Shown here piece after piece: positions 1-58,960 of a DNA stretch of 58,960 nucleotides; the first letter of the stretch is position 1, and each line of letters begins with the position of its first letter. The notes under the pieces were generated by a model. The model was given only the letters and a program-made list of their open reading frames with translations. It was not told the origin of the DNA and did not search any database. The translations under genes were made by a program, and so were the position numbers. The DNA is from Rhodospirillaceae bacterium (GTDB lineage: Bacteria > Pseudomonadota > Alphaproteobacteria > Rhodospirillales > Rhodospirillaceae), in contig JAQWQC010000012.1 of the NCBI GenBank assembly GCA_029245025.1, forward strand, positions 1 through 58,960, given 5' to 3'.

Positions 1-358
1 TGTAGGGATTGTCGAAGGCCTCAATCAGTTTTCCAGTTTCTAGGTCTGTGTAGAAAATAGCACTCATGCTTTTCGTGCTGTGGCCGCCATCTACATCTTC
101 GGTCACAGATAGAAAACCAACGTGCATATCCCAGAAAGGAATGAACTGGCTATCGAACAAGCCGTGCCGGATGGCTCGAATGTACCAATACACCACCCGG
201 TTATCGAAGGAATGATTGAGTTTTCTATGGATGACGTAGAGGTCGTCTGGGTCATGTGGATTTAACAGGTTTGTGGCTGCACCAACGGGCCTGGAAGTCA
301 GTGCTGTTCCTGCAAATGGTGCGGCTCCAATTAGGCCTAAGATGTGTCTGCGATCCAT
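1..358 (-). CDS. DUF1838 family protein, 5' part, cut by window edge
   Basis: Reading the minus strand from an ATG at 358 gives about 119 open codons that run off the left edge, so the C-terminus is missing. The N-terminus (MDRRHILGLIGAAPFAG) has a twin arginine followed by a hydrophobic stretch and a small-residue region, which suggests Tat export. The following part (DDLYVIHRKLNHS, VVYWYIRAIRHGL, FWDMHVGFLSVTED, SAIFYTDLETGKLIEAFDNPY) has the tryptophan/tyrosine-rich pattern I associate with DUF1838, a family of unknown function common in environmental proteobacteria. It lies 46 bases after the stop of the nitrilase-fold gene on the same strand, so the two are probably co-transcribed. Family assignment is from memory of the pattern; function is unknown. 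Confidence 0.7.
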   Translation of the reverse strand, partial: MDRRHILGLIGAAPFAGTALTSRPVGAATNLLNPHDPDDLYVIHRKLNHSFDNRVVYWYIRAIRHGLFDSQFIPFWDMHVGFLSVTEDVDGGHSTKSMSAIFYTDLETGKLIEAFDNPY

Positions 359-404
359 GACTAAATCCCTCAATCAGTTTTGGATTATAAAATAGCGGTG
401 TTTG

Positions 405-1544
405 TTACCAATTTCTTTTCTCTTTTATATAGCGTGCAGAATCTACCATGTCGGTCGGCAGATATTCTAAAGACAGGCCAGGGTCGATGGGTGGGCGGTA
501 CTTCTCATACACCGGCATGACCAGAGCCATCGGTACATCGGGGAGGCGGCGATTGCGTCGAAATTCAGCGATAGGGATGGTGGCCGAGACACTTTGCTCA
601 TACACGGATTTAGCGATACCAATGAGTTTTCCACCCGGACCATAAATACTGGTCCCTCCTGCGCCTGAGGCCCCTGTGTTATCGGGTGCAATCGATTGGT
701 TCATTGTTATCGTGTAGTTGTCATTGAACAACGACGCGGATTGAGAATCGACTTGATTAAAACCACCGGAGGAAAACCGAATGCTGATCTCGACGCCTTT
801 AAGGGCAATGGCACGGTGAATATCGGGGTCATACGGAGAGCAGAGTAGAGAGATATTGCCGATATCGGTGCGTGCTACGGGCAATACCGCGTCCTCCCCA
901 TACATCTCAATGTAGCGCGGTAAAACGTCGTAAGCCGATGTTGTGTACATCGTCCATCTCGGGTTTCTGCGAACGTTGTGTTGTTTCCAGTGATTGGCGA
1001 CCACTCGGCCATCCGGCCCGATAAGAATCCCGTTCAGCAACAAGTGACCGGGCCAATTTTCTTCATCTTTGACGTAGGATGCAAAAGCGATATAGCAGCC
1101 GTGCTCTTTCGCCTTTTTACCCAGTGCTTCTGTTTCAGGGCCTGGCACTTCGATGCAAACCTTGAGTGCTTCTTCACGGGTCCATGGTGCCCACCCCATT
1201 ATGGGTTGCTCAAAAAAGCCTACTAAATCTTGTTTGCCAGCGATGAAGCCGTTGTTTTGATCAACAAGATCCAGCATCCGTTGCAGATTACTCTCCATGA
1301 CCGGCTTGGGATTGTCGGCGTCGGCGGGGATCATGGGAGACTGTATCGCCCTAACTCGAATGGACTCTTTCTTTAGAGGGACCCTTTCATAGACGCCGTC
1401 TGGCGCGACACTGATATCGTTATCAATGGCGGCGTGAGCGTCTTCTGGTGTCATGCTTGCAGCAACGGCTGCAGCTGTTCCAACGCTGGCTGCCGTTCGT
1501 AAAGCGGCTCTACGGGTCAGAGTTGAATTGGTGTCGTCATCCAT
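405..1544 (-). CDS. Tat-exported nitrilase-superfamily carbon-nitrogen hydrolase
   Basis: About 379 residues. I chose the ATG at 1544 because GGAG lies about 8 bases upstream and the protein then opens with a Tat signal (TRRAALR plus an Ala/Val-rich segment to about residue 38); the open frame extends to 1673 but that leader looks non-coding. The nitrilase fold supports amide or nitrile C-N bond hydrolysis through Glu-Lys-Cys. Candidates are E112 (GFFEQP), K187 (NHWKQH) and C235 (ISLLCSPYDPDIHR). The loop around C235 is about two residues shorter than in aliphatic amidases, so substrate preference cannot be read. It is followed by the DUF1838 gene and is divergent from an exported aldo/keto reductase. 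A periplasmic location is inferred from the signal. A degenerate paralogue sits at 32056-33117. Confidence 0.78.
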   Translation of the reverse strand: MDDDTNSTLTRRAALRTAASVGTAAAVAASMTPEDAHAAIDNDISVAPDGVYERVPLKKESIRVRAIQSPMIPADADNPKPVMESNLQRMLDLVDQNNGFIAGKQDLVGFFEQPIMGWAPWTREEALKVCIEVPGPETEALGKKAKEHGCYIAFASYVKDEENWPGHLLLNGILIGPDGRVVANHWKQHNVRRNPRWTMYTTSAYDVLPRYIEMYGEDAVLPVARTDIGNISLLCSPYDPDIHRAIALKGVEISIRFSSGGFNQVDSQSASLFNDNYTITMNQSIAPDNTGASGAGGTSIYGPGGKLIGIAKSVYEQSVSATIPIAEFRRNRRLPDVPMALVMPVYEKYRPPIDPGLSLEYLPTDMVDSARYIKEKRNW

Positions 1545-1842
1545 TTTCTGCTCTCCGTCAGGTATCAAATTATTCTCGCGGCAATGAGCCAAATAACTGG
1601 GCGGCTTCTGCGCGGTGATGGATCGAGCATGGCTGATTGAGTGACTACGCGTCCATATAAATGCACGGAACAAGCGGGGTAGATGTTTAAGTGTTCGATC
1701 TGCGACTTTACGCTGAGTCCAATTTGGGATTTCTGCCTGATCTTGAGTATTTTCTATAGCCGCCTACTACCGACGGCCTAAATTAGATATCATCTTGTCG
1801 GCCAATCCGCCCAGCTGCGTAGTCTTTTTTGAGAGGATCAAC
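1545..1842. other. Divergent intergenic region, nitrilase/AKR
   Basis: 298 bases between two divergently transcribed, Tat-signalled enzymes. It must hold both promoters. I see a near-repeat of GTCGGCC/GACGGCC on either side of an AT-rich core around 1770-1803, but no convincing perfect operator. Confidence 0.4.
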
Positions 1843-2895
1843 ATGCTCTGTTTATCGCGCCGCCAAATTTTGAAAATCACTGCCGCAGCGACGGTTATTC
1901 CAGCACTGCCCTCCTTGAGTTCATCGGTGCGCGCTGGTGATGAGAAACGCACATTGGGTCTCGGAGGTCCCGTCGTGTCTGGAGTTGGCGTCGGGTGTAA
2001 CAACTTTGGTGGGCGGTTGGATGCGGCCGGGACGGATCGAGTAGTTCACGCTGCCGTGGCGAACGGCATTACTCTGTTCGATACAGCCGATGTGTATAGT
2101 GGTGGCCTGTCAGAAGAATATTTAGGTAAGGCGCTTGGCAAACGTCGCAACAAGGTCCTGATCGCGACAAAGTTTGGCGGCTCCATGGGGGCCGGTCCTT
2201 CCCCTGATGGCGGTGGTACGCGCGCCAACATCATGTATGCAGCTGAAGCGTCCTTGAAACGTCTCAATACGGATGTAATCGACATCTACCAATATCACCG
2301 ACCTGATGGGGTGACGTCGGCCGAGGAGACGCTACGGGCTTTAGATGATCTCGTTCAGCAGGGAAAAGTGCGCTACATAGGCAATTCAAACTTTGATGCC
2401 TCACAGGCCCGGGAAAGCGCAAGAATTTCAGCGGACGACGGACTTGCCAGTTACGTCTCAGCGCAGAATTACTACAGTCTTCTGACGCGAAATATTGAAG
2501 ACGAGTTGGTTCCTGCGTGCGAAGAACTTGGGTTGGGTGTGTTGCCGTTCTTCCCTCTGGAAAGTGGAGTGCTGACGGGCAAATACAAGCGAAATGAGGC
2601 GTTCCCCGAAGGGACACGCCTAGCCACCTTTGCGGCCCTTTCACCAGACTTAGCTGAACGCTTCATCAACGAGGAGCGTTTTAACAAAATTGATCAGCTG
2701 ACCGAACTTGCAGACGCGAACGGTGTTTCCCTGCTCAATTTCGCTTTCGGCTGGTTACTTAATAAGCCTTATATCTCAAGTGTTATTGCCGGTGCTTCCC
2801 GTGCCGAACACATCGAATCTAACGTTAAAGCGGCAGAATGGCGTCCGACGCCTGATGTGGATCGAGCGATTGATAGGATCACCCGCTCGGCTTAA
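1843..2895 (+). CDS. Tat-exported aldo/keto reductase
   Basis: 350 residues from the ATG at 1843, which has GAGAGG about 6 bases upstream; an in-frame ATG at 1795 lacks a ribosome site. The N-terminus SRRQILK followed by a hydrophobic Ala/Val segment is close to the Tat consensus. The mature part is a TIM-barrel aldo/keto reductase: the catalytic Asp and Tyr are in FDTADVYSGGLSE, the Lys in IATKFG and the His in YQYHRPD. Family members reduce aldehydes or ketones, or oxidise alcohols, with NADP(H). The C-terminal SSVIAGASRAEHIESN region fits the nicotinamide-cofactor site. Export of a soluble NADP(H) enzyme is unusual and suggests a cofactor bound before export. Divergent from the nitrilase gene. 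Substrate unknown. Confidence 0.85.
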   Translation: MLCLSRRQILKITAAATVIPALPSLSSSVRAGDEKRTLGLGGPVVSGVGVGCNNFGGRLDAAGTDRVVHAAVANGITLFDTADVYSGGLSEEYLGKALGKRRNKVLIATKFGGSMGAGPSPDGGGTRANIMYAAEASLKRLNTDVIDIYQYHRPDGVTSAEETLRALDDLVQQGKVRYIGNSNFDASQARESARISADDGLASYVSAQNYYSLLTRNIEDELVPACEELGLGVLPFFPLESGVLTGKYKRNEAFPEGTRLATFAALSPDLAERFINEERFNKIDQLTELADANGVSLLNFAFGWLLNKPYISSVIAGASRAEHIESNVKAAEWRPTPDVDRAIDRITRSA

Positions 2896-3034
2896 TCCCT
2901 TAGCCACCTGTTGGTTGCTTGTGTTCTAGCTGGTAAATAAAGTGCGGAAAACTGGGGCAGATTTGATCCAGACAGGCACTTAGAGTGTAAGATCAATATA
3001 ACAAAAGACCTTATCTGACGGGGGGATATTGACC

Positions 3035-4066
3035 ATGACGGACACCACACCTGATCAGCTTTCAACCGAACCCAAAAGGGTGATGAATAGCTCCTGGGGG
3101 CTGGCTGCGGGTGTGGCCTTCTGCGTTGGCTATACGGCGCTAATATATTTCCTGAAGCCCTACATGCCCCAGATCGACTTCGCGCCTGATACGGGGGCCT
3201 CCCACTATTATTGGAAACTCCCAGATCCGACATTTTGGTCTCGAGCGACAGCATGGGCAGGCTACATCCTTCATCAATGCACAATATGGGGCATGATCTA
3301 CTACGCCCAGAACACCAAGCTGTCGTACACCAAGGGTCTACACCCGATTAATATTTTAATTCTTGGTGCGAACGCTTTGTTTGTTCTGTTGCATCTGGTG
3401 CAAACACAGGTGTGGTATGATGGCACAGCGCAGGATACTCACATCATGACCTCCCAAGGGTCTGTGATCATCATGCTGGTGTTGATCTTGATAATGGAAA
3501 ACCAACGCCGGGGTCTGGTGTTTGGAAAGAAAGTAGGCTTTTTAGCGGAGCCCGGCCGGGCCGTTCGCAAATATCACGGTTACATCTTCTCTTGGGCCGT
3601 GATCTACACATTTTGGTACCACCCGATGGAAACATCTGTCGGGCATCTCATGGGTACGTTTTATACCTGCATGATCATGCTTCAGGGCAGCTTGATATTC
3701 ACTCGGGCGCACGTAAACAAATATTGGACAGCTTTTCTTGAGTTTTTTGTTGTCATACACGGCACAATTGTTGCGCTCATGCAGGGCAACGGACAATGGG
3801 GAATGTTCGCGTTTGGATTCCTCGCGATGTTTGTCATCACTCAGATGCATGGTCTTGGGTTGAAGCGCTGGCTGCGTTGGGCGTTCTTGGGCGCTTATCT
3901 GGCTGCGATTGGCATCGTGTATGGTGGGCGCGGCTGGCAAACTTTCGCAGAAATACCGCGTGTACCAATTGTCGAATATGCGCTTGTGTTTATATTCGGA
4001 GCGTTGATATGGCTCGGCATGTGGGTGCTGGCGCGGGTTGCAGGAACAGACCGCGCCCGGGCATAA
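3035..4066 (+). CDS. Polytopic membrane protein with many membrane-edge histidines, function unknown
   Basis: About 343 residues. The ATG at 3035 is preferred over a TTG at 3029 because the GGGGGA ribosome site then has about 8 bases of spacing. I count eight to ten hydrophobic segments. Histidines sit at or near helix ends: YILHQC, LLHLVQTQ, DTHIM, KYHGY, WYHPMETSVGH, RAHVNKYW, VIHGT and QMHGLG. Regular intramembrane His is typical of haem- or metal-binding membrane proteins, but no CxxCH or known cytochrome b pattern is visible. I do not recognise the family. It starts a same-strand run with a TLC/MFS-like carrier and two exported NAD(P)-binding proteins, so a membrane redox or transport role in that group is an inference. 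Confidence 0.75.
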   Translation: MTDTTPDQLSTEPKRVMNSSWGLAAGVAFCVGYTALIYFLKPYMPQIDFAPDTGASHYYWKLPDPTFWSRATAWAGYILHQCTIWGMIYYAQNTKLSYTKGLHPINILILGANALFVLLHLVQTQVWYDGTAQDTHIMTSQGSVIIMLVLILIMENQRRGLVFGKKVGFLAEPGRAVRKYHGYIFSWAVIYTFWYHPMETSVGHLMGTFYTCMIMLQGSLIFTRAHVNKYWTAFLEFFVVIHGTIVALMQGNGQWGMFAFGFLAMFVITQMHGLGLKRWLRWAFLGAYLAAIGIVYGGRGWQTFAEIPRVPIVEYALVFIFGALIWLGMWVLARVAGTDRARA

Positions 4067-4192
4067 CATTAGGACAACTTTGAGCTTCAAAATCCTGCGA
4101 CCATGCCATGGTTGTGGGCGAAAGAGGCTCGTCTTGAGCGCCAGAATCTGGCTATAGTCTGGATCACATTTTGTTTGATTTAGGCCCTTTAT

Positions 4193-5557
4193 ATGTCCCT
4201 AGCCGTTCATAGTTTCTTCCAGAAAACCGCGAAAATTGAGAGCCACGAACTCAGGGCAATCCTGGTTTCTTTCGTGTACTTGTTCTGCCTCATGGCGAGC
4301 TATTACACCATGCGGCCACTGCGGGACGCGCTGGCATCGGAAGTCGCGTCTGAGGACCTTAAGTTCTTGTGGACAGGCACCTTCGTCGCTTCAACCCTAG
4401 CGGCACTGGTATTTGGCTGGGTTGTCTCGCGCTTTAAGATTTCTTCCTGTCTGCCGTGGATCTACGGCTTTTTTATTATCAACATTGGAATTTTTTACGT
4501 GTTGATGGGGGGGTACCCCCTCGGCAGTACAGATACCATGACTGCGCCTGTTCTAAACGCGTGGCCCGTTGTGCTGGCGCCGGTGAAAGTCAGCACGGTT
4601 GTCGCCAGTGTTTACTATGTATGGCTTAGCGTCTTTAACATGTTTGTCGTCTCTGTTTTCTGGAGCTTCCTCGCCGATCGCTATTCCAAGGATCAATCTA
4701 AGCGGTTGTTTGGTTTTGTCGCAGCCGGTGGCAGTGCTGGCGCAGCACTCGGACCTCTCGCAACAGCTGCCATCGTAAATGATCTCGGCGTCGAGAATAT
4801 GCTGTTGATCTCGGCCATTGTCCTATCGATTACAATTTTTTGTATACGTGATTTGAATCAGCACACAACGGGCGGTCAATCAGTAGAAGCGCAGTTAGAG
4901 AAGGCGAAAGGTAAAGTCGGCGGATCATCCTGGTCGGGCTTTGCGACTCTGTTTAAAGACCCGTATCTCATGGCTATCGCTGTGTTCGTGATGCTGTACA
5001 CATTTATTTCTACCATTTTTTATGTGGCGCAGGTTGATTTGGTGCGGGCCGCATTTGAAACGCGTGAAGCACGCTATGCTGTGAATGCGATCGTTGATGG
5101 CATCGTCAATGGCTTAGCTATTTTCACCCAGCTTTTCGTGACGTCTCGTATCGCTGGACGTTGGGGCATGGTCTTTCTTTTGGCTTGCATGCCTGCATTC
5201 ATGATTTTTGCATTCTTTGCGTTAAGCGCATTCCCAGTGCTGATGATGATCTTGTCTCTTCAGGTTGTTCGTAGAGCCGGAAACTATGCGATGACGAGAC
5301 CGGGCCGAGAGATGCTGTGGACAGTTGTTGATCGAGATCGGAAATACAAAGCGAAGAACGTTGTTGATACGTCGGTTTATCGCGGCGCTGATCTCATTAA
5401 TATTTGGATCGAGAACGGCCTTCGCTCAGCTGGATTTGGGCTGGCCCAAATTGCGTTGGTTGGTTCCGGCGTCGCTGCCGCGTGGTGTGGCGTTTCAGTA
5501 TGGCTTGGTAAAACAGCAGAGAAACGCAAAACAGAACACCCAGGGTCTGCGAGTTAA
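4193..5557 (+). CDS. TLC/MFS-like carrier (NTP/NDP exchange transporter related)
   Basis: 454 residues with about twelve hydrophobic segments, an inner-membrane carrier. The N-terminal region has the ESHELRAILVSF and SYYTMRPLRDALA signature seen in bacterial homologues of the ATP/ADP translocase (TLC) group, often annotated just as MFS. Other landmarks are FGFVAAGGSAGAALGP in the middle and RPGREMLWTVVDRD near the C-terminus. True nucleotide exchange is established only for intracellular bacteria and plastids; free-living bacteria carry this subgroup with unknown substrates, so I do not claim nucleotide transport. It lies 126 bases after the histidine-rich membrane protein and 61 bases before an exported SDR gene on the same strand. 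Confidence 0.7.
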   Translation: MSLAVHSFFQKTAKIESHELRAILVSFVYLFCLMASYYTMRPLRDALASEVASEDLKFLWTGTFVASTLAALVFGWVVSRFKISSCLPWIYGFFIINIGIFYVLMGGYPLGSTDTMTAPVLNAWPVVLAPVKVSTVVASVYYVWLSVFNMFVVSVFWSFLADRYSKDQSKRLFGFVAAGGSAGAALGPLATAAIVNDLGVENMLLISAIVLSITIFCIRDLNQHTTGGQSVEAQLEKAKGKVGGSSWSGFATLFKDPYLMAIAVFVMLYTFISTIFYVAQVDLVRAAFETREARYAVNAIVDGIVNGLAIFTQLFVTSRIAGRWGMVFLLACMPAFMIFAFFALSAFPVLMMILSLQVVRRAGNYAMTRPGREMLWTVVDRDRKYKAKNVVDTSVYRGADLINIWIENGLRSAGFGLAQIALVGSGVAAAWCGVSVWLGKTAEKRKTEHPGSAS

Positions 5558-5618
5558 TGTATTTAGCAACTGGACTAATTATTTAATAACTAAGTTTATC
5601 AAAGGGATGGAGCACTCA

Positions 5619-6404
5619 ATGTTGAAATCTTTATCAATATCGATACTGGCAGCAGTGGCGATCTCAACCTCAGCCTTAGCGGCAGATCTTGTGGTTGTTG
5701 TCGGCGGCACGGGTGGTACCGGCTGGGAAACGGTCAAAGAGGCAATGGCGCAAGGTTATGAAGTTCGCGCAACAACCACTAACGTGGAGCGGGCAACAGA
5801 AAACAAAGGCGACGATGGCTTAACGTGGGTCAAGATGGACGCCCGTATTCCGGATGACATTCGCAAGGCATTCGCTGGCGCTGACTATGTTATCTCCACG
5901 CTCGGTGGATCTTGCTTTGATCCAGGCGGCCCGAGGTCTGCTCGCCACGTCGATTTTCAAGGCGTTGTTAACATGGCCGGCATCGCCAAAGATTATGATG
6001 TAAAGATGTTTGTTCTAACATCAGCTCTTGGCGCGGGAATCCCTGATCAACCACTGAACCAATTCTGTGACAATGTTCAGATGTGGAAATGGTTGGGCGA
6101 GGACTACCTGCGTGATGGCGATTTGCCATACTCAATCATCCGACCGGGTGGACTAGGTAATGATGAAGGTGGGAAACAAGGCATCACGCTTGCGGCTGTC
6201 GGTGAACTTAAAACTAGCTTCATTCAGCGTGCTGATGTTGCAAAGGTTCTGGTCGAAGCGCTAACCAACAAAGATGCTGCTGGTAAGACAATTGCAATCG
6301 GCGGAGACTCAAACAGTAAGCCGGACGAGTGGCGTGATGATTTTGCGTCCATCCCAGTTGATGCGGCGCAGGCGCCACCGCTGCGCCCTGGTCAGGGCGA
6401 ATGA
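5619..6404 (+). CDS. Secreted NAD(P)-binding SDR/NmrA-like protein
   Basis: 261 residues from the ATG at 5619, which has GGAG 6 bases upstream and gives a clean N-terminal signal (MLKSLSISIL...TSALAA, cleavage about residue 22). An ATG at 5607 is in frame but weaker, and the open frame further upstream only overlaps the preceding gene. Immediately after the signal comes a Rossmann motif GGTGGTG (about residues 29-35), then an atypical SDR core with DYVISTLGGSC, KMFVLTSALGAG and YSIIRPGGLGND. These proteins bind NAD(P)H and act as reductases or sensors. There is no twin arginine, so Sec export is likely, which is odd for a dinucleotide binder. The stop overlaps the next start (ATGA at 6401), indicating translational coupling with its paralogue. 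Confidence 0.75.
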   Translation: MLKSLSISILAAVAISTSALAADLVVVVGGTGGTGWETVKEAMAQGYEVRATTTNVERATENKGDDGLTWVKMDARIPDDIRKAFAGADYVISTLGGSCFDPGGPRSARHVDFQGVVNMAGIAKDYDVKMFVLTSALGAGIPDQPLNQFCDNVQMWKWLGEDYLRDGDLPYSIIRPGGLGNDEGGKQGITLAAVGELKTSFIQRADVAKVLVEALTNKDAAGKTIAIGGDSNSKPDEWRDDFASIPVDAAQAPPLRPGQGE

Positions 6405-7165
6405 TATCAAGACGGCGGTTTTCACAGGCCGTATTTGGTATAGCGACAATTGGGGCGGCTCCACAGCGTGGAGCCGCTCAGTCGCAGGAGCTGATACTCG
6501 TAGCGGGGGCGACAGGGCGGACAGGCCGTTTTGTTGCTCAAGACCTACTAGACTCTGGTCATGCGGTACGCGGATTAACCCGCAACCCGGATCGTGCACG
6601 GGACCGGTATGGAGATGATGTGGAATGGGTTGAGGGAGATGTGCGTGATCGGGCATCTCTGCGTCCTTTGTACATTGGTTGCGACCGGGTTATTTCGGTG
6701 CTGGGGGCTACGGAACGGTCCGGTGAGAACACTCCTGAGGCAGTTGAGTACAACGGCAATGTAAACCTGATTGATCAAGCGAAAGAGAGCGGACTTAAAC
6801 AGGTGGTAATGATCACCTCCTTGTCTGCCGGGCGCGCCGATTCAGACCCAGATTTGGTTGCGCGCTTCACAGGGATGCTTTGGAAAAACAAGGCTGAGCA
6901 TTACCTCAGAGACAGCAATATTCCTTACACGATTGTCGGACCGGGTGGGCTAAGAGACTATGAGCCGCGTCTCCAGGGGATTTGGTTTCAAAGCGAAGAC
7001 AATATTACGGTTGGAACAATTTCCCGGGCAGATGTTGGTGCTGTGATGGCCGAAGCCGCCCGCAATCCAGCGGCACTCAACAAGACTCTTCGCATCATTA
7101 ATGATCCGGAACGACCTATTGATGGATGGAGAGATGCGCTTTCACAGGTACCGCTTGACTCCTAA
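6401..7165 (+). CDS. Tat-exported NAD(P)-binding SDR/NmrA-like protein
   Basis: 254 residues starting in the ATGA overlap with the preceding paralogue. The N-terminus MISRRRFSQAVFG is a Tat signal, with a mature start around residue 26. GATGRTG (about residues 36-42) is the dinucleotide-binding loop, followed by CDRVISVLGATE, KQVVMITSLSAG and a YTIVGPGGLRDYE segment matching IIRPGGLG in the partner. The two share the same domain and probably arose by duplication; they may form a heterodimer. Role unknown; export of a folded, cofactor-loaded protein by Tat is plausible. Converges with the YheT-like hydrolase, whose stop is only 2 bases away. Confidence 0.78.
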   Translation: MISRRRFSQAVFGIATIGAAPQRGAAQSQELILVAGATGRTGRFVAQDLLDSGHAVRGLTRNPDRARDRYGDDVEWVEGDVRDRASLRPLYIGCDRVISVLGATERSGENTPEAVEYNGNVNLIDQAKESGLKQVVMITSLSAGRADSDPDLVARFTGMLWKNKAEHYLRDSNIPYTIVGPGGLRDYEPRLQGIWFQSEDNITVGTISRADVGAVMAEAARNPAALNKTLRIINDPERPIDGWRDALSQVPLDS

Positions 7166-7166
7166 T

Positions 7167-8183
7167 TCACGTATTGCTTTCAAGTAAATCCAAGAAATAG
7201 TCGCCAATACATCGGTCATGCCAAGGCGTCGTGTGCCCCGCGCCATGGAAACCCACATGTCCGCCGTCATTACTGATAATAAGACTTAATGGTCGATTGG
7301 CGGACCAATCGTTGTCCAAGTACATGCTCAATGGAATCCATGGGTCTGTCGCTGCGTGGATAAGCAAGGTTGGAATACTTATTTCGCTAAGGCCGTTCTT
7401 TGCAGAGCAACTTGAATAATAATCTTTGGCACCTGAAAAGCCATTTCTTGGTGCAATAATAAGGTCGTCATAATCATAAACTGATTTCACACGCTCTAAT
7501 GTTTTGGCGATCGCTTTATTGTCGCCTGGCAGAGCCTGTGCATCGGCCTTCATGCGATTGAGGAGGTATCGGTGATAGACGAAATTTCGCGGCGCCATAA
7601 TGCGCTTTTGAGCCAATTCTAGGTCAATCGGCGAAGACACTGTGGCGATTCCACGAATATCGAAGGGGTAAGCCTGATCACTGGCGAATTTCAGAAGCAT
7701 GTTCCCCCCAAGGGAGACACCAACCATTACGAAGCCGTTCTGTGTCAAATTACTCGGAATGCCTGCCATTACTTTTGTCAGGTCTTGTGTGCGTCCCGCG
7801 TGATATTGCTCGCGACAGAAGCCGACGGACGGTCCGGCGCCACGCAAGTTAAGCCGAAGAACCGGAAAGCCGAGGGATAAATAATGAGCGGCGGAAACCA
7901 TGATGTTACGGCTCTCTTCACAACCTGTAAGTCCGTGAATGAGAACGAGGAGAGGGAGGCTGGTCTTTGCCTCTGGCCAATCTAAAAGCCCTAAGAGGGC
8001 ATCTCCGGTACCGTCATTCATTTGGAAGGTGAGTCGTTCTTGCCTCTCGGGCGCGAAGCCCGGCTGGAGCCACATTAAGTTGTTCTTAATTGTCTGAAGG
8101 TCGCCACCGAGCCAGGGGTAAGCTGGTCGAAAACGTTGAAACACCGGTGGGGGATGGCCGTAAACGGTATATCCGGAGGTCAT
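7167..8183 (-). CDS. YheT-type alpha/beta hydrolase
   Basis: 338 residues. The N-terminal FRPAYPWLGGDLQTI pattern and the LVLIHGLTGCEESRN oxyanion region are typical of the YheT/AB-hydrolase-4 group. The nucleophile elbow is GVSLGG, the acid is probably in HAATDPWIPL, and the histidine is in DGGHVGFHG, so the Ser-Asp-His triad looks complete. No signal peptide, so cytoplasmic. Family members are esterases or lipases of mostly unknown natural substrate. Divergent from the Mpo1-like gene with about 100 bases between starts. Confidence 0.85.
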   Translation of the reverse strand: MTSGYTVYGHPPPVFQRFRPAYPWLGGDLQTIKNNLMWLQPGFAPERQERLTFQMNDGTGDALLGLLDWPEAKTSLPLLVLIHGLTGCEESRNIMVSAAHYLSLGFPVLRLNLRGAGPSVGFCREQYHAGRTQDLTKVMAGIPSNLTQNGFVMVGVSLGGNMLLKFASDQAYPFDIRGIATVSSPIDLELAQKRIMAPRNFVYHRYLLNRMKADAQALPGDNKAIAKTLERVKSVYDYDDLIIAPRNGFSGAKDYYSSCSAKNGLSEISIPTLLIHAATDPWIPLSMYLDNDWSANRPLSLIISNDGGHVGFHGAGHTTPWHDRCIGDYFLDLLESNT

Positions 8184-8282
8184 TCAGCATGTTCCCGCAA
8201 GACGCTTAGTGCGCCACTCTTCTACCTCTTAGAGGAAAGGGGAGCTAAGGTGTAGTATCTTCAGAAGAGAAAGGAGAGGTGT

Positions 8283-8795
8283 ATGCAGGGGTGGTTCCGC
8301 GAACAAATGGCAATGTACACCGCCTACCATCGGGATTTACGTAATTGCGCCACCCATTTTTTCGGCGTACCGCTGATCGTTTTCTCGTTACTGGTCGCAA
8401 TGTCACTCGTGCCCGTCGGGTCGATCGGCGGTCTAACGATAACATTGGCAACCATATTCCTATCGCTTCTTATGGTCTTGTATTGCGCCACTGTGCCGCT
8501 GATGGGGTTAGTATCTATCGTCGTATTTACGCCACTCCTTTGGTATGCGCAGTCTTTATCTCTTGAAGTGCCATCATTTGTTTGGACAGTTGCGGGGGCC
8601 TGTTTTGTCGGCGGTTGGGTCCTGCAACTCATCGGGCATTTTTTCGAAGGCCGGAAACCTGCGCTGACGGATAATCTGCTCCAGATCTTTATGGCGCCCG
8701 GCTTTCTCGTCGCTGAGGGTCTTTTTGCCTGTGGGTTTTTGGGTGATCTCAAGGCAGATCTAGATTCACGGTCACATAAATACGACCTAAGCTAA
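8283..8795 (+). CDS. Mpo1-like (DUF962) membrane protein
   Basis: 170 residues with four or five hydrophobic segments; GGAGAGG lies just upstream of the ATG. The N-terminal MYTAYHRDLRNCATHFFGVPLIV and the C-terminal WVLQLIGHFFEGRKPAL are the two histidine motifs of the DUF962/Mpo1 family. Yeast Mpo1 is an Fe(II)-dependent dioxygenase that shortens 2-hydroxy fatty acids by one carbon; bacterial members are little studied. The retained histidines support a metal-dependent enzyme, but fatty-acid alpha-oxidation here is an inference. The stop codon lies inside a short dyad (8790-8804) and the gene converges with the RND locus. Confidence 0.8.
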   Translation: MQGWFREQMAMYTAYHRDLRNCATHFFGVPLIVFSLLVAMSLVPVGSIGGLTITLATIFLSLLMVLYCATVPLMGLVSIVVFTPLLWYAQSLSLEVPSFVWTVAGACFVGGWVLQLIGHFFEGRKPALTDNLLQIFMAPGFLVAEGLFACGFLGDLKADLDSRSHKYDLS

Positions 8796-8804
8796 GTCTT
8801 AGCT
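8790..8804. repeat. Perfect dyad between convergent genes
   Basis: AGCTAAG-T-CTTAGCT, a 15-base perfect inverted repeat covering the stop of the Mpo1-like gene just before the end of the RND permease gene. No U tract follows, so it is at best a weak bidirectional terminator. Confidence 0.4.
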
Positions 8805-8807
8805 CTA

Positions 8808-11800
8808 CTATTCTGCCGGTAGAGGTGGAATTACCTCAGTTTCATGAAAGCCCTTGCGGGTGAGTAGGCGACGAAGCGTTGAGAATTTGTCGTCTCTCCA
8901 GACAGCAAAGCTCTCTCTCGCCATAAGCATGCAAGGCGTCACGATTAAAGTGAGTGCTGTTGCAAACAACAATCCGTAGATGATGGCTTGAGACATATAT
9001 GCCCACCATTCGGTCGCCGGATCACCTATGCTTACGGTTCGATTGAAGAAGTCTACATTGAATTGCGTTGCGGTCGGAACCAATCCAAGAACCGTGGTTC
9101 CAGTTGTCAGTAGTACAGGGCGTAGACGGTCTTCACCTGTTTTTATGACCGCTTCCCGCAAGCTGCGAGCGCCGTCATTGAATTTATTAAAGGTGTCGAT
9201 CAATACAATATTATTATTCACAACGATCCCAGCGAGCGCGATGGTTCCTATTCCAGACATCACGATACTGAAGCTTGAACCTGTTACGAGAAGCCCAAGA
9301 AATACGCCAGAAGTTGAAAGCACTACAGCTGTTAGGACAATAAACACTGAATAAAAGCTATTGAATTGAGCGAGTAGAATGATTCCCATCATAAAGATGG
9401 CAAGTAGGAACGCATTCGTCAGGAAGCTACTGCTCGCTTCAGAATCAGCTTCTTCGCCCTTGAAGATTACCTCTACGTTCGTTGGGACATCTTGGCCTGC
9501 AAGCCACTGCTTTAATCGAACAACTTGAAGGCCTGAAAAATATCCTGGCATGGGATCTGCGGACACTTTCATTGTTCGAATACCGTCCACACGAGCAATT
9601 TCACCTGCCTGTTGCACAGGAACGCGATTAACGAAGTTGCTGATGGGTACTGGGTCCCGACCAGTTTCAATGCGAACCTGGTCGAGGCTACGAATTGAAC
9701 GAAGCTCCTCCGGATAGCGAACAACGATATCCAATTCCTCTTCGCTATCATCAGGACGGTATTCACCAAGCTTCAGTCCGTTGGTGATGAGTTGAATTGA
9801 TTGGCCGATCACTGTGACATCAGCGTTGTATTTGGCCGCTTCAGAGCGATCGACTTGAAGCTGCCACTCAATGCCGGGTAGGGGGCGATTATCTGACTCG
9901 CTGGCAAATCCGCCCACTTCTGACATGCCCTGGCGGACCAGTTTGACAGTTTGTTGAAGCGCGATAGAATCCTTGGACGCGACTTCAATTTGAATGGCCT
10001 GGCCAAGTCTAGGTCCCTGACCTTCCTTCTTGATTAGAACTTCAATACCGGGAAGCGTGCTTACGCGGTTCTGAATATCGCCCAAAATCTCTAATGCTGG
10101 GCGCCGATTATTCCATGGAAGCATCTCGACTTTGATGTCCCCAATAAAATCTGGAGCTGGAGCATCAGCGCCGGCGCCGGGTGGACGGCCAGTCTTGGTA
10201 TAGATGAACTTTATGCCGTCGAGGCCAAGGACTTGGTTCTCAACCTCGCTGACAAGCCGATCTTGTTCAGCAAGTGATAGATTGCCTCGCGCATGGATCG
10301 AAAGGGTCGCTGAGTCAGGCTCTTGAGGAGGGAAGAAGTAAACGCCTCTGCCGTAGTTTGAGTAGCCTACTTGAACGAAAACCAGTGTCATGATTGTAGT
10401 AAGAATAACCTTGCCTGGGTTGTCCACACATGTGTTGAGGAGCCAGGAGTAAGCTACAGCAATCGCTGACGATTTTTTTGACGTGCGTGTTCTACTGCTG
10501 GTGTTTGACTTAAGGCTGGCACCAATTGCAGGGACGAAAATCAACGCCATAACTAGTGCTGCGGAAAGAACACTTATGAGCGTGATGGGCAGGTACTTAA
10601 AAAATGCCCCTGTGTTTCCCGGCCAAAAGAGGAGGGGTAGGAAGACGACCAAGGTCGTCGCAGTTGATGTAGTAATCGGCCATGCCATACGTTGAGCAGC
10701 ACGGACATAAGCATCGCGGGCTGATACGCCTTCTTCCTTTAAACTTTCTGCATTCTCGACCACCACGATTGCTCCATCAACCAATATGCCGACAGAGAGA
10801 ATAAGGCCGATCAACGCCAAAGCGTTGAGGGTCACGCCCATAGTGGCCAGGACGAGTATACCGGTGAGGAAAGACCCGGGAATAGCGATTCCAACAAGAA
10901 GACCAGAGCGAAAGCCGAGGAACGCCATGCAGATCGCCATGACTATAAAGACTGCAGATATCACACTGTTCTGAAGGCTATCGAACCGAGATGTGATGTT
11001 CTCGGTGTCGTCCACCGGGAAAGACACATTCAAACCCTCGGGCCATGTCGGGCGCATGGTTTCGATAGCCTTGCGGGCTGATATGATGGTGCCGACAACA
11101 TTAGCTTCGGGGCGCCGACTAATATCGACGGTAACGGCCGGTTGTCCATTAATACGAACAAAGGTTTGTCTATCTTTGAATGTACGGCGGATATCGGCGA
11201 TATCGCCAAGTGTAACGACTGCCTTATCTGTCGATTTGATCGGGAGGCTATAAATATCCTGAGATGTTTCGAACAAGCCCGGAACCGTTACGGCAAAACG
11301 ACCATTACCCGTATCAAGGTTACCTGCGGCAACCAATCTGTTCGATCGGCTAAAAATACGAAAGAGTTCATCTTTGTTGAGACCATAATATTCAACCAAG
11401 AGGGGGTCGATGATGATCTCTACCTGTTCATCTCTGGCGCCAGATATCGTTGCATCCAAAACAGTTGGGATTTGTCGAACTTCGTCGCGTAATTCTCGAG
11501 CGAGTGTTAAAAGAGTGCGCTCAGGAAAGTCACCAGATAAGGCCACCGCCAGGACTGGACGGCGCGTGAAGTCGACTTGGCTGATTGTCGGTTCTAACGC
11601 TTCTTCTGGGAGCTCTGGTTTTGAGCGGTCAACAGCGGCACGAACATCTTGCAGAGCTGTTTCTTCGCTTACGCCTGCATCAAATTCCAAAACAATATTT
11701 GCTCCACCTTGGAAGGCGGTTGCTCTCAGTTCTTTGACACCCTCAAGATTTTGAAGCTCTTCCTCTAGAGGGCGAACAAGTAGTCGCTCAGAATCTTCGG

Positions 11801-11969
11801 GAGACACCCCTTCGAGAATAACCGAGGTGTAAATGACAGTAATCGCTAGCTGCGGGAGAGATTCTCTCGGGACATTCACATAGGCCGCCACGCCGCTAAT
11901 GATCAGGACCGCAAAGGCTGAATAGATGATTTTGGCTCTGTGCGCAGCCAAGGCAATTATGGCTTTCAT
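8808..11969 (-). CDS. RND efflux permease (second of a tandem pair)
   Basis: About 1053 residues from the ATG at 11969; a GTG at 11984 is also in frame, but the ATG matches the paralogue's N-terminus. An AcrB-like architecture is visible: TM1, a large periplasmic porter loop starting GVSPEDSERLLVRPLEEEL, the TM2-TM6 bundle, a second loop and TM8-TM12. In TM4 the motif is LVDGAIVVVENAE, so only the first of the two AcrB aspartates is present. In TM10 the motif is GIVVNNNIVLID, with Asn in place of the AcrB lysine. RLRPVLLT in TM11 retains the arginine. It pumps an unknown substrate using the proton gradient. It follows the paralogous permease and the adaptor gene on the same strand and probably forms a heteromeric trimer or alternative pump. 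Confidence 0.9.
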   Translation of the reverse strand: MKAIIALAAHRAKIIYSAFAVLIISGVAAYVNVPRESLPQLAITVIYTSVILEGVSPEDSERLLVRPLEEELQNLEGVKELRATAFQGGANIVLEFDAGVSEETALQDVRAAVDRSKPELPEEALEPTISQVDFTRRPVLAVALSGDFPERTLLTLARELRDEVRQIPTVLDATISGARDEQVEIIIDPLLVEYYGLNKDELFRIFSRSNRLVAAGNLDTGNGRFAVTVPGLFETSQDIYSLPIKSTDKAVVTLGDIADIRRTFKDRQTFVRINGQPAVTVDISRRPEANVVGTIISARKAIETMRPTWPEGLNVSFPVDDTENITSRFDSLQNSVISAVFIVMAICMAFLGFRSGLLVGIAIPGSFLTGILVLATMGVTLNALALIGLILSVGILVDGAIVVVENAESLKEEGVSARDAYVRAAQRMAWPITTSTATTLVVFLPLLFWPGNTGAFFKYLPITLISVLSAALVMALIFVPAIGASLKSNTSSRTRTSKKSSAIAVAYSWLLNTCVDNPGKVILTTIMTLVFVQVGYSNYGRGVYFFPPQEPDSATLSIHARGNLSLAEQDRLVSEVENQVLGLDGIKFIYTKTGRPPGAGADAPAPDFIGDIKVEMLPWNNRRPALEILGDIQNRVSTLPGIEVLIKKEGQGPRLGQAIQIEVASKDSIALQQTVKLVRQGMSEVGGFASESDNRPLPGIEWQLQVDRSEAAKYNADVTVIGQSIQLITNGLKLGEYRPDDSEEELDIVVRYPEELRSIRSLDQVRIETGRDPVPISNFVNRVPVQQAGEIARVDGIRTMKVSADPMPGYFSGLQVVRLKQWLAGQDVPTNVEVIFKGEEADSEASSSFLTNAFLLAIFMMGIILLAQFNSFYSVFIVLTAVVLSTSGVFLGLLVTGSSFSIVMSGIGTIALAGIVVNNNIVLIDTFNKFNDGARSLREAVIKTGEDRLRPVLLTTGTTVLGLVPTATQFNVDFFNRTVSIGDPATEWWAYMSQAIIYGLLFATALTLIVTPCMLMARESFAVWRDDKFSTLRRLLTRKGFHETEVIPPLPAE

Positions 11970-12069
11970 ATCAACGTCGCACACCCCAACTCACTGCAAC
12001 ACAATACAAACTAGTGTCTTGTCCGATAAAAAATGTACGGGCGTCGTCGTCGTTTAGATCAGTTTTGCG

Positions 12070-15000
12070 TTATTCTGCGGCTGTCAGTGATGTTCCATCG
12101 GAGGATGGGTTATTTTTATTCACTAGAGACCTGTACCACGTAAGAAAATTATGCTGGGCCATGAGTGCTGCCGGTGTGACTATCAAAGTCAGTACAGTCG
12201 CGAAGATGAGCCCGAACACGATCGCGGTGGCGAGATGCCTCCAGAACTGAAGGGCAGGGGATCCAAGTTCAATAGATCGGTCAAAGAAATCCACACCAAT
12301 TTGCAGAGCCATAGGCACGAGCCCAAGGACAGTCGTTGCCGTGGTTAAGAACACCGGGCGGAGGCGCTCAATTCCGGTGCGTAGAATAGCGTCATAGGTA
12401 GAGAGGGCGTTCTTGCGAAAAAGGAAGAACGTATCGAGCAGAACGATGTTGTTGTTAACGACAATCCCTGCCAACGCGATAATGCCGACCCCAGATTGAG
12501 TGATGATGAAAGGGTTGCTGGTAATCAGCAGTCCTAGGAACACACCGATTGTAGAGAGGATTACAGAGCTTAGAATTAACGCAACAGCGTAGAAACTATT
12601 GAACTCCGCTAGCAGAATCATCGCCATGAGGAACATTGCCATAGAAAATGCTGTGACGAGGAAGTTTGAATTTTCTTGAGAATCTAGTTCCTCTCCTTTG
12701 AAAGTCAGATCGACGTCGCGACCGAGGTCTAGCTTCTCAATCTCTTCCTTTATGATTTTAACTTTCTCATTGGTAAGCACACCGGGCAATACACCGGCCG
12801 TCAGGGTGACAGTGCGACGGGCGTCAGTGCGCTCAATTTCGGCAATTTTTTGGACTGGGTCTCGGCGAACGAAATTACTAATCGGGATCAAACCTTGCTG
12901 AGTCTCAATCCGAACATCATCGAGCTGTCGGACGGTTCGGTAGTCGGCCGGATATCTTACGACAATATCGATTTCGTCTTCGCTGTCATCGGGTCGATAA
13001 GTGCCAAGGCGTAGACCGTTGGTGATGAGGCGGATGGATTCACCGACCAAAGTAATATCAACGCCGTACTTTGCAGCTTCGCTTCGGTCTACTGACAATT
13101 GCCATTCAATTCCAGGCGGGGGTAAAGTGTCATCGACATTGCGGAGGCCGTCTACTTTGTCAAAAACTTGACGAATCTGAAGGGCCGCTGCATTAAGTGC
13201 TAATGGGTCTTTGGAACTTACGACCAACTCCACAGCGATATCGGACGTCATGTGGAGTTGTTTTTTCGCTTCTATTTTGACACCGGCGATGTCGCTGGTC
13301 CGACGTGTGACTTCTGCAAGAACGTCGTCAGCTGGTCGACGTCCACCCCAACGCTTAAAAATAAGTCTTATTTCTCCGATCAGGTCAGCATCACTGGTGC
13401 CGCTACCTGGCGGCTTACCAGTGCGGACATACACGTGCTCGAAATCACCGATATCGAGAATGCGAATCTCAACTTCGCCGACGAGACGGTCTTGTTCTTC
13501 TATCGAAAGGTTGCCCAGAGCTTTAATCGCTAACATGGCCGCGCGAGGTTCTTCCGACGGATTAAGCGTAATGCCAGGACCGAATTTCATATATATGCCG
13601 GGTACGATGAAGAGCATCGCAAAGGTTGTGAGAATGACTTTGCCAGGATGGGCGAGTGCTCCTTTGAGCAATGTGACGTATGCGCCGGAAATACCAGTCT
13701 CAGTTTCCGGATTTACAAGCCCTGCTTCATCTGAGACGGTCTCAAAACCGCTGTCTTTGCGACGGGTTGCTGATCCAATGGTTGGCACAAATATCAAGGC
13801 CATTGTGACCGATGCGGTCAGCACCAGAATAATGGTCAGCGGAAGCTGCCCCATAAACTGACCGACAAAGCCAGGCCAAAAGAGCAGGGGAACGAATGCC
13901 GCCATCGTGGTACCGGTTGACGTAATGATCGGCCAAGCCATGCGCTTTGCGGCAGCCTTGTAGGCGATGGACGGTTTTTGTCCTGCGGCAATGCGTCGGT
14001 CAGCATTCTCAACGACGACGATGGCGCCATCTACGAGTAGACCAACAGATAGAATAAGCCCGAAAATCGCAACGAAGTTGATCGCCATGCCAAGCATGTA
14101 CATGAAGAATATGCCGGTGAGAAAAGCGCCCGGAATTGAGGCGCCTACAAGGAGGCCAGAGCGCACACCAAGCAGCGCCATGCACAGGGTCATGACGAGG
14201 AAGATCGCGAGGACGACGCCGTTTTGAATGCTGTCTAATTGGGCGCGCACATTGACGGAGCGATCGGTGATAAACCTAACCTCTGCCGCTTCTGGCCAGT
14301 CTTTAGTTTCTCTAGCGATCATTGCGCGGACTTGCTCCGCGGTATTAAATATGTTGGTGCCTCGGCGGTTCTTAATGTCGACCGTAACTGCTGGGTTGCC
14401 GTTCACTCTGACCAGTGTTGTAGGGTCTTTGAAGGTGCGCCGGACTTCGCCGATATCTGAAAACCGCACCGTCCCATTGGCGTCTGCCTTTACCGGCAAG
14501 GTGAGAATGTCGTCTATGTCTTCAAAGAGGCCCGGCAAGGTGACAGCAAAGCGCCCTTGACCAGTGTCGAGACTACCTGCGGCAACGAGGCGATTAGACC
14601 GACTGAACAGTTGAAACAATTCAGTATTATTGAGGCCGTAGTGTTCGACCATCAGTGGATCAATAACGATCTCGACCTGTTCCTCACGAACGCCAGATAT
14701 GGTGGCTTCCAACACATTGCCGATTTGGGCCGCACGGTCTCGTAGATCTCTTGAGAGCTGTAGCAATGTGCGTTCAGGCAGAGGCCCCGAAACGGTGACG
14801 GATAGGATAGGGAACCCTGAGCTATCAAACTCACGGACACTGGGTTCTTCAGCATCGACAGGGAGCTCAGTTTTAGCTCGGTCGACAGCGGCTCGCGTGT
14901 CAGCCAAAGCATCTTGAAGATCAGTCTCTATTTCGAATTCGAGGGTGATGCTTGCGCCACCCTGATAACCCGTCGCGCGGACTTCTTTGATCCCCGCGAG

Positions 15001-15222
15001 TGCTTGAACTTCTTCCTCTACGGGGCGAATGAGGAGACGTTCTGCATCACCCGGTGAAACGCCATCCAGCATCAGAGAAACAAAAATGAGCGGAAAGGTT
15101 ATTTCCGGTTCGGCCTCTTTTGGGATTTCGACGTAAGAAACTGTGCCGACCAGAAACAGCACAATGAATCCTGATATGACCATGCGCGAGCGACTAAGGG
15201 CAGCATCAATAATGGCGTTCAT
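12070..15222 (-). CDS. RND efflux permease (first of a tandem pair)
   Basis: 1050 residues, full length for the family, starting MNAIIDAALSRSRMVISGF. It shares most motifs with the downstream permease (GVSPGDAERLLIRPVEEEV, LLVDGAIVVVENAD, GIVVNNNIVLLD, RLRPVFLT). As in the partner, one of the paired TM4 aspartates is glycine and the TM10 lysine is asparagine. It belongs to the adaptor-permease-permease locus 16500 to 8808. Two different permeases fed by one adaptor recall MdtBC-type heterotrimers, though whether these two co-assemble is unknown. An outer-membrane channel is not in the operon; TolC-type proteins are encoded elsewhere in the window (49918-51261 and 52650-54059). Confidence 0.9.
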   Translation of the reverse strand: MNAIIDAALSRSRMVISGFIVLFLVGTVSYVEIPKEAEPEITFPLIFVSLMLDGVSPGDAERLLIRPVEEEVQALAGIKEVRATGYQGGASITLEFEIETDLQDALADTRAAVDRAKTELPVDAEEPSVREFDSSGFPILSVTVSGPLPERTLLQLSRDLRDRAAQIGNVLEATISGVREEQVEIVIDPLMVEHYGLNNTELFQLFSRSNRLVAAGSLDTGQGRFAVTLPGLFEDIDDILTLPVKADANGTVRFSDIGEVRRTFKDPTTLVRVNGNPAVTVDIKNRRGTNIFNTAEQVRAMIARETKDWPEAAEVRFITDRSVNVRAQLDSIQNGVVLAIFLVMTLCMALLGVRSGLLVGASIPGAFLTGIFFMYMLGMAINFVAIFGLILSVGLLVDGAIVVVENADRRIAAGQKPSIAYKAAAKRMAWPIITSTGTTMAAFVPLLFWPGFVGQFMGQLPLTIILVLTASVTMALIFVPTIGSATRRKDSGFETVSDEAGLVNPETETGISGAYVTLLKGALAHPGKVILTTFAMLFIVPGIYMKFGPGITLNPSEEPRAAMLAIKALGNLSIEEQDRLVGEVEIRILDIGDFEHVYVRTGKPPGSGTSDADLIGEIRLIFKRWGGRRPADDVLAEVTRRTSDIAGVKIEAKKQLHMTSDIAVELVVSSKDPLALNAAALQIRQVFDKVDGLRNVDDTLPPPGIEWQLSVDRSEAAKYGVDITLVGESIRLITNGLRLGTYRPDDSEDEIDIVVRYPADYRTVRQLDDVRIETQQGLIPISNFVRRDPVQKIAEIERTDARRTVTLTAGVLPGVLTNEKVKIIKEEIEKLDLGRDVDLTFKGEELDSQENSNFLVTAFSMAMFLMAMILLAEFNSFYAVALILSSVILSTIGVFLGLLITSNPFIITQSGVGIIALAGIVVNNNIVLLDTFFLFRKNALSTYDAILRTGIERLRPVFLTTATTVLGLVPMALQIGVDFFDRSIELGSPALQFWRHLATAIVFGLIFATVLTLIVTPAALMAQHNFLTWYRSLVNKNNPSSDGTSLTAAE

Positions 15223-15408
15223 GGGCTCTGGACCAAACTCTTCCTTGCGGTAACAATGTTAAGGACCAATACGACGGTATAACAGATCGGTGGCCCCTAA
15301 CCTGTTGCGCAATATAGAGAGAACTTGGCTGGCTGCAATTTAACTAGGGTAACCGACGGTAACATGACCATTTGACGGCCGATAAGCAGCATTTCTAAAG
15401 TACTAGAC

Positions 15409-16500
15409 TTAGGACTGATCTGCCGCCATCGAGACGACAACAGGTGTAACCTTTTGGCCGACGGCCACATAGTCTTGACCCACGACTACGATCGCGGCGG
15501 CTTGCGGCAGACCGGAGACCCATGTTCCCTGAGGGCCGTCATCAAGAATTTTAACGGGCCAAAATCGAATTGTTCTATTGGAATCCACTGTCTTTATGCC
15601 GATCTGGCCGCTGTCAGACAGGGTCAGTACCGATGGAGATACACTGTGGGCCATTACTTGACCGGCAGGTAATCTAAGTTGGGCAGCGAGACCGGCTAGA
15701 ATATCCGACTCAGCATTAGGGACGAGCAGCTCAATTTTGAACGTCCGTGTACTGGGATCAGATACGGAGGCTACGTAACTGATTTCCCCTTCAACCTCTG
15801 TGCCATCAGACAGAACCATGCTGCCGCGCATACCGATATTGACGTCACGGACATTGCGCTCTGATATCTGTCCAGTGACTTTGAGTGGATCAAGGTCAAC
15901 GACTGTTCCGATTTTGTCACTGACATTGAGAACCGCGCCGACGTCTGTATCCCGGGTGTCGAGGATCCCGTCGAAGGGCGCGCGAACTGTGGTGTTGGCC
16001 AGGTCTAGCTGAAAGCGCACTGCATCGGCTTGGGCCTGTTGGAACTGGGCCTCTGCTTCTGCAAGGCGGACTTGTGTTCCGAAATTCTGTTTGGCGAGTT
16101 GGCGCGCCGCCTCGACCTGAATGCGGCGCTGTTCAACAGCTGCTCGGGCCTGGTTCAGGCGGGCCGCCCGATCATTAACGGCAATTTTGAGAATGGCTTC
16201 ATCTTTGCTGACAGGCTGACCTTCTCTGACAAGTATCTCCTCCGCGCGGCCGGAGACTTCGACCCGGAGTTCAACCTTCCGAGAGGCTGCGGTCCGTCCC
16301 TGGAGGACAATGTCACTCTCAAAAGGTTGCGCAATTGAGTCTAGAACCCTGACTGATGGCGGAGGTGCTTCAATTTGATTTAACTCCGCATCGGCTATGG
16401 CATTATTTGAATCAGTACCGTTACCGGTCAATACCCCTGATGCAATCCAAGCCACGCCAGCGAGAAGGATCGCTAATGCCGATAATTGAGCCTTATTCAT
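15409..16500 (-). CDS. RND periplasmic adaptor (membrane fusion protein)
   Basis: 363 residues with an N-terminal membrane anchor (SALAILLAGVAWIASGVL). The order of the family is visible: beta-barrel/lipoyl half (RAEEILVREGQPVSKDEAILKI), an alpha-helical hairpin rich in Gln/Ala/Arg (about residues 110-165), the second lipoyl half (TVRAPFDGILDTRDTDVGAVL), and a membrane-proximal beta domain. It bridges the RND permeases to an outer-membrane TolC channel. First gene of the locus; 186 bases separate its stop from the first permease start, so a secondary promoter between them is possible. Confidence 0.88.
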   Translation of the reverse strand: MNKAQLSALAILLAGVAWIASGVLTGNGTDSNNAIADAELNQIEAPPPSVRVLDSIAQPFESDIVLQGRTAASRKVELRVEVSGRAEEILVREGQPVSKDEAILKIAVNDRAARLNQARAAVEQRRIQVEAARQLAKQNFGTQVRLAEAEAQFQQAQADAVRFQLDLANTTVRAPFDGILDTRDTDVGAVLNVSDKIGTVVDLDPLKVTGQISERNVRDVNIGMRGSMVLSDGTEVEGEISYVASVSDPSTRTFKIELLVPNAESDILAGLAAQLRLPAGQVMAHSVSPSVLTLSDSGQIGIKTVDSNRTIRFWPVKILDDGPQGTWVSGLPQAAAIVVVGQDYVAVGQKVTPVVVSMAADQS

Positions 16501-16557
16501 GACTACAACCTAACCTTTTTCGCCGCGCGAAATTTTTTATATGTTACGGTGGAACCC

Positions 16558-16571
16558 CTGATCTGGATCAG
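16558..16571. promoter_or_regulatory. Candidate operator upstream of RND adaptor / cytochrome c
   Basis: CTGATC-TG-GATCAG is a perfect inverted repeat, followed 11 bases later by CTGAATCAG (16582-16590), itself palindromic around one base. They lie in the 289-base divergent gap between the adaptor gene and the cytochrome gene. No regulator gene is adjacent. Function is inferred only from symmetry and position. Confidence 0.35.
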
Positions 16572-16789
16572 TTTTGGGTATCTGAATCAGTTCCTCGACC
16601 TCGCTTAAGAGGTGGATGCCACACTCAAGGCCTAGGTTCTATTGTTGTTTGGTAACGAATTGTGACCGTTTAGAGCCCAGTCTGGCTCAATTCTGCCATG
16701 AAATGCCTCGCCGCCGACACATTCCCACTTTACAACTGAGTGAAATTCACTAGTTTTCTCAACGAATTTTGCTCATGTGAGGGTCGAGA

Positions 16790-17197
16790 ATGATGCGTTT
16801 CCTAACTTTAGCTATTGCTGCTTTTGTCTTGGCAGCTGGCGGTTCACTGCCTGCGTCAGCCCAGGAAATGACCGAAGAACAACTGATGAAGCGTGGTAAA
16901 CGCGTCTTCGTGCTGTGCCGGTCTTGCCACACTCTTGATGAAGGTGGGCGCAATAAAGTTGGTCCAAACCTCCATGGCATGTTTGGCAACTCGGCAGGTG
17001 TTAAGGAAGGCTTCCGGTACTCCGATGTGGTTAAGGACTCTGGGATCGTCTGGTCCGCAGAAACCCTTGAAGAATGGCTGGTAAAGCCGAAGGACTTCTT
17101 GCCCGGTAACAAAATGGCGTTCGCCGGTGTGCGCAAGGAAAGTGACCGAAAAGCGCTGATTACGTATCTTATGGCGGAGACGACAGCAACTGAATAA
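16790..17197 (+). CDS. Class I c-type cytochrome (cytochrome c2-like)
   Basis: 135 residues with a Sec signal peptide ending in PASAQ (about residue 25) and GAGG upstream of the start. One haem site CRSCH (C43, C46, H47) and the distal ligand in GNKMAFAGV (M109) are present, as in soluble periplasmic electron carriers of the cytochrome c2 class. The KVGPNLHGMFG loop is also typical. It would shuttle electrons between membrane complexes and oxidases or periplasmic dehydrogenases. Stands alone and is followed by a strong terminator. Confidence 0.92.
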   Translation: MMRFLTLAIAAFVLAAGGSLPASAQEMTEEQLMKRGKRVFVLCRSCHTLDEGGRNKVGPNLHGMFGNSAGVKEGFRYSDVVKDSGIVWSAETLEEWLVKPKDFLPGNKMAFAGVRKESDRKALITYLMAETTATE

Positions 17198-17226
17198 GAA
17201 CCGCGCCATTATCAAGTTGTTAAAGC

Positions 17227-17251
17227 GGGGCCTTCGAGCCCCCTTTTTTTT
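17227..17251 (+). terminator. Rho-independent terminator of the cytochrome gene
   Basis: GGGGC-CTTCGA-GCCCC stem-loop followed by C and eight T, about 30 bases after the cytochrome stop. Confidence 0.9.
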
Positions 17252-17367
17252 ATGTCATGACGCTGTATTTTTCCGAAAAGCGTGGAAACAGCCCATCCAT
17301 GAAAAACGTATTTTTTTATCAGAAACTAACGTCTGGACATATTGAACCTAACCCTGGTGTCTTCGCT

Positions 17368-18276
17368 TTACTCAGTGACGCGGTCAACAAAAGCGGAGAG
17401 CTCGCGGTTGAATCGTTCTGGGTCTTCCATAAACGGCGCGTGACCGACGTTGTCATAGGTCGAAACCGCCGCATCGGGAAGTACAGTGGTAATAGCGGTC
17501 GCTCCGTCGTAACTCACTATGAGATCGTCCGTGCCATGACTGATTAGAACTGGCACTTTCACTTTATTGGCAAGGTCGCTGTTGTCTGTCGGATACCCCA
17601 TCATCGCGCGACGCACGTAAAACGGGGTCATCATGTTGAACATGATGTTTTTCTCGCGGACGTCGGGCGCCAGAGGCTCGGTCGTCACAAGATCAATGAA
17701 CGCTGTCACACCTTTCAAATTCACAGCTATGTCTGGCGACATCATGTGGCCGAACCATTCGGTGTTTTGACCCGGCTTCGGAGGAGGGGGCGGTACGGCC
17801 CCCTTTAATGACGTATTGGCGCCAACCAAATTAATGCCTGCTATGTCATCAATGCCGTGATGCCGAATATAGTTCATAATCACGAAACCGGCCCAAGACC
17901 ATCCGACCAGAACGGGATTGTCTAAATTCTGTTGTTCGATGATTGCCGCAATGTCATCGCCCCACAGCTGGCTCGATCTATAGCTCTCCCGGTCAGACGG
18001 TTTGCCTGACGCGCCATGGCCGCGCAGATCAAAAACCGTAATCGAATACTTATCTCCGAGATCAGAATTTATTTGCTCGGCCCAACTCAAATAACTTTGC
18101 GAAAAGCCATGAATAAATAAAATATCGGGACCATCCGGTTTTCCTCCGTGACCGACGGAAAGAGGAACGCCGCCCCCTCCGCTGACAGTTGTAAAGGTCA
18201 GGTCCATGCTCTGAGCGGTTCCGATGCTCATTGTTCCAGTGAGAAGAACACTCAATAAAAACCAAAAACGTTTCAT
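17368..18276 (-). CDS. Exported alpha/beta hydrolase
   Basis: 302 residues with a signal peptide (MKRFWFLLSVLLTGTM...GTAQS). The oxyanion region is LFIHGFSQSYLSW. The nucleophile elbow is LVGWSWAGFV, so Ala replaces the usual second Gly of GxSxG. The acid is in SHGTDDLIV and the histidine in VGHAPFMED. It resembles the esterase/haloperoxidase-like alpha/beta hydrolases; substrate unknown. Its ATG is 3 bases after the stop of the FMN split-barrel gene, so they are probably coupled, within an operon that also includes an NTF2-like protein and a cupin. Confidence 0.85.
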   Translation of the reverse strand: MKRFWFLLSVLLTGTMSIGTAQSMDLTFTTVSGGGGVPLSVGHGGKPDGPDILFIHGFSQSYLSWAEQINSDLGDKYSITVFDLRGHGASGKPSDRESYRSSQLWGDDIAAIIEQQNLDNPVLVGWSWAGFVIMNYIRHHGIDDIAGINLVGANTSLKGAVPPPPPKPGQNTEWFGHMMSPDIAVNLKGVTAFIDLVTTEPLAPDVREKNIMFNMMTPFYVRRAMMGYPTDNSDLANKVKVPVLISHGTDDLIVSYDGATAITTVLPDAAVSTYDNVGHAPFMEDPERFNRELSAFVDRVTE

Positions 18277-18279
18277 GGG

Positions 18280-19107
18280 TTAACCACCGCTTTGGAAACG
18301 GTCGAGTACTGCATCATCCATTCCAGCATCCCGAGAGATCTCGCCATAAAATTCGGCGGTAATCTCAGACGCCCCTTTTTCTTTGGCTGCCGCTTCCGCG
18401 TGGCGAATGACGGTTCGACGCACACCCGCTGGCACTCGACGTAGGGCTTGCATAGCGCCTTCATCCCACTCCATGCCTGTTACAAGGGCATGTACTTCTT
18501 GGGACGAGTCTTCAATGTCTTCCAACGTGTACATCTCGATATTGTCGCTGTGGCAATAGAAGTAATCGGCGCGGCGTTCATCCCCCAGTCCAATCGGTAG
18601 GTCCAGCGCACGAAGCCGATCTTCCCTGCCCATATCGACTAGATCTTCCTCGACCATAAGGGAAACAATGTTGCCGATTACATGTCCTTGTGTGGCGTCG
18701 AGTTCGACCGCTTCATCTAGGGTGCACTCGAGTATCTGTTTGCACTCTGAAATGCTCGGGGGCTTAACGCGTTTCGACGGAATTTGAGTGAAAGATGTGT
18801 GTTCGAGTTCATTCACACCTTCGGGATGAAAGCGTGCCGTTTCCATCATGTCTCTCAGGTGACTGGCCGAGGGACAGTTGATGACGAATTCGCCTGTATC
18901 GCGAATATTCTGGAAAGTATGTGATGTATTTCGAAAGCCCAGATAAATGCGTGGCGTTTTGTGCATCACATCGTATTGCATGATGTGGGAGTAGGGGGCC
19001 GCATTCACCTTGCCATCGGAATTGAGAGTCGTAACGATGGTGATGAGTTTTGGAAAAACGAATGTATCTGAATACCAAAACGGTTTGATTTTTACGTCTT
19101 TATGCAT
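18280..19107 (-). CDS. FMN-binding split-barrel (flavin reductase-like) protein
   Basis: About 275 residues from the ATG at 19107, which has GAGAGTGG upstream; an in-frame TTG at 19158 would overlap the neighbouring gene and is less likely. The N-terminal half (KLITIVTTLNSDGKVNAAP, PRIYLGFRN, NIRDTGEFVINCPS) is the flavin reductase-like fold that binds FMN. The C-terminal part is long and has a low-homology helical segment ending in a PCP-red-like hydrophilic tail (WDEGAMQALRRVPAGVRR), which I do not recognise fully. Likely a flavin-dependent reductase or oxygenase partner. Same strand and order as NTF2-like, cupin and hydrolase genes. Confidence 0.72.
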   Translation of the reverse strand: MHKDVKIKPFWYSDTFVFPKLITIVTTLNSDGKVNAAPYSHIMQYDVMHKTPRIYLGFRNTSHTFQNIRDTGEFVINCPSASHLRDMMETARFHPEGVNELEHTSFTQIPSKRVKPPSISECKQILECTLDEAVELDATQGHVIGNIVSLMVEEDLVDMGREDRLRALDLPIGLGDERRADYFYCHSDNIEMYTLEDIEDSSQEVHALVTGMEWDEGAMQALRRVPAGVRRTVIRHAEAAAKEKGASEITAEFYGEISRDAGMDDAVLDRFQSGG

Positions 19108-19129
19108 GCCGTGTTTTCCACTCTCTAAA

Positions 19130-19570
19130 CTATATGTGCGTGTAGCCGTCGGGCTCAAAACTCTCGTGATGATGTAACATCATCCAGCGGCCTTCTACCT
19201 TACGCATCACGTCGGTTAACCGCATGTTGGCGGATAAGGCGTTGGGCGGCTCCCAGCCGGCGGCCATATGGCAAAGAACGATCGCCAGGTCACCGTAGAA
19301 GTCGATTTTGAGGGGATTGAGCGTAAAAGAGAATAGTCCCCGTGCTTGCGTGTTTTCTTGATCTTTTTTGTGAAATTCTTTGACCTCGGATAGAGACTTA
19401 AAGAGCTGGGGTAACGTGCCGTCCCAAACGGAATACTCGGGCAGTTGAACAGCCTCGATCTTTTCCGGTTGAAAGGTTCGATAAGCCTCGTAAATGCTTT
19501 CGATCACTTTGAATGCGGCCTCTTCCTCAGAACCCGGTTCCAGTTCGATAAACTTCCTTACGACATCCAT
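19130..19570 (-). CDS. NTF2/SnoaL-like protein
   Basis: 146 residues with the alpha+beta cone pattern of SnoaL-like proteins: an N-terminal helix (IESIYEAYRTFQ), KVEGRWMMLHHHESF near the end, and a central segment ALSANMRLTDVMRKVEG. Members act as small isomerases, cyclases, dehydratases or ligand binders. The HHHESF near the end is the part that would line the pocket. It lies 9 bases downstream of the cupin gene. One of three NTF2-like genes in the window. Confidence 0.75.
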   Translation of the reverse strand: MDVVRKFIELEPGSEEEAAFKVIESIYEAYRTFQPEKIEAVQLPEYSVWDGTLPQLFKSLSEVKEFHKKDQENTQARGLFSFTLNPLKIDFYGDLAIVLCHMAAGWEPPNALSANMRLTDVMRKVEGRWMMLHHHESFEPDGYTHI

Positions 19571-19579
19571 CGGTCTGAC

Positions 19580-20425
19580 CTAGTAGTTCGGTGGCTTCAC
19601 GTAGGGTTTTGCGATCTTTTTGAGGTCATCGGGCAGAGATGGATTGAACTCTGGGTCCCAATAGAAGGGTGATTTCTCTTCGGCGATGGTGTTAGCCAGA
19701 GGACCATTTATGGTCCGTACCCAAAGGTGATACCCGGCATCGGTTCCGGCCGGGCCATGGTATTCACCTTCCAGCCACCAGACATATCCTCCAGGACCCA
19801 TGCGGCCGCAATCTCCCCACACATATTCGCCATCGATGCAGAAGACTTCTTCGATCATCGGGTGGGTCCACTTGGGTTTCATCATACCGGCAGGAACCCT
19901 ATGAGGGCGCGTGCAATACAGAAAGGATTGCTCGCCGGTGTAGGGGTCGTTGCGAAGCGGCTTGATAGCTGTGCCGCCAGCAAATTTTGGGTCGGTTAAG
20001 CCTTCATCCCATTCCATGGTCATGGGGTCGACGAACGGGATGAGGAGTTTTTCATCGTAGTCGGGGCCGCTCCCCGATTTGACTTCGGGTTTATCAGCGA
20101 AGGTGGTGAGCGTCACGCAGCCTTGTTCTGAGGACGCACTTTGCCGTGTGTAACCAGCGGGTAGAAAACCGTACTGATGGGCGCGATAGTTTTGACCGTT
20201 GATGGTGATTGACCCCTCAAGCACTAAAAACTCTTCATGAGCGGTGATGAATTCCGGTTCGGTGCGGCTCCAGCCTTTGGGGTATCGAATGATCGTGGTG
20301 GAGTCCGTCTCCGCTTCATCGATCGACAAAATCTTCATATCGATGTCATCGCGGCCTGGGCCGTACAGACCTTTCTGCCATGATATATCTTGCGCTTGGA
20401 TGAAGAGAATATGTGGCCGCGCCAT
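19580..20425 (-). CDS. Two-domain cupin, DUF4437-like (paralogue A)
   Basis: 281 residues without a signal peptide. The opening MARPHILFIQAQD is shared with paralogues at 20588 and 21838. N-terminal cupin: AHEEFLVLEGSI and GFLPAGYTRQ. C-terminal cupin: WTHPMIEEVFCIDGEYV and GGYVWWLEGEYHGP, retaining His/Glu/His positions expected for a metal site. Bicupins include dioxygenases, isomerases and sensor proteins; the ChrR-like/DUF4437 assignment is by pattern. Divergent from paralogue B, with a 19-base dyad in the gap. Starts an operon toward NTF2-like, split-barrel and hydrolase genes. Confidence 0.8.
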   Translation of the reverse strand: MARPHILFIQAQDISWQKGLYGPGRDDIDMKILSIDEAETDSTTIIRYPKGWSRTEPEFITAHEEFLVLEGSITINGQNYRAHQYGFLPAGYTRQSASSEQGCVTLTTFADKPEVKSGSGPDYDEKLLIPFVDPMTMEWDEGLTDPKFAGGTAIKPLRNDPYTGEQSFLYCTRPHRVPAGMMKPKWTHPMIEEVFCIDGEYVWGDCGRMGPGGYVWWLEGEYHGPAGTDAGYHLWVRTINGPLANTIAEEKSPFYWDPEFNPSLPDDLKKIAKPYVKPPNY

Positions 20426-20478
20426 TGCTGCTTTCCCTTGTTTTGGTTGACATTGTGGGGAGGGATCATGGCGGAGGC

Positions 20479-20497
20479 AGCGTTGTCGCGCAACGCT
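20479..20497. promoter_or_regulatory. Candidate operator between divergent cupin genes
   Basis: AGCGTTG-TCGCG-CAACGCT, 7-base perfect arms around 5 bases, in the 162-base gap between cupin A and cupin B. Position between two paralogous divergent genes suggests shared control. Confidence 0.4.
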
Positions 20498-20587
20498 TTA
20501 GAACTAGCTGAATAGCAGAGGATACAATGGTGTTTTTTGTTCGCGAGCTTGGGTAGACTTGATCTCTATAGGTGAGGGGATGCTGCT

Positions 20588-21436
20588 ATGTCGCGACCGC
20601 ACTGCATGTTTATCCAGGCCCAGGATGTGCCTTGGTCGAAAGGGTTTCCCGGCGGTGGTTGGGATGACCTCGAAGTCAAAGTGCTGAGTTTAGACGCAGA
20701 CACAGGTGCCTGTTCGACAATCGTCCGCTACCCTGAAGGCTGGGAACGCAACGGCAATCGCTATTTAACTTGTCATGAAGAGTTTCTAGTGCTCGAAGGC
20801 ACGCTGGTCATCAACAGTGTGGCCTATGGTCCCTATGCCTACGCCAACCTCCCAGCTGGCTACGCGCGGCAATCTGTATCCGCACCTAAAGGGGCTGTCG
20901 TGTTGACTATGCTCTCAGCCAGGCCGTTTGAAGCAGATGGTATTTCGCCCGAAGGTGTGTTCGATGAAAAATTGTTGGTTGAGCAGATTGATGTCGCTCC
21001 AGACGGATTAGAAGGGTGGACAGAAAATCCCTACAGCCGGTACTTGATGGGCACAGGCGTGCGCCCGTTGAGGGAAGACCCGTATACTGGCGAAATTAGT
21101 ATTCTGTATGCCGCTCTTCCCTTTCGTTTCATGGAAAAAGAGTGGACTCATCCTACCGTGCAAGAAATGTTTGTGTTGTCGGGTGAATACGCGATCAACG
21201 ATGCTGGCGTGATGTGCCCTGGATCTTACGCCTGGTGGGAACCGGAAAACCTGCACGGACCATATGGCTCTCATACGGGCTTTATGATGTTTATCCGAAC
21301 CGTCGGTGGCAAATTGGCGAACAAGTTTGGCAAAGAAGGGATCGCGGTTGACTACGAAGCGCCTTACAAGCCTGTTGTAGAGTCCGATGCACTCAAACCC
21401 TATGCTAAGCCGCCAGTTAGGCGAACGTTGTATTAG
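20588..21436 (+). CDS. Two-domain cupin, DUF4437-like (paralogue B)
   Basis: 282 residues; opens MSRPHCMFIQAQD like its paralogues. N-terminal cupin CHEEFLVLEGTL with NLPAGYARQS; C-terminal cupin EWTHPTVQEMFVLSGEY with SYAWWEPENLHGP. Both His-Glu pairs are present. GGTGAGG is close upstream of the start. The next gene (NTF2-like) begins 12 bases after its stop and cupin C follows that, so cupin-NTF2-cupin forms a tight unit mirroring the cupin-NTF2 order of the opposite strand. Catalytic reaction unknown. Confidence 0.8.
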   Translation: MSRPHCMFIQAQDVPWSKGFPGGGWDDLEVKVLSLDADTGACSTIVRYPEGWERNGNRYLTCHEEFLVLEGTLVINSVAYGPYAYANLPAGYARQSVSAPKGAVVLTMLSARPFEADGISPEGVFDEKLLVEQIDVAPDGLEGWTENPYSRYLMGTGVRPLREDPYTGEISILYAALPFRFMEKEWTHPTVQEMFVLSGEYAINDAGVMCPGSYAWWEPENLHGPYGSHTGFMMFIRTVGGKLANKFGKEGIAVDYEAPYKPVVESDALKPYAKPPVRRTLY

Positions 21437-21447
21437 AGGAAACATCG

Positions 21448-21828
21448 ATGTCCGCTGCTGTTGCAATCGTAAAAACATTTCTCGACGCTCTTGGCCGGCG
21501 TGACATCGAAGCTGTCGATGTTTTGCTCGGGCCAGGGTTTCGCATGACGGTAAGTGGTGGTCATGTGTATACATCACCCGCTGAATTTGCGGCATTCTCT
21601 AAAGGGCGGCAAAAAGGCGCCCGTAAGACGACCGAACGTTATGATGCTATCCCTGGAGCAGACTGCATTGTTGTGTATGCGATGGGATCAATGGCGGGAA
21701 CCTGGAATGACGACAGCTCGTTTGAAGGAGTGCGATATATCGATCGGTTTGAAATAGCGCACGGTAAGATCGTTGATATGCGGGTTTGGAGCGATATGTC
21801 TGAATTCCGACCCACGGACGAGTATTAG
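21448..21828 (+). CDS. NTF2/SnoaL-like protein between two cupins
   Basis: 126 residues: helix AIVKTFLDALGRRDIEAV, then GPGFRMTVSGGHVY and the C-terminal strand pair FEGVRYIDRFEIAHGKIVDMRVWSD. This end closely matches the third NTF2-like protein at 33648 (VRYIDRFVFRDGLMVEQQVWND), so these two are close relatives. SnoaL-like proteins catalyse small rearrangements or bind hydrophobic ligands. Spaced 12 bases from cupin B and 9 bases from cupin C. Confidence 0.78.
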   Translation: MSAAVAIVKTFLDALGRRDIEAVDVLLGPGFRMTVSGGHVYTSPAEFAAFSKGRQKGARKTTERYDAIPGADCIVVYAMGSMAGTWNDDSSFEGVRYIDRFEIAHGKIVDMRVWSDMSEFRPTDEY

Positions 21829-21837
21829 GACTGCGGA

Positions 21838-22701
21838 ATGGCGCGCGCCCACACATGTTTTGTTCAAGCCCAGGAAATTCCCTGGGTCGACGGTGCACCG
21901 GGGAACCCGGACGTAGCCGTGCAGAGTAAGGTTCTAAGCCAAGACGATGAGACAGGTGCATTTACAGCGATCTTGAAAGTTGAGCCAGGGTTTACGCGAT
22001 CTGGTCCTGTGCACTTTCGCTGCGACGTTGAAATCTTCGTTTTAGATGGTGAGCTAGAGGTGAACGGTGAGCAGTATACAAAAGATTGCTATGCCTTCTG
22101 GCCGTCGGGATACGTGCGGAATAGCACCACATCTGAACAGGGTTGTGTGCTATTGGCGCTATTTGATGGGCTTCATCAGCCGACCTTGGGTGCTGCACCG
22201 GAGGAGCATTTTCGAGACGATAAACTGATCAAGAAACTCAATGCCTATGAGATGGACTGGAAAACCGGGGAAGCGGGATCAGTGACAGGAAAACCTCTTT
22301 CACCGACAATTTTCACCAAGAAGCTCCGCGTTGACACGGATACTCGAGAGCAGACGTTTTTGTATGCCGCTTTGCCCCATCACGCACCGCCCCCGATCAT
22401 GAAGGGTAAGTTTGGTCACCCGATGATTGAAGAAGTGTTTGTGCTGTCAGGCGAATATGTTTTCGGCGATGTCGGTAAAATGGGCCCTGGAGGCTATGCC
22501 TGGTGGCGGGAAAATGAAATGCATGGTCCCGCTGGCAGCGAAATTGGCTACAACCTTTTCATTCGTATTTATGATGGTCCGTTGAAGAATAAATTTTTGG
22601 AAGAAGAATCACAGTTTTCTTTCCGGCCACCGCATAACCCGGCGCTGCCTGATCACCTGGAAGATTTTGATAAGCCTTATCCGTTTACTGATCCGTGGTG
22701 A
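21838..22701 (+). CDS. Two-domain cupin, DUF4437-like (paralogue C, altered N-terminal site)
   Basis: 287 residues, opens MARAHTCFVQAQE. The N-terminal cupin reads RCDVEIFVLDGEL where the paralogues have AHEEFLVLEG, so the first metal-ligand histidine is replaced by aspartate while the glutamate position remains. The C-terminal domain is intact (FGHPMIEEVFVLSGEYV, GGYAWWRENEMHGP). This suggests one active metal site per subunit or a structural N-domain. Last gene of the plus-strand cupin unit; converges with queE 5 bases on. Confidence 0.8.
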   Translation: MARAHTCFVQAQEIPWVDGAPGNPDVAVQSKVLSQDDETGAFTAILKVEPGFTRSGPVHFRCDVEIFVLDGELEVNGEQYTKDCYAFWPSGYVRNSTTSEQGCVLLALFDGLHQPTLGAAPEEHFRDDKLIKKLNAYEMDWKTGEAGSVTGKPLSPTIFTKKLRVDTDTREQTFLYAALPHHAPPPIMKGKFGHPMIEEVFVLSGEYVFGDVGKMGPGGYAWWRENEMHGPAGSEIGYNLFIRIYDGPLKNKFLEEESQFSFRPPHNPALPDHLEDFDKPYPFTDPW

Positions 22702-22706
22702 CTGCC

Positions 22707-23342
22707 CTAAGGAATACCGAGCACTTTGTGAACCTGTAGGCTTAGCCGCCAGGCAGGATTGTCCCGGCAGAAGTCCACACACGTTTTGAGATTGTCCTGA
22801 TAGTCAGGTCCATCCATGGGCTGGACGAACCGATGGGTGAAATTTTGGTCTTCTAGGTCCCGCGGGTCAAAACTCACTTGGGGGTGCACAATCTTTAGCT
22901 CATCTCCAAAACATTGAACTTGCTCAACGCCGGCTTTGGGGCTGACACACACCCAATCAACGCCGGGTGGGACAGGCAGAGTGCCGTTGGTCTCAATCGC
23001 CACGTCAAAACGCTGGCCGTGGAGGGCCGTGATCAGACCATCATCCAGTTGCAGCAATGGTTCGCCGCCGGTGAATACAACATACGGGTGGCCACGGGCG
23101 TCGTCTGGCCAGTAGCTCGCTATTTTCAAAGCAAGGTCTGCAGCAGAAGTGAAAGTTCCACCGCCGTTGCCATTGGTGCCGACAAAGTCTGTATCGCAAA
23201 ACTGACATTGGGCTGTTGCGCGATCCCGCTCAAGACCCGACCAAAGATTACACCCCGCGAAGCGGCAGAATACAGCTGCACGCCCTGTCTGTGCGCCTTC
23301 GCCCTGCAGTGTGTAGTGAATTTCTTTGACAGCGTAGGTCAC
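22707..23342 (-). CDS. queE: 7-carboxy-7-deazaguanine synthase QueE
   Basis: 211 residues. Radical SAM enzyme converting 6-carboxytetrahydropterin to 7-carboxy-7-deazaguanine. The N-terminal [21 protein letters not shown] motif is diagnostic. The iron-sulphur ligands are spaced CX14CX2C (C31, C46, C49), an expanded cluster loop known for one QueE subtype, instead of CX3CX2[10 protein letters not shown] and AIETNGT follow as the SAM-binding motifs. Its start overlaps the queC stop by 4 bases, so it is coupled to queC. Confidence 0.93.
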
Positions 23343-24067
23343 GCAGCCTCCACGAAGCGATCGTATCCTGACGATCGTAAATCACAGGCAGGACAGTCGC
23401 CGCATCCGTAGCCCCAATGGTGACGGTGTTCTCGGTCACCTTGGTAACAGGTGTGAGTGTACTCAATAATGAGGTTCGTAAGAACCGATCCACCAAGGTC
23501 TTGTGACAATCTCCAAGTCGCGGCTTTATCGAGGTGCATTAGGGGTGTCTCGATGTGCATTGGCCGATCCAGACCAAGAGATAATGCTGTTTCCTGGGCA
23601 TCGATGGTCGCGCGGCGACAATCAGGGTAGCCTGAGTAGTCTGTTTCACACATGCCACCAACCAGAGTTTTAATCCCACGGCGATAGGCAAGGGTACCAG
23701 CCGCATTGAGAAAGGCGAGATTGCGTCCAGGTACAAATGTGTTTGGCAGACCGGCCTCGTTCATATTAATGGCGACGTCATGGGTTATCGCCGTTTCGCC
23801 TAACGCGCTGAGATAACCTAGATCGATACGGTGATCGGCGCCTAGCCGTTCGTCCCAGGAGGGGAAGTGCTTACGCAGCCTAGCGCGTACAATGTCACGG
23901 CAAGCCATCTCAACATGATGTCTTTGGCCATAGTCAAACCCGATGGTTTCAACTGTTTCATAGCGGTCGAGCGCCCACGCAAGGCAGGTGGTTGAGTCCT
24001 GTCCGCCTGAAAAGAGGACCAGCGCTGCGACTGGCGCCCTGACTTGTGGAGGTAATTCCGTATTCAT
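23339..24067 (-). CDS. queC: 7-cyano-7-deazaguanine synthase QueC
   Basis: 242 residues. ATP-dependent conversion of 7-carboxy-7-deazaguanine to preQ0. The PP-loop [12 protein letters not shown] lies at about residues 19-29, followed by [12 protein letters not shown]. The C-terminal [10 protein letters not shown] together with an upstream cysteine (HTCYQGD) forms the zinc site. VPGRNLAFL is the nucleotide-binding part typical of the family. Upstream of and overlapping queE; divergent from queD. Confidence 0.94.
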
Positions 24068-24253
24068 AGCCGCACTTTGACCAGCGCCGACCGCAGGTCA
24101 AGAATCATTTTCAACTATTTTAGTCTCAGGCATTTAATGGTCAAAAAAGGAAAGGCAGTGGCTGACTGTTTTCAGGCCGTGCTTTTTCTGGATGGTGGTG
24201 GCATAGTCCGCGCGTTTTCGGACCGTATTCACGTTTAGACCGCCAAACATCTT

Positions 24254-24619
24254 ATGGATATCTTTAAGAGTTTTACCTTCGAAGCTGCTCATCACCTGGC
24301 CCCTAATGTGGCGCCAGAACATCGCTATGCGCGCCTGCACGGGCATTCGTTCGTGGCAGAAGTCTATCTGTCAGGTGAGCCAGAAGAAAAATCGGGATGG
24401 ATTGTGGATTTCGCTAAAGTCGATGAGGCAATTAGTCATCTCAAAGGTGAACTGGATCACGGCTATCTCAATGACCTGGATGGCCTCAGCCATCCGACAC
24501 TAGAAAACATAGCGATTTGGGTCTGGGGGCGTTTAGCCCCGCAGTTCCCGGCCTTGAGTAAAATTATAATTCGGCGTGGGTCGTGTGGCGAAGGCTGCGT
24601 CTACGAGGGTCCAAGCTAA
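24254..24619 (+). CDS. queD: QueD/6-carboxytetrahydropterin synthase homologue lacking the catalytic cysteine
   Basis: 121 residues, normal family length. Zinc ligands are visible: H13/H14 in FEAAHH and HGH at 29-31. IVDFAKVDE, LDHGYLND and a C-terminal GSCGEGCVYEG are as in QueD. The CxxxHGH motif of QueD is here YARLHGH: the catalytic cysteine position (Cys27 in the E. coli enzyme) is Tyr25. The codon is TAT in clear sequence. It should make 6-carboxytetrahydropterin from dihydroneopterin triphosphate, but the active-site change makes that uncertain. Divergent from queC-queE. Confidence 0.85.
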   Translation: MDIFKSFTFEAAHHLAPNVAPEHRYARLHGHSFVAEVYLSGEPEEKSGWIVDFAKVDEAISHLKGELDHGYLNDLDGLSHPTLENIAIWVWGRLAPQFPALSKIIIRRGSCGEGCVYEGPS

Positions 24620-24801
24620 GTTTTAAGGACGCCTGCCACGGCCTTGACGACAGCCAGCAGGTCTTCATTTTTCCAGGCAATCTCCATCGAGTTCCAGCCC
24701 AACCGGAAGGCCACTGCAGCTGATTCCTGCTGGAATGCTGATTCCTGGACGCTGTTCAGCGCTACCCATGCTGGTGTGCCGAAAATGAAACCATTAAAAA
24801 A
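24616..24801 (-). pseudogene. Possible gene remnant in a gene-poor stretch
   Basis: Between queD (ends 24619) and the NmrA gene (starts 25067) there are 447 bases without a convincing gene. On the minus strand about 62 open codons read like a helical protein (FGTPAWVALNSVQESAF, VAFRLGWNSMEIAWKNEDLL, VVKAVAGVLKT) but there is no start near its open end, which is a TGA. Upstream in another frame a short open stretch (from 24910 down to 24806, MRSAITHALKPIAF) ends at a TAG. The layout suggests a small gene broken by frameshift. It has a phasin-like feel, but I cannot identify it; chance is possible. Confidence 0.25.
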
Positions 24802-25066
24802 TCAACTAGTCGTCTTTCAGGACATTATCATCCCCAGCGAGAGCCAGGGCGACATCTGCCGTTGTCGGAAAAGCGATGGGCTTGAGGGCGTGTGTAATAG
24901 CACTGCGCATAGGTTCGCTACGTTTTAGCCGGTTATTTTTGTAATGTTTTGTATCGTTGGACTTGCACCAACTAAAGTTCCCTGGCATGTGTCCCCATAT
25001 ATTTTGTGGCGACCTTACATTTGCCATTCAAATAGATAAAAACCTCAAAATTAGGAGACGCACACC

Positions 25067-25930
25067 ATGTATCTCGTGACAGGCGCAACTGGAAAGACCG
25101 GTGGGCAAACCGTCAAACATTTGTTGGCCAAAGGCGCTCCAGTGCGGGCTTTTGTCCGCGATGAGGAAAAAGCGGCACCACTAAAGGAACAGGGTGTTCA
25201 GCTTGCCATTGGAGATATTGGTGACGCCGATGCCGTAGCAAAAGCGATGGACGGGGTTGAAGGTGTTTTATTGACCCTGCCAAATGGTCCCAACCAACTC
25301 GACTGGGAATTGGGAGTTCTAAAAGAGGCCGAAGCCGCGGGCGTTAAGCATATGGTTTATATGTCGTCAACGGAGTCTAACCCGGATAACCCGCGGCGAA
25401 TACCTCAAGTGCACGTCAAAGTGGCGGATGCGGTTATGGCGTCCAGCATGGGTTGGACGATCATGCGCCCTAACTTTTTCATGCAGGGCATTTACCCATT
25501 CGCCGGGCAGGTCAAGGCCAATGACGGTTTCTCATTCCCAGCGGGAGATGGCACCGCATCGATGTGCGACGTGCGGGATGTCGGTGAAGTGGCAGCGATT
25601 ATTCTAACCGGCGGTGAGGCACATTATGGAAAGACCTACGATCTCACCGGCCCGAATATTGTATCCATGCACGATGTCGCTTCCCTACTGAGTAAGACGC
25701 TCGGCCGCGAAATCACATACAAGCCTATGCCGTTGCAGGCGTTCCATGATTATTTGGCAAGCGTCCTCAAGAGTGATTGGCACGTCGACGGTGTGGTCGA
25801 ACTGATGCAAGAAATGTCGGAAGAGGGCGGTTTGGATTACACCACAGATACCATGGGCGAGTTGCTTGGTCGGCCACCGACGAACATTGCGCAATTCATC
25901 GAAGAGCACAAAGGGATGTTCGGCGGCTAA
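25067..25930 (+). CDS. NmrA-family NAD(P)-binding protein
   Basis: 287 residues, cytoplasmic, no signal. AGGAG lies about 10 bases upstream of the ATG. GATGKTG (6-12) is the Rossmann loop; KHMVYMSSTESNPD and WTIMRPNFFMQG follow, as in NmrA/HSCARG-like and quinone-reductase-2-like proteins. Such proteins act as redox sensors or as NADPH quinone reductases. Third member of the NmrA/SDR type in the window, after the two exported ones at 5619-7165, but not closely similar to those. Converges with the medium-chain reductase 3 bases away. Confidence 0.85.
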   Translation: MYLVTGATGKTGGQTVKHLLAKGAPVRAFVRDEEKAAPLKEQGVQLAIGDIGDADAVAKAMDGVEGVLLTLPNGPNQLDWELGVLKEAEAAGVKHMVYMSSTESNPDNPRRIPQVHVKVADAVMASSMGWTIMRPNFFMQGIYPFAGQVKANDGFSFPAGDGTASMCDVRDVGEVAAIILTGGEAHYGKTYDLTGPNIVSMHDVASLLSKTLGREITYKPMPLQAFHDYLASVLKSDWHVDGVVELMQEMSEEGGLDYTTDTMGELLGRPPTNIAQFIEEHKGMFGG

Positions 25931-25933
25931 CGC

Positions 25934-26959
25934 CTAGGACACCTGGACAATATATTTTCCGATATTCTGGCCGTTCAGCAGACCGATAAAAGCTTCTGGC
26001 GCAGAGTCTAATCCTTCGAAGATTTTGCGCTGGTATTGAAGACCTTCGTCTTTGACAAGGTCGGCGATGGTGTTGCGTGCGTCTGCGTACTCACTGACAT
26101 GGTTGTGCACTGAGAACTGGCCGTCAAACTGCTCTGATTGGTTCCAGTCAGTCTTATTATAGTTGGAGATGATTCCGCAGCGGGTAATGCGACCGTTCTT
26201 TGACATGTGTGCCTTAATCGTCTCCGCCATTTCCCCGCCAGTGTTGTCGAAGAAATAATCAACGCCATCGGGGCAGGATTCTTTAATCGCGACATTGAGG
26301 TCTTCGGTTGTTTTGTAGTTAATAGCCGCGTCGAATCCTAGTTCATTCATTAAGTAGTCGCACTTTTCATCCGTGCTGGTTACGCCAACAACCCAGGCGT
26401 CCAATAAAAGTGCTAACTGTCCCGCCAAACAGCCAACCATACCGGCTGCGCTGGTGATGACGATTGATTCCTCTTGCTGAAGTTTTCCCTCGTGCTTGAG
26501 GGCCAAGATTGCCGTTAAACCTGGTGCGCCTAGAGGACCGATAAACTCGATGGGGTCGGCCAACTCAGGGTCACAAATTGCGACACCTTCTGGATTGTTG
26601 GTTGGGTGTGGCTCTCCGTCGGTGACTACATAATTTTGCCAGCCAAGAAAGCCCTCGACTAAATCACCTGAATTGTACTTAGGATTATTCGATTTAATAA
26701 CCACACCAAGAATAGTTCCGGGTATGACTTTGCCAATGTCCGTCATCGGCCCGTGGGGGCGCATGGCTTTATTTTCATCATTGGTCGGATTCATCATTAG
26801 CCGGATGCGCGGCTCTAGACCTATATAGAGCGTGCGAATGAGCATCTCATTCTCACCGGGCTCAGGAATTGGACCTTCTTCAATGCGAAAATCGCTCAAC
26901 TTCGGCATGCCATCAGGATAGGCGTTAAGAACAACTTTTCGGTGTGCGGTTTGGGTCAT
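25934..26959 (-). CDS. NADP-dependent medium-chain oxidoreductase (PTGR/curcumin-reductase type)
   Basis: About 341 residues from the ATG at 26959, just after the VOC gene stop (26962); an upstream in-frame start overlaps that gene. N-terminal GroES-like domain and a Rossmann domain with ITSAAGMVGCLAGQLA. DGVDYFFDNTGGEM and GRITRCGIISNYN are typical of zinc-independent alkenal/one oxidoreductases that reduce C=C bonds using NADPH. No zinc ligands. Immediately downstream of the VOC gene, so co-transcribed. Confidence 0.86.
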   Translation of the reverse strand: MTQTAHRKVVLNAYPDGMPKLSDFRIEEGPIPEPGENEMLIRTLYIGLEPRIRLMMNPTNDENKAMRPHGPMTDIGKVIPGTILGVVIKSNNPKYNSGDLVEGFLGWQNYVVTDGEPHPTNNPEGVAICDPELADPIEFIGPLGAPGLTAILALKHEGKLQQEESIVITSAAGMVGCLAGQLALLLDAWVVGVTSTDEKCDYLMNELGFDAAINYKTTEDLNVAIKESCPDGVDYFFDNTGGEMAETIKAHMSKNGRITRCGIISNYNKTDWNQSEQFDGQFSVHNHVSEYADARNTIADLVKDEGLQYQRKIFEGLDSAPEAFIGLLNGQNIGKYIVQVS

Positions 26960-26961
26960 GA

Positions 26962-27996
26962 TCAGGCCTGTAAGAAAGTCCAAATAAATTTATCCGGCGT
27001 GGTGCAAGTGAAAGCGTCAGTGCCAAACTCGTCAGATTGAATGTCCGAGAGGTCTGTACAGCCACCGGCGACACAATCTGCCTTAAACGTTACCAGATCG
27101 CGCACACGCCACGTCAGGAGGCTATGCCCAAGGCAGCCAGGTTTTGCAAGATTAGATTGATCTTCGAGGCCACTATCTGAGCTAAAGCGGAACATGAGGA
27201 GGCGGCCGGAGCGCCGTTCATCCATTCCGGCGCCCGAGCGCGGTTCCTCAAAATTTACTGACCAGTGGGTTTCTCCTTCGACCAAACTGAAGGCGCCACG
27301 GGACGCCATCGCTTCGTCCCAGGTGACTGGATGATCTGACACTCGCTTTAAGCCGAGCACGTGGTCATAAAAATCAAATACGGCGTGGTCATCGGCAGTC
27401 AGCATCAAGCCCGCGTGGGCGATTTGGGTGGCCGGGAATAGACAGTCATCATTAAATTTTCCGAGCAATTTGCTTTCATAATTGAATCGTTCCAGGAAGG
27501 CTTGGCGGGCGAGGGGCTGAACCAGGCTGTATTCGCGCACGGCAATGATCATGTCATGGAAAGGTACTGGGGCTTTACCGCCAAACAGATCTGGGTTGTA
27601 GGCCGAAAGGTCAATAAAGGTCGGCGGCAAATCATAGATTGGTTGGCCAGCTTTCTGGGCGACCCGGGCATGATTGGATATATCCGACGCGGAGCGGACA
27701 AATTGTCCTGCCCACCTGTTTCCGTGCCCGCGGAAGTGTCGAATACCTAGACCATCATTTATGGGCTGATCCCATTTCATCAATCGAATGAGGCCATGAT
27801 CAGAGTCCATATGGAGCAGGCGACGGCTGGACAGCGTGCTTTTATGGCCAAAGAGAGACTCTGCGCGATCTGCGTCCAGTGAGCCTTCTGGACCATTTCG
27901 AAAGCCAAAGCTCTTCCAGTAACGGGTTGCGTCGTCCAGATCTGGGACCCCGATACAGGTTTCGAAAAGCCCACCAACTGCTTGAGGTTCTGACAT
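26962..27996 (-). CDS. Two-domain VOC (glyoxalase/dioxygenase fold) protein
   Basis: 344 residues. VGGLFETCIGVPDLDDATRYW at the start and GLMLTADDHAVFDFYDHVLGL in the second half are the beginnings of two VOC modules. The acidic/His ligands of metal-dependent members are not certain from reading. VOC proteins include glyoxalase I, extradiol dioxygenases and epimerases. The gene precedes a C=C reductase in the same operon and is divergent from two flavin amine oxidases, with two palindromes in the gap. A role in the same catabolic route is an inference. Confidence 0.75.
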   Translation of the reverse strand: MSEPQAVGGLFETCIGVPDLDDATRYWKSFGFRNGPEGSLDADRAESLFGHKSTLSSRRLLHMDSDHGLIRLMKWDQPINDGLGIRHFRGHGNRWAGQFVRSASDISNHARVAQKAGQPIYDLPPTFIDLSAYNPDLFGGKAPVPFHDMIIAVREYSLVQPLARQAFLERFNYESKLLGKFNDDCLFPATQIAHAGLMLTADDHAVFDFYDHVLGLKRVSDHPVTWDEAMASRGAFSLVEGETHWSVNFEEPRSGAGMDERRSGRLLMFRFSSDSGLEDQSNLAKPGCLGHSLLTWRVRDLVTFKADCVAGGCTDLSDIQSDEFGTDAFTCTTPDKFIWTFLQA

Positions 27997-28059
27997 GTGT
28001 GGAATTCTCCAGTCTCAGCTATCGCATCCTACCGCAGCGTGGTCATTCGGCAACCCGCA

Positions 28060-28074
28060 GATTGCTGAGCAATC
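28060..28074. promoter_or_regulatory. Candidate operator 1, VOC / amine oxidase divergent region
   Basis: GATTGCT-G-AGCAATC, a perfect 15-base dyad about 90 bases before the amine oxidase start and 60 bases before the VOC start. Confidence 0.4.
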
Positions 28075-28112
28075 GCTGGCCTTTACCCTGTTCGCGGATC
28101 GCCTCACAATCA

Positions 28113-28126
28113 TGTCCATATGGACA
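28113..28126. promoter_or_regulatory. Candidate operator 2, VOC / amine oxidase divergent region
   Basis: TGTCCATATGGACA, a perfect uninterrupted 14-base palindrome 36 bases upstream of the amine oxidase ATG, where a repressor would block a promoter. It differs in sequence from the palindrome at 28060-28074. Confidence 0.45.
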
Positions 28127-28161
28127 GTTTTTGAGCACGTTTTAAAAGGGAACTATCGACC

Positions 28162-29619
28162 ATGAGTAAGTACTACTTCAGTCGCCGGACGGCACTTAAA
28201 AGCGCCGGGGCAGCCGCCATCACCACAAGCATTGGTGTTGGCATGGCCCCTCGGTCGGTGCGGGCACAAAACGATTCAGACGTGCTCATTATCGGCGCCG
28301 GTCTTTCAGGTTTGGCGGCCGCTCATGTGCTGCAGGATGAAGGGTGCAGCGTTCAAGTGATTGAAGGTCGGGGTCGCATCGGTGGGCGTGTCTTGTCTCT
28401 GAGCGATATACCGGGCAACCCGGAAGCAGGTGGCAACGGCATCGGTGGTGGCTACGGGCGAGTGATCGATGCGGCTGAGCGCTTTGGGGCTAAGCTCAAC
28501 AACATAATTGATCGTGCTCCCCTTATTCTGAATCGAAGTCTGTTTCTCGATGGCCAAATGATAAGCCAGGAAGATTGGCCCAGCCATCCGCGCAACGTGC
28601 TACCCGAACAATTCAAAGAAATGATGCCTTGGTCGTTTGTACCTATCTTTATCATTCAGAATAACCCTCTTGATTCCTATGAAGATTGGTACGATCCCAA
28701 GACGGCACCATTTGATATCTCAGTGCACGAATGGTTCCGATCCAAGGGGATAACAGACGAACAGATCAATCTCGCGTACAACATCAACTCAGACTTTGGA
28801 AACTCGTCTCACGACGTTTCTGCGCTCATGCTGATGTTTGTCTACGCGTGGGGAATGATGCAGCGGTCTAATGTCCCGCGCGCGACCTACGCTGCCATAG
28901 GAGGCAACCAGCGTATTCCAGAAGCAATGGCGGCTGCCCTTAAGAATGAAGTGCATCTGGGACGTAAAGTGATGGGCATAAGTAGCGATGATTCTGGCGC
29001 AGAGGCGCACTGCGATGACGGCACTGTATATCGTGCTAAGCGGATTATTTCTTCTATTCCGTTCTCGGTATTACGCACCATGAAGATTGAACCCGGCCTT
29101 TCAGGTGTCCAGCACCAGGCAGTGCAGACGTTGGGCAAACAATTGCTTACCCAATCTCATTTGGTGGCGAAGGAACCGTTCTGGGAAGAAGACGGCAAGC
29201 CCATTGGCATGTTCTCAGATAGTGTCCTTGGCAATGTGATGGCGCAGCATTTCGGAGATAGGCCCGAAGAAGTCACAAGTATCACTTGTTGGCACCGTGG
29301 CTGGAAAGCGCAACAAGTTGACCAGCTGCCTGAAGAAGACGCCAAGCAAATGGTGCTCGATACTTGGGCTGAGCAGCGCCCGGCATCAAAGGGCAAGCTT
29401 GAAGTCGCTGGCTTTAAGTCTTGGTACAATGACCCGTTCTCGTCCGGTGACTGGGCGGTCTGGAAGCCAGGTCAGATTAAAGATTTCATCGGCAAAATGT
29501 CCGAGCCTCACGGTAATTTGCATTTCTGCGGCGAGCATACGGCACTTTCTAATCGTGGTATGGAAGGCGCCATGGAATCAGGTGAGCGTGTGGCTTTCGA
29601 GGTGATGGATGCAATCTAG
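28162..29619 (+). CDS. Tat-exported flavin-containing amine oxidase (first of pair)
   Basis: 485 residues. Tat signal FSRRTALKSAG with mature start after VRAQ (about residue 36). The FAD-binding VLIIGAGLSGLAAA (about 41-54) and VIEGRGRIGGR follow. The C-terminal FAD motif is HFCGEHTALSNRGMEGAMESGERVA, typical of monoamine oxidase/L-amino-acid oxidase proteins that oxidise amines to imines with H2O2 release. The aromatic cage cannot be judged by eye. The next gene starts 11 bases before this stop and encodes a close paralogue, so the two are translationally coupled, perhaps as a heterodimer. Location should be periplasmic. Confidence 0.88.
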   Translation: MSKYYFSRRTALKSAGAAAITTSIGVGMAPRSVRAQNDSDVLIIGAGLSGLAAAHVLQDEGCSVQVIEGRGRIGGRVLSLSDIPGNPEAGGNGIGGGYGRVIDAAERFGAKLNNIIDRAPLILNRSLFLDGQMISQEDWPSHPRNVLPEQFKEMMPWSFVPIFIIQNNPLDSYEDWYDPKTAPFDISVHEWFRSKGITDEQINLAYNINSDFGNSSHDVSALMLMFVYAWGMMQRSNVPRATYAAIGGNQRIPEAMAAALKNEVHLGRKVMGISSDDSGAEAHCDDGTVYRAKRIISSIPFSVLRTMKIEPGLSGVQHQAVQTLGKQLLTQSHLVAKEPFWEEDGKPIGMFSDSVLGNVMAQHFGDRPEEVTSITCWHRGWKAQQVDQLPEEDAKQMVLDTWAEQRPASKGKLEVAGFKSWYNDPFSSGDWAVWKPGQIKDFIGKMSEPHGNLHFCGEHTALSNRGMEGAMESGERVAFEVMDAI

Positions 29620-31045
29620 TACAGTAACGCGGCGCACTGCGCTTGCGACAGTAGGCGTAACATTGGCTGCATCGGGGTTAGTTCCAAAACCACTGCGGGC
29701 GCAAAACAGGACCGATGTTCTTGTTGTGGGCGCTGGACTGTCGGGTCTTAATGCCGCGTTGTTGCTCGAAGAACAGGGCTTCAAGGTACAGGTAATCGAG
29801 GGCCGTGACCGCATTGGTGGTCGGTTGCTTTCTCTTCGCGACATTCCTGGAAACCCTGAAGCCGGAGGTAATGGAATTGGCTCCGGCTATGGCCGGATGA
29901 TTGACACGGTTGAGCGTCTTGAAATTCCGATGCTTAATTCGGCTGGACGTGCCCAAATCACACCTTTCGAGCTGTATTTAGACGGTGAGCGTATTTCGGG
30001 TGAGCAATGGCCAACCCATCCGCGCAATATTTTGCCAGAGGCGTTCAAGGCCTTTAGCCCACGACTTGTTCCTTTGGTTTTGCTTCGACAAACAAACCCC
30101 TTAGCGTCTTTTGAAGATTGGTACGATCCGAAATCGAAACCACATGACATATCTGTATATGACGTATTCAAGAAAAATGGGTTCACTGACGATCAGATTG
30201 ACCTGACCTTTAACCTCAACGTGTCTTATGGCACGTCTGCCCACGACGTATCTGCCCTAATGATGTGGTTCAATGATGGTTGGGTTGCCTCTATGGAAGG
30301 AGGGCCGCCCACTCAGCTGTCTGCAATTGGTGGCAACATGACGATCCCGGAAACCATGGCAAAAGCGCTGAGCGGGGAAGTTCACTTGGAGCGCGAGGTT
30401 GTCGGGGTTCGTCAAGACGGTAATGGCGCAGAAGTCGTATGTGCCGATGGTACTGTCTATAAGGCAGACCATGTTGTCTCTTCATTACCCTTGCCGGTGA
30501 TGCGGTATATTAAGTTTGATCCATTTTTACCATCGGTTCAGTCCAAGGCGATTTCAATGGTGCCTTACTTCCCGATGACTCAAGTGCATCTGGTCGCCAA
30601 AGATCCGTTTTGGGAAGACGACGAGTGGTCGCCGGATATGTGGACTGATACTGTTGCGGGGCATGTGATTGCCAATCGACACAATGTTAACAACTCGGAT
30701 GTTACAAGCCTGACTGCCTGGGCGCGCGGATTTACGGCGCACAAATTAGATCAGGTAAGTCCAGAAGAAGGGATGGCTTGGGTCGTCTCGGAATTTGAAC
30801 GTATTCGCCCCAGCGCAAAAGGAAAGCTCGAATCCCGATATATTAAGTCTTGGATGCGGGATCCTTTTGCCGGTGGTGACTATGCAGTCTGGCAGCCGGG
30901 CCAAGTGACCGAGTTTCTTCATGCGACGGGTCAGGCGCATGGACGTGTACACTTTTGTGGTGAACACACCGCGCTGTCAAACCGAGGTATGGAGGGGGCG
31001 ATGGAATCCGGAGAGCGTGCAGCTTTCGAAATTATGAATATCTAG
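29609..31045 (+). CDS. Tat-exported flavin-containing amine oxidase (second of pair)
   Basis: 478 residues. Signal VTRRTALATVGVTLAAS, mature start about residue 31. FAD motif VLVVGAGLSGLNAA (about 37-50), VIEGRDRIGGRLL, and C-terminal HFCGEHTALSNRGMEGAMESGERAA. Shares long blocks with the upstream gene (DIPGNPEAGGNGIG, FEDWYDPK, HDVSALM), so a tandem duplication with divergence. Overlaps the preceding gene by 11 bases in another frame. Likely oxidises an amine or a related substrate in the periplasm. Converges with the lipocalin-like gene at 31047. Confidence 0.88.
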   Translation: MQSSTVTRRTALATVGVTLAASGLVPKPLRAQNRTDVLVVGAGLSGLNAALLLEEQGFKVQVIEGRDRIGGRLLSLRDIPGNPEAGGNGIGSGYGRMIDTVERLEIPMLNSAGRAQITPFELYLDGERISGEQWPTHPRNILPEAFKAFSPRLVPLVLLRQTNPLASFEDWYDPKSKPHDISVYDVFKKNGFTDDQIDLTFNLNVSYGTSAHDVSALMMWFNDGWVASMEGGPPTQLSAIGGNMTIPETMAKALSGEVHLEREVVGVRQDGNGAEVVCADGTVYKADHVVSSLPLPVMRYIKFDPFLPSVQSKAISMVPYFPMTQVHLVAKDPFWEDDEWSPDMWTDTVAGHVIANRHNVNNSDVTSLTAWARGFTAHKLDQVSPEEGMAWVVSEFERIRPSAKGKLESRYIKSWMRDPFAGGDYAVWQPGQVTEFLHATGQAHGRVHFCGEHTALSNRGMEGAMESGERAAFEIMNI

Positions 31046-31046
31046 C

Positions 31047-31742
31047 TTAAGGATTCCATGTGGTGGCGGTTTTAGTCATCGCTCCCAGTTCGTAGACGCT
31101 GCCTTCTTTATCACCACTGGAAACAAGCATACGGGCCAGCATGTGGTGGGGGCCTGTCCGCCACACGTGCAGCTCTTTGCCGAAAGATGTTGCCCAGATA
31201 AAGCGTTCGCAGTCAAACCGACCAGCTGGAAGGTCTAAGGTTTCTGTCCCGTCATACCTGGCTTCGCTAGGAATTTTTTCACCGTGGCCTAACGTGCGAC
31301 CGTTCCAGGTGTTGGAGACGGAATGCGGTAAAATTTTCTGCATCTCATTGGTCGAGGTGTCCATGAAACACATTTTCCACGAATCATGGATGATGTTGTG
31401 AAAGCCGATGGTCATGTGAGGCGGCGCGTCAAATTCTGCATAGTCGACATCGCCGTCCGGCGCAAAAACATATGAGTGAAGACGGTCACCTGTAAGTCGG
31501 CGTAACACCGAACCCTGTGGCTCACCCTTATAAAAAAGGCGACCGAGGCATTCGATTGGCCGCCAATCTGCGGCAACGGTCTGATTCACATCGCGTAGCA
31601 GGTCACCTTTAGGTGACTGCGTCACTGTGCGAAGCGTGCGAGAGCCACCAGGATTGGCGGTGAGCAGGAACCGCTCATACATCTGAGGGCTACCGCTAGG
31701 CTCGGTTATTAAAATATGTCCTTCGTAGATGTCGAAACTCAT
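31047..31742 (-). CDS. Protein of unknown function, probably beta-rich
   Basis: 231 residues, no signal peptide. The sequence is rich in alternating strand-like segments: MYERFLLTANPGGSRTLRTV, RLHSYVFAPDGDVDYAEF, GTETLDLPAGRFDCERFIWAT, ELHVWRTGPHHMLARM. The ETLDLPAGRFDCERF then HVW...P pattern is reminiscent of DUF3108/DUF6134-like barrel proteins, which I cannot confirm. A lipocalin-like ligand-binding role is possible. It ends 2 bases after the amine oxidase stop on the opposite strand. Divergent from the second nitrilase-fold gene. Confidence 0.6.
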   Translation of the reverse strand: MSFDIYEGHILITEPSGSPQMYERFLLTANPGGSRTLRTVTQSPKGDLLRDVNQTVAADWRPIECLGRLFYKGEPQGSVLRRLTGDRLHSYVFAPDGDVDYAEFDAPPHMTIGFHNIIHDSWKMCFMDTSTNEMQKILPHSVSNTWNGRTLGHGEKIPSEARYDGTETLDLPAGRFDCERFIWATSFGKELHVWRTGPHHMLARMLVSSGDKEGSVYELGAMTKTATTWNP

Positions 31743-31849
31743 TGCCTAAACTTCGAAAGTGCGCTCAAATTTGGTTTGATTGAGTATACATAACTTGTTC
31801 CAGTTTGTCGGGTAGTTTGGGCTGATCGAAACATACAGACAAGGAATAG

Positions 31850-32032
31850 GCCACGAAAAACGCATCTAATCCTTTTGCTCACGCGACCCGCAGCGTGTGG
31901 ACCGTGGAAGGCGAAGATAGCTAGTCCTTCGTTATTTAAGATGTCGAGGCGGAAGACGGCCTTATCCTCAACGGTGCGCGCACGGTTGCCTTGTTACAGC
32001 AAAAGTCCCGCCTGGGGGCGGATAGTTCATAG
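31850..32032 (+). pseudogene. Decayed reading frame upstream of the second nitrilase-fold gene
   Basis: The 313-base gap 31743-32055 has no intact gene. On the plus strand one frame reads protein-like for 61 codons with two internal stops: NPFAHATRSVWTVEGEDS, stop at 31922, four codons, stop at 31937, then DVEAEDGLILNGARTVALLQ and on to a stop at 32030. The in-frame continuation across stops looks like a gene decayed by point mutations. The DGLILNGAR part is reminiscent of flavin-dependent monooxygenase or acyl-CoA dehydrogenase loops, but I cannot name it. Chance is possible. Confidence 0.3.
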
Positions 32033-32055
32033 AATCGCATTAGAGGGGTCGCCGC

Positions 32056-33117
32056 ATGTCAGATCCGAATACGACATTTACTGCCACGGCATTACAGATT
32101 GACTGTCACGCAGTGAACGGATGTGCTGACCGTGCAGAATCTTCCGCGCAGATGCTCAAACAGATTGAAAGTATGGGTGCTGCGATAAAGACTATTGATC
32201 TATTTACAATGGGCTTTAATGGAACGAAGACCAAACTGTTCGTGTTACCCGAATACTTTCTGTCTAGTTTCCCGATGGGGGAGCCTATTGCCCGGTGGCA
32301 AGAAATTGGGTCAATACCCATGGATGGACCTGAGTACGAAGCACTTGGCAAAATCGCTCAGTCCAATAACTGTTTTCTATCAGGCAATGTTTACGAAATC
32401 GACCCGAATTTCTCTGAACTCTACTTTCAGACGTGCTTTGTCATTGGATCGAGCGGTGATGTGGTGTTGCGCTATCGCCGATTGATCTCGCAGTTTGCAC
32501 CGGGCCCCTACGATGTGCTGGACAAGTACCTTGATCTTTACGGTGCTGAAGCAATTTTTCCAGTGGCGGATACAGAGATTGGTAAGATCGGCTGTGTGGC
32601 GTCGGAAGAAATTTTATATCCAGAGATATCTCGATGCCTTGCGATGCGGGGTATGGAAATTCTATGTCACTCGACATCTGAGGTTGGCGCACCAATGCTG
32701 ACACCGAAGGAAATTTGCAGACGAGCACGGGCGGTTGAGAACATGTGTTACGTTGTTTCATCAAACACGGCGAGCATCAAAGGGACACCGATCCCTGCAG
32801 AGTCCACGGGCGGGATGTCTAAGATCGTAGATTATAAAGGGTTAGTTTTGGCCGAGGCTTACACAGGCGAAACATTCTGTGCGAGCGCAATGCTAGACAT
32901 GGATAGTCTGCGTAAAGTACGCAAACATTCAGGCATGACCAACCTTTTGTCGCGTCAGCCTTTCGACCTTTATGCGCAGCAGTATGGCAGGCATACTTTT
33001 GTGGAGCCCAATGGAATGCTTGAGAATGGTGAGGTGAAGGTGCCGGGTCGCGCTTTCTTTGTTCAACGCCAGCAAGAGGTGTTAGAGCGTCTGGGTAAAG
33101 AGGGAATACTTTCGTGA
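32056..33117 (+). CDS. Nitrilase-superfamily protein lacking catalytic Cys and Lys
   Basis: 353 residues, no signal peptide, GAGGGG 9 bases upstream. The fold motifs are present: KLFVLPEYFLSSFPMG (Glu66), GDVVLRYRRLISQF, IGKIGCVASEEILYPEISR, and AMRGMEILCHSTSE. Aligned with aliphatic amidases, the catalytic Lys of KYRK is Arg142 and the catalytic Cys position is Ser183, with the correct spacing on both sides; a cysteine is found three residues earlier (C180). The catalytic triad thus reads Glu-Arg-Ser, so hydrolysis by the usual mechanism is unlikely. It could be a pseudoenzyme, binding or scaffold protein, or use a different chemistry. The Tat-exported paralogue (405-1544) keeps the triad. 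Confidence 0.82.
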   Translation: MSDPNTTFTATALQIDCHAVNGCADRAESSAQMLKQIESMGAAIKTIDLFTMGFNGTKTKLFVLPEYFLSSFPMGEPIARWQEIGSIPMDGPEYEALGKIAQSNNCFLSGNVYEIDPNFSELYFQTCFVIGSSGDVVLRYRRLISQFAPGPYDVLDKYLDLYGAEAIFPVADTEIGKIGCVASEEILYPEISRCLAMRGMEILCHSTSEVGAPMLTPKEICRRARAVENMCYVVSSNTASIKGTPIPAESTGGMSKIVDYKGLVLAEAYTGETFCASAMLDMDSLRKVRKHSGMTNLLSRQPFDLYAQQYGRHTFVEPNGMLENGEVKVPGRAFFVQRQQEVLERLGKEGILS

Positions 33118-33297
33118 GCAGAGTGGTAGATTTTACGCATAGTGCTGACGGTCGTATAATTGGCATTTCCATATGCGTGTTCAACAGAGGTGGGCAGCGA
33201 AGAGCGGTGTGAGGACCTCAAATAAAAAGATAAATTCGAATGGACACTTGATGAGACTGCGGATCACGGCAGGAGCTGTATTTTTTAGTGAGCCATC

Positions 33298-33651
33298 ATG
33301 ATCACAGCTCTTGTTACCTTTGATTCAAACCCAGATCGTCCAGAGATGTATCCTAAAGATAAACTGTCGCTCTATGAGATGATCGCACCAAAGTATCAAA
33401 ATATCCCTAGTTTGATATGTAATTATTTTATGGGCAGCGGAGACCTGGCAGGCGGTTGGTATGAATGGGACGCCATGGATGATGCGAAGGCTTATTACAC
33501 GCTAGCTTGGCGTCAATTCATAACGAAGGCATATGGCCCGATTCTAAAAATTGAAGACTTTGATTGCCCGTGCGCGATCGATACCACGTGTGGTGGAGTA
33601 TGTATCGTGCTGGAAGTCCGAGAAGCAGCAGAGAAAGACGCTACCCAATGA
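33298..33651 (+). CDS. YdhR-like ferredoxin-fold (putative monooxygenase) protein
   Basis: 117 residues. The segment LYEMIAPKYQNIPSLICNYFMG, then GGWYEWDAMDDAKAYY and KAYGPILKIEDFDCPCAID, follow the YdhR/ABM small dimeric alpha-beta barrel pattern: a strand, a helix, a GG-WYEW strand and a helix rich in A/Y. Such proteins are linked to oxidation or decarboxylation of aromatic metabolites, without cofactor in some cases. Cysteines near the end (CPC, TTCGGVC) are unusual. Its stop overlaps the next start (ATGA), indicating coupling with the NTF2-like gene. Confidence 0.68.
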   Translation: MITALVTFDSNPDRPEMYPKDKLSLYEMIAPKYQNIPSLICNYFMGSGDLAGGWYEWDAMDDAKAYYTLAWRQFITKAYGPILKIEDFDCPCAIDTTCGGVCIVLEVREAAEKDATQ

Positions 33652-34019
33652 GTAAGGAAAAGGTCAAAAAATTTCTACGTATTATGGAAGAGCGAGACCT
33701 TGAAGCCGCACGGACGTTTCTCGCGTCAGATTTTAGTATGACATTCCCTGGCGGCGTAACGATGATATCCCTCGACGAGCTGGTTGAATGGTCGATGGGC
33801 CGCTACAAATCAATCAGTAAAACTTTTGAGGGTTTTGATGAGTTCCAAGAAGGCGATGAAACGGTGGTGTACAGCACTGGAATGTTAAACGGGGAGGCTT
33901 TGGACGGCTCCGCGATCAGTGAAGTGCGATATATCGACCGGTTCGTGTTTCGTGACGGGTTGATGGTCGAGCAACAAGTATGGAACGACTTGGCTGATGT
34001 TCTGCCTAAGTCGCCTTAA
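33648..34019 (+). CDS. NTF2/SnoaL-like protein
   Basis: 123 residues, from the ATG in the ATGA overlap with the YdhR-like gene. Helix VKKFLRIMEERDLEAAR, DFSMTFPGGVTM and ISEVRYIDRFVFRDGLMVEQQVWND match the protein at 21448 strongly, so the two are paralogues although 12 kb apart. It precedes the FAD oxidase by 5 bases, making a three-gene unit YdhR-like / NTF2 / FAD oxidase. Likely a small-molecule-binding or isomerase-type protein. Confidence 0.78.
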   Translation: MSKEKVKKFLRIMEERDLEAARTFLASDFSMTFPGGVTMISLDELVEWSMGRYKSISKTFEGFDEFQEGDETVVYSTGMLNGEALDGSAISEVRYIDRFVFRDGLMVEQQVWNDLADVLPKSP

Positions 34020-34024
34020 TCTTA

Positions 34025-35407
34025 ATGGGTGACTTAGTAGCCGACTTCGCTGATGTCGTCGATAAGTCCGGCATTCTCACGGGCGATGACATTGGACCTC
34101 GCTACACGGATACCCGAGGGCATAGTCCCCCAGGAGTCCCTCTCTGTGTAGTGCGACCCGAGTCTACCGCTCAAGTGTCAGAGATTATGAAGCTATGTCA
34201 AGAAGTCGGACGACCTGTAGTGCCGCAAGGCGGAATGACGGGTCTCGTTGGTGGCGGCACGCCAGGCAACGGCGATGTTGTGTTGTCTTTGGAGCGCATG
34301 AACGCGATAGAACACATTGATCCTATTGGACGAACCATGATTGCCGAAGCAGGGGTCGTGCTCGAAACCGCACAAGGTTTAGCAGAAGAGTCAGGTTTTG
34401 TATTGCCAATTGATCTTGGAGCGCGGGGCAGTGCAACCCTGGGCGGGTTAATCAGCACGAATGCTGGCGGTAATCGCGTTATTCGCTATGGCATGACCCG
34501 GCAGTCGGTTCTTGGCCTGGAAGTGGTTCTTGCAGATGGGACTGTACTGACGTCCATGAACCGGATGCTGAAAAACAACGCCGGGTATGACCTGAAACAG
34601 ATGTTCATCGGATCAGAAGGCACGCTGGGTCTTGTCACACGTTGTGTGCTCAGACTACAGCCGAAGCCCCTGACCACCTTTACGGCATTCGTCGGCATCA
34701 ACGACTTTAAATCTGTATCCGAGTTTCTCGCTTTGCTCGACAATAAATTGGGTGGGGGGCTTGGAGCTTTCGAAGTGATGTGGTCGGAGTACTATAATTT
34801 TGTGAGCGACCACTGCCCGTCCTTAAAGCCCCCTTTGTCACCAGACTACACCTACTATGTCGTGACAGACGCGTTGGGGTCTGACCCAGAAGGTGATAAG
34901 GATCGCTTCGACGCAATATTGGAGATGGCGCATACGCAGGGGCTTATTCAGGACGGTGTTGTTGCACAGTCAGACAAAGAGCGTGACGAACTATGGGCTA
35001 TTCGGGAAGGCGCAGGTGAGGGGTTTCGCACTATTGCGCCCATGTTTACCTACGATGTCTCAATGCCAATCACCGCTATGGATGAATTTGCTTACCGTTC
35101 GATGGCTGATATCGAAAAAGAGTTCCCCAACGCCATTACTCTCATTCTCGGTCACCTCGGCGACGGGAATCTGCATGCGGTTGTATCGGTGCGCGATGGT
35201 TCTGACGCTGTGCATCGCAGGGTGAACGACATTCTATACGGCATCATTCGCGAGCTTGGTGGATCAGTCTCAGCTGAACACGGCATCGGTATAGAGAAGC
35301 GCGATTACTTGGACTGGAGCCGCACCGGCGCTGAGGTCGACGTTATGCGGATGCTCAAGCAGACTCTGGACCCCAAAGGGATTCTGAATCCGGGTAAAGT
35401 GATTTAG
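34025..35407 (+). CDS. FAD-linked oxidase, GlcD/D-2-hydroxyacid dehydrogenase family
   Basis: 460 residues, cytoplasmic. The FAD-binding PCMH domain is shown by VVPQGGMTGLVGGG, LGGLISTNAGGNRVIRYGMTRQSV and MFIGSEGTLGLVT. The C-terminal FAD-linked oxidase domain has LGHLGDGNLHAVV and VSAEHGIGIEKRDYL, where the His and Glu belong to the active site that binds metal in D-2-hydroxyglutarate or D-lactate dehydrogenases. It oxidises a D-2-hydroxy acid; the true substrate is unknown. Third gene of a coupled unit; converges with the HlyD adaptor gene, overlapping it by 4 bases. Confidence 0.88.
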   Translation: MGDLVADFADVVDKSGILTGDDIGPRYTDTRGHSPPGVPLCVVRPESTAQVSEIMKLCQEVGRPVVPQGGMTGLVGGGTPGNGDVVLSLERMNAIEHIDPIGRTMIAEAGVVLETAQGLAEESGFVLPIDLGARGSATLGGLISTNAGGNRVIRYGMTRQSVLGLEVVLADGTVLTSMNRMLKNNAGYDLKQMFIGSEGTLGLVTRCVLRLQPKPLTTFTAFVGINDFKSVSEFLALLDNKLGGGLGAFEVMWSEYYNFVSDHCPSLKPPLSPDYTYYVVTDALGSDPEGDKDRFDAILEMAHTQGLIQDGVVAQSDKERDELWAIREGAGEGFRTIAPMFTYDVSMPITAMDEFAYRSMADIEKEFPNAITLILGHLGDGNLHAVVSVRDGSDAVHRRVNDILYGIIRELGGSVSAEHGIGIEKRDYLDWSRTGAEVDVMRMLKQTLDPKGILNPGKVI

Positions 35408-36621
35408 CCGTCGCGCCGCACCACGGCAATGCCGTCGAGAATTGCATCTGATGGATGCAGGATAACAGCTTCGTCTTGGCTTAACCCGTCGGCAACCTCT
35501 GCTTCCAGTGTGTTGCGACGCCCTAGGGTAATCAGTTGCAGTCGGGCGGCACTGTCGTCGTCAACAAACACGGCCCAGCTTTCGCCTGACCGAAATAATG
35601 CGCTCACGGGAATTTTTAGAATATCTCGCTGATCCTGGATGACGACGAGGGTTTCTACTCGATAACCATGTCCCAGGTTCTGCCACTCAGTCTGTGGCGA
35701 GACAAAATCGATAATGACGTTGACGCGCTGTTCTTCGATGCCAAGGGCAGAAATTTTTGTAAAGCCAAACGGTTCAACCAATCGAACACGGCCCTCCAAT
35801 GGTTTGTCGCCACCCCAATCATCGACGATCACCCGATCTCCGGCCGAAATTTTGACAGCATCCGTCGACAAAAGGTCGACCACTATTTCCAACTCGGCCG
35901 GGTTACCCAATTCCATAAGGGGCGTCCCAGCAGCCAATACGCCTTCGCTCTCTTGAAGGACGCGTAAGACCCGACCGCTAATTGGCGCGCGTACGGGAAT
36001 TAGCTCTTTGTTGTCAGAGCCGGTCTCACTTTCTTGAGACGTGATCAATGAGGCGCGGGCCGAATCAAGGTCGGCTTGGACCTTGCGAAAGTTCGCCGTG
36101 GCTTGCGCTAAGCTGGCCTGAGCGGTGCGTAATGAGAGTTGACGCTGATCCAATGTCGCTTGAGAGATGGTGCCCCGTTCCGCCAACGGCTCAGCACGCT
36201 GCAGCTCCGCGCGGTCATAATCGAGTTGCGCTTGGGCGCGAGATTGTTCCGCCTCGGCAAGACCAACAGCAGCTTCGGCTGCCTTAACGATGGCTTCTGC
36301 TTCGGTCCGGCTACGCAAATCCAGCATGATTGGGTCAGACGGTTCAAAAAGGGCAAGAATGGTGTCGCCAGCTATAACTGAATCGCCAGCTTCGATATCT
36401 ATTCTTCGCACCTGCCCAGCAACGGGCGCTGACACAACGTAGACGTCTTTAAGGCGGGTCTGGCCCTCGTCATCGATGGTGACGAGCAGATCTCCACGGG
36501 TGACTTGCGCCACATCAACACCGACCGGCTGCGGTTGAAGCGATAGGCTTATTAGGGCAACCAAGACCAGAACGATGCCACCAATGGTCAAACTGCGGCG
36601 GGACAGGTTAGGCACAGACAT
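35404..36621 (-). CDS. HlyD/MacA-type periplasmic adaptor of an ABC exporter
   Basis: About 405 residues from the ATG at 36621, which has GGGAGGAG directly upstream; a longer frame overlaps the permease gene. N-terminal anchor LTIGGIVLVLVALISLSL, then QVRRIDIEAGDSVIAGD (lipoyl half), a coiled-coil hairpin rich in Ala/Glu/Gln (about residues 85-200) and PVRAPISGRVLRVLQESEGV (second half). Third gene of the ABC exporter operon; the permease stop is 11 bases upstream. Works between inner-membrane permease and an outer-membrane channel. Confidence 0.88.
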   Translation of the reverse strand: MSVPNLSRRSLTIGGIVLVLVALISLSLQPQPVGVDVAQVTRGDLLVTIDDEGQTRLKDVYVVSAPVAGQVRRIDIEAGDSVIAGDTILALFEPSDPIMLDLRSRTEAEAIVKAAEAAVGLAEAEQSRAQAQLDYDRAELQRAEPLAERGTISQATLDQRQLSLRTAQASLAQATANFRKVQADLDSARASLITSQESETGSDNKELIPVRAPISGRVLRVLQESEGVLAAGTPLMELGNPAELEIVVDLLSTDAVKISAGDRVIVDDWGGDKPLEGRVRLVEPFGFTKISALGIEEQRVNVIIDFVSPQTEWQNLGHGYRVETLVVIQDQRDILKIPVSALFRSGESWAVFVDDDSAARLQLITLGRRNTLEAEVADGLSQDEAVILHPSDAILDGIAVVRRDG

Positions 36622-36632
36622 ACTCCTCCCTT

Positions 36633-39008
36633 TTATTCTCTGGTCTTCAGGGCTGTAACAAGGTCTAGCCCAAAGACCCGGCGACGGGTTATAAGGCCGC
36701 AGAACGCGGCCGAAATACACACAACAACTACCGACCATCCATAGGTCGAGTTTTCGATAACAAAGGGAAAGTTATACAGGTCGGTGGCAAGCATAGGCGA
36801 CATTGCGAGAGCCATGCTGTAGCCCAGGACGCACCCCACAGGCAGCGAAACAAGAGTAAGGATGCCGAGTTCACCTAACAGAATGTAAGTCACTTCTTCT
36901 CGGGTAAAGCCGAGGACGCGCAAGCTTGCCAAGGCACGCGACCGTTCAGAAAGTGCTATGCGCGCCGCATTATACGCCACGCCAAAGGCGATCAAGCTGG
37001 CCAGAGCAACATAGAACCCAATCATTACGTTCATGGTGTTGTCCATGGTTTCGCGAAAGCTGGCGAGCGTTGCGGTTTGTTGGGCGATGCCCGCCACACC
37101 AGGTGTATCCTTCAGTGTGGCGTAAAGGTCATCGGCATGGTGGCTATCGACCATGACATGAATGCCGGTCACCGTTGGCCCTTCGCGCATCAGTCGGTTT
37201 ACCGCATCAATGTGCATATAGGCTTGAAAGCCAAGATACTCCTCAACTAGGCGTACTATCTTGATCTCTTCAACAGGTCGACGTTCCTGCAAAACCTCAA
37301 CCGTAACCATGTCGCCAAGTTTCAAATCGAGGTCTTGGGCAATGTGTTTTGATAAAGCCAATCCACCAGGGGGCGGTTCAATGGTCTTTTGATCACTGTC
37401 GAGTAATCGGTTTAGATCCGCGCCAGGGACGATTCCAATAATCGACTTGCGATCAGACAAATGCTGGTTGCGCAAACGAACGGCAACACTGCGTGTCGGC
37501 TGCGTTTGAATAACACCGGGCAGGTGTTGAATCTCTTGCTCAACGGTGGCGGGACGGGGCTCGACGAAAGATACAGTCAAGGTTTGTCGCTCGGCCTGGA
37601 AAAAGTACACATCGATCACCCGTTCGACCGAGTCGAGAAAGAACAGAGACATGATCATCAGGGCAACCGAAAAGGCGACGCCAATAGTTGTCAGACTTGC
37701 GCGAACGGGAAACCGCGTGACATGCCGAAAGATCATGCGCGTTGGCTGACTGATCGTAAACTGAGAGAAAAAGCGGGAGAGGGCACCCGTTTTGTAAGAT
37801 GTTGGTACCGGTGGTGCCATAGCGACAGCGGGCGATAATTTCACGGCTTGGCGGACAGCTCCCAATCCGCCAACCAATCCAGCAATAAGGCTGACAATGG
37901 CAGCCGACGTTAATACGCCTGGGTCGATCCCGAGATCGAGCAAAGGAAATTTATAGTAGGTGGTGTACATGGTGATCATGCCGCCACCCATCCACGACCC
38001 GAGAGCCATGCCCATAGCAAGACCTGCGACCACCAAAATTAACACCAGCTTGAGATAGATCCAGCCGACTTCCAGGTCGTTATAGCCAAAAGCTTTGAGT
38101 AAGCCGATTTGTTCTCTTTCGGTCGCTACGATGCGCGAGACGACCACATTCAAAAGAAAAGCGGCGACCAATAAAAACACCGGTGGGAAGATCGCCCCGC
38201 TGGTGCGGAGTTGTGTGATCTCATTATTCAGAAAAAAGTTGGATAGCTGATCTTCCCGCGCGTAGGCACCAACCCCGCCATAGGGTTCCAATAATGTGTC
38301 GAGGCGGCGGATGACCTCTTCCTCAGATGCGCCAAGCTGTAGCGAAATTGTAACGTTGTTGAACGCACCATCGAGATCAAACGCTGCGGCGAGGGCTTGG
38401 CGTCCCATCCACATAACGCCAAATTGACGGTCATCTGGCATCAGAGAACCAGGTCCAAGTGCGTATATGTATTCGGCCGTCATACCTAAGCCGACAATTT
38501 CCAGACTGCGTTTGTTGCCGTTGATGATCGCCTTGAAACTATCTCCGACCGATAGCTTATGCGCATTGGCGAAGGCGTCTGTGACGGCAACTTCATTTGG
38601 CCGTTGGGCTGATGGGTACCGTCCTGACAACATGACAACGTCGTTGAGGAGCGGTGTGCCCCGTTCAGGCAATGAGAGCAATTGCCCCGTCGCAGGTTCG
38701 GCCATATTTGGCAGGTCTAGATTAACGGCGGCGATGATGCGCGTTTCGGCTACCGAAACCCCGGGGATACGTTCGATGTCTTCCTTTAGGCTGTCCGGCG
38801 CGCGTTTGAGAGAGGCGAACACGTCGGCAAAGCGGGTGCGGTCGTAAAACGCATTCATGCTTTCTTCGAGCACTGTGACAGTGCCAAAAGAGGAAATCAT
38901 CAAAGCGATACCGCAGGCGACAACCGCGGAGATCGCGAGTGCTTGTCCTTTAATCCGCCATAGGTCGCGGAACAGTTTCCGGTTGAGGGAGTCGATGCGT
39001 ATTACCAC
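36633..39008 (-). CDS. ABC transporter permease, two FtsX domains
   Basis: 791 residues, GTG start at 39008 overlapping the ATPase stop. The N-terminal helix ([19 protein letters not shown]) is followed by a periplasmic loop (about residues 40-260) and a first FtsX block ([23 protein letters not shown]). A second periplasmic loop precedes the second FtsX block ([22 protein letters not shown]), which ends the protein. This long double-FtsX layout is found in MacB/LolCE-related exporters that do not work as classical importers; the substrate is unknown and could be a lipid, peptide or small molecule. Confidence 0.88.
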
Positions 39009-39736
39009 GTCAATTCCTCGGGAGCTTTTTTGTGCGGGTTCTCTTCCACGCTTATGATTTGGCCATCAGCAAACCGGATAACACGCTCCGACATATCTTT
39101 GATGCCAGCGTTGTGAGTGATCAAAGCCGTTGTGGTGCCAAGCTCTAGGTTAGCTCTATCTAAGGCCTCCAAAACAACGACTCCGGTTTTGCTGTCCAGA
39201 GCACCAGTTGGTTCGTCACACAACAGGACGTCTGGACGCTTGGCAATCGCCCTGGCAATCGCAACCCGCTGTTGTTCACCACCGGAGAGTTGAGACGGAA
39301 AATGGTCCAGTCGGTGCTCAAGGCCAACCATCTCGAGAGCTTCGTCAGCAGCCATTGGGTCTTCGGCAATCTCAGTTACAAGAGCGACATTCTCTCTCGC
39401 CGTTAAGCTGGGAATGAGGTTGTAAAACTGAAACACGAACCCAACGTGATCGCGACGATAGATTGTCAGGTCATGGGGTGAGCAGGCGTTTAGTTCCAGA
39501 TCTTTAAAGAACAGTTGTCCGGCAGTCGGTAGATCTAAGCCACCAAGAATATTGAGGAGAGTGGATTTGCCGCTACCTGATGGACCAAGAAGAACAACCA
39601 GTTCTCCTTCGTATAGGGTGAGGTCTACACCACGTAAGGCTTCAACCCTAAGACCGCCAGTCTCATAAACCTTAGTGATCCCTTCCGCGCGGAAGGTTTC
39701 CGTCAGGCGTGTTCCGTCTTGCATTCCGTCCGGCAT
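39002..39736 (-). CDS. ABC transporter ATPase (MacB/LolD-like)
   Basis: 244 residues. Walker [10 protein letters not shown] at 51-59, Q-loop [10 protein letters not shown], signature [16 protein letters not shown], Walker [13 protein letters not shown] and switch ALITHN. The [12 protein letters not shown] segment is typical of MacB/LolD. Its end overlaps the permease start. First gene of a three-gene exporter operon, divergent from the MATE gene. Confidence 0.93.
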
Positions 39737-39916
39737 AATGCGGGCGTTCCTCGCAAAAGGATAAAGCGTGCTGTTATATCACTCAAACGTGGCGCACTAT
39801 AGCTCTAACAGGCTGAAACATAAGGATGATATTCCTGCATAGGAGCCGTGCAAATCTTCGTCTTCCAATGATACGAATCAATAGAGACTATAGGAAATAA
39901 CTATACTGGATGCCGT

Positions 39917-41326
39917 GTGAGTAATTTAGAGCAGAAGCCGGTTGAAACTGGCCAGGCCAAGGGCGGTAAGGACCTGACCACTGGGTCTGTAAAGCGGCAT
40001 ATCACCAAGTTAACAGCCTTTATGGCCATCGGCGCGGTGGCCTCAATGACCTTCCAGGTGGTTGATACCTATTTCGTGGCGCAATTGGGCACCCAGGAAC
40101 TGGCCGCCATGGCGTTTACGTTCCCTGTAGTAATGATTTTACATGCGATTGCTGTCGGTCTTGGTACGGGTGTAACAGCTGTGGTGTCTCGATTTGTCGG
40201 CGGAGGGGGGACAGAATCGAAGGCGATATCGACGGATAGTTTGTACCTCGCCGTTTTGGTTACAGCAGTTTTCTCAATCATCGGGCTGATGACAATTGAG
40301 CCCGTGTTCGCTCTGCTCGGGGCTGAGCCAGCTATCATGCCGCTGATTCGAGATTACATGGAGATTTGGTATCTCGGCATTATTTTTATGATTGTGCCTT
40401 TAATTGGTAACGCGATTATTCGGGCCCACGGAGATGCCAAGTTTCCCAGCATGATTATGACCATCGCTGCGGTGCTCAACATCATACTTGACCCCATTTT
40501 AATATTTGGATTGTTTGGCGCGCCAAGATTAGAGCTACAAGGTGCGGCGCTGGCGACCGTGATTGCGAGAGGTGTCACTTTTGCTGCTTCGCTCGGTGTC
40601 CTTCATTTTCGTATGCGAGCGCTGACCTACGAAATACCGACCATTGACCGGTTGACAAAGAATTGGCAGCTCATACTCAACATTGGTCTTCCCTCAACAG
40701 CTACCCAAATGATTGGGCCAGTATCAACGGGCATTTTGACGGCGCTTGTTGCCTCTTTTGGATCCGTAGCTGTTGCTGCCTATGGCGTAGCGACGCGGGT
40801 TGAGATGTTTGCTTTAATTTTCGTGATGGCCACATCTATCGCGATGGGTCCGTTCGTCGGTCAAAACGCCGGCGCCTCCCGTATTGATCGAGTGAAGACA
40901 GCGTTGCGGTTTGCCTTCCAGGCAAACTTTGCCTACGGCGTGATGATTGCAGTGGTATTGGGATACTTCGGTGAGTCAATAGGTATGGTTTTTAGTGATG
41001 ATGCCGATGTTGTTCATTTAGCCGCATTCTATTTGCTTGTCGTGCCTATGACTTACCCAATTGTAGCGATAATCGGGATCAGTTCGCAGGCATTCAATTC
41101 ACTGGCCCACCCAATGCCAGCTATGATTATCGGGGCTTGCAAGGCTTTTGTCATTCAGGTGCCGCTCGCTTACGTAGGCGCGTTTTTGGGTGGGATGCAG
41201 GGCATATTCGTGTCTATGGCTGTATCGACGGCGTTGGTTTCGGGGCTTGCTTATGTCTGGTTAGGCAGAACTGTGGCTAAGGAAGAAAGATTGATTGCTC
41301 AGGCGCCAGTTGCTCAAACTGTTTAG
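39917..41326 (+). CDS. MATE family efflux protein
   Basis: 469 residues, GTG start at 39917; no better in-frame ATG upstream. About twelve hydrophobic helices. The repeats begin AFMAIGAVASMTFQVVDTYFVAQLGTQELAAMAF and ILNIGLPSTATQMIGPVSTG; the first keeps the VDTYF and GTGVTAVVSRFVG features of the MATE family. MATE proteins expel cationic drugs or metabolites by Na+ or H+ antiport. Divergent from the ABC exporter, with a 180-base gap that shows no clear operator. Substrate unknown. Confidence 0.9.
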   Translation: MSNLEQKPVETGQAKGGKDLTTGSVKRHITKLTAFMAIGAVASMTFQVVDTYFVAQLGTQELAAMAFTFPVVMILHAIAVGLGTGVTAVVSRFVGGGGTESKAISTDSLYLAVLVTAVFSIIGLMTIEPVFALLGAEPAIMPLIRDYMEIWYLGIIFMIVPLIGNAIIRAHGDAKFPSMIMTIAAVLNIILDPILIFGLFGAPRLELQGAALATVIARGVTFAASLGVLHFRMRALTYEIPTIDRLTKNWQLILNIGLPSTATQMIGPVSTGILTALVASFGSVAVAAYGVATRVEMFALIFVMATSIAMGPFVGQNAGASRIDRVKTALRFAFQANFAYGVMIAVVLGYFGESIGMVFSDDADVVHLAAFYLLVVPMTYPIVAIIGISSQAFNSLAHPMPAMIIGACKAFVIQVPLAYVGAFLGGMQGIFVSMAVSTALVSGLAYVWLGRTVAKEERLIAQAPVAQTV

Positions 41327-41492
41327 ACCGGTTAACGCGTGTGGCTCGATGCCATTTCACTAAAGGCAACAAACCCCTGGCGCATGTTCGTCATGATAAA
41401 CTCGCCCTTGCCGGGTCGGTGACCTGAGTTTAACTATAATTTTTCAATGCCTTATCAAAGGTCAGAATCGATGGCATGGCAAGGTTGAAGCT

Positions 41493-41834
41493 TTGGAAAC
41501 GCGACTAAAGACGAGGGTTTGGGTGCAGGCCTTCCTTCGCCGACTTGAGGTGGATGGCTACATGGCGGCACTGCTCAGCCGCGGTGACGATGACGCAGGG
41601 GCTGTATTGGTGAAGGTCAATAGGTTCTCAGACGGTTGTCGCGTTTATACCCAAGTTCGCAATGAACTCGGAGAACTAGCCTGGTTGTCGGGGACAGGGA
41701 GCGACCTTGTGCTGGAGACTGATGCGGAAGCATACATTGACCGGCAAAGAAAGTACGACGCCGATATTTGGGTGATCGAAGTCGAAGACCCAAAGGGCAA
41801 CTATGGCGTAGATGGGGTCGTTCTTAAGGATTGA
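41493..41834 (+). CDS. DUF1491 protein
   Basis: 113 residues, TTG start at 41493. RLKTRVWVQAFLRRLEVDGYMAALLSRGDDDAGAVLVKVNR and DADIWVIEVED match DUF1491, a small alphaproteobacterial family of unknown role. Its 3' end overlaps the convergent ModA gene by 34 bases. Confidence 0.82.
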   Translation: METRLKTRVWVQAFLRRLEVDGYMAALLSRGDDDAGAVLVKVNRFSDGCRVYTQVRNELGELAWLSGTGSDLVLETDAEAYIDRQRKYDADIWVIEVEDPKGNYGVDGVVLKD

Positions 41835-42634
41835 ATTGAGGTAGGTGTTTGCACCACACCAAATCCATAACGCTCAAACATAGCTCGACCCTTAGGGCTC
41901 AGTAAATTGCGATAGAATGCCATTACTGGGGCTAAGTCACGCCCAGTAAGAACCGAGACGCTGTACTCAATTGGCGCATGCAATTCTGGCGGTATGATTG
42001 CAGCGAGGCGGATGTGATCACTCAATGCCGCGTCGGTTGCGTATATGATCCCGAGTGGAGTTTCACCGCGCTCTACCATAGCCAAAACAGCCCTCACATT
42101 GGATTGAAGCGCTAGGCGATCACGAACGGCCGGCCATATGCCTAGGTTTGCGATCGCTTCTTTTGCGTAATGGCCAGCCGGGACATGGCTCGGGTCACCA
42201 ATAGCCATTCGACCGCCGTCTAGTCGACGAAGTATCTCAAGAGGTTTTGAGACGTTTAGGACACCCGTTTGTCGAGAAGAATTTGGTCCGACGAGTACCA
42301 ATTGGTTGCGGGCGAGAGGGGCTATATGCCTTTGATCAAGGCGACCTCGCGATACCAGTTGGTCGGTCCACTGCGGTGACGCTGAGATGTAAATATCTGC
42401 CGGGGCGCCCTGGTTGATCTGTCGCGCCAACGCGCCGGAGCTGCCAATGGACACCAGCACAGAAACTCCAGATTGATCCGTGAATTGCGATGCAAGTTCT
42501 TGAACAACTGGAGCGGCGCTAGACGCAGAAAGGATCAAAACTCGGGTCGCATCTGCTGCTTGCACGCCCGCGGTCAAGCAAGCGCAAATCATTACTAATA
42601 CCGATGAACGGAAATTTTTAATGAATGAGGCCAT
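41801..42634 (-). CDS. modA: ModA-like molybdate-binding periplasmic protein, orphan
   Basis: 277 residues with a signal peptide (VLVMICACLTAGVQA). VLILSASSAAPVVQELASQF, SIGSSGALARQINQGAPADIYISAS and GDPSHVPAGHYAKEA are the ModA ligand-binding blocks; the serine/alanine-rich loop SASSAAPV and SSGALARQ bind oxyanion in characterised molybdate/tungstate binders. No ModB permease or ModC ATPase is nearby, so it either works with a distant transporter or binds another anion. Overlaps DUF1491 at the 3' end. Confidence 0.85.
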   Translation of the reverse strand: MASFIKNFRSSVLVMICACLTAGVQAADATRVLILSASSAAPVVQELASQFTDQSGVSVLVSIGSSGALARQINQGAPADIYISASPQWTDQLVSRGRLDQRHIAPLARNQLVLVGPNSSRQTGVLNVSKPLEILRRLDGGRMAIGDPSHVPAGHYAKEAIANLGIWPAVRDRLALQSNVRAVLAMVERGETPLGIIYATDAALSDHIRLAAIIPPELHAPIEYSVSVLTGRDLAPVMAFYRNLLSPKGRAMFERYGFGVVQTPTSIQSLRTTPSTP

Positions 42635-42769
42635 ACCGGAGGGAGTATAGGTATGAACTTATTGAGCTCCAACGCCTTCCTGCTGTGGACAGGTGGGGCG
42701 TGTATGGGTATATTTCCCAGCGTTTCCGCCTTTTTCATATAATTCTGCGGCCAAATTCTGAGGTGACCT

Positions 42770-43150
42770 ATGCCTGATGTATGGACAGATGATCGCATCG
42801 CTAAGCTCAAAAAGCTGTGGGCCGAAGGTTTGACGACCGGAGAGATCGGCAAACGCCTTGGCGTGTCCAAGAATGCGGTGGTCGGTAAAGCGCATCGGCT
42901 TGGGCTTAAAGGTCGTCCTTCTCCGATCAGAAGAGCCGGAAAGAAAGCTGAGCCAAAAAAGGAAGAAACGAAAGTTTACACCTTGGCGACCCTGACGACC
43001 CAGACCTGTCGCTGGCCTATCGGAGACCCAAAAGAAGATAATTTTCACTTTTGCGGTAAGCCGATCTTTCAAACGAAGCCTTATTGCGCGGAACATTGTG
43101 CCGCAGCCTACGTTGGGTCGAACAAAAATCGGGGCGAGAACGCCGCCTAG
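42770..43150 (+). CDS. gcrA: GcrA cell-cycle regulator
   Basis: 126 residues. The N-terminal WTDDRIAKLKKLWAEGLTTGEI followed by GVSKNAVVGKAHRLGL is the GcrA DNA-binding domain, which in Caulobacter recognises methylated GANTC sites and recruits sigma-70 RNA polymerase. The C-terminal CRWPIGDP, FHFCG and YCAEHC pattern is the family's conserved tail. AGGTGA precedes the ATG. A core alphaproteobacterial gene, useful for placing the organism. Confidence 0.95.
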   Translation: MPDVWTDDRIAKLKKLWAEGLTTGEIGKRLGVSKNAVVGKAHRLGLKGRPSPIRRAGKKAEPKKEETKVYTLATLTTQTCRWPIGDPKEDNFHFCGKPIFQTKPYCAEHCAAAYVGSNKNRGENAA

Positions 43151-43406
43151 GATCTTGCTAGATTTGCCAATTAATGGGAACATTTGCCTCTGTTCAAGGC
43201 ATAAAGACCCTCATTCCGCTGTCGGGTATATCGAGAGGTTCTGGTTTCCGCGATTGAAATATTCTCGTATTAATTAAACGCCAGTACCGGTCGAAACTTT
43301 CAGTAATTATGTTTCGGTAAGTATTATCAGCGTGTTAAGATTCCTTCCTATTTTAGACACGGAATTTCCAGCTTAGCTGGGTAATGAACGACATGGATCA
43401 GTATGC

Positions 43407-44234
43407 ATGACTTTGGCAGTTAAGTTTTGGGGCGTTAGAGGCAGTATTGCTTGTCCATCGCCGCAGCATATGGTGTTTGGCGGCAATACGAGCTGTCTTG
43501 AGGTGTTTGCTGGCGACAAACGAATTATTCTTGATGCTGGTACAGGCATAAGACAGCTTGGCAATGAATTTGTTAAGGACGGGGTCAAAGATGGCGTCAT
43601 TCTTCTTACCCATGGCCATGGTGATCACATAAGCGGATTCCCATTCTTTGGACCTGCTTTTATGTCAGATTGTAATTTTTCCATCTACGGGGGAAATTTA
43701 TTTGATCATGGTGGTATCGAGAATGTTCTCGCTAATCAAATGGCGAACCCCATCTTTCCTGTGCCGCTAGAAGCGTTACAGGCCAACCTTGATTTTGTGG
43801 ACTTTCAAACAGGTGAAAAGTGGGAATTGTATCCAGGTGTAAATCTGGCAACCAAACCGCTCAATCATCCTAATGGGGCAACTGGATACCGGATAGAGCA
43901 TGACGGTCAGTCGATCTGCTATGTCACCGATACTGAACACATTATCGGTAAACCCGATGAAAATGTGCTTGCCCTAATCGAGGGTGCGGATCTTGTCGTT
44001 TATGACTCGACCTACACGGATGAAGAGTTTCCAGAAAAAATTGGCTGGGGCCATTCAACATGGGAAGAGGGTGTTCGGTTGTGCAAAGATGCAGACGTGA
44101 AGCAACTTGCAATCTTCCATCATGATCCCGACCACAACGATGACTTTATGCGAGAAGTCGAACTTAAGGCGCGTGACATGTGGGATGGCGCTCTCGTTGC
44201 TAGAGAGCGTATGACCCTAATTCCTGGTCAGTAA
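43407..44234 (+). CDS. Metallo-beta-lactamase-fold hydrolase
   Basis: 275 residues. The N-terminal FWGVRGSIACP and GNTSCLEV, followed by THGHGDH (68-74), is the HxHxDH metal motif. FGVRGS-type members also have YVTDTEH and DSTYTDEEF plus a HHDPDHNDDFM end, as here. They are phosphodiesterase-like, often adjacent to or fused with cyclic-nucleotide proteins; a CHASE2 cyclase lies 3 kb away. Cyclic nucleotide hydrolysis is an inference. Converges with the HlyD gene 8 bases away. Confidence 0.85.
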   Translation: MTLAVKFWGVRGSIACPSPQHMVFGGNTSCLEVFAGDKRIILDAGTGIRQLGNEFVKDGVKDGVILLTHGHGDHISGFPFFGPAFMSDCNFSIYGGNLFDHGGIENVLANQMANPIFPVPLEALQANLDFVDFQTGEKWELYPGVNLATKPLNHPNGATGYRIEHDGQSICYVTDTEHIIGKPDENVLALIEGADLVVYDSTYTDEEFPEKIGWGHSTWEEGVRLCKDADVKQLAIFHHDPDHNDDFMREVELKARDMWDGALVARERMTLIPGQ

Positions 44235-44242
44235 GAAAGGTC

Positions 44243-45532
44243 TCAGCGCTCTCGAAAAGATTCGTGCTTTAATTTCAAAACCGGCCTGATGAGATAGTCC
44301 ATCACGGATTTGGTGCCGGTGTGGATGTCTACAGTCGCCCCCATTCCCGGAGATATAACAAAGCCATCTTCTTCGTTTCCGAGCCACGGCTGCGCGGTTT
44401 TAATCACGACTTTAAAATATGGTGCCGCGTTTTCGGGCACTGTGGAATCTGGCGCAACAGAAATTACTTCGCCTTCAATGCCGCCATAGCGGACAAAATC
44501 AAAAGTATCAATTTTGATTGTCGCGTCCTGGCCTTCTTGTACGAAACCTCGGTCCATTGGATTGAGGCGCGCTTCCACAACTAAGGTGTCTTCTGACGGC
44601 ACGATATCGAGAATGGGTTCCCCAGGCCGGACGACGCCACCAATTGTGGTGTAGCGCATGTTCTTGACCACGCCGGTGATTGGGCTTCTGATCGTAGTGC
44701 GTGTTTGTTGATCGTCGGCAGTTGCTAATAATTCGCGCGTCCGGGCAATTCCCATTTCTGTTTCACCCAGTTCCTCTCGTGCTTCGCGGGCGAAACGCAA
44801 ATTAAGTTCCTGAACCCGTTCTAATGCTTCGTTCATGGCGGCTTGGGCGCGGGGTAGAGCTTCGGTCAGGGCTGCAATTTCCCCTTCGAAACTTTCGACT
44901 TCACTTTCGATCTGAAGATGATCCATTGGTGACTGCAGTTTGTCTCTTAAAAGATCAGCTGACATCGTGAGCCGTTGACGCGCGAGACCAAGATTTGTTC
45001 GAACGGCATTGAGGCGAGCTTCAACTTCACGAACATCTTGCCCGCGCTGCACAGCTTGTCCCTCAAGAACGGCACGTGTACTATTTAACTCCTTTAGACG
45101 CGCTTCATAAGCTTTGCGCTCCGCCTCGATAATACTGTCCATGCCGGGCGTTAGATCTGCTGGCAGTGCCAGGGATGAGCTATTTGCCTCTGCCTCTAAT
45201 CGAGCCTTACGGATGAGTAGGCCGTCACGGCGAACTTGAAGTTCGTCGATGTTGGTGACGGTTCCAGCTAAATCCAGTTGGACAAGGGGACTGCCCTCGC
45301 GAACAGTGTCGCCGTCACGCACGAACAATTCGTCTATAATGCCACCTTCAAGGTGTTGGATTGTTTTGACGCGCCCTTGTGGGACAACCTCGCCAGGCGC
45401 TATGGCGACTTCATCCAAGTCGGCGAAGGCAGACCACAAAAGAAACATACCAAGCAAGCCCATGATTGCATAGGCGACAAGGCGCCAGCTTGGCGCCGTA
45501 TTGTGTTCAAGTAGATCGTCTAGTTGGCTCAT
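44243..45532 (-). CDS. Type I secretion periplasmic adaptor (HlyD family)
   Basis: 429 residues. N-terminal anchor (WRLVAYAIMGLLGMFLLWSAFADLDEVAIAPGEVVPQGR) as in HlyD/LapC/PrtE adaptors. Long helical hairpin (about residues 85-260), lipoyl halves IIDELFVRDGDTV and TIRSPITGVVKNMRY, and C-terminal beta domain. Downstream of the ABC exporter gene by 19 bases. Together with an outer-membrane TolC protein it would form a type I secretion channel. Confidence 0.9.
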   Translation of the reverse strand: MSQLDDLLEHNTAPSWRLVAYAIMGLLGMFLLWSAFADLDEVAIAPGEVVPQGRVKTIQHLEGGIIDELFVRDGDTVREGSPLVQLDLAGTVTNIDELQVRRDGLLIRKARLEAEANSSSLALPADLTPGMDSIIEAERKAYEARLKELNSTRAVLEGQAVQRGQDVREVEARLNAVRTNLGLARQRLTMSADLLRDKLQSPMDHLQIESEVESFEGEIAALTEALPRAQAAMNEALERVQELNLRFAREAREELGETEMGIARTRELLATADDQQTRTTIRSPITGVVKNMRYTTIGGVVRPGEPILDIVPSEDTLVVEARLNPMDRGFVQEGQDATIKIDTFDFVRYGGIEGEVISVAPDSTVPENAAPYFKVVIKTAQPWLGNEEDGFVISPGMGATVDIHTGTKSVMDYLIRPVLKLKHESFRER

Positions 45533-45551
45533 TATCTGTTCGAAACTGCCC

Positions 45552-47372
45552 TTACTGATTCGCTGTTTCTGATGTGCTGTCTTTGTCCTGCGGTTCTACT
45601 TTCGTGACCTTGAAGGGTGACGTCTTAACCGGCCTGCCACCCTCAGATTGTGCAGCGGCCATCGCGTCCATGACTTTTTGGGTGGGACCGGCGGCTCGTA
45701 TACGACCTTTTTCCATGATGATAACATTTTTACAGGCCTGAAGCAGGACGGGGCTATGGGTTACGACGATGACCGTATGCATTTTGCCGAGCTCGGAAAG
45801 GGTTTGTCTTAGGTTTGCTTCACCATCCTTATCTAGACTGCCTGATGGTTCGTCCATGACAATAACAGAAGGCGATCCAAGTAGGGCGCGAGCTATAGCG
45901 ATACGTTGTCGCATTCCGCCTGACAACAGTGATCCACCTTCCCCAACTAAAGTGCCATAACCATCTGGTAAATTGATAAGCATGTCGTGCGCGTGGGCAA
46001 GTTTAGAAGCGCGCAAAATTTCGTCGTCTTCAGCCTTCGGCCGGGTTTGGGCGATATTTTCACGCACAGTTCCATTGAACAGGATGCATTCCTGAGGGGC
46101 ATAGCCAATCCAATACGCAAGATCTTTCCTAGAGAATTGTTTTATGTCGGCGCCATCAAGAAGGACCCGCCCGCTGACCGGGGTGTAAAGGCCGAGCAGT
46201 AATTTGAGCAGCGTCGTTTTTCCGCTGCCGTTGGCGCCCATAATCGCTGTAACACTCCCCGGCGCGATGTCCAGTTTGACAGCGTCAACAACCGGAGGCG
46301 CGTTTTCGCCGTACTTAAAAGTTGTTTCTTCAAAAGTGATTCGTCCCTTAGGACGTGCAAGGGCTATGGCGGTATCGCTCTTATCTTCTGTTTCACTAAA
46401 TATTATTCCGAGGCGATCTACAGATTGTCCGAAGGATACGAAATTTCGCCACGCTCCAACCAATTGATTAAGAGGTCCGAGCAACCGGCCGCTGAGCATG
46501 TTTGCAGCAATCAGTCCACCAATAGTCAGCTCTTGATTCATTATCGCAACGGCACCGACTGTGGTCATCGCAACAGTCGTAAACATAGTTAGGCTATTGC
46601 CCGCATTGACAAAGGAGTCTGTTTTGGTTCCGCGGATCAATGATTGCTGGATCGCTTCGGCTTGCCGGTCTTCCCAAAGCGGTCTCAAATGATCCGCCAT
46701 CGCCAGAGCTTTGATCGTGCTCCGACCCATAATCATTTCTGTAATGAGTCCGTCACGATTGATGATTTTCGTTTTTTCTTCTTCAGCTGCAGTTGCAACG
46801 ACTTGCCCCGAGCGCCATGCAAGAACAACAAAAATTACAAAAATGATCACCAGAACCCATGCGACGGGCCATGCGATCAGAAACACAACCGTTAGAAATA
46901 GGATTGCGAACGGCAGATCTGCACAAAGAATGGCTGACGCGCCAGACAACGTATTACGCACGGCTTCAACGTCACGGAATAATAATTGCCAGTACGAGGC
47001 GGGCCGGCTTTCGAGACTGCGAAGAGGCAACGCCATTATTTTTTCGAATAACTGCCGTCCTACGGCGACGTCTAGACGAAGGGCGACACTTTGCATCAGT
47101 TTTGAGCGGGTTTGGCGCAAGATGAAATCAAACGCGATGACAATGAGCACGCCTATGACAAGGCCTTGCAATGTGGTCATGCCAGCGTGAAAAACCACCC
47201 GGTCATAAACCTGGAGAACATAAACAGGCACCGCAACTGCCAGGATATTGACGAACAAGGAAACCAGAAGGACTTCCTTGAACATCGGTTGCAGTGGCTT
47301 AAGGAAATCTTTGAGCCACGCTCTCTCTGGCGTTGCAAAAAACCTAGAAATGGGACCGGTTATCTCTGGCAT
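45552..47372 (-). CDS. Type I secretion ABC exporter (PrtD/LapB-like)
   Basis: 606 residues. N-terminal membrane domain with about six helices (VNILAVAVPVYVLQVYDRV is diagnostic for type I secretion ABC proteins) and a C-terminal ATPase with Walker A GANGSGKT (about residue 380), signature LLSGGMRQRIAIARAL and VIVMDEPSGSLD. No C39 peptidase is present at the N-terminus, so uncleaved RTX-type substrates are expected. No substrate gene was found in the window. The start is 141 bases from the CHASE2 cyclase start, divergent. Confidence 0.92.
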   Translation of the reverse strand: MPEITGPISRFFATPERAWLKDFLKPLQPMFKEVLLVSLFVNILAVAVPVYVLQVYDRVVFHAGMTTLQGLVIGVLIVIAFDFILRQTRSKLMQSVALRLDVAVGRQLFEKIMALPLRSLESRPASYWQLLFRDVEAVRNTLSGASAILCADLPFAILFLTVVFLIAWPVAWVLVIIFVIFVVLAWRSGQVVATAAEEEKTKIINRDGLITEMIMGRSTIKALAMADHLRPLWEDRQAEAIQQSLIRGTKTDSFVNAGNSLTMFTTVAMTTVGAVAIMNQELTIGGLIAANMLSGRLLGPLNQLVGAWRNFVSFGQSVDRLGIIFSETEDKSDTAIALARPKGRITFEETTFKYGENAPPVVDAVKLDIAPGSVTAIMGANGSGKTTLLKLLLGLYTPVSGRVLLDGADIKQFSRKDLAYWIGYAPQECILFNGTVRENIAQTRPKAEDDEILRASKLAHAHDMLINLPDGYGTLVGEGGSLLSGGMRQRIAIARALLGSPSVIVMDEPSGSLDKDGEANLRQTLSELGKMHTVIVVTHSPVLLQACKNVIIMEKGRIRAAGPTQKVMDAMAAAQSEGGRPVKTSPFKVTKVEPQDKDSTSETANQ

Positions 47373-47513
47373 CGCTGATATTTAGTCCCTTTTAGAGCGT
47401 AAGGATAGTTTGCCGGTAATTCTGAGATCGCCAAGAACACTGGAATTTCCTGTAACACTGTGCGCAGTCCAGTTAGAATAAGGTCTAAATGAGGGGTAGG
47501 CGCTGGGGGCGCT

Positions 47514-49904
47514 GTGCGGGACGATACTCCAAATGATGAAGAAGACGGTGAGGTTGCTCTAACCCCCCCCCTTATTAGCGGGAGGGCAAGGGTGCTCCTT
47601 TCGCGCATGGAATTGGGGCGTTTCCTTTCTATCCGATGGTGGTTGCGATGGTTCAATAAATCACTGATCCAGACCGGCCGGTTAACAACAATACTTGCTC
47701 TCATCGGTTTGGTTTGGATCCGTAATGATGACCCCGAGTTGCTGCGGCTCATCCGGGCGAAAACGTTTGACACCTACCAGAACATTAAACCTCGCCCTTT
47801 TATGGGGCAATCAGGTCAGGTTGTAGTTATCGATCTGGATGAGGGAAGTCTAGACGAATATGGGCAATGGCCATGGCCACGCACACGTTGGGCGGAGTTG
47901 GTCGAGAAACTCACAGCACTGGGCGCGACAGCAATCGCGTTCGATATTGTTTTCCCAGAGGTGGATACAACGTCTATCGCCAATTTGGCTGACAGCATCG
48001 ATGGTATTACAGAGGAAACCCGAAATACCCTCAAGGCCATTCCAACGAATGACGACGTCTTCGCTGCGGCCATCAAGAAGAGTAAAATTGTCGTTACTGG
48101 TCATACGCCTTTATCGGTTGCCCGCTCTGACCCGGGCTATGCACGATCGTCTATTCGCGGTGAGCTAGGCTCTGATCCGCGTCCGTGGTTGGAAGACCAC
48201 CCTTTTATTCTTCGAAATGTCGAGGTTTTGGACCGGGCGGCCGCGGGACGCGGCGTATTTAGTGTCGCGGAAGACCGACTTGATGGCGTTGTGCGCCGTG
48301 TTTCCATGGCGGTGGCGAGCCCTAATGGAATATTCCCTTCGCTATCGCTGGAAAGCATCCGCCTTCATATGGGTGCCCGTAACGTTATTGTTGATACGGA
48401 CGAGAGCGATGGTTTGCAGCGGATTATTTTGCAGAAGCTTCGACCAGTGCGGGAAAACATTGAGATAGCAGTCGACCGGAACGCTCGTATTTGGGTCTAT
48501 TACACGCCTAATCGTGACTACAAAGAGAACTATATTCCTGCGGCCAGTGTGTTGGGTCAACGCGTTGACCGCAGTCGAATTGAAGGTAAGATCGCGCTTG
48601 TAGGTACGTCTTCTCAGGGCCTATTCGATGTTCGTGCAACACCTCTAGACCCGGCAGTGCCGGGCGTGGAGGTTCACGCCAACATTATCGAAAACGTGCT
48701 CAACGGAACCCAGTTAACAAGATTGTCAACAGCTGACGGCTTTGAAGTTCTGGCCGCGATCTTCATTGGCATCTTGATGATTATTATCACGCCAATTCTT
48801 CCCGCACGTATTTCCATATGGGTGTTCATGGGTATCATGGCATCCGTTATTTGGTACTCTTGGGATGCCTATTCGACCCGGCTGGAATTATGGGATCCTG
48901 GTTTTCCCATCATGGTCGGGATTTTGATTTATGGTTTCTTGACATACGCCGCGTTTATTCAAGAAGAGGCTCAGCGCAAACAGGTGCGCTCAGCATTCGG
49001 GCAATACTTGTCGCCAGACCTAGTCAAGAAACTAGCGGACGATCCGGATCAGCTCGCGCTCGGCGGCGAGATGCGCGAAATGACATTTATGTTTTGTGAT
49101 GTCCGCGGGTTTACGTCGATATCGGAACTTTTTGATGCGCAGGGTCTGACCAGTCTTATCAACAAGTTCCTCACGCCCATGACTAATTTGATCCTCAGTC
49201 AAAATGGAACGATTGATAAGTACATGGGTGACTGCATCATGGCGTTTTGGAATGCACCGTTGGTTGATGAGGATCATGCAAGTGATGCATGTCAGTCGGC
49301 ATTGTTAATGATCGACGCCCTTGCGGAGCTGAACGATACGCTTGAGCAAGAAGCAGAAGAAGAGGGCCGGGAACATCGCCCCATAAAAATCGGTATCGGC
49401 CTTAACACGGGTGAGGCTTGTGTTGGCAATATGGGGTCCGAACAGCGTTTCGATTATTCCGTACTTGGAGATAGCGTAAACCTGGCGTCGCGTCTGGAGG
49501 GACAATCAAAAGCTTACGGCGTGACCATCGTTATCGGCGACCATACGGCCGAATTGGCGCCGGATTACGCGGAAGTCGAGCTTGATCTGATAAAGGTGAA
49601 AGGAAAGACAGAGGCGGTCCGTATCCACGCGTTGCTTGGTCATCCCGACGTTGCACAAAACTCAGACTTTAAAGCGCTGAAAGAAATTCACGACAGGGTC
49701 ATTACGTCATACCGCAATCAAGATTGGGAGGTGACCGCTGCTCTAATTGGCGAAGCACGAGCAAAAATTCAAACCATGCAGGGCATCGGTTTGTTACATG
49801 AACTAGATCGGTTCTACGCGCTCTATGAGGACCGTATGGAGATGTATAAAATAGAACCCCCGCCCACCGATTGGGATGGAGTTTTTGTCGCAACAAGCAA
49901 ATAG
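47514..49904 (+). CDS. CHASE2-domain class III adenylate/guanylate cyclase
   Basis: 796 residues if the GTG at 47514 is used; an in-frame ATG at 47607 would shorten it by 31. A C9 tract lies at 47563-47571, inside the longer form. After a TM segment, an extracytoplasmic CHASE2 sensor domain covers about residues 60-390 (VVVIDLDEGSLDEYGQWPWPR is a hallmark), then two or three TM helices to about 470, then a cyclase domain with FCDVRGFTS (about 526, metal Asp), DKYMGDCIMAFW (about 568, second Asp), and SVLGDSVNLASRLEG. Product cAMP or cGMP; nucleotide choice not certain. Divergent from the T1SS ABC gene and convergent with the TolC gene. Confidence 0.92.
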   Translation: MRDDTPNDEEDGEVALTPPLISGRARVLLSRMELGRFLSIRWWLRWFNKSLIQTGRLTTILALIGLVWIRNDDPELLRLIRAKTFDTYQNIKPRPFMGQSGQVVVIDLDEGSLDEYGQWPWPRTRWAELVEKLTALGATAIAFDIVFPEVDTTSIANLADSIDGITEETRNTLKAIPTNDDVFAAAIKKSKIVVTGHTPLSVARSDPGYARSSIRGELGSDPRPWLEDHPFILRNVEVLDRAAAGRGVFSVAEDRLDGVVRRVSMAVASPNGIFPSLSLESIRLHMGARNVIVDTDESDGLQRIILQKLRPVRENIEIAVDRNARIWVYYTPNRDYKENYIPAASVLGQRVDRSRIEGKIALVGTSSQGLFDVRATPLDPAVPGVEVHANIIENVLNGTQLTRLSTADGFEVLAAIFIGILMIIITPILPARISIWVFMGIMASVIWYSWDAYSTRLELWDPGFPIMVGILIYGFLTYAAFIQEEAQRKQVRSAFGQYLSPDLVKKLADDPDQLALGGEMREMTFMFCDVRGFTSISELFDAQGLTSLINKFLTPMTNLILSQNGTIDKYMGDCIMAFWNAPLVDEDHASDACQSALLMIDALAELNDTLEQEAEEEGREHRPIKIGIGLNTGEACVGNMGSEQRFDYSVLGDSVNLASRLEGQSKAYGVTIVIGDHTAELAPDYAEVELDLIKVKGKTEAVRIHALLGHPDVAQNSDFKALKEIHDRVITSYRNQDWEVTAALIGEARAKIQTMQGIGLLHELDRFYALYEDRMEMYKIEPPPTDWDGVFVATSK

Positions 49905-49917
49905 GCTTTACTGTGAC

Positions 49918-51225
49918 CTATCGGCCTCGACCAATCACCTGGTCTAGTCGGCCCATCGCGAGAAGCAATTGGAAAGCAGAGGCACGCGCATCAAATAGCG
50001 CCGATGTATAGTTGATGCGTGCGTTAAACACTTCGTTCTCTGCATCAAGCACATTCAAAGCTGTTTCTCTGCCAGATTCACGAAGGCGTTCCCGTGATTC
50101 AAAAACCTCTCCCGCAATATTCACAGCATTGTCGAGGAGTTCGACGCGCTCGCGAGCCGTCATGAGTGCCTGCCATGACAGTCGCGTTTGCTCTTCGATT
50201 TTTCGGCGAGTTTGAACGTAATCACTTTGACGCGCTTGATAGGTATAAGCTGCACCCTTGGCCCGGGATTTTGTACTTAGACCGTTAAACAAGTTCCAAT
50301 TGGCGCGAACTTTTAACGAATAATCTCTTCGGATACCCGGGACACCATTAAAATCATCTTCGTAGTTGCCTTCAGCAACGATGTCGATTGTGGGGTAGTA
50401 CTCGGAGACAACACCTTCACGGCTCTGATCCGCGATTTCTATTTGTCGTTGCCCAGATTTGATCGCCGGGTTTTCTACAAGCGCAATGCTGATCGCATCT
50501 TCCAATGAACTGGGCAATAGTCTGCTGGGCGAAGCTGGCATTCTCATCGAGGCGGGGTCAGGTTGTCCGCTAAATACTTGCAGATAACGACTACGGGCAT
50601 CTATTTGCGCCCCTTGCACGAATACCTTTCGTTCCAGCGCGATCTGAAGTCTAGATTTTGCTTGGAGGACGTCGACAGCAATTCCGGAGCCACGACGTAC
50701 ACGTTCATCTTCAAGGTTTAGCTGCCGACGAATGTTTTCTTCGTTCTGGGTCGACAGGTTCAGAAGCTGAGCTTGCCGGAGTACATCCAAATAAGCGGCG
50801 ATACCCTCAAACATAATGCCTTGACGCACACTAGTCAGGGTAATATCGGCGACGTCGCGTTGTAGCTTCGATGATGTCCTATTAGACGACTTAAGTCCGC
50901 CGTCATATATGTTTTGGGTCAGTGAGAGTCCCCAGGTTTCTGTGCCGCTCTCCGATGGCCCGTTCGGCGTTAATCGCAGCGGCGGAGTACTAATCCGCTC
51001 TTGTCCGGCATCGGCCGTGAGATCGAGTGTCGGTAAATAGCGAGAGAGAGACGCGCGGACATTTTGGTCGGCTGACTGTACCTGGAATTTACTGGATTGA
51101 ATAAGAGGGTGGTTCGCTAAGAGATTAACGAGTTCATCGCGAAGAGCCGCTGCTTGAACAGAGGTAACGACGCAAATAGATACCGAGGCAAGTACCAATG
51201 TGAGCAGGATTCTATTATGAGTCAC
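49918..51225 (-). CDS. TolC family outer-membrane channel, type I secretion set
   Basis: About 435 residues from the GTG at 51225, whose signal peptide (ILLTLVLASVSICVVTSVQAAAL) is clean; an ATG at 51261 in frame adds 12 residues and is possible. Two structural repeats with long helices: NHPLIQSSKFQVQSADQNVRASLSRYLP and VENPAIKSGQRQIEIADQSREGVVSEYYPTIDI. The LTQNIYDGGLKSSNRT and NWNLFNGLSTKSRAKG blocks are the two strands plus turns typical for TolC. It probably partners with the nearby HlyD and ABC proteins (44243-47372). Confidence 0.88.
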   Translation of the reverse strand: MTHNRILLTLVLASVSICVVTSVQAAALRDELVNLLANHPLIQSSKFQVQSADQNVRASLSRYLPTLDLTADAGQERISTPPLRLTPNGPSESGTETWGLSLTQNIYDGGLKSSNRTSSKLQRDVADITLTSVRQGIMFEGIAAYLDVLRQAQLLNLSTQNEENIRRQLNLEDERVRRGSGIAVDVLQAKSRLQIALERKVFVQGAQIDARSRYLQVFSGQPDPASMRMPASPSRLLPSSLEDAISIALVENPAIKSGQRQIEIADQSREGVVSEYYPTIDIVAEGNYEDDFNGVPGIRRDYSLKVRANWNLFNGLSTKSRAKGAAYTYQARQSDYVQTRRKIEEQTRLSWQALMTARERVELLDNAVNIAGEVFESRERLRESGRETALNVLDAENEVFNARINYTSALFDARASAFQLLLAMGRLDQVIGRGR

Positions 51226-51383
51226 TAACAATTCCACCGATAGCCCGCAAGAAGCGAACATTTATCTTATTGTTGAAGCATTTTTATATATTAGGGCTAG
51301 CGAAGCGGTCAAACATCCATGCGCCTTTCGGATTGGGGCGAAACTACCAACACCCATTGGAAAGACCGTACCTCAAGAAAAGA

Positions 51384-51458
51384 TGGCTCCGGCGGTAGGA
51401 TTCGAACCTACAACCCTTCGATTAACAGTCGAATGCTCTACCGTTGAGCTACGCCGGA
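51384..51458 (-). tRNA. tRNA-Asn (GUU)
   Basis: 75 bases including an encoded CCA. Acceptor pairs TCCGGCG/CGCCGGA, discriminator G, D arm GTAGCTCAACGGTAGAGC, anticodon GTT in CTGTTAATC, T loop GGTTCGAATCC. Follows tRNA-Cys by 8 bases and shares its transcript. Confidence 0.95.
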
Positions 51459-51466
51459 CCATTGCT

Positions 51467-51540
51467 TGGAGGCCGAGGCCGGAATCGAACCGACGTACAC
51501 GGATTTGCAGTCCGCTGCATCACCACTCTGCCACTCGGCC
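51467..51540 (-). tRNA. tRNA-Cys (GCA)
   Basis: 74 bases including encoded CCA. Acceptor GGCCGAG/CTCGGCC, discriminator T (U73, as required for Cys), anticodon GCA in CTGCAAAT, T loop GGTTCGAATCC. Confidence 0.95.
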
Positions 51541-51596
51541 CGAGACCACCTATGTCGATAAGCCTCATCACGGCTTGAAGAACCGCGAAGCGGCGT

Positions 51597-51625
51597 TTTA
51601 TAGAAGCGCAGCGAAGGGCGGTCAA
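51597..51625 (-). promoter_or_regulatory. Sigma-70 promoter for the tRNA-Cys/tRNA-Asn transcript
   Basis: On the minus strand TTGACC (-35) and TATAAA (-10) are 17 bases apart. The start would be near 51590, about 50 bases before tRNA-Cys. A GC-rich stretch (ACGCCGC) after the -10 resembles the discriminator of stringently controlled stable-RNA promoters. Confidence 0.7.
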
Positions 51626-51776
51626 GCGCCCATAAATGCTGGGATACACGCCGATGGGCAATGGCAAGAGTTTAGCAGTCGAGATTGAGTTGCCTGTCTT
51701 GGTTCGTTATAAACCCTTAACTTTAAGCCCTGCGACATCCAAAGGGTGACGTGGTCCAGTCGAAAGGGACACCCCT

Positions 51777-52427
51777 ATGGATTTTGAGCTTGCTCGGCGC
51801 AACATGGTCGCGAGCCAAGTCAGGACGAATGAAGTCACTGACCCTTTGGTTGTTGACGCGATTGGCAAAGTGCCACGTGAAAAATTTCTTCCGGCGGCTC
51901 GTCAATCTTTAGCCTATGTCGATGAAGACCTAAAAGTGGCGACCGGACGCTGGCTCATGGAACCCATGGTCGCTGCGCGTTTGCTTCAACTTGCCGATGT
52001 CCAAGCGTCAGACCATGCTTTAGTATTGCCCTGCGGGACGGGCTATATCGCAGCCGTCTTGGCTCATATGGTTGGATCTGTTGTTGCCGTTGAAGAAGAC
52101 GGTCGGGCCATCGATGTGGCATCGAAGCATCTTGCTGAACTAGGTGCGGATACGGTGGCGATTGTGTCTGCGTCGGTGATTGAGGGATACGCCAGCCAAG
52201 CGCCCTATGACGTAATCGTCTTTGACGGTGCGGTATCTGAAATTCCCGAGGGAATTCAGCAGCAACTGGCAGATGGTGGTCGACTGGTCGCTGTAGTTCA
52301 AACCGGGCCAGTAGGCCGTGCGACTTTGGTTCAACGGACCGGCAGTACCTTTGGGCAAAGGACCGAATTTGACGCAAGTGTGCCCTTATTACCTGAATTT
52401 GAGGCCAAACCTGAGTTTTTATTCTGA
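51777..52427 (+). CDS. PIMT-family methyltransferase with non-canonical motifs
   Basis: 216 residues. The start MDFELARRNMVASQVRTNEVTDPLVVDAI and VPREKFLP match protein-L-isoaspartate O-methyltransferase proteins, and LVLPCGTGYIAAVLAHM resembles the SAM-binding loop. The catalytic GQTIS segment is replaced by TGRWLMEPMV, and the SAM-loop reads CGTGY rather than TGSGY. So repair of isoaspartate may not be its activity; the fold is retained. It sits directly upstream of tolC, an arrangement seen in other alphaproteobacteria. Annotated as pcm by family, with low confidence in activity. Confidence 0.82.
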   Translation: MDFELARRNMVASQVRTNEVTDPLVVDAIGKVPREKFLPAARQSLAYVDEDLKVATGRWLMEPMVAARLLQLADVQASDHALVLPCGTGYIAAVLAHMVGSVVAVEEDGRAIDVASKHLAELGADTVAIVSASVIEGYASQAPYDVIVFDGAVSEIPEGIQQQLADGGRLVAVVQTGPVGRATLVQRTGSTFGQRTEFDASVPLLPEFEAKPEFLF

Positions 52428-52649
52428 CTAAATTCTCAAACGCGTGGAATACAAAACCAATTTTCTTCCGTTTGCGTAAGCATGTGTACCCGCCAAGTAG
52501 CGCGACGACTTGTGCAGTATTGTGATCAAACTCCTGAGCCCTGAGGTTTTGGTTACCCTCGGTTACACCTTTGCGGTGGATTTCGTGGGGCCCTTCAGTT
52601 ACGTAAATGGCCAGGAAAGCTAGGCTTTAAATTTGTGTCGAGGAAAAAA

Positions 52650-54059
52650 ATGAAGCGTTTCAAATGGTTGTTGGCGACAACGGCAGTCGTCGGACTTCTG
52701 GCCGGCGGAAAATCCGCTGATGCTGGTACGCTTACTGAGGCGCTGGCTATGGCTTACGCCAATAATCCAAGTCTGTTAGCCGCCCGAGCACAGTTGCGGG
52801 CTGTCGATGAATCCGTTCCTATTGCCTTGTCTGGCTGGCGTCCGAGCGTGTCAGTAAACGGCAACGTCACGCGAGCACGGAACGAGACAGAAATTCAGGG
52901 TGTAGTGGGCAGTGGTGCTCAATTCACTGGGGGCACAACTTTGCGCACCTCACAAAGTGCATCTCTTGGAGTGTCTCAGCCACTATTTAGAGGTTTTAAG
53001 ACCCAAGCTGCGACTGCTGCGGCTAAAGCCAACGTGGGAGCCCAGCGGGCGCGCCTAAAATCATCGGAACAGTCGGTCCTTTTGGCGGCTGCGACAGCGT
53101 ATTTTGATGTCTTGCGCGATATGGCGGTTGTCGAACTCCGGACCAACAACGTTCAGGTCTTGACCCGCCAGTTAGAAGCCACCCAGGACCGTTTTCGCGT
53201 TGGGGAAATTACCCGAACCGACGTTGCGCAAGCAGAAGCGAGGCTTTCAGCATCCGTCTCGGCTCGTATTTTGGCCGAAGGCAACCTGCAACAGTCCCGC
53301 GCGGCTTATGAAAGTGCGATAGGCAAACCGCCTGAAAACCTTGTTGCACCGGAGCAGCTCGGGAATTTGCCGGAATCTCGAGAAGCGTCCATTGCGGCCG
53401 CATCCGTCGATAATCCCAGCTTGGTTGCTGCGCTTTTCGCGGCTGAAGCCGCTCAAGAGGATATTAAATCGTCACGCGGTGATCTGTTGCCATCCATAAA
53501 TCTGGAGGGCCAACTGTCCAGGGGTTGGGATACAATCGCTGATCAATCTACTGCGGAAGCGCTGTCGGGCCGTGTGACGCTTACAATGCCGTTATATCAG
53601 GGTGGTGTGGTTCATGCGCGGTTGCGACAGGCCAAACATATCGCAGGGCAGCGCCGCTTAGAAGCAGACCAAGCCCGTCTTGATGCTCGTGAATCGGCGA
53701 CATCCACGTGGGAAATTTATCAATCGGCGCGGGCGAGTATTGCCTCCATTGACACTCAAATAGTGGCTTCTGAAATCGCTTTAGAGGGGGTGCAGCGTGA
53801 AGCTGAGGTTGGGGCTCGCACAGTTCTAGATGTTTTGGACGCGGAACAAGAACTCCTGGATGCCCGGGTTAACTTGGTGACAGCGCAACGAGACCAACTG
53901 GTCGCGACCCTCCAAGTTTTGTCTGCAATAGGGCGATTAACAGCCGAGGAACTAGCTTTGGGCGGTAATCTCTATGATGCGGTTGACCACTATGATGATG
54001 TTAAAGATAGTTTCTTCGGGTCCTCTAGAGCCGCTGAAGAAGACGCGGACCGTCGTTGA
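52650..54059 (+). CDS. tolC: TolC family outer-membrane channel
   Basis: 469 residues from the ATG at 52650 (GAGG about 7 bases upstream); a GTG at 52635 gives a few more residues. Signal peptide WLLATTAVVGLLAGGKSADA. Repeats begin LTEALAMAYANNPSLLAARAQLRAV and SIAAASVDNPSLVAALFAAEAAQEDI; SLGVSQPLFRGFKT and VTLTMPLYQGGVVHARL are the beta-strand segments. This is the housekeeping type that serves drug efflux and secretion pumps, e.g. the RND locus at 8808-16500. Followed by popZ after 108 bases. Confidence 0.9.
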   Translation: MKRFKWLLATTAVVGLLAGGKSADAGTLTEALAMAYANNPSLLAARAQLRAVDESVPIALSGWRPSVSVNGNVTRARNETEIQGVVGSGAQFTGGTTLRTSQSASLGVSQPLFRGFKTQAATAAAKANVGAQRARLKSSEQSVLLAAATAYFDVLRDMAVVELRTNNVQVLTRQLEATQDRFRVGEITRTDVAQAEARLSASVSARILAEGNLQQSRAAYESAIGKPPENLVAPEQLGNLPESREASIAAASVDNPSLVAALFAAEAAQEDIKSSRGDLLPSINLEGQLSRGWDTIADQSTAEALSGRVTLTMPLYQGGVVHARLRQAKHIAGQRRLEADQARLDARESATSTWEIYQSARASIASIDTQIVASEIALEGVQREAEVGARTVLDVLDAEQELLDARVNLVTAQRDQLVATLQVLSAIGRLTAEELALGGNLYDAVDHYDDVKDSFFGSSRAAEEDADRR

Positions 54060-54167
54060 ACAATTTAATGTCAGCTCACCCTCAGATTTTTCCGGCGTTA
54101 TAGAAATCTCTAAACATTTGGGATACGTTCTATTCAATTATCGCGGGGAAAGAGCGGACCAATCGCT

Positions 54168-54794
54168 ATGAGTGACGAAGGTCAACAAGAACCTTCGATG
54201 GAGGAGATTCTAGCCTCCATTAGAAAGATTCTATCTGAAGATGAGGAAGAAGGTGGGGAAGAGGACGCTGCTGAAGCTGAGCCTAAGCAAGCTGCTGAGC
54301 CCGAGCCCAAGCCTGAAGAGGATGACAGTCCCGACCTCACGGCCATGCTGGCCGAGAGCGATGAAGACGGCGAAGCTGCTTTTGCTGAACCCGAGGAAGC
54401 CTTAGCTGAGCCGACGTCCTTCGAGCTCCCAGATGAGATGATTTTTACAGAAGAAGTGCCGGATCCAGAACCTTCTCCGGAGGCTGAACAACAATCAACA
54501 CCTCCTCCGCCACAACCTTTGGACGAACAGCCATACCAGACCTATGGACAAGAAGGCATCGTGGCGGACAAAGTCGAACAAGTGGCTGGGGAGCATATTG
54601 CTCAATTGGCCCAAGCCGTAGCTCAAGAGCGGGCCCTGACCATTGGGAACCAAGGCATCACGCTTGAACAGCTCGTGCGTGAGATCTGTACGCCGATCCT
54701 CAAGCAATGGCTAGACCACAACTTGCCACACATGGTGGAACGTATTGTACGTCAAGAAGTTGAGCGTATCGTGAGCCGGTCTGAGCGAATGTAA
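54168..54794 (+). CDS. popZ: PopZ polar organising protein (DUF2497)
   Basis: 208 residues. N-terminal EPSMEEILASIRKILSEDEEE (residues 8-28), a long Glu/Pro-rich disordered middle (about 29-125), and a C-terminal helical domain LVREICTPILKQWLDHNLPHMVERIV. This three-part layout is the hallmark of PopZ, which forms a polar matrix anchoring the chromosome origin by binding ParB in Caulobacter and relatives. The N-terminal helix is the client-binding region and the C-terminus drives self-assembly. Confidence 0.93.
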   Translation: MSDEGQQEPSMEEILASIRKILSEDEEEGGEEDAAEAEPKQAAEPEPKPEEDDSPDLTAMLAESDEDGEAAFAEPEEALAEPTSFELPDEMIFTEEVPDPEPSPEAEQQSTPPPPQPLDEQPYQTYGQEGIVADKVEQVAGEHIAQLAQAVAQERALTIGNQGITLEQLVREICTPILKQWLDHNLPHMVERIVRQEVERIVSRSERM

Positions 54795-54797
54795 TTT

Positions 54798-54816
54798 CTT
54801 AAGTTATAAACTTAAG
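54798..54816. terminator. AT-rich dyad between convergent popZ and IclR genes
   Basis: CTTAAGTT-ATA-AACTTAAG, 8-base perfect arms, followed by T/A-rich bases on both sides. It lies right after the popZ stop and before the IclR stop. The stem is AT-rich and weak, so a terminator role is tentative. Confidence 0.45.
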
Positions 54817-54831
54817 TCTTTATAAAATAGG

Positions 54832-55599
54832 TTAAAAATCAACAATATTTGCGCTGATTTCCGCGGCGCTGTGCATCACCGTGTCAGAGAACTTTGCGGA
54901 CGCTTCTTTGACGCTGAGCGCCTTGACCGGAAACCGTATATCTAGGACTGCAAATACTTTTTCGTCTTTGAATATTGGGGCAGCCAAACTTGAGTGTCCT
55001 TTGTGGGGCATCTGATCGCAGTAAAAACCACGAGCTTTGATGTCATTTAACTGTTTGTCCATCAGTCTAGCGCTGAGGTCTACGTCATCAAGAACGTCGG
55101 GGTCATCTGACAATACAGCCTGAATCAAGGTCTGGCGCTGTTCAACACTGCAGTTGGCCAGATAAACGCGTCCACTGATCGACGTCACTAATGGGAATTT
55201 CAGACCAATCGGCGCGGGGCGCATGACCAGGGGGCTAAGCGCGTCCGTATCCCACATAACCTCCATATTTAAGCGGTTTGGGTTGGCAATGGTGACCGGC
55301 CACAAAATGTCGCGGCATAGGGCTTCCATCACTGGAACTGCATACAGCCTGAGCCAACTTGAGTGCCGCAGTCCATCCGTCAAGCTTAGGGATTTTTCGC
55401 CGACTTCAAAACGTTTGTCGGCTTGGCGCCGGACAACATATCCGAGGTCTTCCAGGACGAATAATATTCGAGAGACGGTCTGACGGGGCAGGCCTGCTGT
55501 TAAAGCGGCCTCAGAGATGGTCAACGGTCCCACGCGGCTGAGGGTGTGAAGTATGGTAAGCCCACGCTCAAGAGATCGAATGCTATAATTTTGAGACAT
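54832..55599 (-). CDS. IclR-family transcriptional regulator
   Basis: 255 residues. N-terminal winged HTH: RGLTILHTLSRVGPLTISEAALTAGLPRQTVSRILFVLEDLGYVVRR. The C-terminal effector-binding domain starts near residue 75 (LTDGLRHSSWLRLYAVPVMEAL) and ends in SAAEISANIV. IclR members bind small aromatic or organic acids and control catabolic genes. It is divergent from a TonB-dependent receptor, with two matching dyads in between that are likely its operator. Confidence 0.9.
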   Translation of the reverse strand: MSQNYSIRSLERGLTILHTLSRVGPLTISEAALTAGLPRQTVSRILFVLEDLGYVVRRQADKRFEVGEKSLSLTDGLRHSSWLRLYAVPVMEALCRDILWPVTIANPNRLNMEVMWDTDALSPLVMRPAPIGLKFPLVTSISGRVYLANCSVEQRQTLIQAVLSDDPDVLDDVDLSARLMDKQLNDIKARGFYCDQMPHKGHSSLAAPIFKDEKVFAVLDIRFPVKALSVKEASAKFSDTVMHSAAEISANIVDF

Positions 55600-55681
55600 A
55601 TTTAATTGTTTTTTGAATCGAATATTGTTGTGTGTTGTATCTAAGAAATAACAATTGGCCCATCAGACCCCAGTTAGATGC

Positions 55682-55696
55682 GCTCACTCAATGAGC
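55682..55696. promoter_or_regulatory. Operator-like dyad 1 in the IclR-TonB receptor gap
   Basis: GCTCA-CTCAA-TGAGC: perfect 5-base arms around 5 bases. Flanking bases match dyad 2, giving a common CGCTCA-N5-TGAGCA. The 337-base gap 55600-55936 also holds dyad 2 and another palindrome (55751-55766). Confidence 0.6.
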
Positions 55697-55719
55697 AATA
55701 AAGGGGGATTCTGACACGC

Positions 55720-55734
55720 GCTCATCTATTGAGC
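55720..55734. promoter_or_regulatory. Operator-like dyad 2 in the IclR-TonB receptor gap
   Basis: GCTCA-TCTAT-TGAGC, the same arms and flanks as dyad 1, centre to centre 38 bases. Tandem near-identical dyads next to an IclR gene are a typical operator pattern. Confidence 0.6.
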
Positions 55735-55750
55735 ACTGCTTTTACTAGGT

Positions 55751-55766
55751 GATGCAAATGTGCATC
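55751..55766. promoter_or_regulatory. Additional palindrome in the IclR-TonB receptor gap
   Basis: GATGCA-AATG-TGCATC, perfect 6-base arms, different from the two GCTCA dyads. It may be a site for another factor or part of the 5' leader of the receptor mRNA. Confidence 0.35.
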
Positions 55767-55936
55767 GGTTCAGCGAAAACATTATGATGACAATCTATTA
55801 GCGTTGTCTGTTGATAAAGACATTGGCATTTTAACGATATTCGTTCCATAGGTTGGACGACCGTACTTTCAATAGAACCGACCGGCGGGCAATTCAGCTC
55901 TGGCGGTTTATAGTAAGATCTAGGGGAGAGAACTGG

Positions 55937-58363
55937 ATGAAGACCCGTAACCTTTTATTGGCCTCTTTAATGGCTTCGGTGGCGTTGCCGGCCTCACAAG
56001 AAGCCTTCGCGCAGAGCCTGGCTCTCGAAGAAATCGTAGTTACCGCTCGTAAGCGTGACGAGAACATTTATGAAATTCCGGTTTCGGTATCTGCGTTTTC
56101 ACAAAACCAACTGGAGCGCGCTGGGGTCGATAACCCTGAAGAACTCTCTGCCTATGTCGCTGGCCTTCAGTTTGAAGGATCAACGGCAACAGGTGGTCGT
56201 GTAAACCCAGCCATTCGCTTCCGTGGCATGAACCAGCAGATCATTACACCGTCGACACAGGTTGGCGCGTTGTTCTGGGATGGCTCTTACGTCGGTGCCG
56301 GTGGAGGCTTCCTGCCCCTCGGTGATGTTGAGCGTGTTGAGGTGATTAAAGGACCTCAGACTGCCTACTTTGGCCGTAACACGTTTACTGGTGCTGTGAA
56401 TATCATCCCTAAGCTTCCTGGCGATGAATGGGAAGGTGACATTTCTCTCGAGTATTCCCCGTCACAAGCCAGCGAATACAAAATTGATGCCGGCATTGGT
56501 GGACCGATCACTGACAAAGTTGGTGTTCGTGTCTGGGCTGGCTACGAAAAAGACGGTGGTGACTTTAAGACTCAAGACGGCACACCGTACGCCGTATTCA
56601 AAGATACTTCAGTGAGTGGTACATTGGTTGCCGAGCCTTCTGAAGACCTAACTTTGAAATTTACTGGTTACTATACCAGCGCCGATGATAACGGCACCTC
56701 CATTGGTGTTGACTCCTCTCTAGTCGGCTCTGCTGCTGGCGCTTGTAACCAAACTTACAGCGGTGAGTATTTGAACGTGGCAACCGGCGCGCGGACACCG
56801 TTCACGCGGGATCTAAGTACGCTACCTTTCACTACGTTCTGTGGCGAATACCCCGATGGTGAATTTCTAGTAGCTCCCGTAACGGTGAACCCCATTGCGG
56901 CAAACACGGTTTCATTCTTTCAATCGCGCTTGCTTTCGCTGACAAACCTTCATCCCCTGTTGGATAAATACAGCATTTTGCGCCAGCCGGGTGGTGATGA
57001 GTTAGGCGGTCGTAACCGGACCTATCGTTTGCAGTTTAGTGGCGATTACGATTTAGGTGATCACACGTTGTCCTGGCAGACCTCACGCGCCAATACGGGT
57101 ACCGTTGATGTCCGTGATTTCCGCTTTGGTATTCCAAATATTCCCGGCCAAGTGCTTCTTCTCGGAAACAACATCAGGCTGAGAGAAACCTATTACGAAG
57201 CGCGTATCTCATCTTCTGAAGATCAACGCTTGCGCTATCTCTTGGGTGTGAGCGATTACTCCATGCATTATCGCCTCGGTAATGCTCCGGTCAATGCAAC
57301 CCAGGTCGCCACTGGCGCAGGAGCCACGATCGACTTCCAGAACAATAAAACTTTCGCCATTTTCGGTTCCGTCGACTATGACATTACCGATAATCTGACG
57401 GCGTCTGTTGAATTGCGCTACACGGATGAAGAGTCGCTCACCTTAAGACAGGGTAACCCAGGTCTGGATTGTTCAAACGCAGCCTTGTCCTGTGATGCTC
57501 TCAACGAGTATGACGACTTCATTCCCCGTGTGATCTTGAGCTACACACCATTTGAAGGGGCGACGACCTATGCCAGTTACTCCTATAGTTCCTTGCTAGG
57601 TGTTGCGACTCAGGCCGGCTTCGTCAGCAGTGTTGTTCCGAACGTTATCCCGCCGAACCAAGTTTCTGTGATCGGTGAATTTACTGCTCCGCAAGAAAAC
57701 GAGCAGTGGGAAATGGGTTGGAAACAGCAGGGTGACAACTGGGCCTTCACTTTGGCAGCCTTCTACGCAGACTGGAAAAACCAACCTTTGGCCTCAGTTG
57801 TGTTGTTGCCAGCTGGTGGAACGACCTCATTCCGCGCTGCAGGTGATTCAGATTACCTCGGCTTTGACCTTGAGTTCACAGCAGCACCGACCGATTGGTT
57901 GACCCTAGAAGGCACGGTGGCCTACGTAGACGGTGAGATGACATCTTTCTCATCACGTGGATCCAATGAGTCTGTCGTTCTTGGTTCGGGATCTTTGTCA
58001 GTTGTTAACGATGGCAATAAGCCGCGTAACATTCCGTCATGGACAACCTCTTTGAGCCCGACAATCTTGGGTGAAGTGGGTGATCGTCAGTGGTTCATCC
58101 GCACAGACTTCCTTTACCGCGGTGCGATTTGGGCGGACTACTCAGAGTTCAACCGTCAAGGCAGTCAATTCTTGATCAACGCCCGCGCAGGGATTGATCT
58201 GTTCGACAACAGCCGGATCGAAATCTACGGCAAGAACCTGACCCAAGATAAGACCCTGGGTCTTAACGGTGGCACAACGTCAGGTCCTGGCGGCAACCGT
58301 AAGGTCTTTAACGAGCCTTACCAACGTCGTGAGTTTGGTGTCCGCTTGACCGCCGACTTCTAG
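55937..58363 (+). CDS. TonB-dependent outer-membrane receptor
   Basis: About 808 residues from the ATG at 55937, with GGGGAG about 9 bases upstream and a signal peptide (NLLLASLMASVALPASQEAFAQ); a longer frame from 55853 lacks this. The TonB box region LEEIVVTARKRDENI, the plug domain (IPVSVSAFSQNQLE to GRNTFTGAVNIIPKLP) and a 22-strand barrel ending in the terminal Phe (RREFGVRLTADF) are visible. Imports siderophores, vitamins or other large or scarce substrates with TonB energy. Control by the divergent IclR protein suggests an organic substrate rather than iron. Followed by a strong terminator. Confidence 0.93.
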   Translation: MKTRNLLLASLMASVALPASQEAFAQSLALEEIVVTARKRDENIYEIPVSVSAFSQNQLERAGVDNPEELSAYVAGLQFEGSTATGGRVNPAIRFRGMNQQIITPSTQVGALFWDGSYVGAGGGFLPLGDVERVEVIKGPQTAYFGRNTFTGAVNIIPKLPGDEWEGDISLEYSPSQASEYKIDAGIGGPITDKVGVRVWAGYEKDGGDFKTQDGTPYAVFKDTSVSGTLVAEPSEDLTLKFTGYYTSADDNGTSIGVDSSLVGSAAGACNQTYSGEYLNVATGARTPFTRDLSTLPFTTFCGEYPDGEFLVAPVTVNPIAANTVSFFQSRLLSLTNLHPLLDKYSILRQPGGDELGGRNRTYRLQFSGDYDLGDHTLSWQTSRANTGTVDVRDFRFGIPNIPGQVLLLGNNIRLRETYYEARISSSEDQRLRYLLGVSDYSMHYRLGNAPVNATQVATGAGATIDFQNNKTFAIFGSVDYDITDNLTASVELRYTDEESLTLRQGNPGLDCSNAALSCDALNEYDDFIPRVILSYTPFEGATTYASYSYSSLLGVATQAGFVSSVVPNVIPPNQVSVIGEFTAPQENEQWEMGWKQQGDNWAFTLAAFYADWKNQPLASVVLLPAGGTTSFRAAGDSDYLGFDLEFTAAPTDWLTLEGTVAYVDGEMTSFSSRGSNESVVLGSGSLSVVNDGNKPRNIPSWTTSLSPTILGEVGDRQWFIRTDFLYRGAIWADYSEFNRQGSQFLINARAGIDLFDNSRIEIYGKNLTQDKTLGLNGGTTSGPGGNRKVFNEPYQRREFGVRLTADF

Positions 58364-58386
58364 ACTTCGTCCACATCAGTTAAATC

Positions 58387-58420
58387 AGAAGGCCGGTCGT
58401 GAGACCGGCCTTCTTTTTTT
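58387..58420 (+). terminator. Rho-independent terminator of the TonB receptor gene
   Basis: Twelve-base stem AGAAGGCCGGTC / GACCGGCCTTCT with loop GTGA, followed by six T. Confidence 0.95.
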
Positions 58421-58632
58421 GTGGGACTGGGGAGGGGTCCGTGTTGTGCAGTTCCCGCGATGAAAAAAAACATAAAGCTGAGATTTACAAAATACCTGCT
58501 CTAGGTTCATTATGTTTCTCCCCAGACCTGTTGATTGTTTATCGTTTTCAACTAGTTTCATCGTCTGTTTTGATGAGCTCGCGGCAACCGTTTATGAAGA
58601 AGCTGGTCGACGCCACTCCAACCTTTAAATAC
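58421..58632. other. Region without recognisable genes
   Basis: 212 bases after the terminator, AT-rich in part, no coding pattern or dyad of note on either strand. Confidence 0.5.
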
Positions 58633-58872
58633 TTAATATCGCTGCTTCTCCGGTATAACGCCCCGCACTCCACCAGTCGGGTCACCAACATCTCCTGAAC
58701 GTCGAGGAATTAGGTGTATGTGGCAATGATTTACCGTTTGCCCTGCGTCTTCACCAGTATTCACTCCCATATTGAACCCGGAAACCTGGCCGTCTTGTCC
58801 AACGTCCCCTTCCCCAGACCCCACAAACCCTGCCAGAGCTCTTACAATGTATGCACCTCGGAAATTTGTTCC
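58633..58872 (-). pseudogene. Truncated HIT-domain gene (C-terminal part only)
   Basis: The minus strand encodes the end of a histidine triad protein: GFNMGVNTGEDAGQTVN, HCHIHLIPRR (the His triad HxHxH), and GDVGDPTGGVRGVIPEKQRY at the C-terminus. The frame is open back to a TAA at 58873, leaving about 79 codons; the N-terminal half of a normal HIT domain (110-140 residues) is missing and no start with a ribosome site is found. HIT proteins hydrolyse or transfer nucleotides. Either the gene is broken or the sequence is wrong next to the repeat that follows. Confidence 0.7.
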
Positions 58873-58916
58873 TTAACCCCGGATCTTGTTATAAGGACTT
58901 GTATGGGGATTATATT

Positions 58917-58959
<43 letters not shown>

Positions 58960-58960
58960 A

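Follow-up and report, generated by a model that had tools for sequence, protein, structure and literature searches.

In silico analysis of the window, which is the whole 58,960 nt contig JAQWQC010000012.1 of Rhodospirillaceae bacterium GCA_029245025.1, leads us to propose, with a probability of about 0.5, that three blocks of genes represent one catabolic cluster of an aquatic 'Rhodospirillaceae' MAG clade, which was later split by an insertion of queuosine genes and in which periplasmic flavin amine oxidoreductases (FAOs) would deliver electrons to a cytochrome c ahead of a series of cytoplasmic steps. In the proposed scheme, for which we infer the catabolic role, the electron acceptor and the order of steps, a nitrogen-containing compound would reach the periplasm, where the tandem Tat-exported FAOs AoA and AoB would dehydrogenate this compound, with a C-N bond as the probable site, their electrons passing to the Sec-exported cytochrome c of the cluster and not to O2, by analogy with NicA2. 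Other exported members (an aldo/keto reductase, two NmrA-type proteins, a hydrolase and NitA) may act in the periplasm of some strains, and the FAO product would enter the cytoplasm to be processed by DUF4437-type bicupins, NTF2-like proteins, a VOC protein, a C=C reductase, a GlcD-type oxidase and NitB. If correct, this would represent a catabolic cluster of aquatic bacteria that is new to the open-licence papers searched, in which no description of a cluster of this kind was found.

The gene content was established with Pfam run on part of the window genes and with Tat and Sec export motifs called by pattern and by eye rather than by SignalP. As the window is a whole contig, the first block may be incomplete on the left; it comprises nitA, encoding a nitrilase-fold protein with a Tat-type RR motif near its likely real start (405..1673, -; PF00795, CN_hydrolase, 53.6 bits), an aldo/keto reductase gene, akr, specifying a Tat-type signal (1795..2895, +; PF00248, 216.9 bits) with SRRQI in three orthologues as judged by eye, a membrane-type protein that falls into no recognised family (3029..4066, +; nothing in Pfam up to E 1), an MFS transporter gene (4193..5557, +; PF07690), and the NmrA/NAD_binding_10 genes nmr1 (5619..6404, +; Sec-like signal) and nmr2 (6401..7165, +; Tat-type signal). 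The membrane-type protein was kept in the cluster, as it occurs in six of the ten gene sets compared, some of which are too short to include it. The alpha/beta hydrolase gene abh1 (7167..8183, -; PF00561) and the Mpo1-like mpo1 (8283..8795, +; PF06127) are followed by two RND efflux genes with a membrane fusion protein (8808..16500, -; HlyD for 15409-16500, the RND name being that of the first-pass annotation) and by the cytochrome c gene cytc (16790..17197, +; PF00034), the product of which carries a Sec-like signal and a CRSCH motif; akr and cytc were both missing from that earlier list. The next stretch contains abh2, an alpha/beta hydrolase gene with a Sec-like signal (17368..18276, -; PF00561), fmn, encoding an FMN split-barrel protein with a PCP_red domain (18280..19158, -; PF01613, Flavin_Reduct, and PF08369), the SnoaL/NTF2-like genes ntfA (19130..19570, -; PF13474) and ntfB (21448..21828, +; PF14534 and PF12680), and three DUF4437-type bicupin genes, cupA (19580..20425, -), cupB (20588..21436, +) and cupC (21838..22701, +), each above the cut-offs of PF12973 and PF14499. 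Beyond the queuosine genes lie the NmrA-like nmr3 (25067..25930, +; PF05368, 107 bits), a CurA-like C=C reductase gene (25934..26983, -; PF16884 and PF00107; NF058644 at 246.8 bits, below its cut-off of 440), voc (26962..27996, -; PF00903, Glyoxalase), the overlapping FAO genes aoA (28162..29619, +) and aoB (29609..31045, +), nitB (32056..33117, +; PF00795, 91.2 bits), ntfC, again SnoaL/NTF2-like (33648..34019, +; PF12680), and the GlcD-type FAD-linked oxidase gene glcD (34025..35407, +; PF01565, FAD_binding_4, and PF02913, FAD-oxidase_C; TIGR00387 at 268.8 bits, below its cut-off).

The inventory of the first-pass annotation, namely two nitrilase-fold, three bicupin, three NTF2-like (SnoaL/DUF4440), three NmrA-type and two flavin amine oxidase genes together with VOC, FMN split-barrel, alpha/beta hydrolase and GlcD-like genes, is thereby borne out by Pfam, as is the tight packing that it had described, since 10 of 15 same-strand neighbour pairs (one of the 15 crossing the queuosine gap) overlap or lie at most 15 bases apart. 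Two of its assignments were not upheld. The protein probably labelled DUF1838 (31047..31742, -) is without a Pfam match up to E = 1, a true DUF1838 protein (PF08894) matched none of the 49 window proteins defined here, and the predicted model is an all-beta fold with an unconvincing best structural match (E 0.0014, TM 0.39). The small protein termed YdhR-like (33298..33651, +) likewise gave no match in Pfam up to E = 1, and its predicted model was too poor for use.

Linkage was compared across 10 gene sets, with four loci outside g1 and g4, namely G011, G029 and the truncated loci L106 and L107, the last being a single-cell contig, in which linked genes score 0.32-0.75 of the self score. Among these four, nitB and ntfC were linked in all, aoA, aoB, cytc, glcD and mpo1 in three, and cupC, ntfB and voc in two (voc in G011 and L106), while abh1 was linked in G011 and G029. 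The queuosine genes queE and queC (-) and queD (+) (22707..24619; in Pfam, run on two of the three, queD matches PTPS and queE gives Radical_SAM below cut-off) were linked in none of the four, three of which cover the cupin-FAO stretch, and queC has only 33-38% identity in g2, g6 and g17. Judged by this linkage, the three blocks appear to form one real cluster conserved across genera, and the queuosine genes appear to be a lineage insertion outside the system. A shared phyletic pattern points in the same direction: among 61 related genomes a cupin homologue is present in 14, an FAO at E<=1e-30 in 14, and the genomes with cupin and FAO are the same 14 that have a nitrilase homologue at less than 1e-50. 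In a tree built from MetK for 30 of the 61 genomes, all 14 positives group together, and nested among them are two negatives, G013 and G024, from which cupin and FAO are absent and in which the only nitrilase matches are weak; as the 14 are related, their agreement does not amount to 14 independent cases.

It could be argued that these are several small, independent operons in a genome rich in paralogues, the conserved order of which reflects shared ancestry and no common pathway. Same-family paralogues are indeed scattered through the genome (18 nitrilase and 10 FAO genes), and nitrilase-FAO proximity within it (2 of 13 loci, p 0.10-0.24) is not above chance. Nitrilase-cupin proximity (1 to 3 of 13 loci, p 0.015-0.32) is borderline; cupins lie near FAOs more often than by chance (p 0.002-0.016), namely in 2 of 5 cases at 10 kb and in 3 of 5 at both 15 kb and 20 kb, with the window itself counted, and C3:1-22000 of the same genome repeats the combination with a nitA homologue, DUF1838, an FAO, an FMN barrel, NmrA and cupins. 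Also in favour of separate operons, nitA, akr, nmr2 and fmn are accessory genes of patchy occurrence even among the closest relatives, nitA being present in two of the four g1 relatives whose fetched stretch covers its position (where, judged by eye, each of the two orthologues has an RR motif), and coupling outside the clade is loose. Within 10 kb of 68 distant nitB loci an FAO was found in 4, a DUF4437-type cupin in 8 and the cytochrome c in 2, and in a class sample of 190 alphaproteobacterial genomes, including our own, an FAO (E<=1e-50) occurred in two others and a cupin (E<=1e-15) in five others, with no overlap between them. The scatter of homologues that the first-pass annotation had set against a common system hence applies in part outside the clade, and within it the neighbourhood is kept. 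Independent operons are nevertheless considered unlikely, as the queuosine genes are unlinked across genera while nitB, ntfC, the FAO genes, cytc and glcD stayed linked, and as cupin and FAO are jointly present in 14 genomes and jointly absent from the two nested relatives.

A second alternative is biosynthesis or detoxification, whereby the small isomerase-like proteins, the cupins, the NmrA proteins and the flavin enzymes would tailor or inactivate a compound that is exported by RND, MacAB-like, MATE and MFS pumps. According to Pfam, HlyD, MacB/FtsX, ABC, MatE and MFS genes flank or fall inside the gene set, and nmr3 matches an ergot-alkaloid biosynthesis model, albeit far below its cut-off (72.8 against 256.4 bits). 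In G011 the cluster includes an RND gene together with its fusion protein, and in L107 it includes another such pair, so that the RND genes could be either a member of the set or a fellow traveller; the earlier view that RND and queuosine genes interrupt the blocks is in this respect retained for the queuosine insertion and less secure for the RND genes. We consider such a function rather improbable, given that a core synthase was not found among the scanned part of the window genes, and that some homologues elsewhere lie near TonB receptors, IclR/GntR regulators and enzymes of acyl-CoA catabolism, those of L112, from Arenicella, and of L257, a Novosphingobium plasmid, being among catabolic neighbours. 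These settings, together with the conserved neighbourhood in other genera and the single phyletic pattern in 61 relatives, favour the degradation pathway for a nitrogen-containing compound that had been suggested previously.

The FAOs AoA and AoB match PF01593 (Amino_oxidase) over almost their whole length, with 172 and 193 bits, and also match MAO-B and L-amino-acid oxidases, and all 36 AoA/AoB rows of the clade (23 distinct sequences) have an RR motif ahead of the FAD motif. In place of the lysine that is almost universal next to flavin N5, AoA has Thr and AoB has Tyr; this lysine is found in none of the 36 rows and in none of the 10 FAO genes of the genome, and is present in the Arenicella homologue of locus L112. 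The cytochrome c scores 113 bits to solved cytochromes c. In the account given in PMC12224317, Tat-exported FAOs with an adjoining Sec cytochrome c are cytochrome-c dehydrogenases Tat-only FAOs react fast with O2, and O2 reactivity is difficult to predict from sequence. The family assignment of the first-pass annotation holds, and the label of amine oxidase may have to give way to that of cytochrome-linked dehydrogenase. Were they instead ordinary periplasmic oxidases or desaturase-like flavoenzymes, the absence of the lysine from all ten genes would be accommodated, as would the best NCBIfam matches, which fall far short of cut-off and are to hydroxysqualene dehydroxylase and carotenoid desaturases, and the fact that cytc does not adjoin the FAO genes in the window but lies 11 kb away. 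CXXCH proteins of up to 200 aa were likewise not found in the six stretches fetched around the other FAO genes of the genome. This explanation is doubtful in view of the nearly full-length Amino_oxidase match and of a cytochrome c that is linked across genera, lies 2.4 kb from aoA in L108 and, in L111, L151 and L297, directly adjoins FAO homologues, albeit only distant ones, with TonB receptor, FAO and cytochrome c match side by side. If confirmed, cytochrome-linked FAOs of this kind would point to a wider class of FAOs that feed respiration and not O2.

For NitB, alignment with the Glu-Lys-Cys triad of the nitrilase superfamily places Arg at the Lys and Ser at the Cys position, the Glu being kept, and the orthologues compared likewise have Glu-Arg-Ser. 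This indicates a widespread and conserved nitrilase-fold clade with an altered active site, a description of which was not found in the literature searched. Owing to the replacement of Lys and Cys, ordinary C-N hydrolase activity is unlikely for NitB, and that part of the earlier pathway proposal is not supported; NitB may hydrolyse with Ser, carry out another reaction or only bind a ligand. Around nitB in L112 (Arenicella) there are genes for an FAO and for polysaccharide-deacetylase-type, isochorismatase, arylmalonate-decarboxylase/maleate-isomerase-type, aconitase-type, CoA transferase and HMG-CoA-lyase-type proteins, a set which, speculatively, would fit the opening of a ring to give a substituted maleate, the product to be expected from compounds resembling pyrrole or maleimide, perhaps from fragments of tetrapyrroles. 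A new catabolism of N-heterocycles, in which periplasmic, lysine-less, cytochrome-c-linked FAOs would act first and DUF4437 bicupins would then complete the route along with a Glu-Arg-Ser nitrilase-fold enzyme cleaving or rearranging the product in the absence of the catalytic Cys, is a long shot.

As regards known systems, NitB matches solved members of the nitrilase superfamily (PF00795), such as NitFhit, Nit2 and aliphatic amidase, with which it has the fold and the catalytic Glu in common, whereas those proteins retain Lys and Cys where NitB and its clade have Arg and Ser. The expansion of a few enzyme families into many paralogues resembles that of the marine SAR202 lineage, where PMC6946804 and PMC5395668 interpret it as breadth for resistant organic matter; the families there differ, being flavin monooxygenases and enolases, and the words nitrilase and cupin are absent from the main text of PMC6946804. 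A further close parallel, along with related FAOs that use cytochrome c, is the NicA2-CycN-Pnao set for nicotine degradation in Pseudomonas putida S16, in which, as described in PMC12224317, two Tat FAOs and a Sec cytochrome c are likewise encoded in one cluster. In contrast to that system, the cytochrome c gene here is separated from the FAO genes, nicotine-pathway genes were not recognised, and both FAOs are without the N5 lysine, which NicA2 and Pnao retain (PMC12224317), so that the substrate of FAOs lacking it may not be an amine at all. AoB itself is closer to MAO-B (128 bits) than to NicA2 (7c4a, 50 bits).

The window comprises the complete contig C11, one of 36 in a genome assembly of 3.09 Mb, and Pfam scans bore out nearly all of the gene families that the first-pass annotation had named in it. 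DUF1838, which it had also listed, was not found in the window by Pfam scans up to E 1, with a genuine DUF1838 query or by fold comparison. The predicted model of the protein described as 'YdhR-like' was too poor for a fold comparison, with a mean pLDDT of 46. Two genes previously unnamed were recognized, one encoding a cytochrome c (16790-17197) and the other, akr, an aldo/keto reductase with a Tat-type signal. The close packing reported for these genes was confirmed, as 10 of the 15 same-strand neighbour pairs are no more than 15 bases apart or overlap, and the reading frames of aoA and aoB, which encode tandem flavin amine oxidoreductases (FAOs), overlap. The FMN split-barrel protein (18280-19158) carries a C-terminal protochlorophyllide-reductase PCP_red domain. 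Downstream of the cluster (35404-58363) lie a MacAB-like exporter, a MATE pump and a TonB receptor, together with two proteins whose NCBIfam scores fall under the cut-offs, an ABC protein similar to those of type I secretion and a regulator of the IclR type; tandem tRNA-Asn and tRNA-Cys genes are found at 51384-51540 on the minus strand.

Linkage was determined by comparing ORFs of the corresponding contigs in relatives with the window proteins, a gene being scored as present at 25% or more of its self score; the distant cupC (DUF4437-type bicupin) of G029, at 133 bits, falls under this value and was scored absent. As far as the stretches extend, most of the genes, the queuosine ones included, are found in five genomes of the same genus and one of genus g4; G002 was left out of the tabulation, and the fetched stretches of G004 and G009 end before nitA (nitrilase-fold) and akr. 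Four loci were available outside these two genera, namely G011, G029, L106 (a Baikal MAG contig) and L107 (a contig of isolate AG-426-B21), the latter two being short and truncated. The second nitrilase-fold gene, nitB, and ntfC (SnoaL/NTF2-like) were present at all four, aoA, aoB, the cytochrome c gene, glcD (GlcD-type oxidase) and mpo1 (Mpo1-like) each at three, and cupC, ntfB (SnoaL/NTF2-like), voc (VOC) and abh1 (alpha/beta hydrolase) each at two. For the accessory genes, counted over relatives whose stretch reaches, the fractions were 2/4 for nitA, 3/4 for akr, 3/5 for nmr2 (NmrA) and 3/6 for fmn (FMN split-barrel). The queuosine genes (22707-24619) were observed within the cluster in only two genera, with a queC unlike that of other genera. 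They occurred at none of the four outside loci, three of which (G011, G029 and L106) cover the cupin-FAO stretch that holds them in the window. The best queC of G011 and G029 sits on a contig other than that of the cluster, whereas for G022, G030 and G007, whose assemblies are more fragmented, the contig number of queC says little; its identity is 33-38% in all five of these genomes as compared to 70-74% in G009 and G001. Owing to this absence and low identity, the queuosine island has the appearance of an insertion in this lineage and serves as an internal control, on which a chance neighbourhood of the three blocks sharing recurrent small families (1-7165, 17368-22701 and 25067-35407) was rejected.

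Among 61 genomes, the own genome included, the DUF4437 cupin query, the FAO query (E<=1e-30) and nitB (below 1e-50) each found matches in 14, and these are the same 14; weaker nitrilase matches occurred in 51. A single-gene MetK tree, given without support values, was made from the 30 genomes that scored best, all 14 positives among them. In it the positives make one group with G013 and G024 nested within it, these two having neither cupin nor FAO and only weak nitrilase matches. Such a distribution is consistent with a single gain followed by joint loss on two occasions, the 14 genomes being non-independent. Among 190 genomes sampled across the class, the FAO (E<=1e-50) turned up in two besides the own genome, and five more have the cupin (E<=1e-15). 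As none of these seven has both, the three-way coupling of FAO, cupin and nitB is, on the genomes sampled, a feature of this clade. A nitB match (E<=1e-30) was present in five of the seven, at 49-53% identity in three; the remaining two have ten cupins each, and in both the only hit is to a nitrilase with two domains, which has a cupin 10-12 kb away.

By our count, the 23 nitrilase domain hits in the own genome correspond to 18 genes, a figure that takes in NAD synthase and Lnt, recognized by their length and location. The same genome has 11 cupin matches and 10 FAO genes, among which are three tandem pairs. Two nitrilase domains are present in five of the 18 nitrilase genes, located at G000:C34:65000-74000 (three, close together), C12:21200-23000 and C20:85300-86800. 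The combination is repeated at C3:1-22000 with a nitA homologue, a DUF1838 gene, an FAO, an FMN split barrel, an NmrA gene and cupins, and C10:1-20000 holds one FAO and three cupins. When tested against random placement, after loci had been merged manually and with NAD synthase, Lnt and the C31 cupin fragment excluded, cupin-FAO proximity was above chance (2/5 loci within 10 kb, 3/5 within 15 and 20 kb; p 0.002-0.016, the window counted), nitrilase-cupin proximity was borderline (1 to 3 of 13 loci, p 0.015-0.32), and for nitrilase-FAO proximity chance placement was not rejected in this genome (2/13 loci, p 0.10-0.24). A methyltransferase-domain protein of ~390 aa (L070:6250-7774), sometimes with a ~100-aa partner, lies near own-genome cupins, nitrilases and FAOs, with 17 ORF matches besides itself in the fetched loci, and near the same families in other alphaproteobacteria and, by eye, in Novosphingobium and Halieaceae.

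Alignment of nitB with solved nitrilases places Ser at the catalytic Cys and Arg at the catalytic Lys. Of 23 relatives picked by E-value, 15 have Glu-Arg-Ser and seven Glu-Arg-Cys, and one (L017) was misread in the wrong frame. Glu-Arg-Ser was found in all 80 collection hits kept (the best 80 of at least 559), where Ser, but not Arg, is partly built in as one of the two search patterns contained SEE; by record titles, 68 of the 80 lie outside the clade, in Gammaproteobacteria, cyanobacteria, Cytophagales and others. In a tree of 67 sequences, including 20 of these 68, the Glu-Arg-Ser sequences cluster (46, support 0.82) and are joined with Glu-Arg-Cys (57, support 0.995), the Glu-Lys-Cys paralogues standing apart. 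The strong conservation of the changed site argues for a function rather than decay. Literature searches among open-licence papers, made for these gene families and for a nitrilase with replaced catalytic residues, yielded no description. Genes lying no more than 6 kb from the 68 distant nitB genes include aldehyde dehydrogenase (29) and isochorismatase (12), in clusters named by eye, and DUF1330 (25) and GntR (21), each cluster named from one scanned member; within 10 kb, FAO occurs at 4, cupin at 8 and cytochrome c at 2.

Around nitB in Arenicella (L112) are aconitase-type, YCII, cupin, arylmalonate-decarboxylase-type, DUF1330, GntR, DUF1838 and FAO genes, as well as two polysaccharide-deacetylase-type, isochorismatase, CoA-transferase III and HMGL-like genes. 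On a Novosphingobium humi plasmid an FAO, adjoined by a deacetylase-like gene just under the Pfam cut-off, lies ~34 kb from a cupin with TonB, cytochrome c and aconitase-type genes and DUF1330 in between, and on two further Novosphingobium plasmids FAO and cupin are separated by 32-35 kb; the plasmid neighbourhoods were read from ORFs, as the two stretches fetched carry no annotated genes. Such settings favour a catabolic over a biosynthetic role; a tetrapyrrole substrate is speculation.

By eye, Tat-type motifs were assigned to the products of nitA, akr, nmr2, aoA and aoB, and Sec-like signals to nmr1 (NmrA), abh2 (alpha/beta hydrolase) and the cytochrome c, the orthologues listed having them too, while no export signal was seen on cupA (bicupin), nitB, voc, adhN2, glcD, fmn or ntfA (SnoaL/NTF2-like). 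Tat-type signals thus stand on two NAD(P)-fold enzymes, the aldo/keto reductase (1795-2895) and an NmrA protein (6401-7165), also in orthologues, and these would have to bring their cofactor along into the periplasm. In the FAO alignment, the 36 clade aoA/aoB rows comprise 23 distinct sequences, the C10 paralogue and three outgroups being counted apart. Each of the 36 has RR shortly ahead of the FAD motif, and at the position aligned with MAO-B Lys296 there is never a Lys (Thr 15, Tyr 13, His 5, Asn 3). The lysine is likewise missing from every one of the 10 FAO genes in the own genome and from two homologues in Novosphingobium; the Arenicella homologue keeps it. In each of L111, L151 and L297, an FAO gene lies alongside a TonB receptor gene and a cytochrome c match.

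The first-pass observation of recurring families was thus largely right, and its interpretation, an undescribed system resembling a degradation pathway for a nitrogen-containing compound, is supported in part: the cluster appears to be a variant of catabolic clusters already known, one that contains two odd enzymes, and its function and substrate are inferred. According to PMC12224317, the lysine is nearly universal in FAOs, its replacement by Glu may account for the slowest O2 reaction measured, Tat-only FAOs were found to be fast with O2, and FAOs that combine a Tat signal with a Sec cytochrome c encoded next to them act as cytochrome-c dehydrogenases. The window FAOs would agree with this last group in their export motif and in their linkage to a cytochrome c. 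Against this, the cytochrome c is 11 kb from the FAOs in the window, and FAOs with a Tat signal only were the ones fast with O2.
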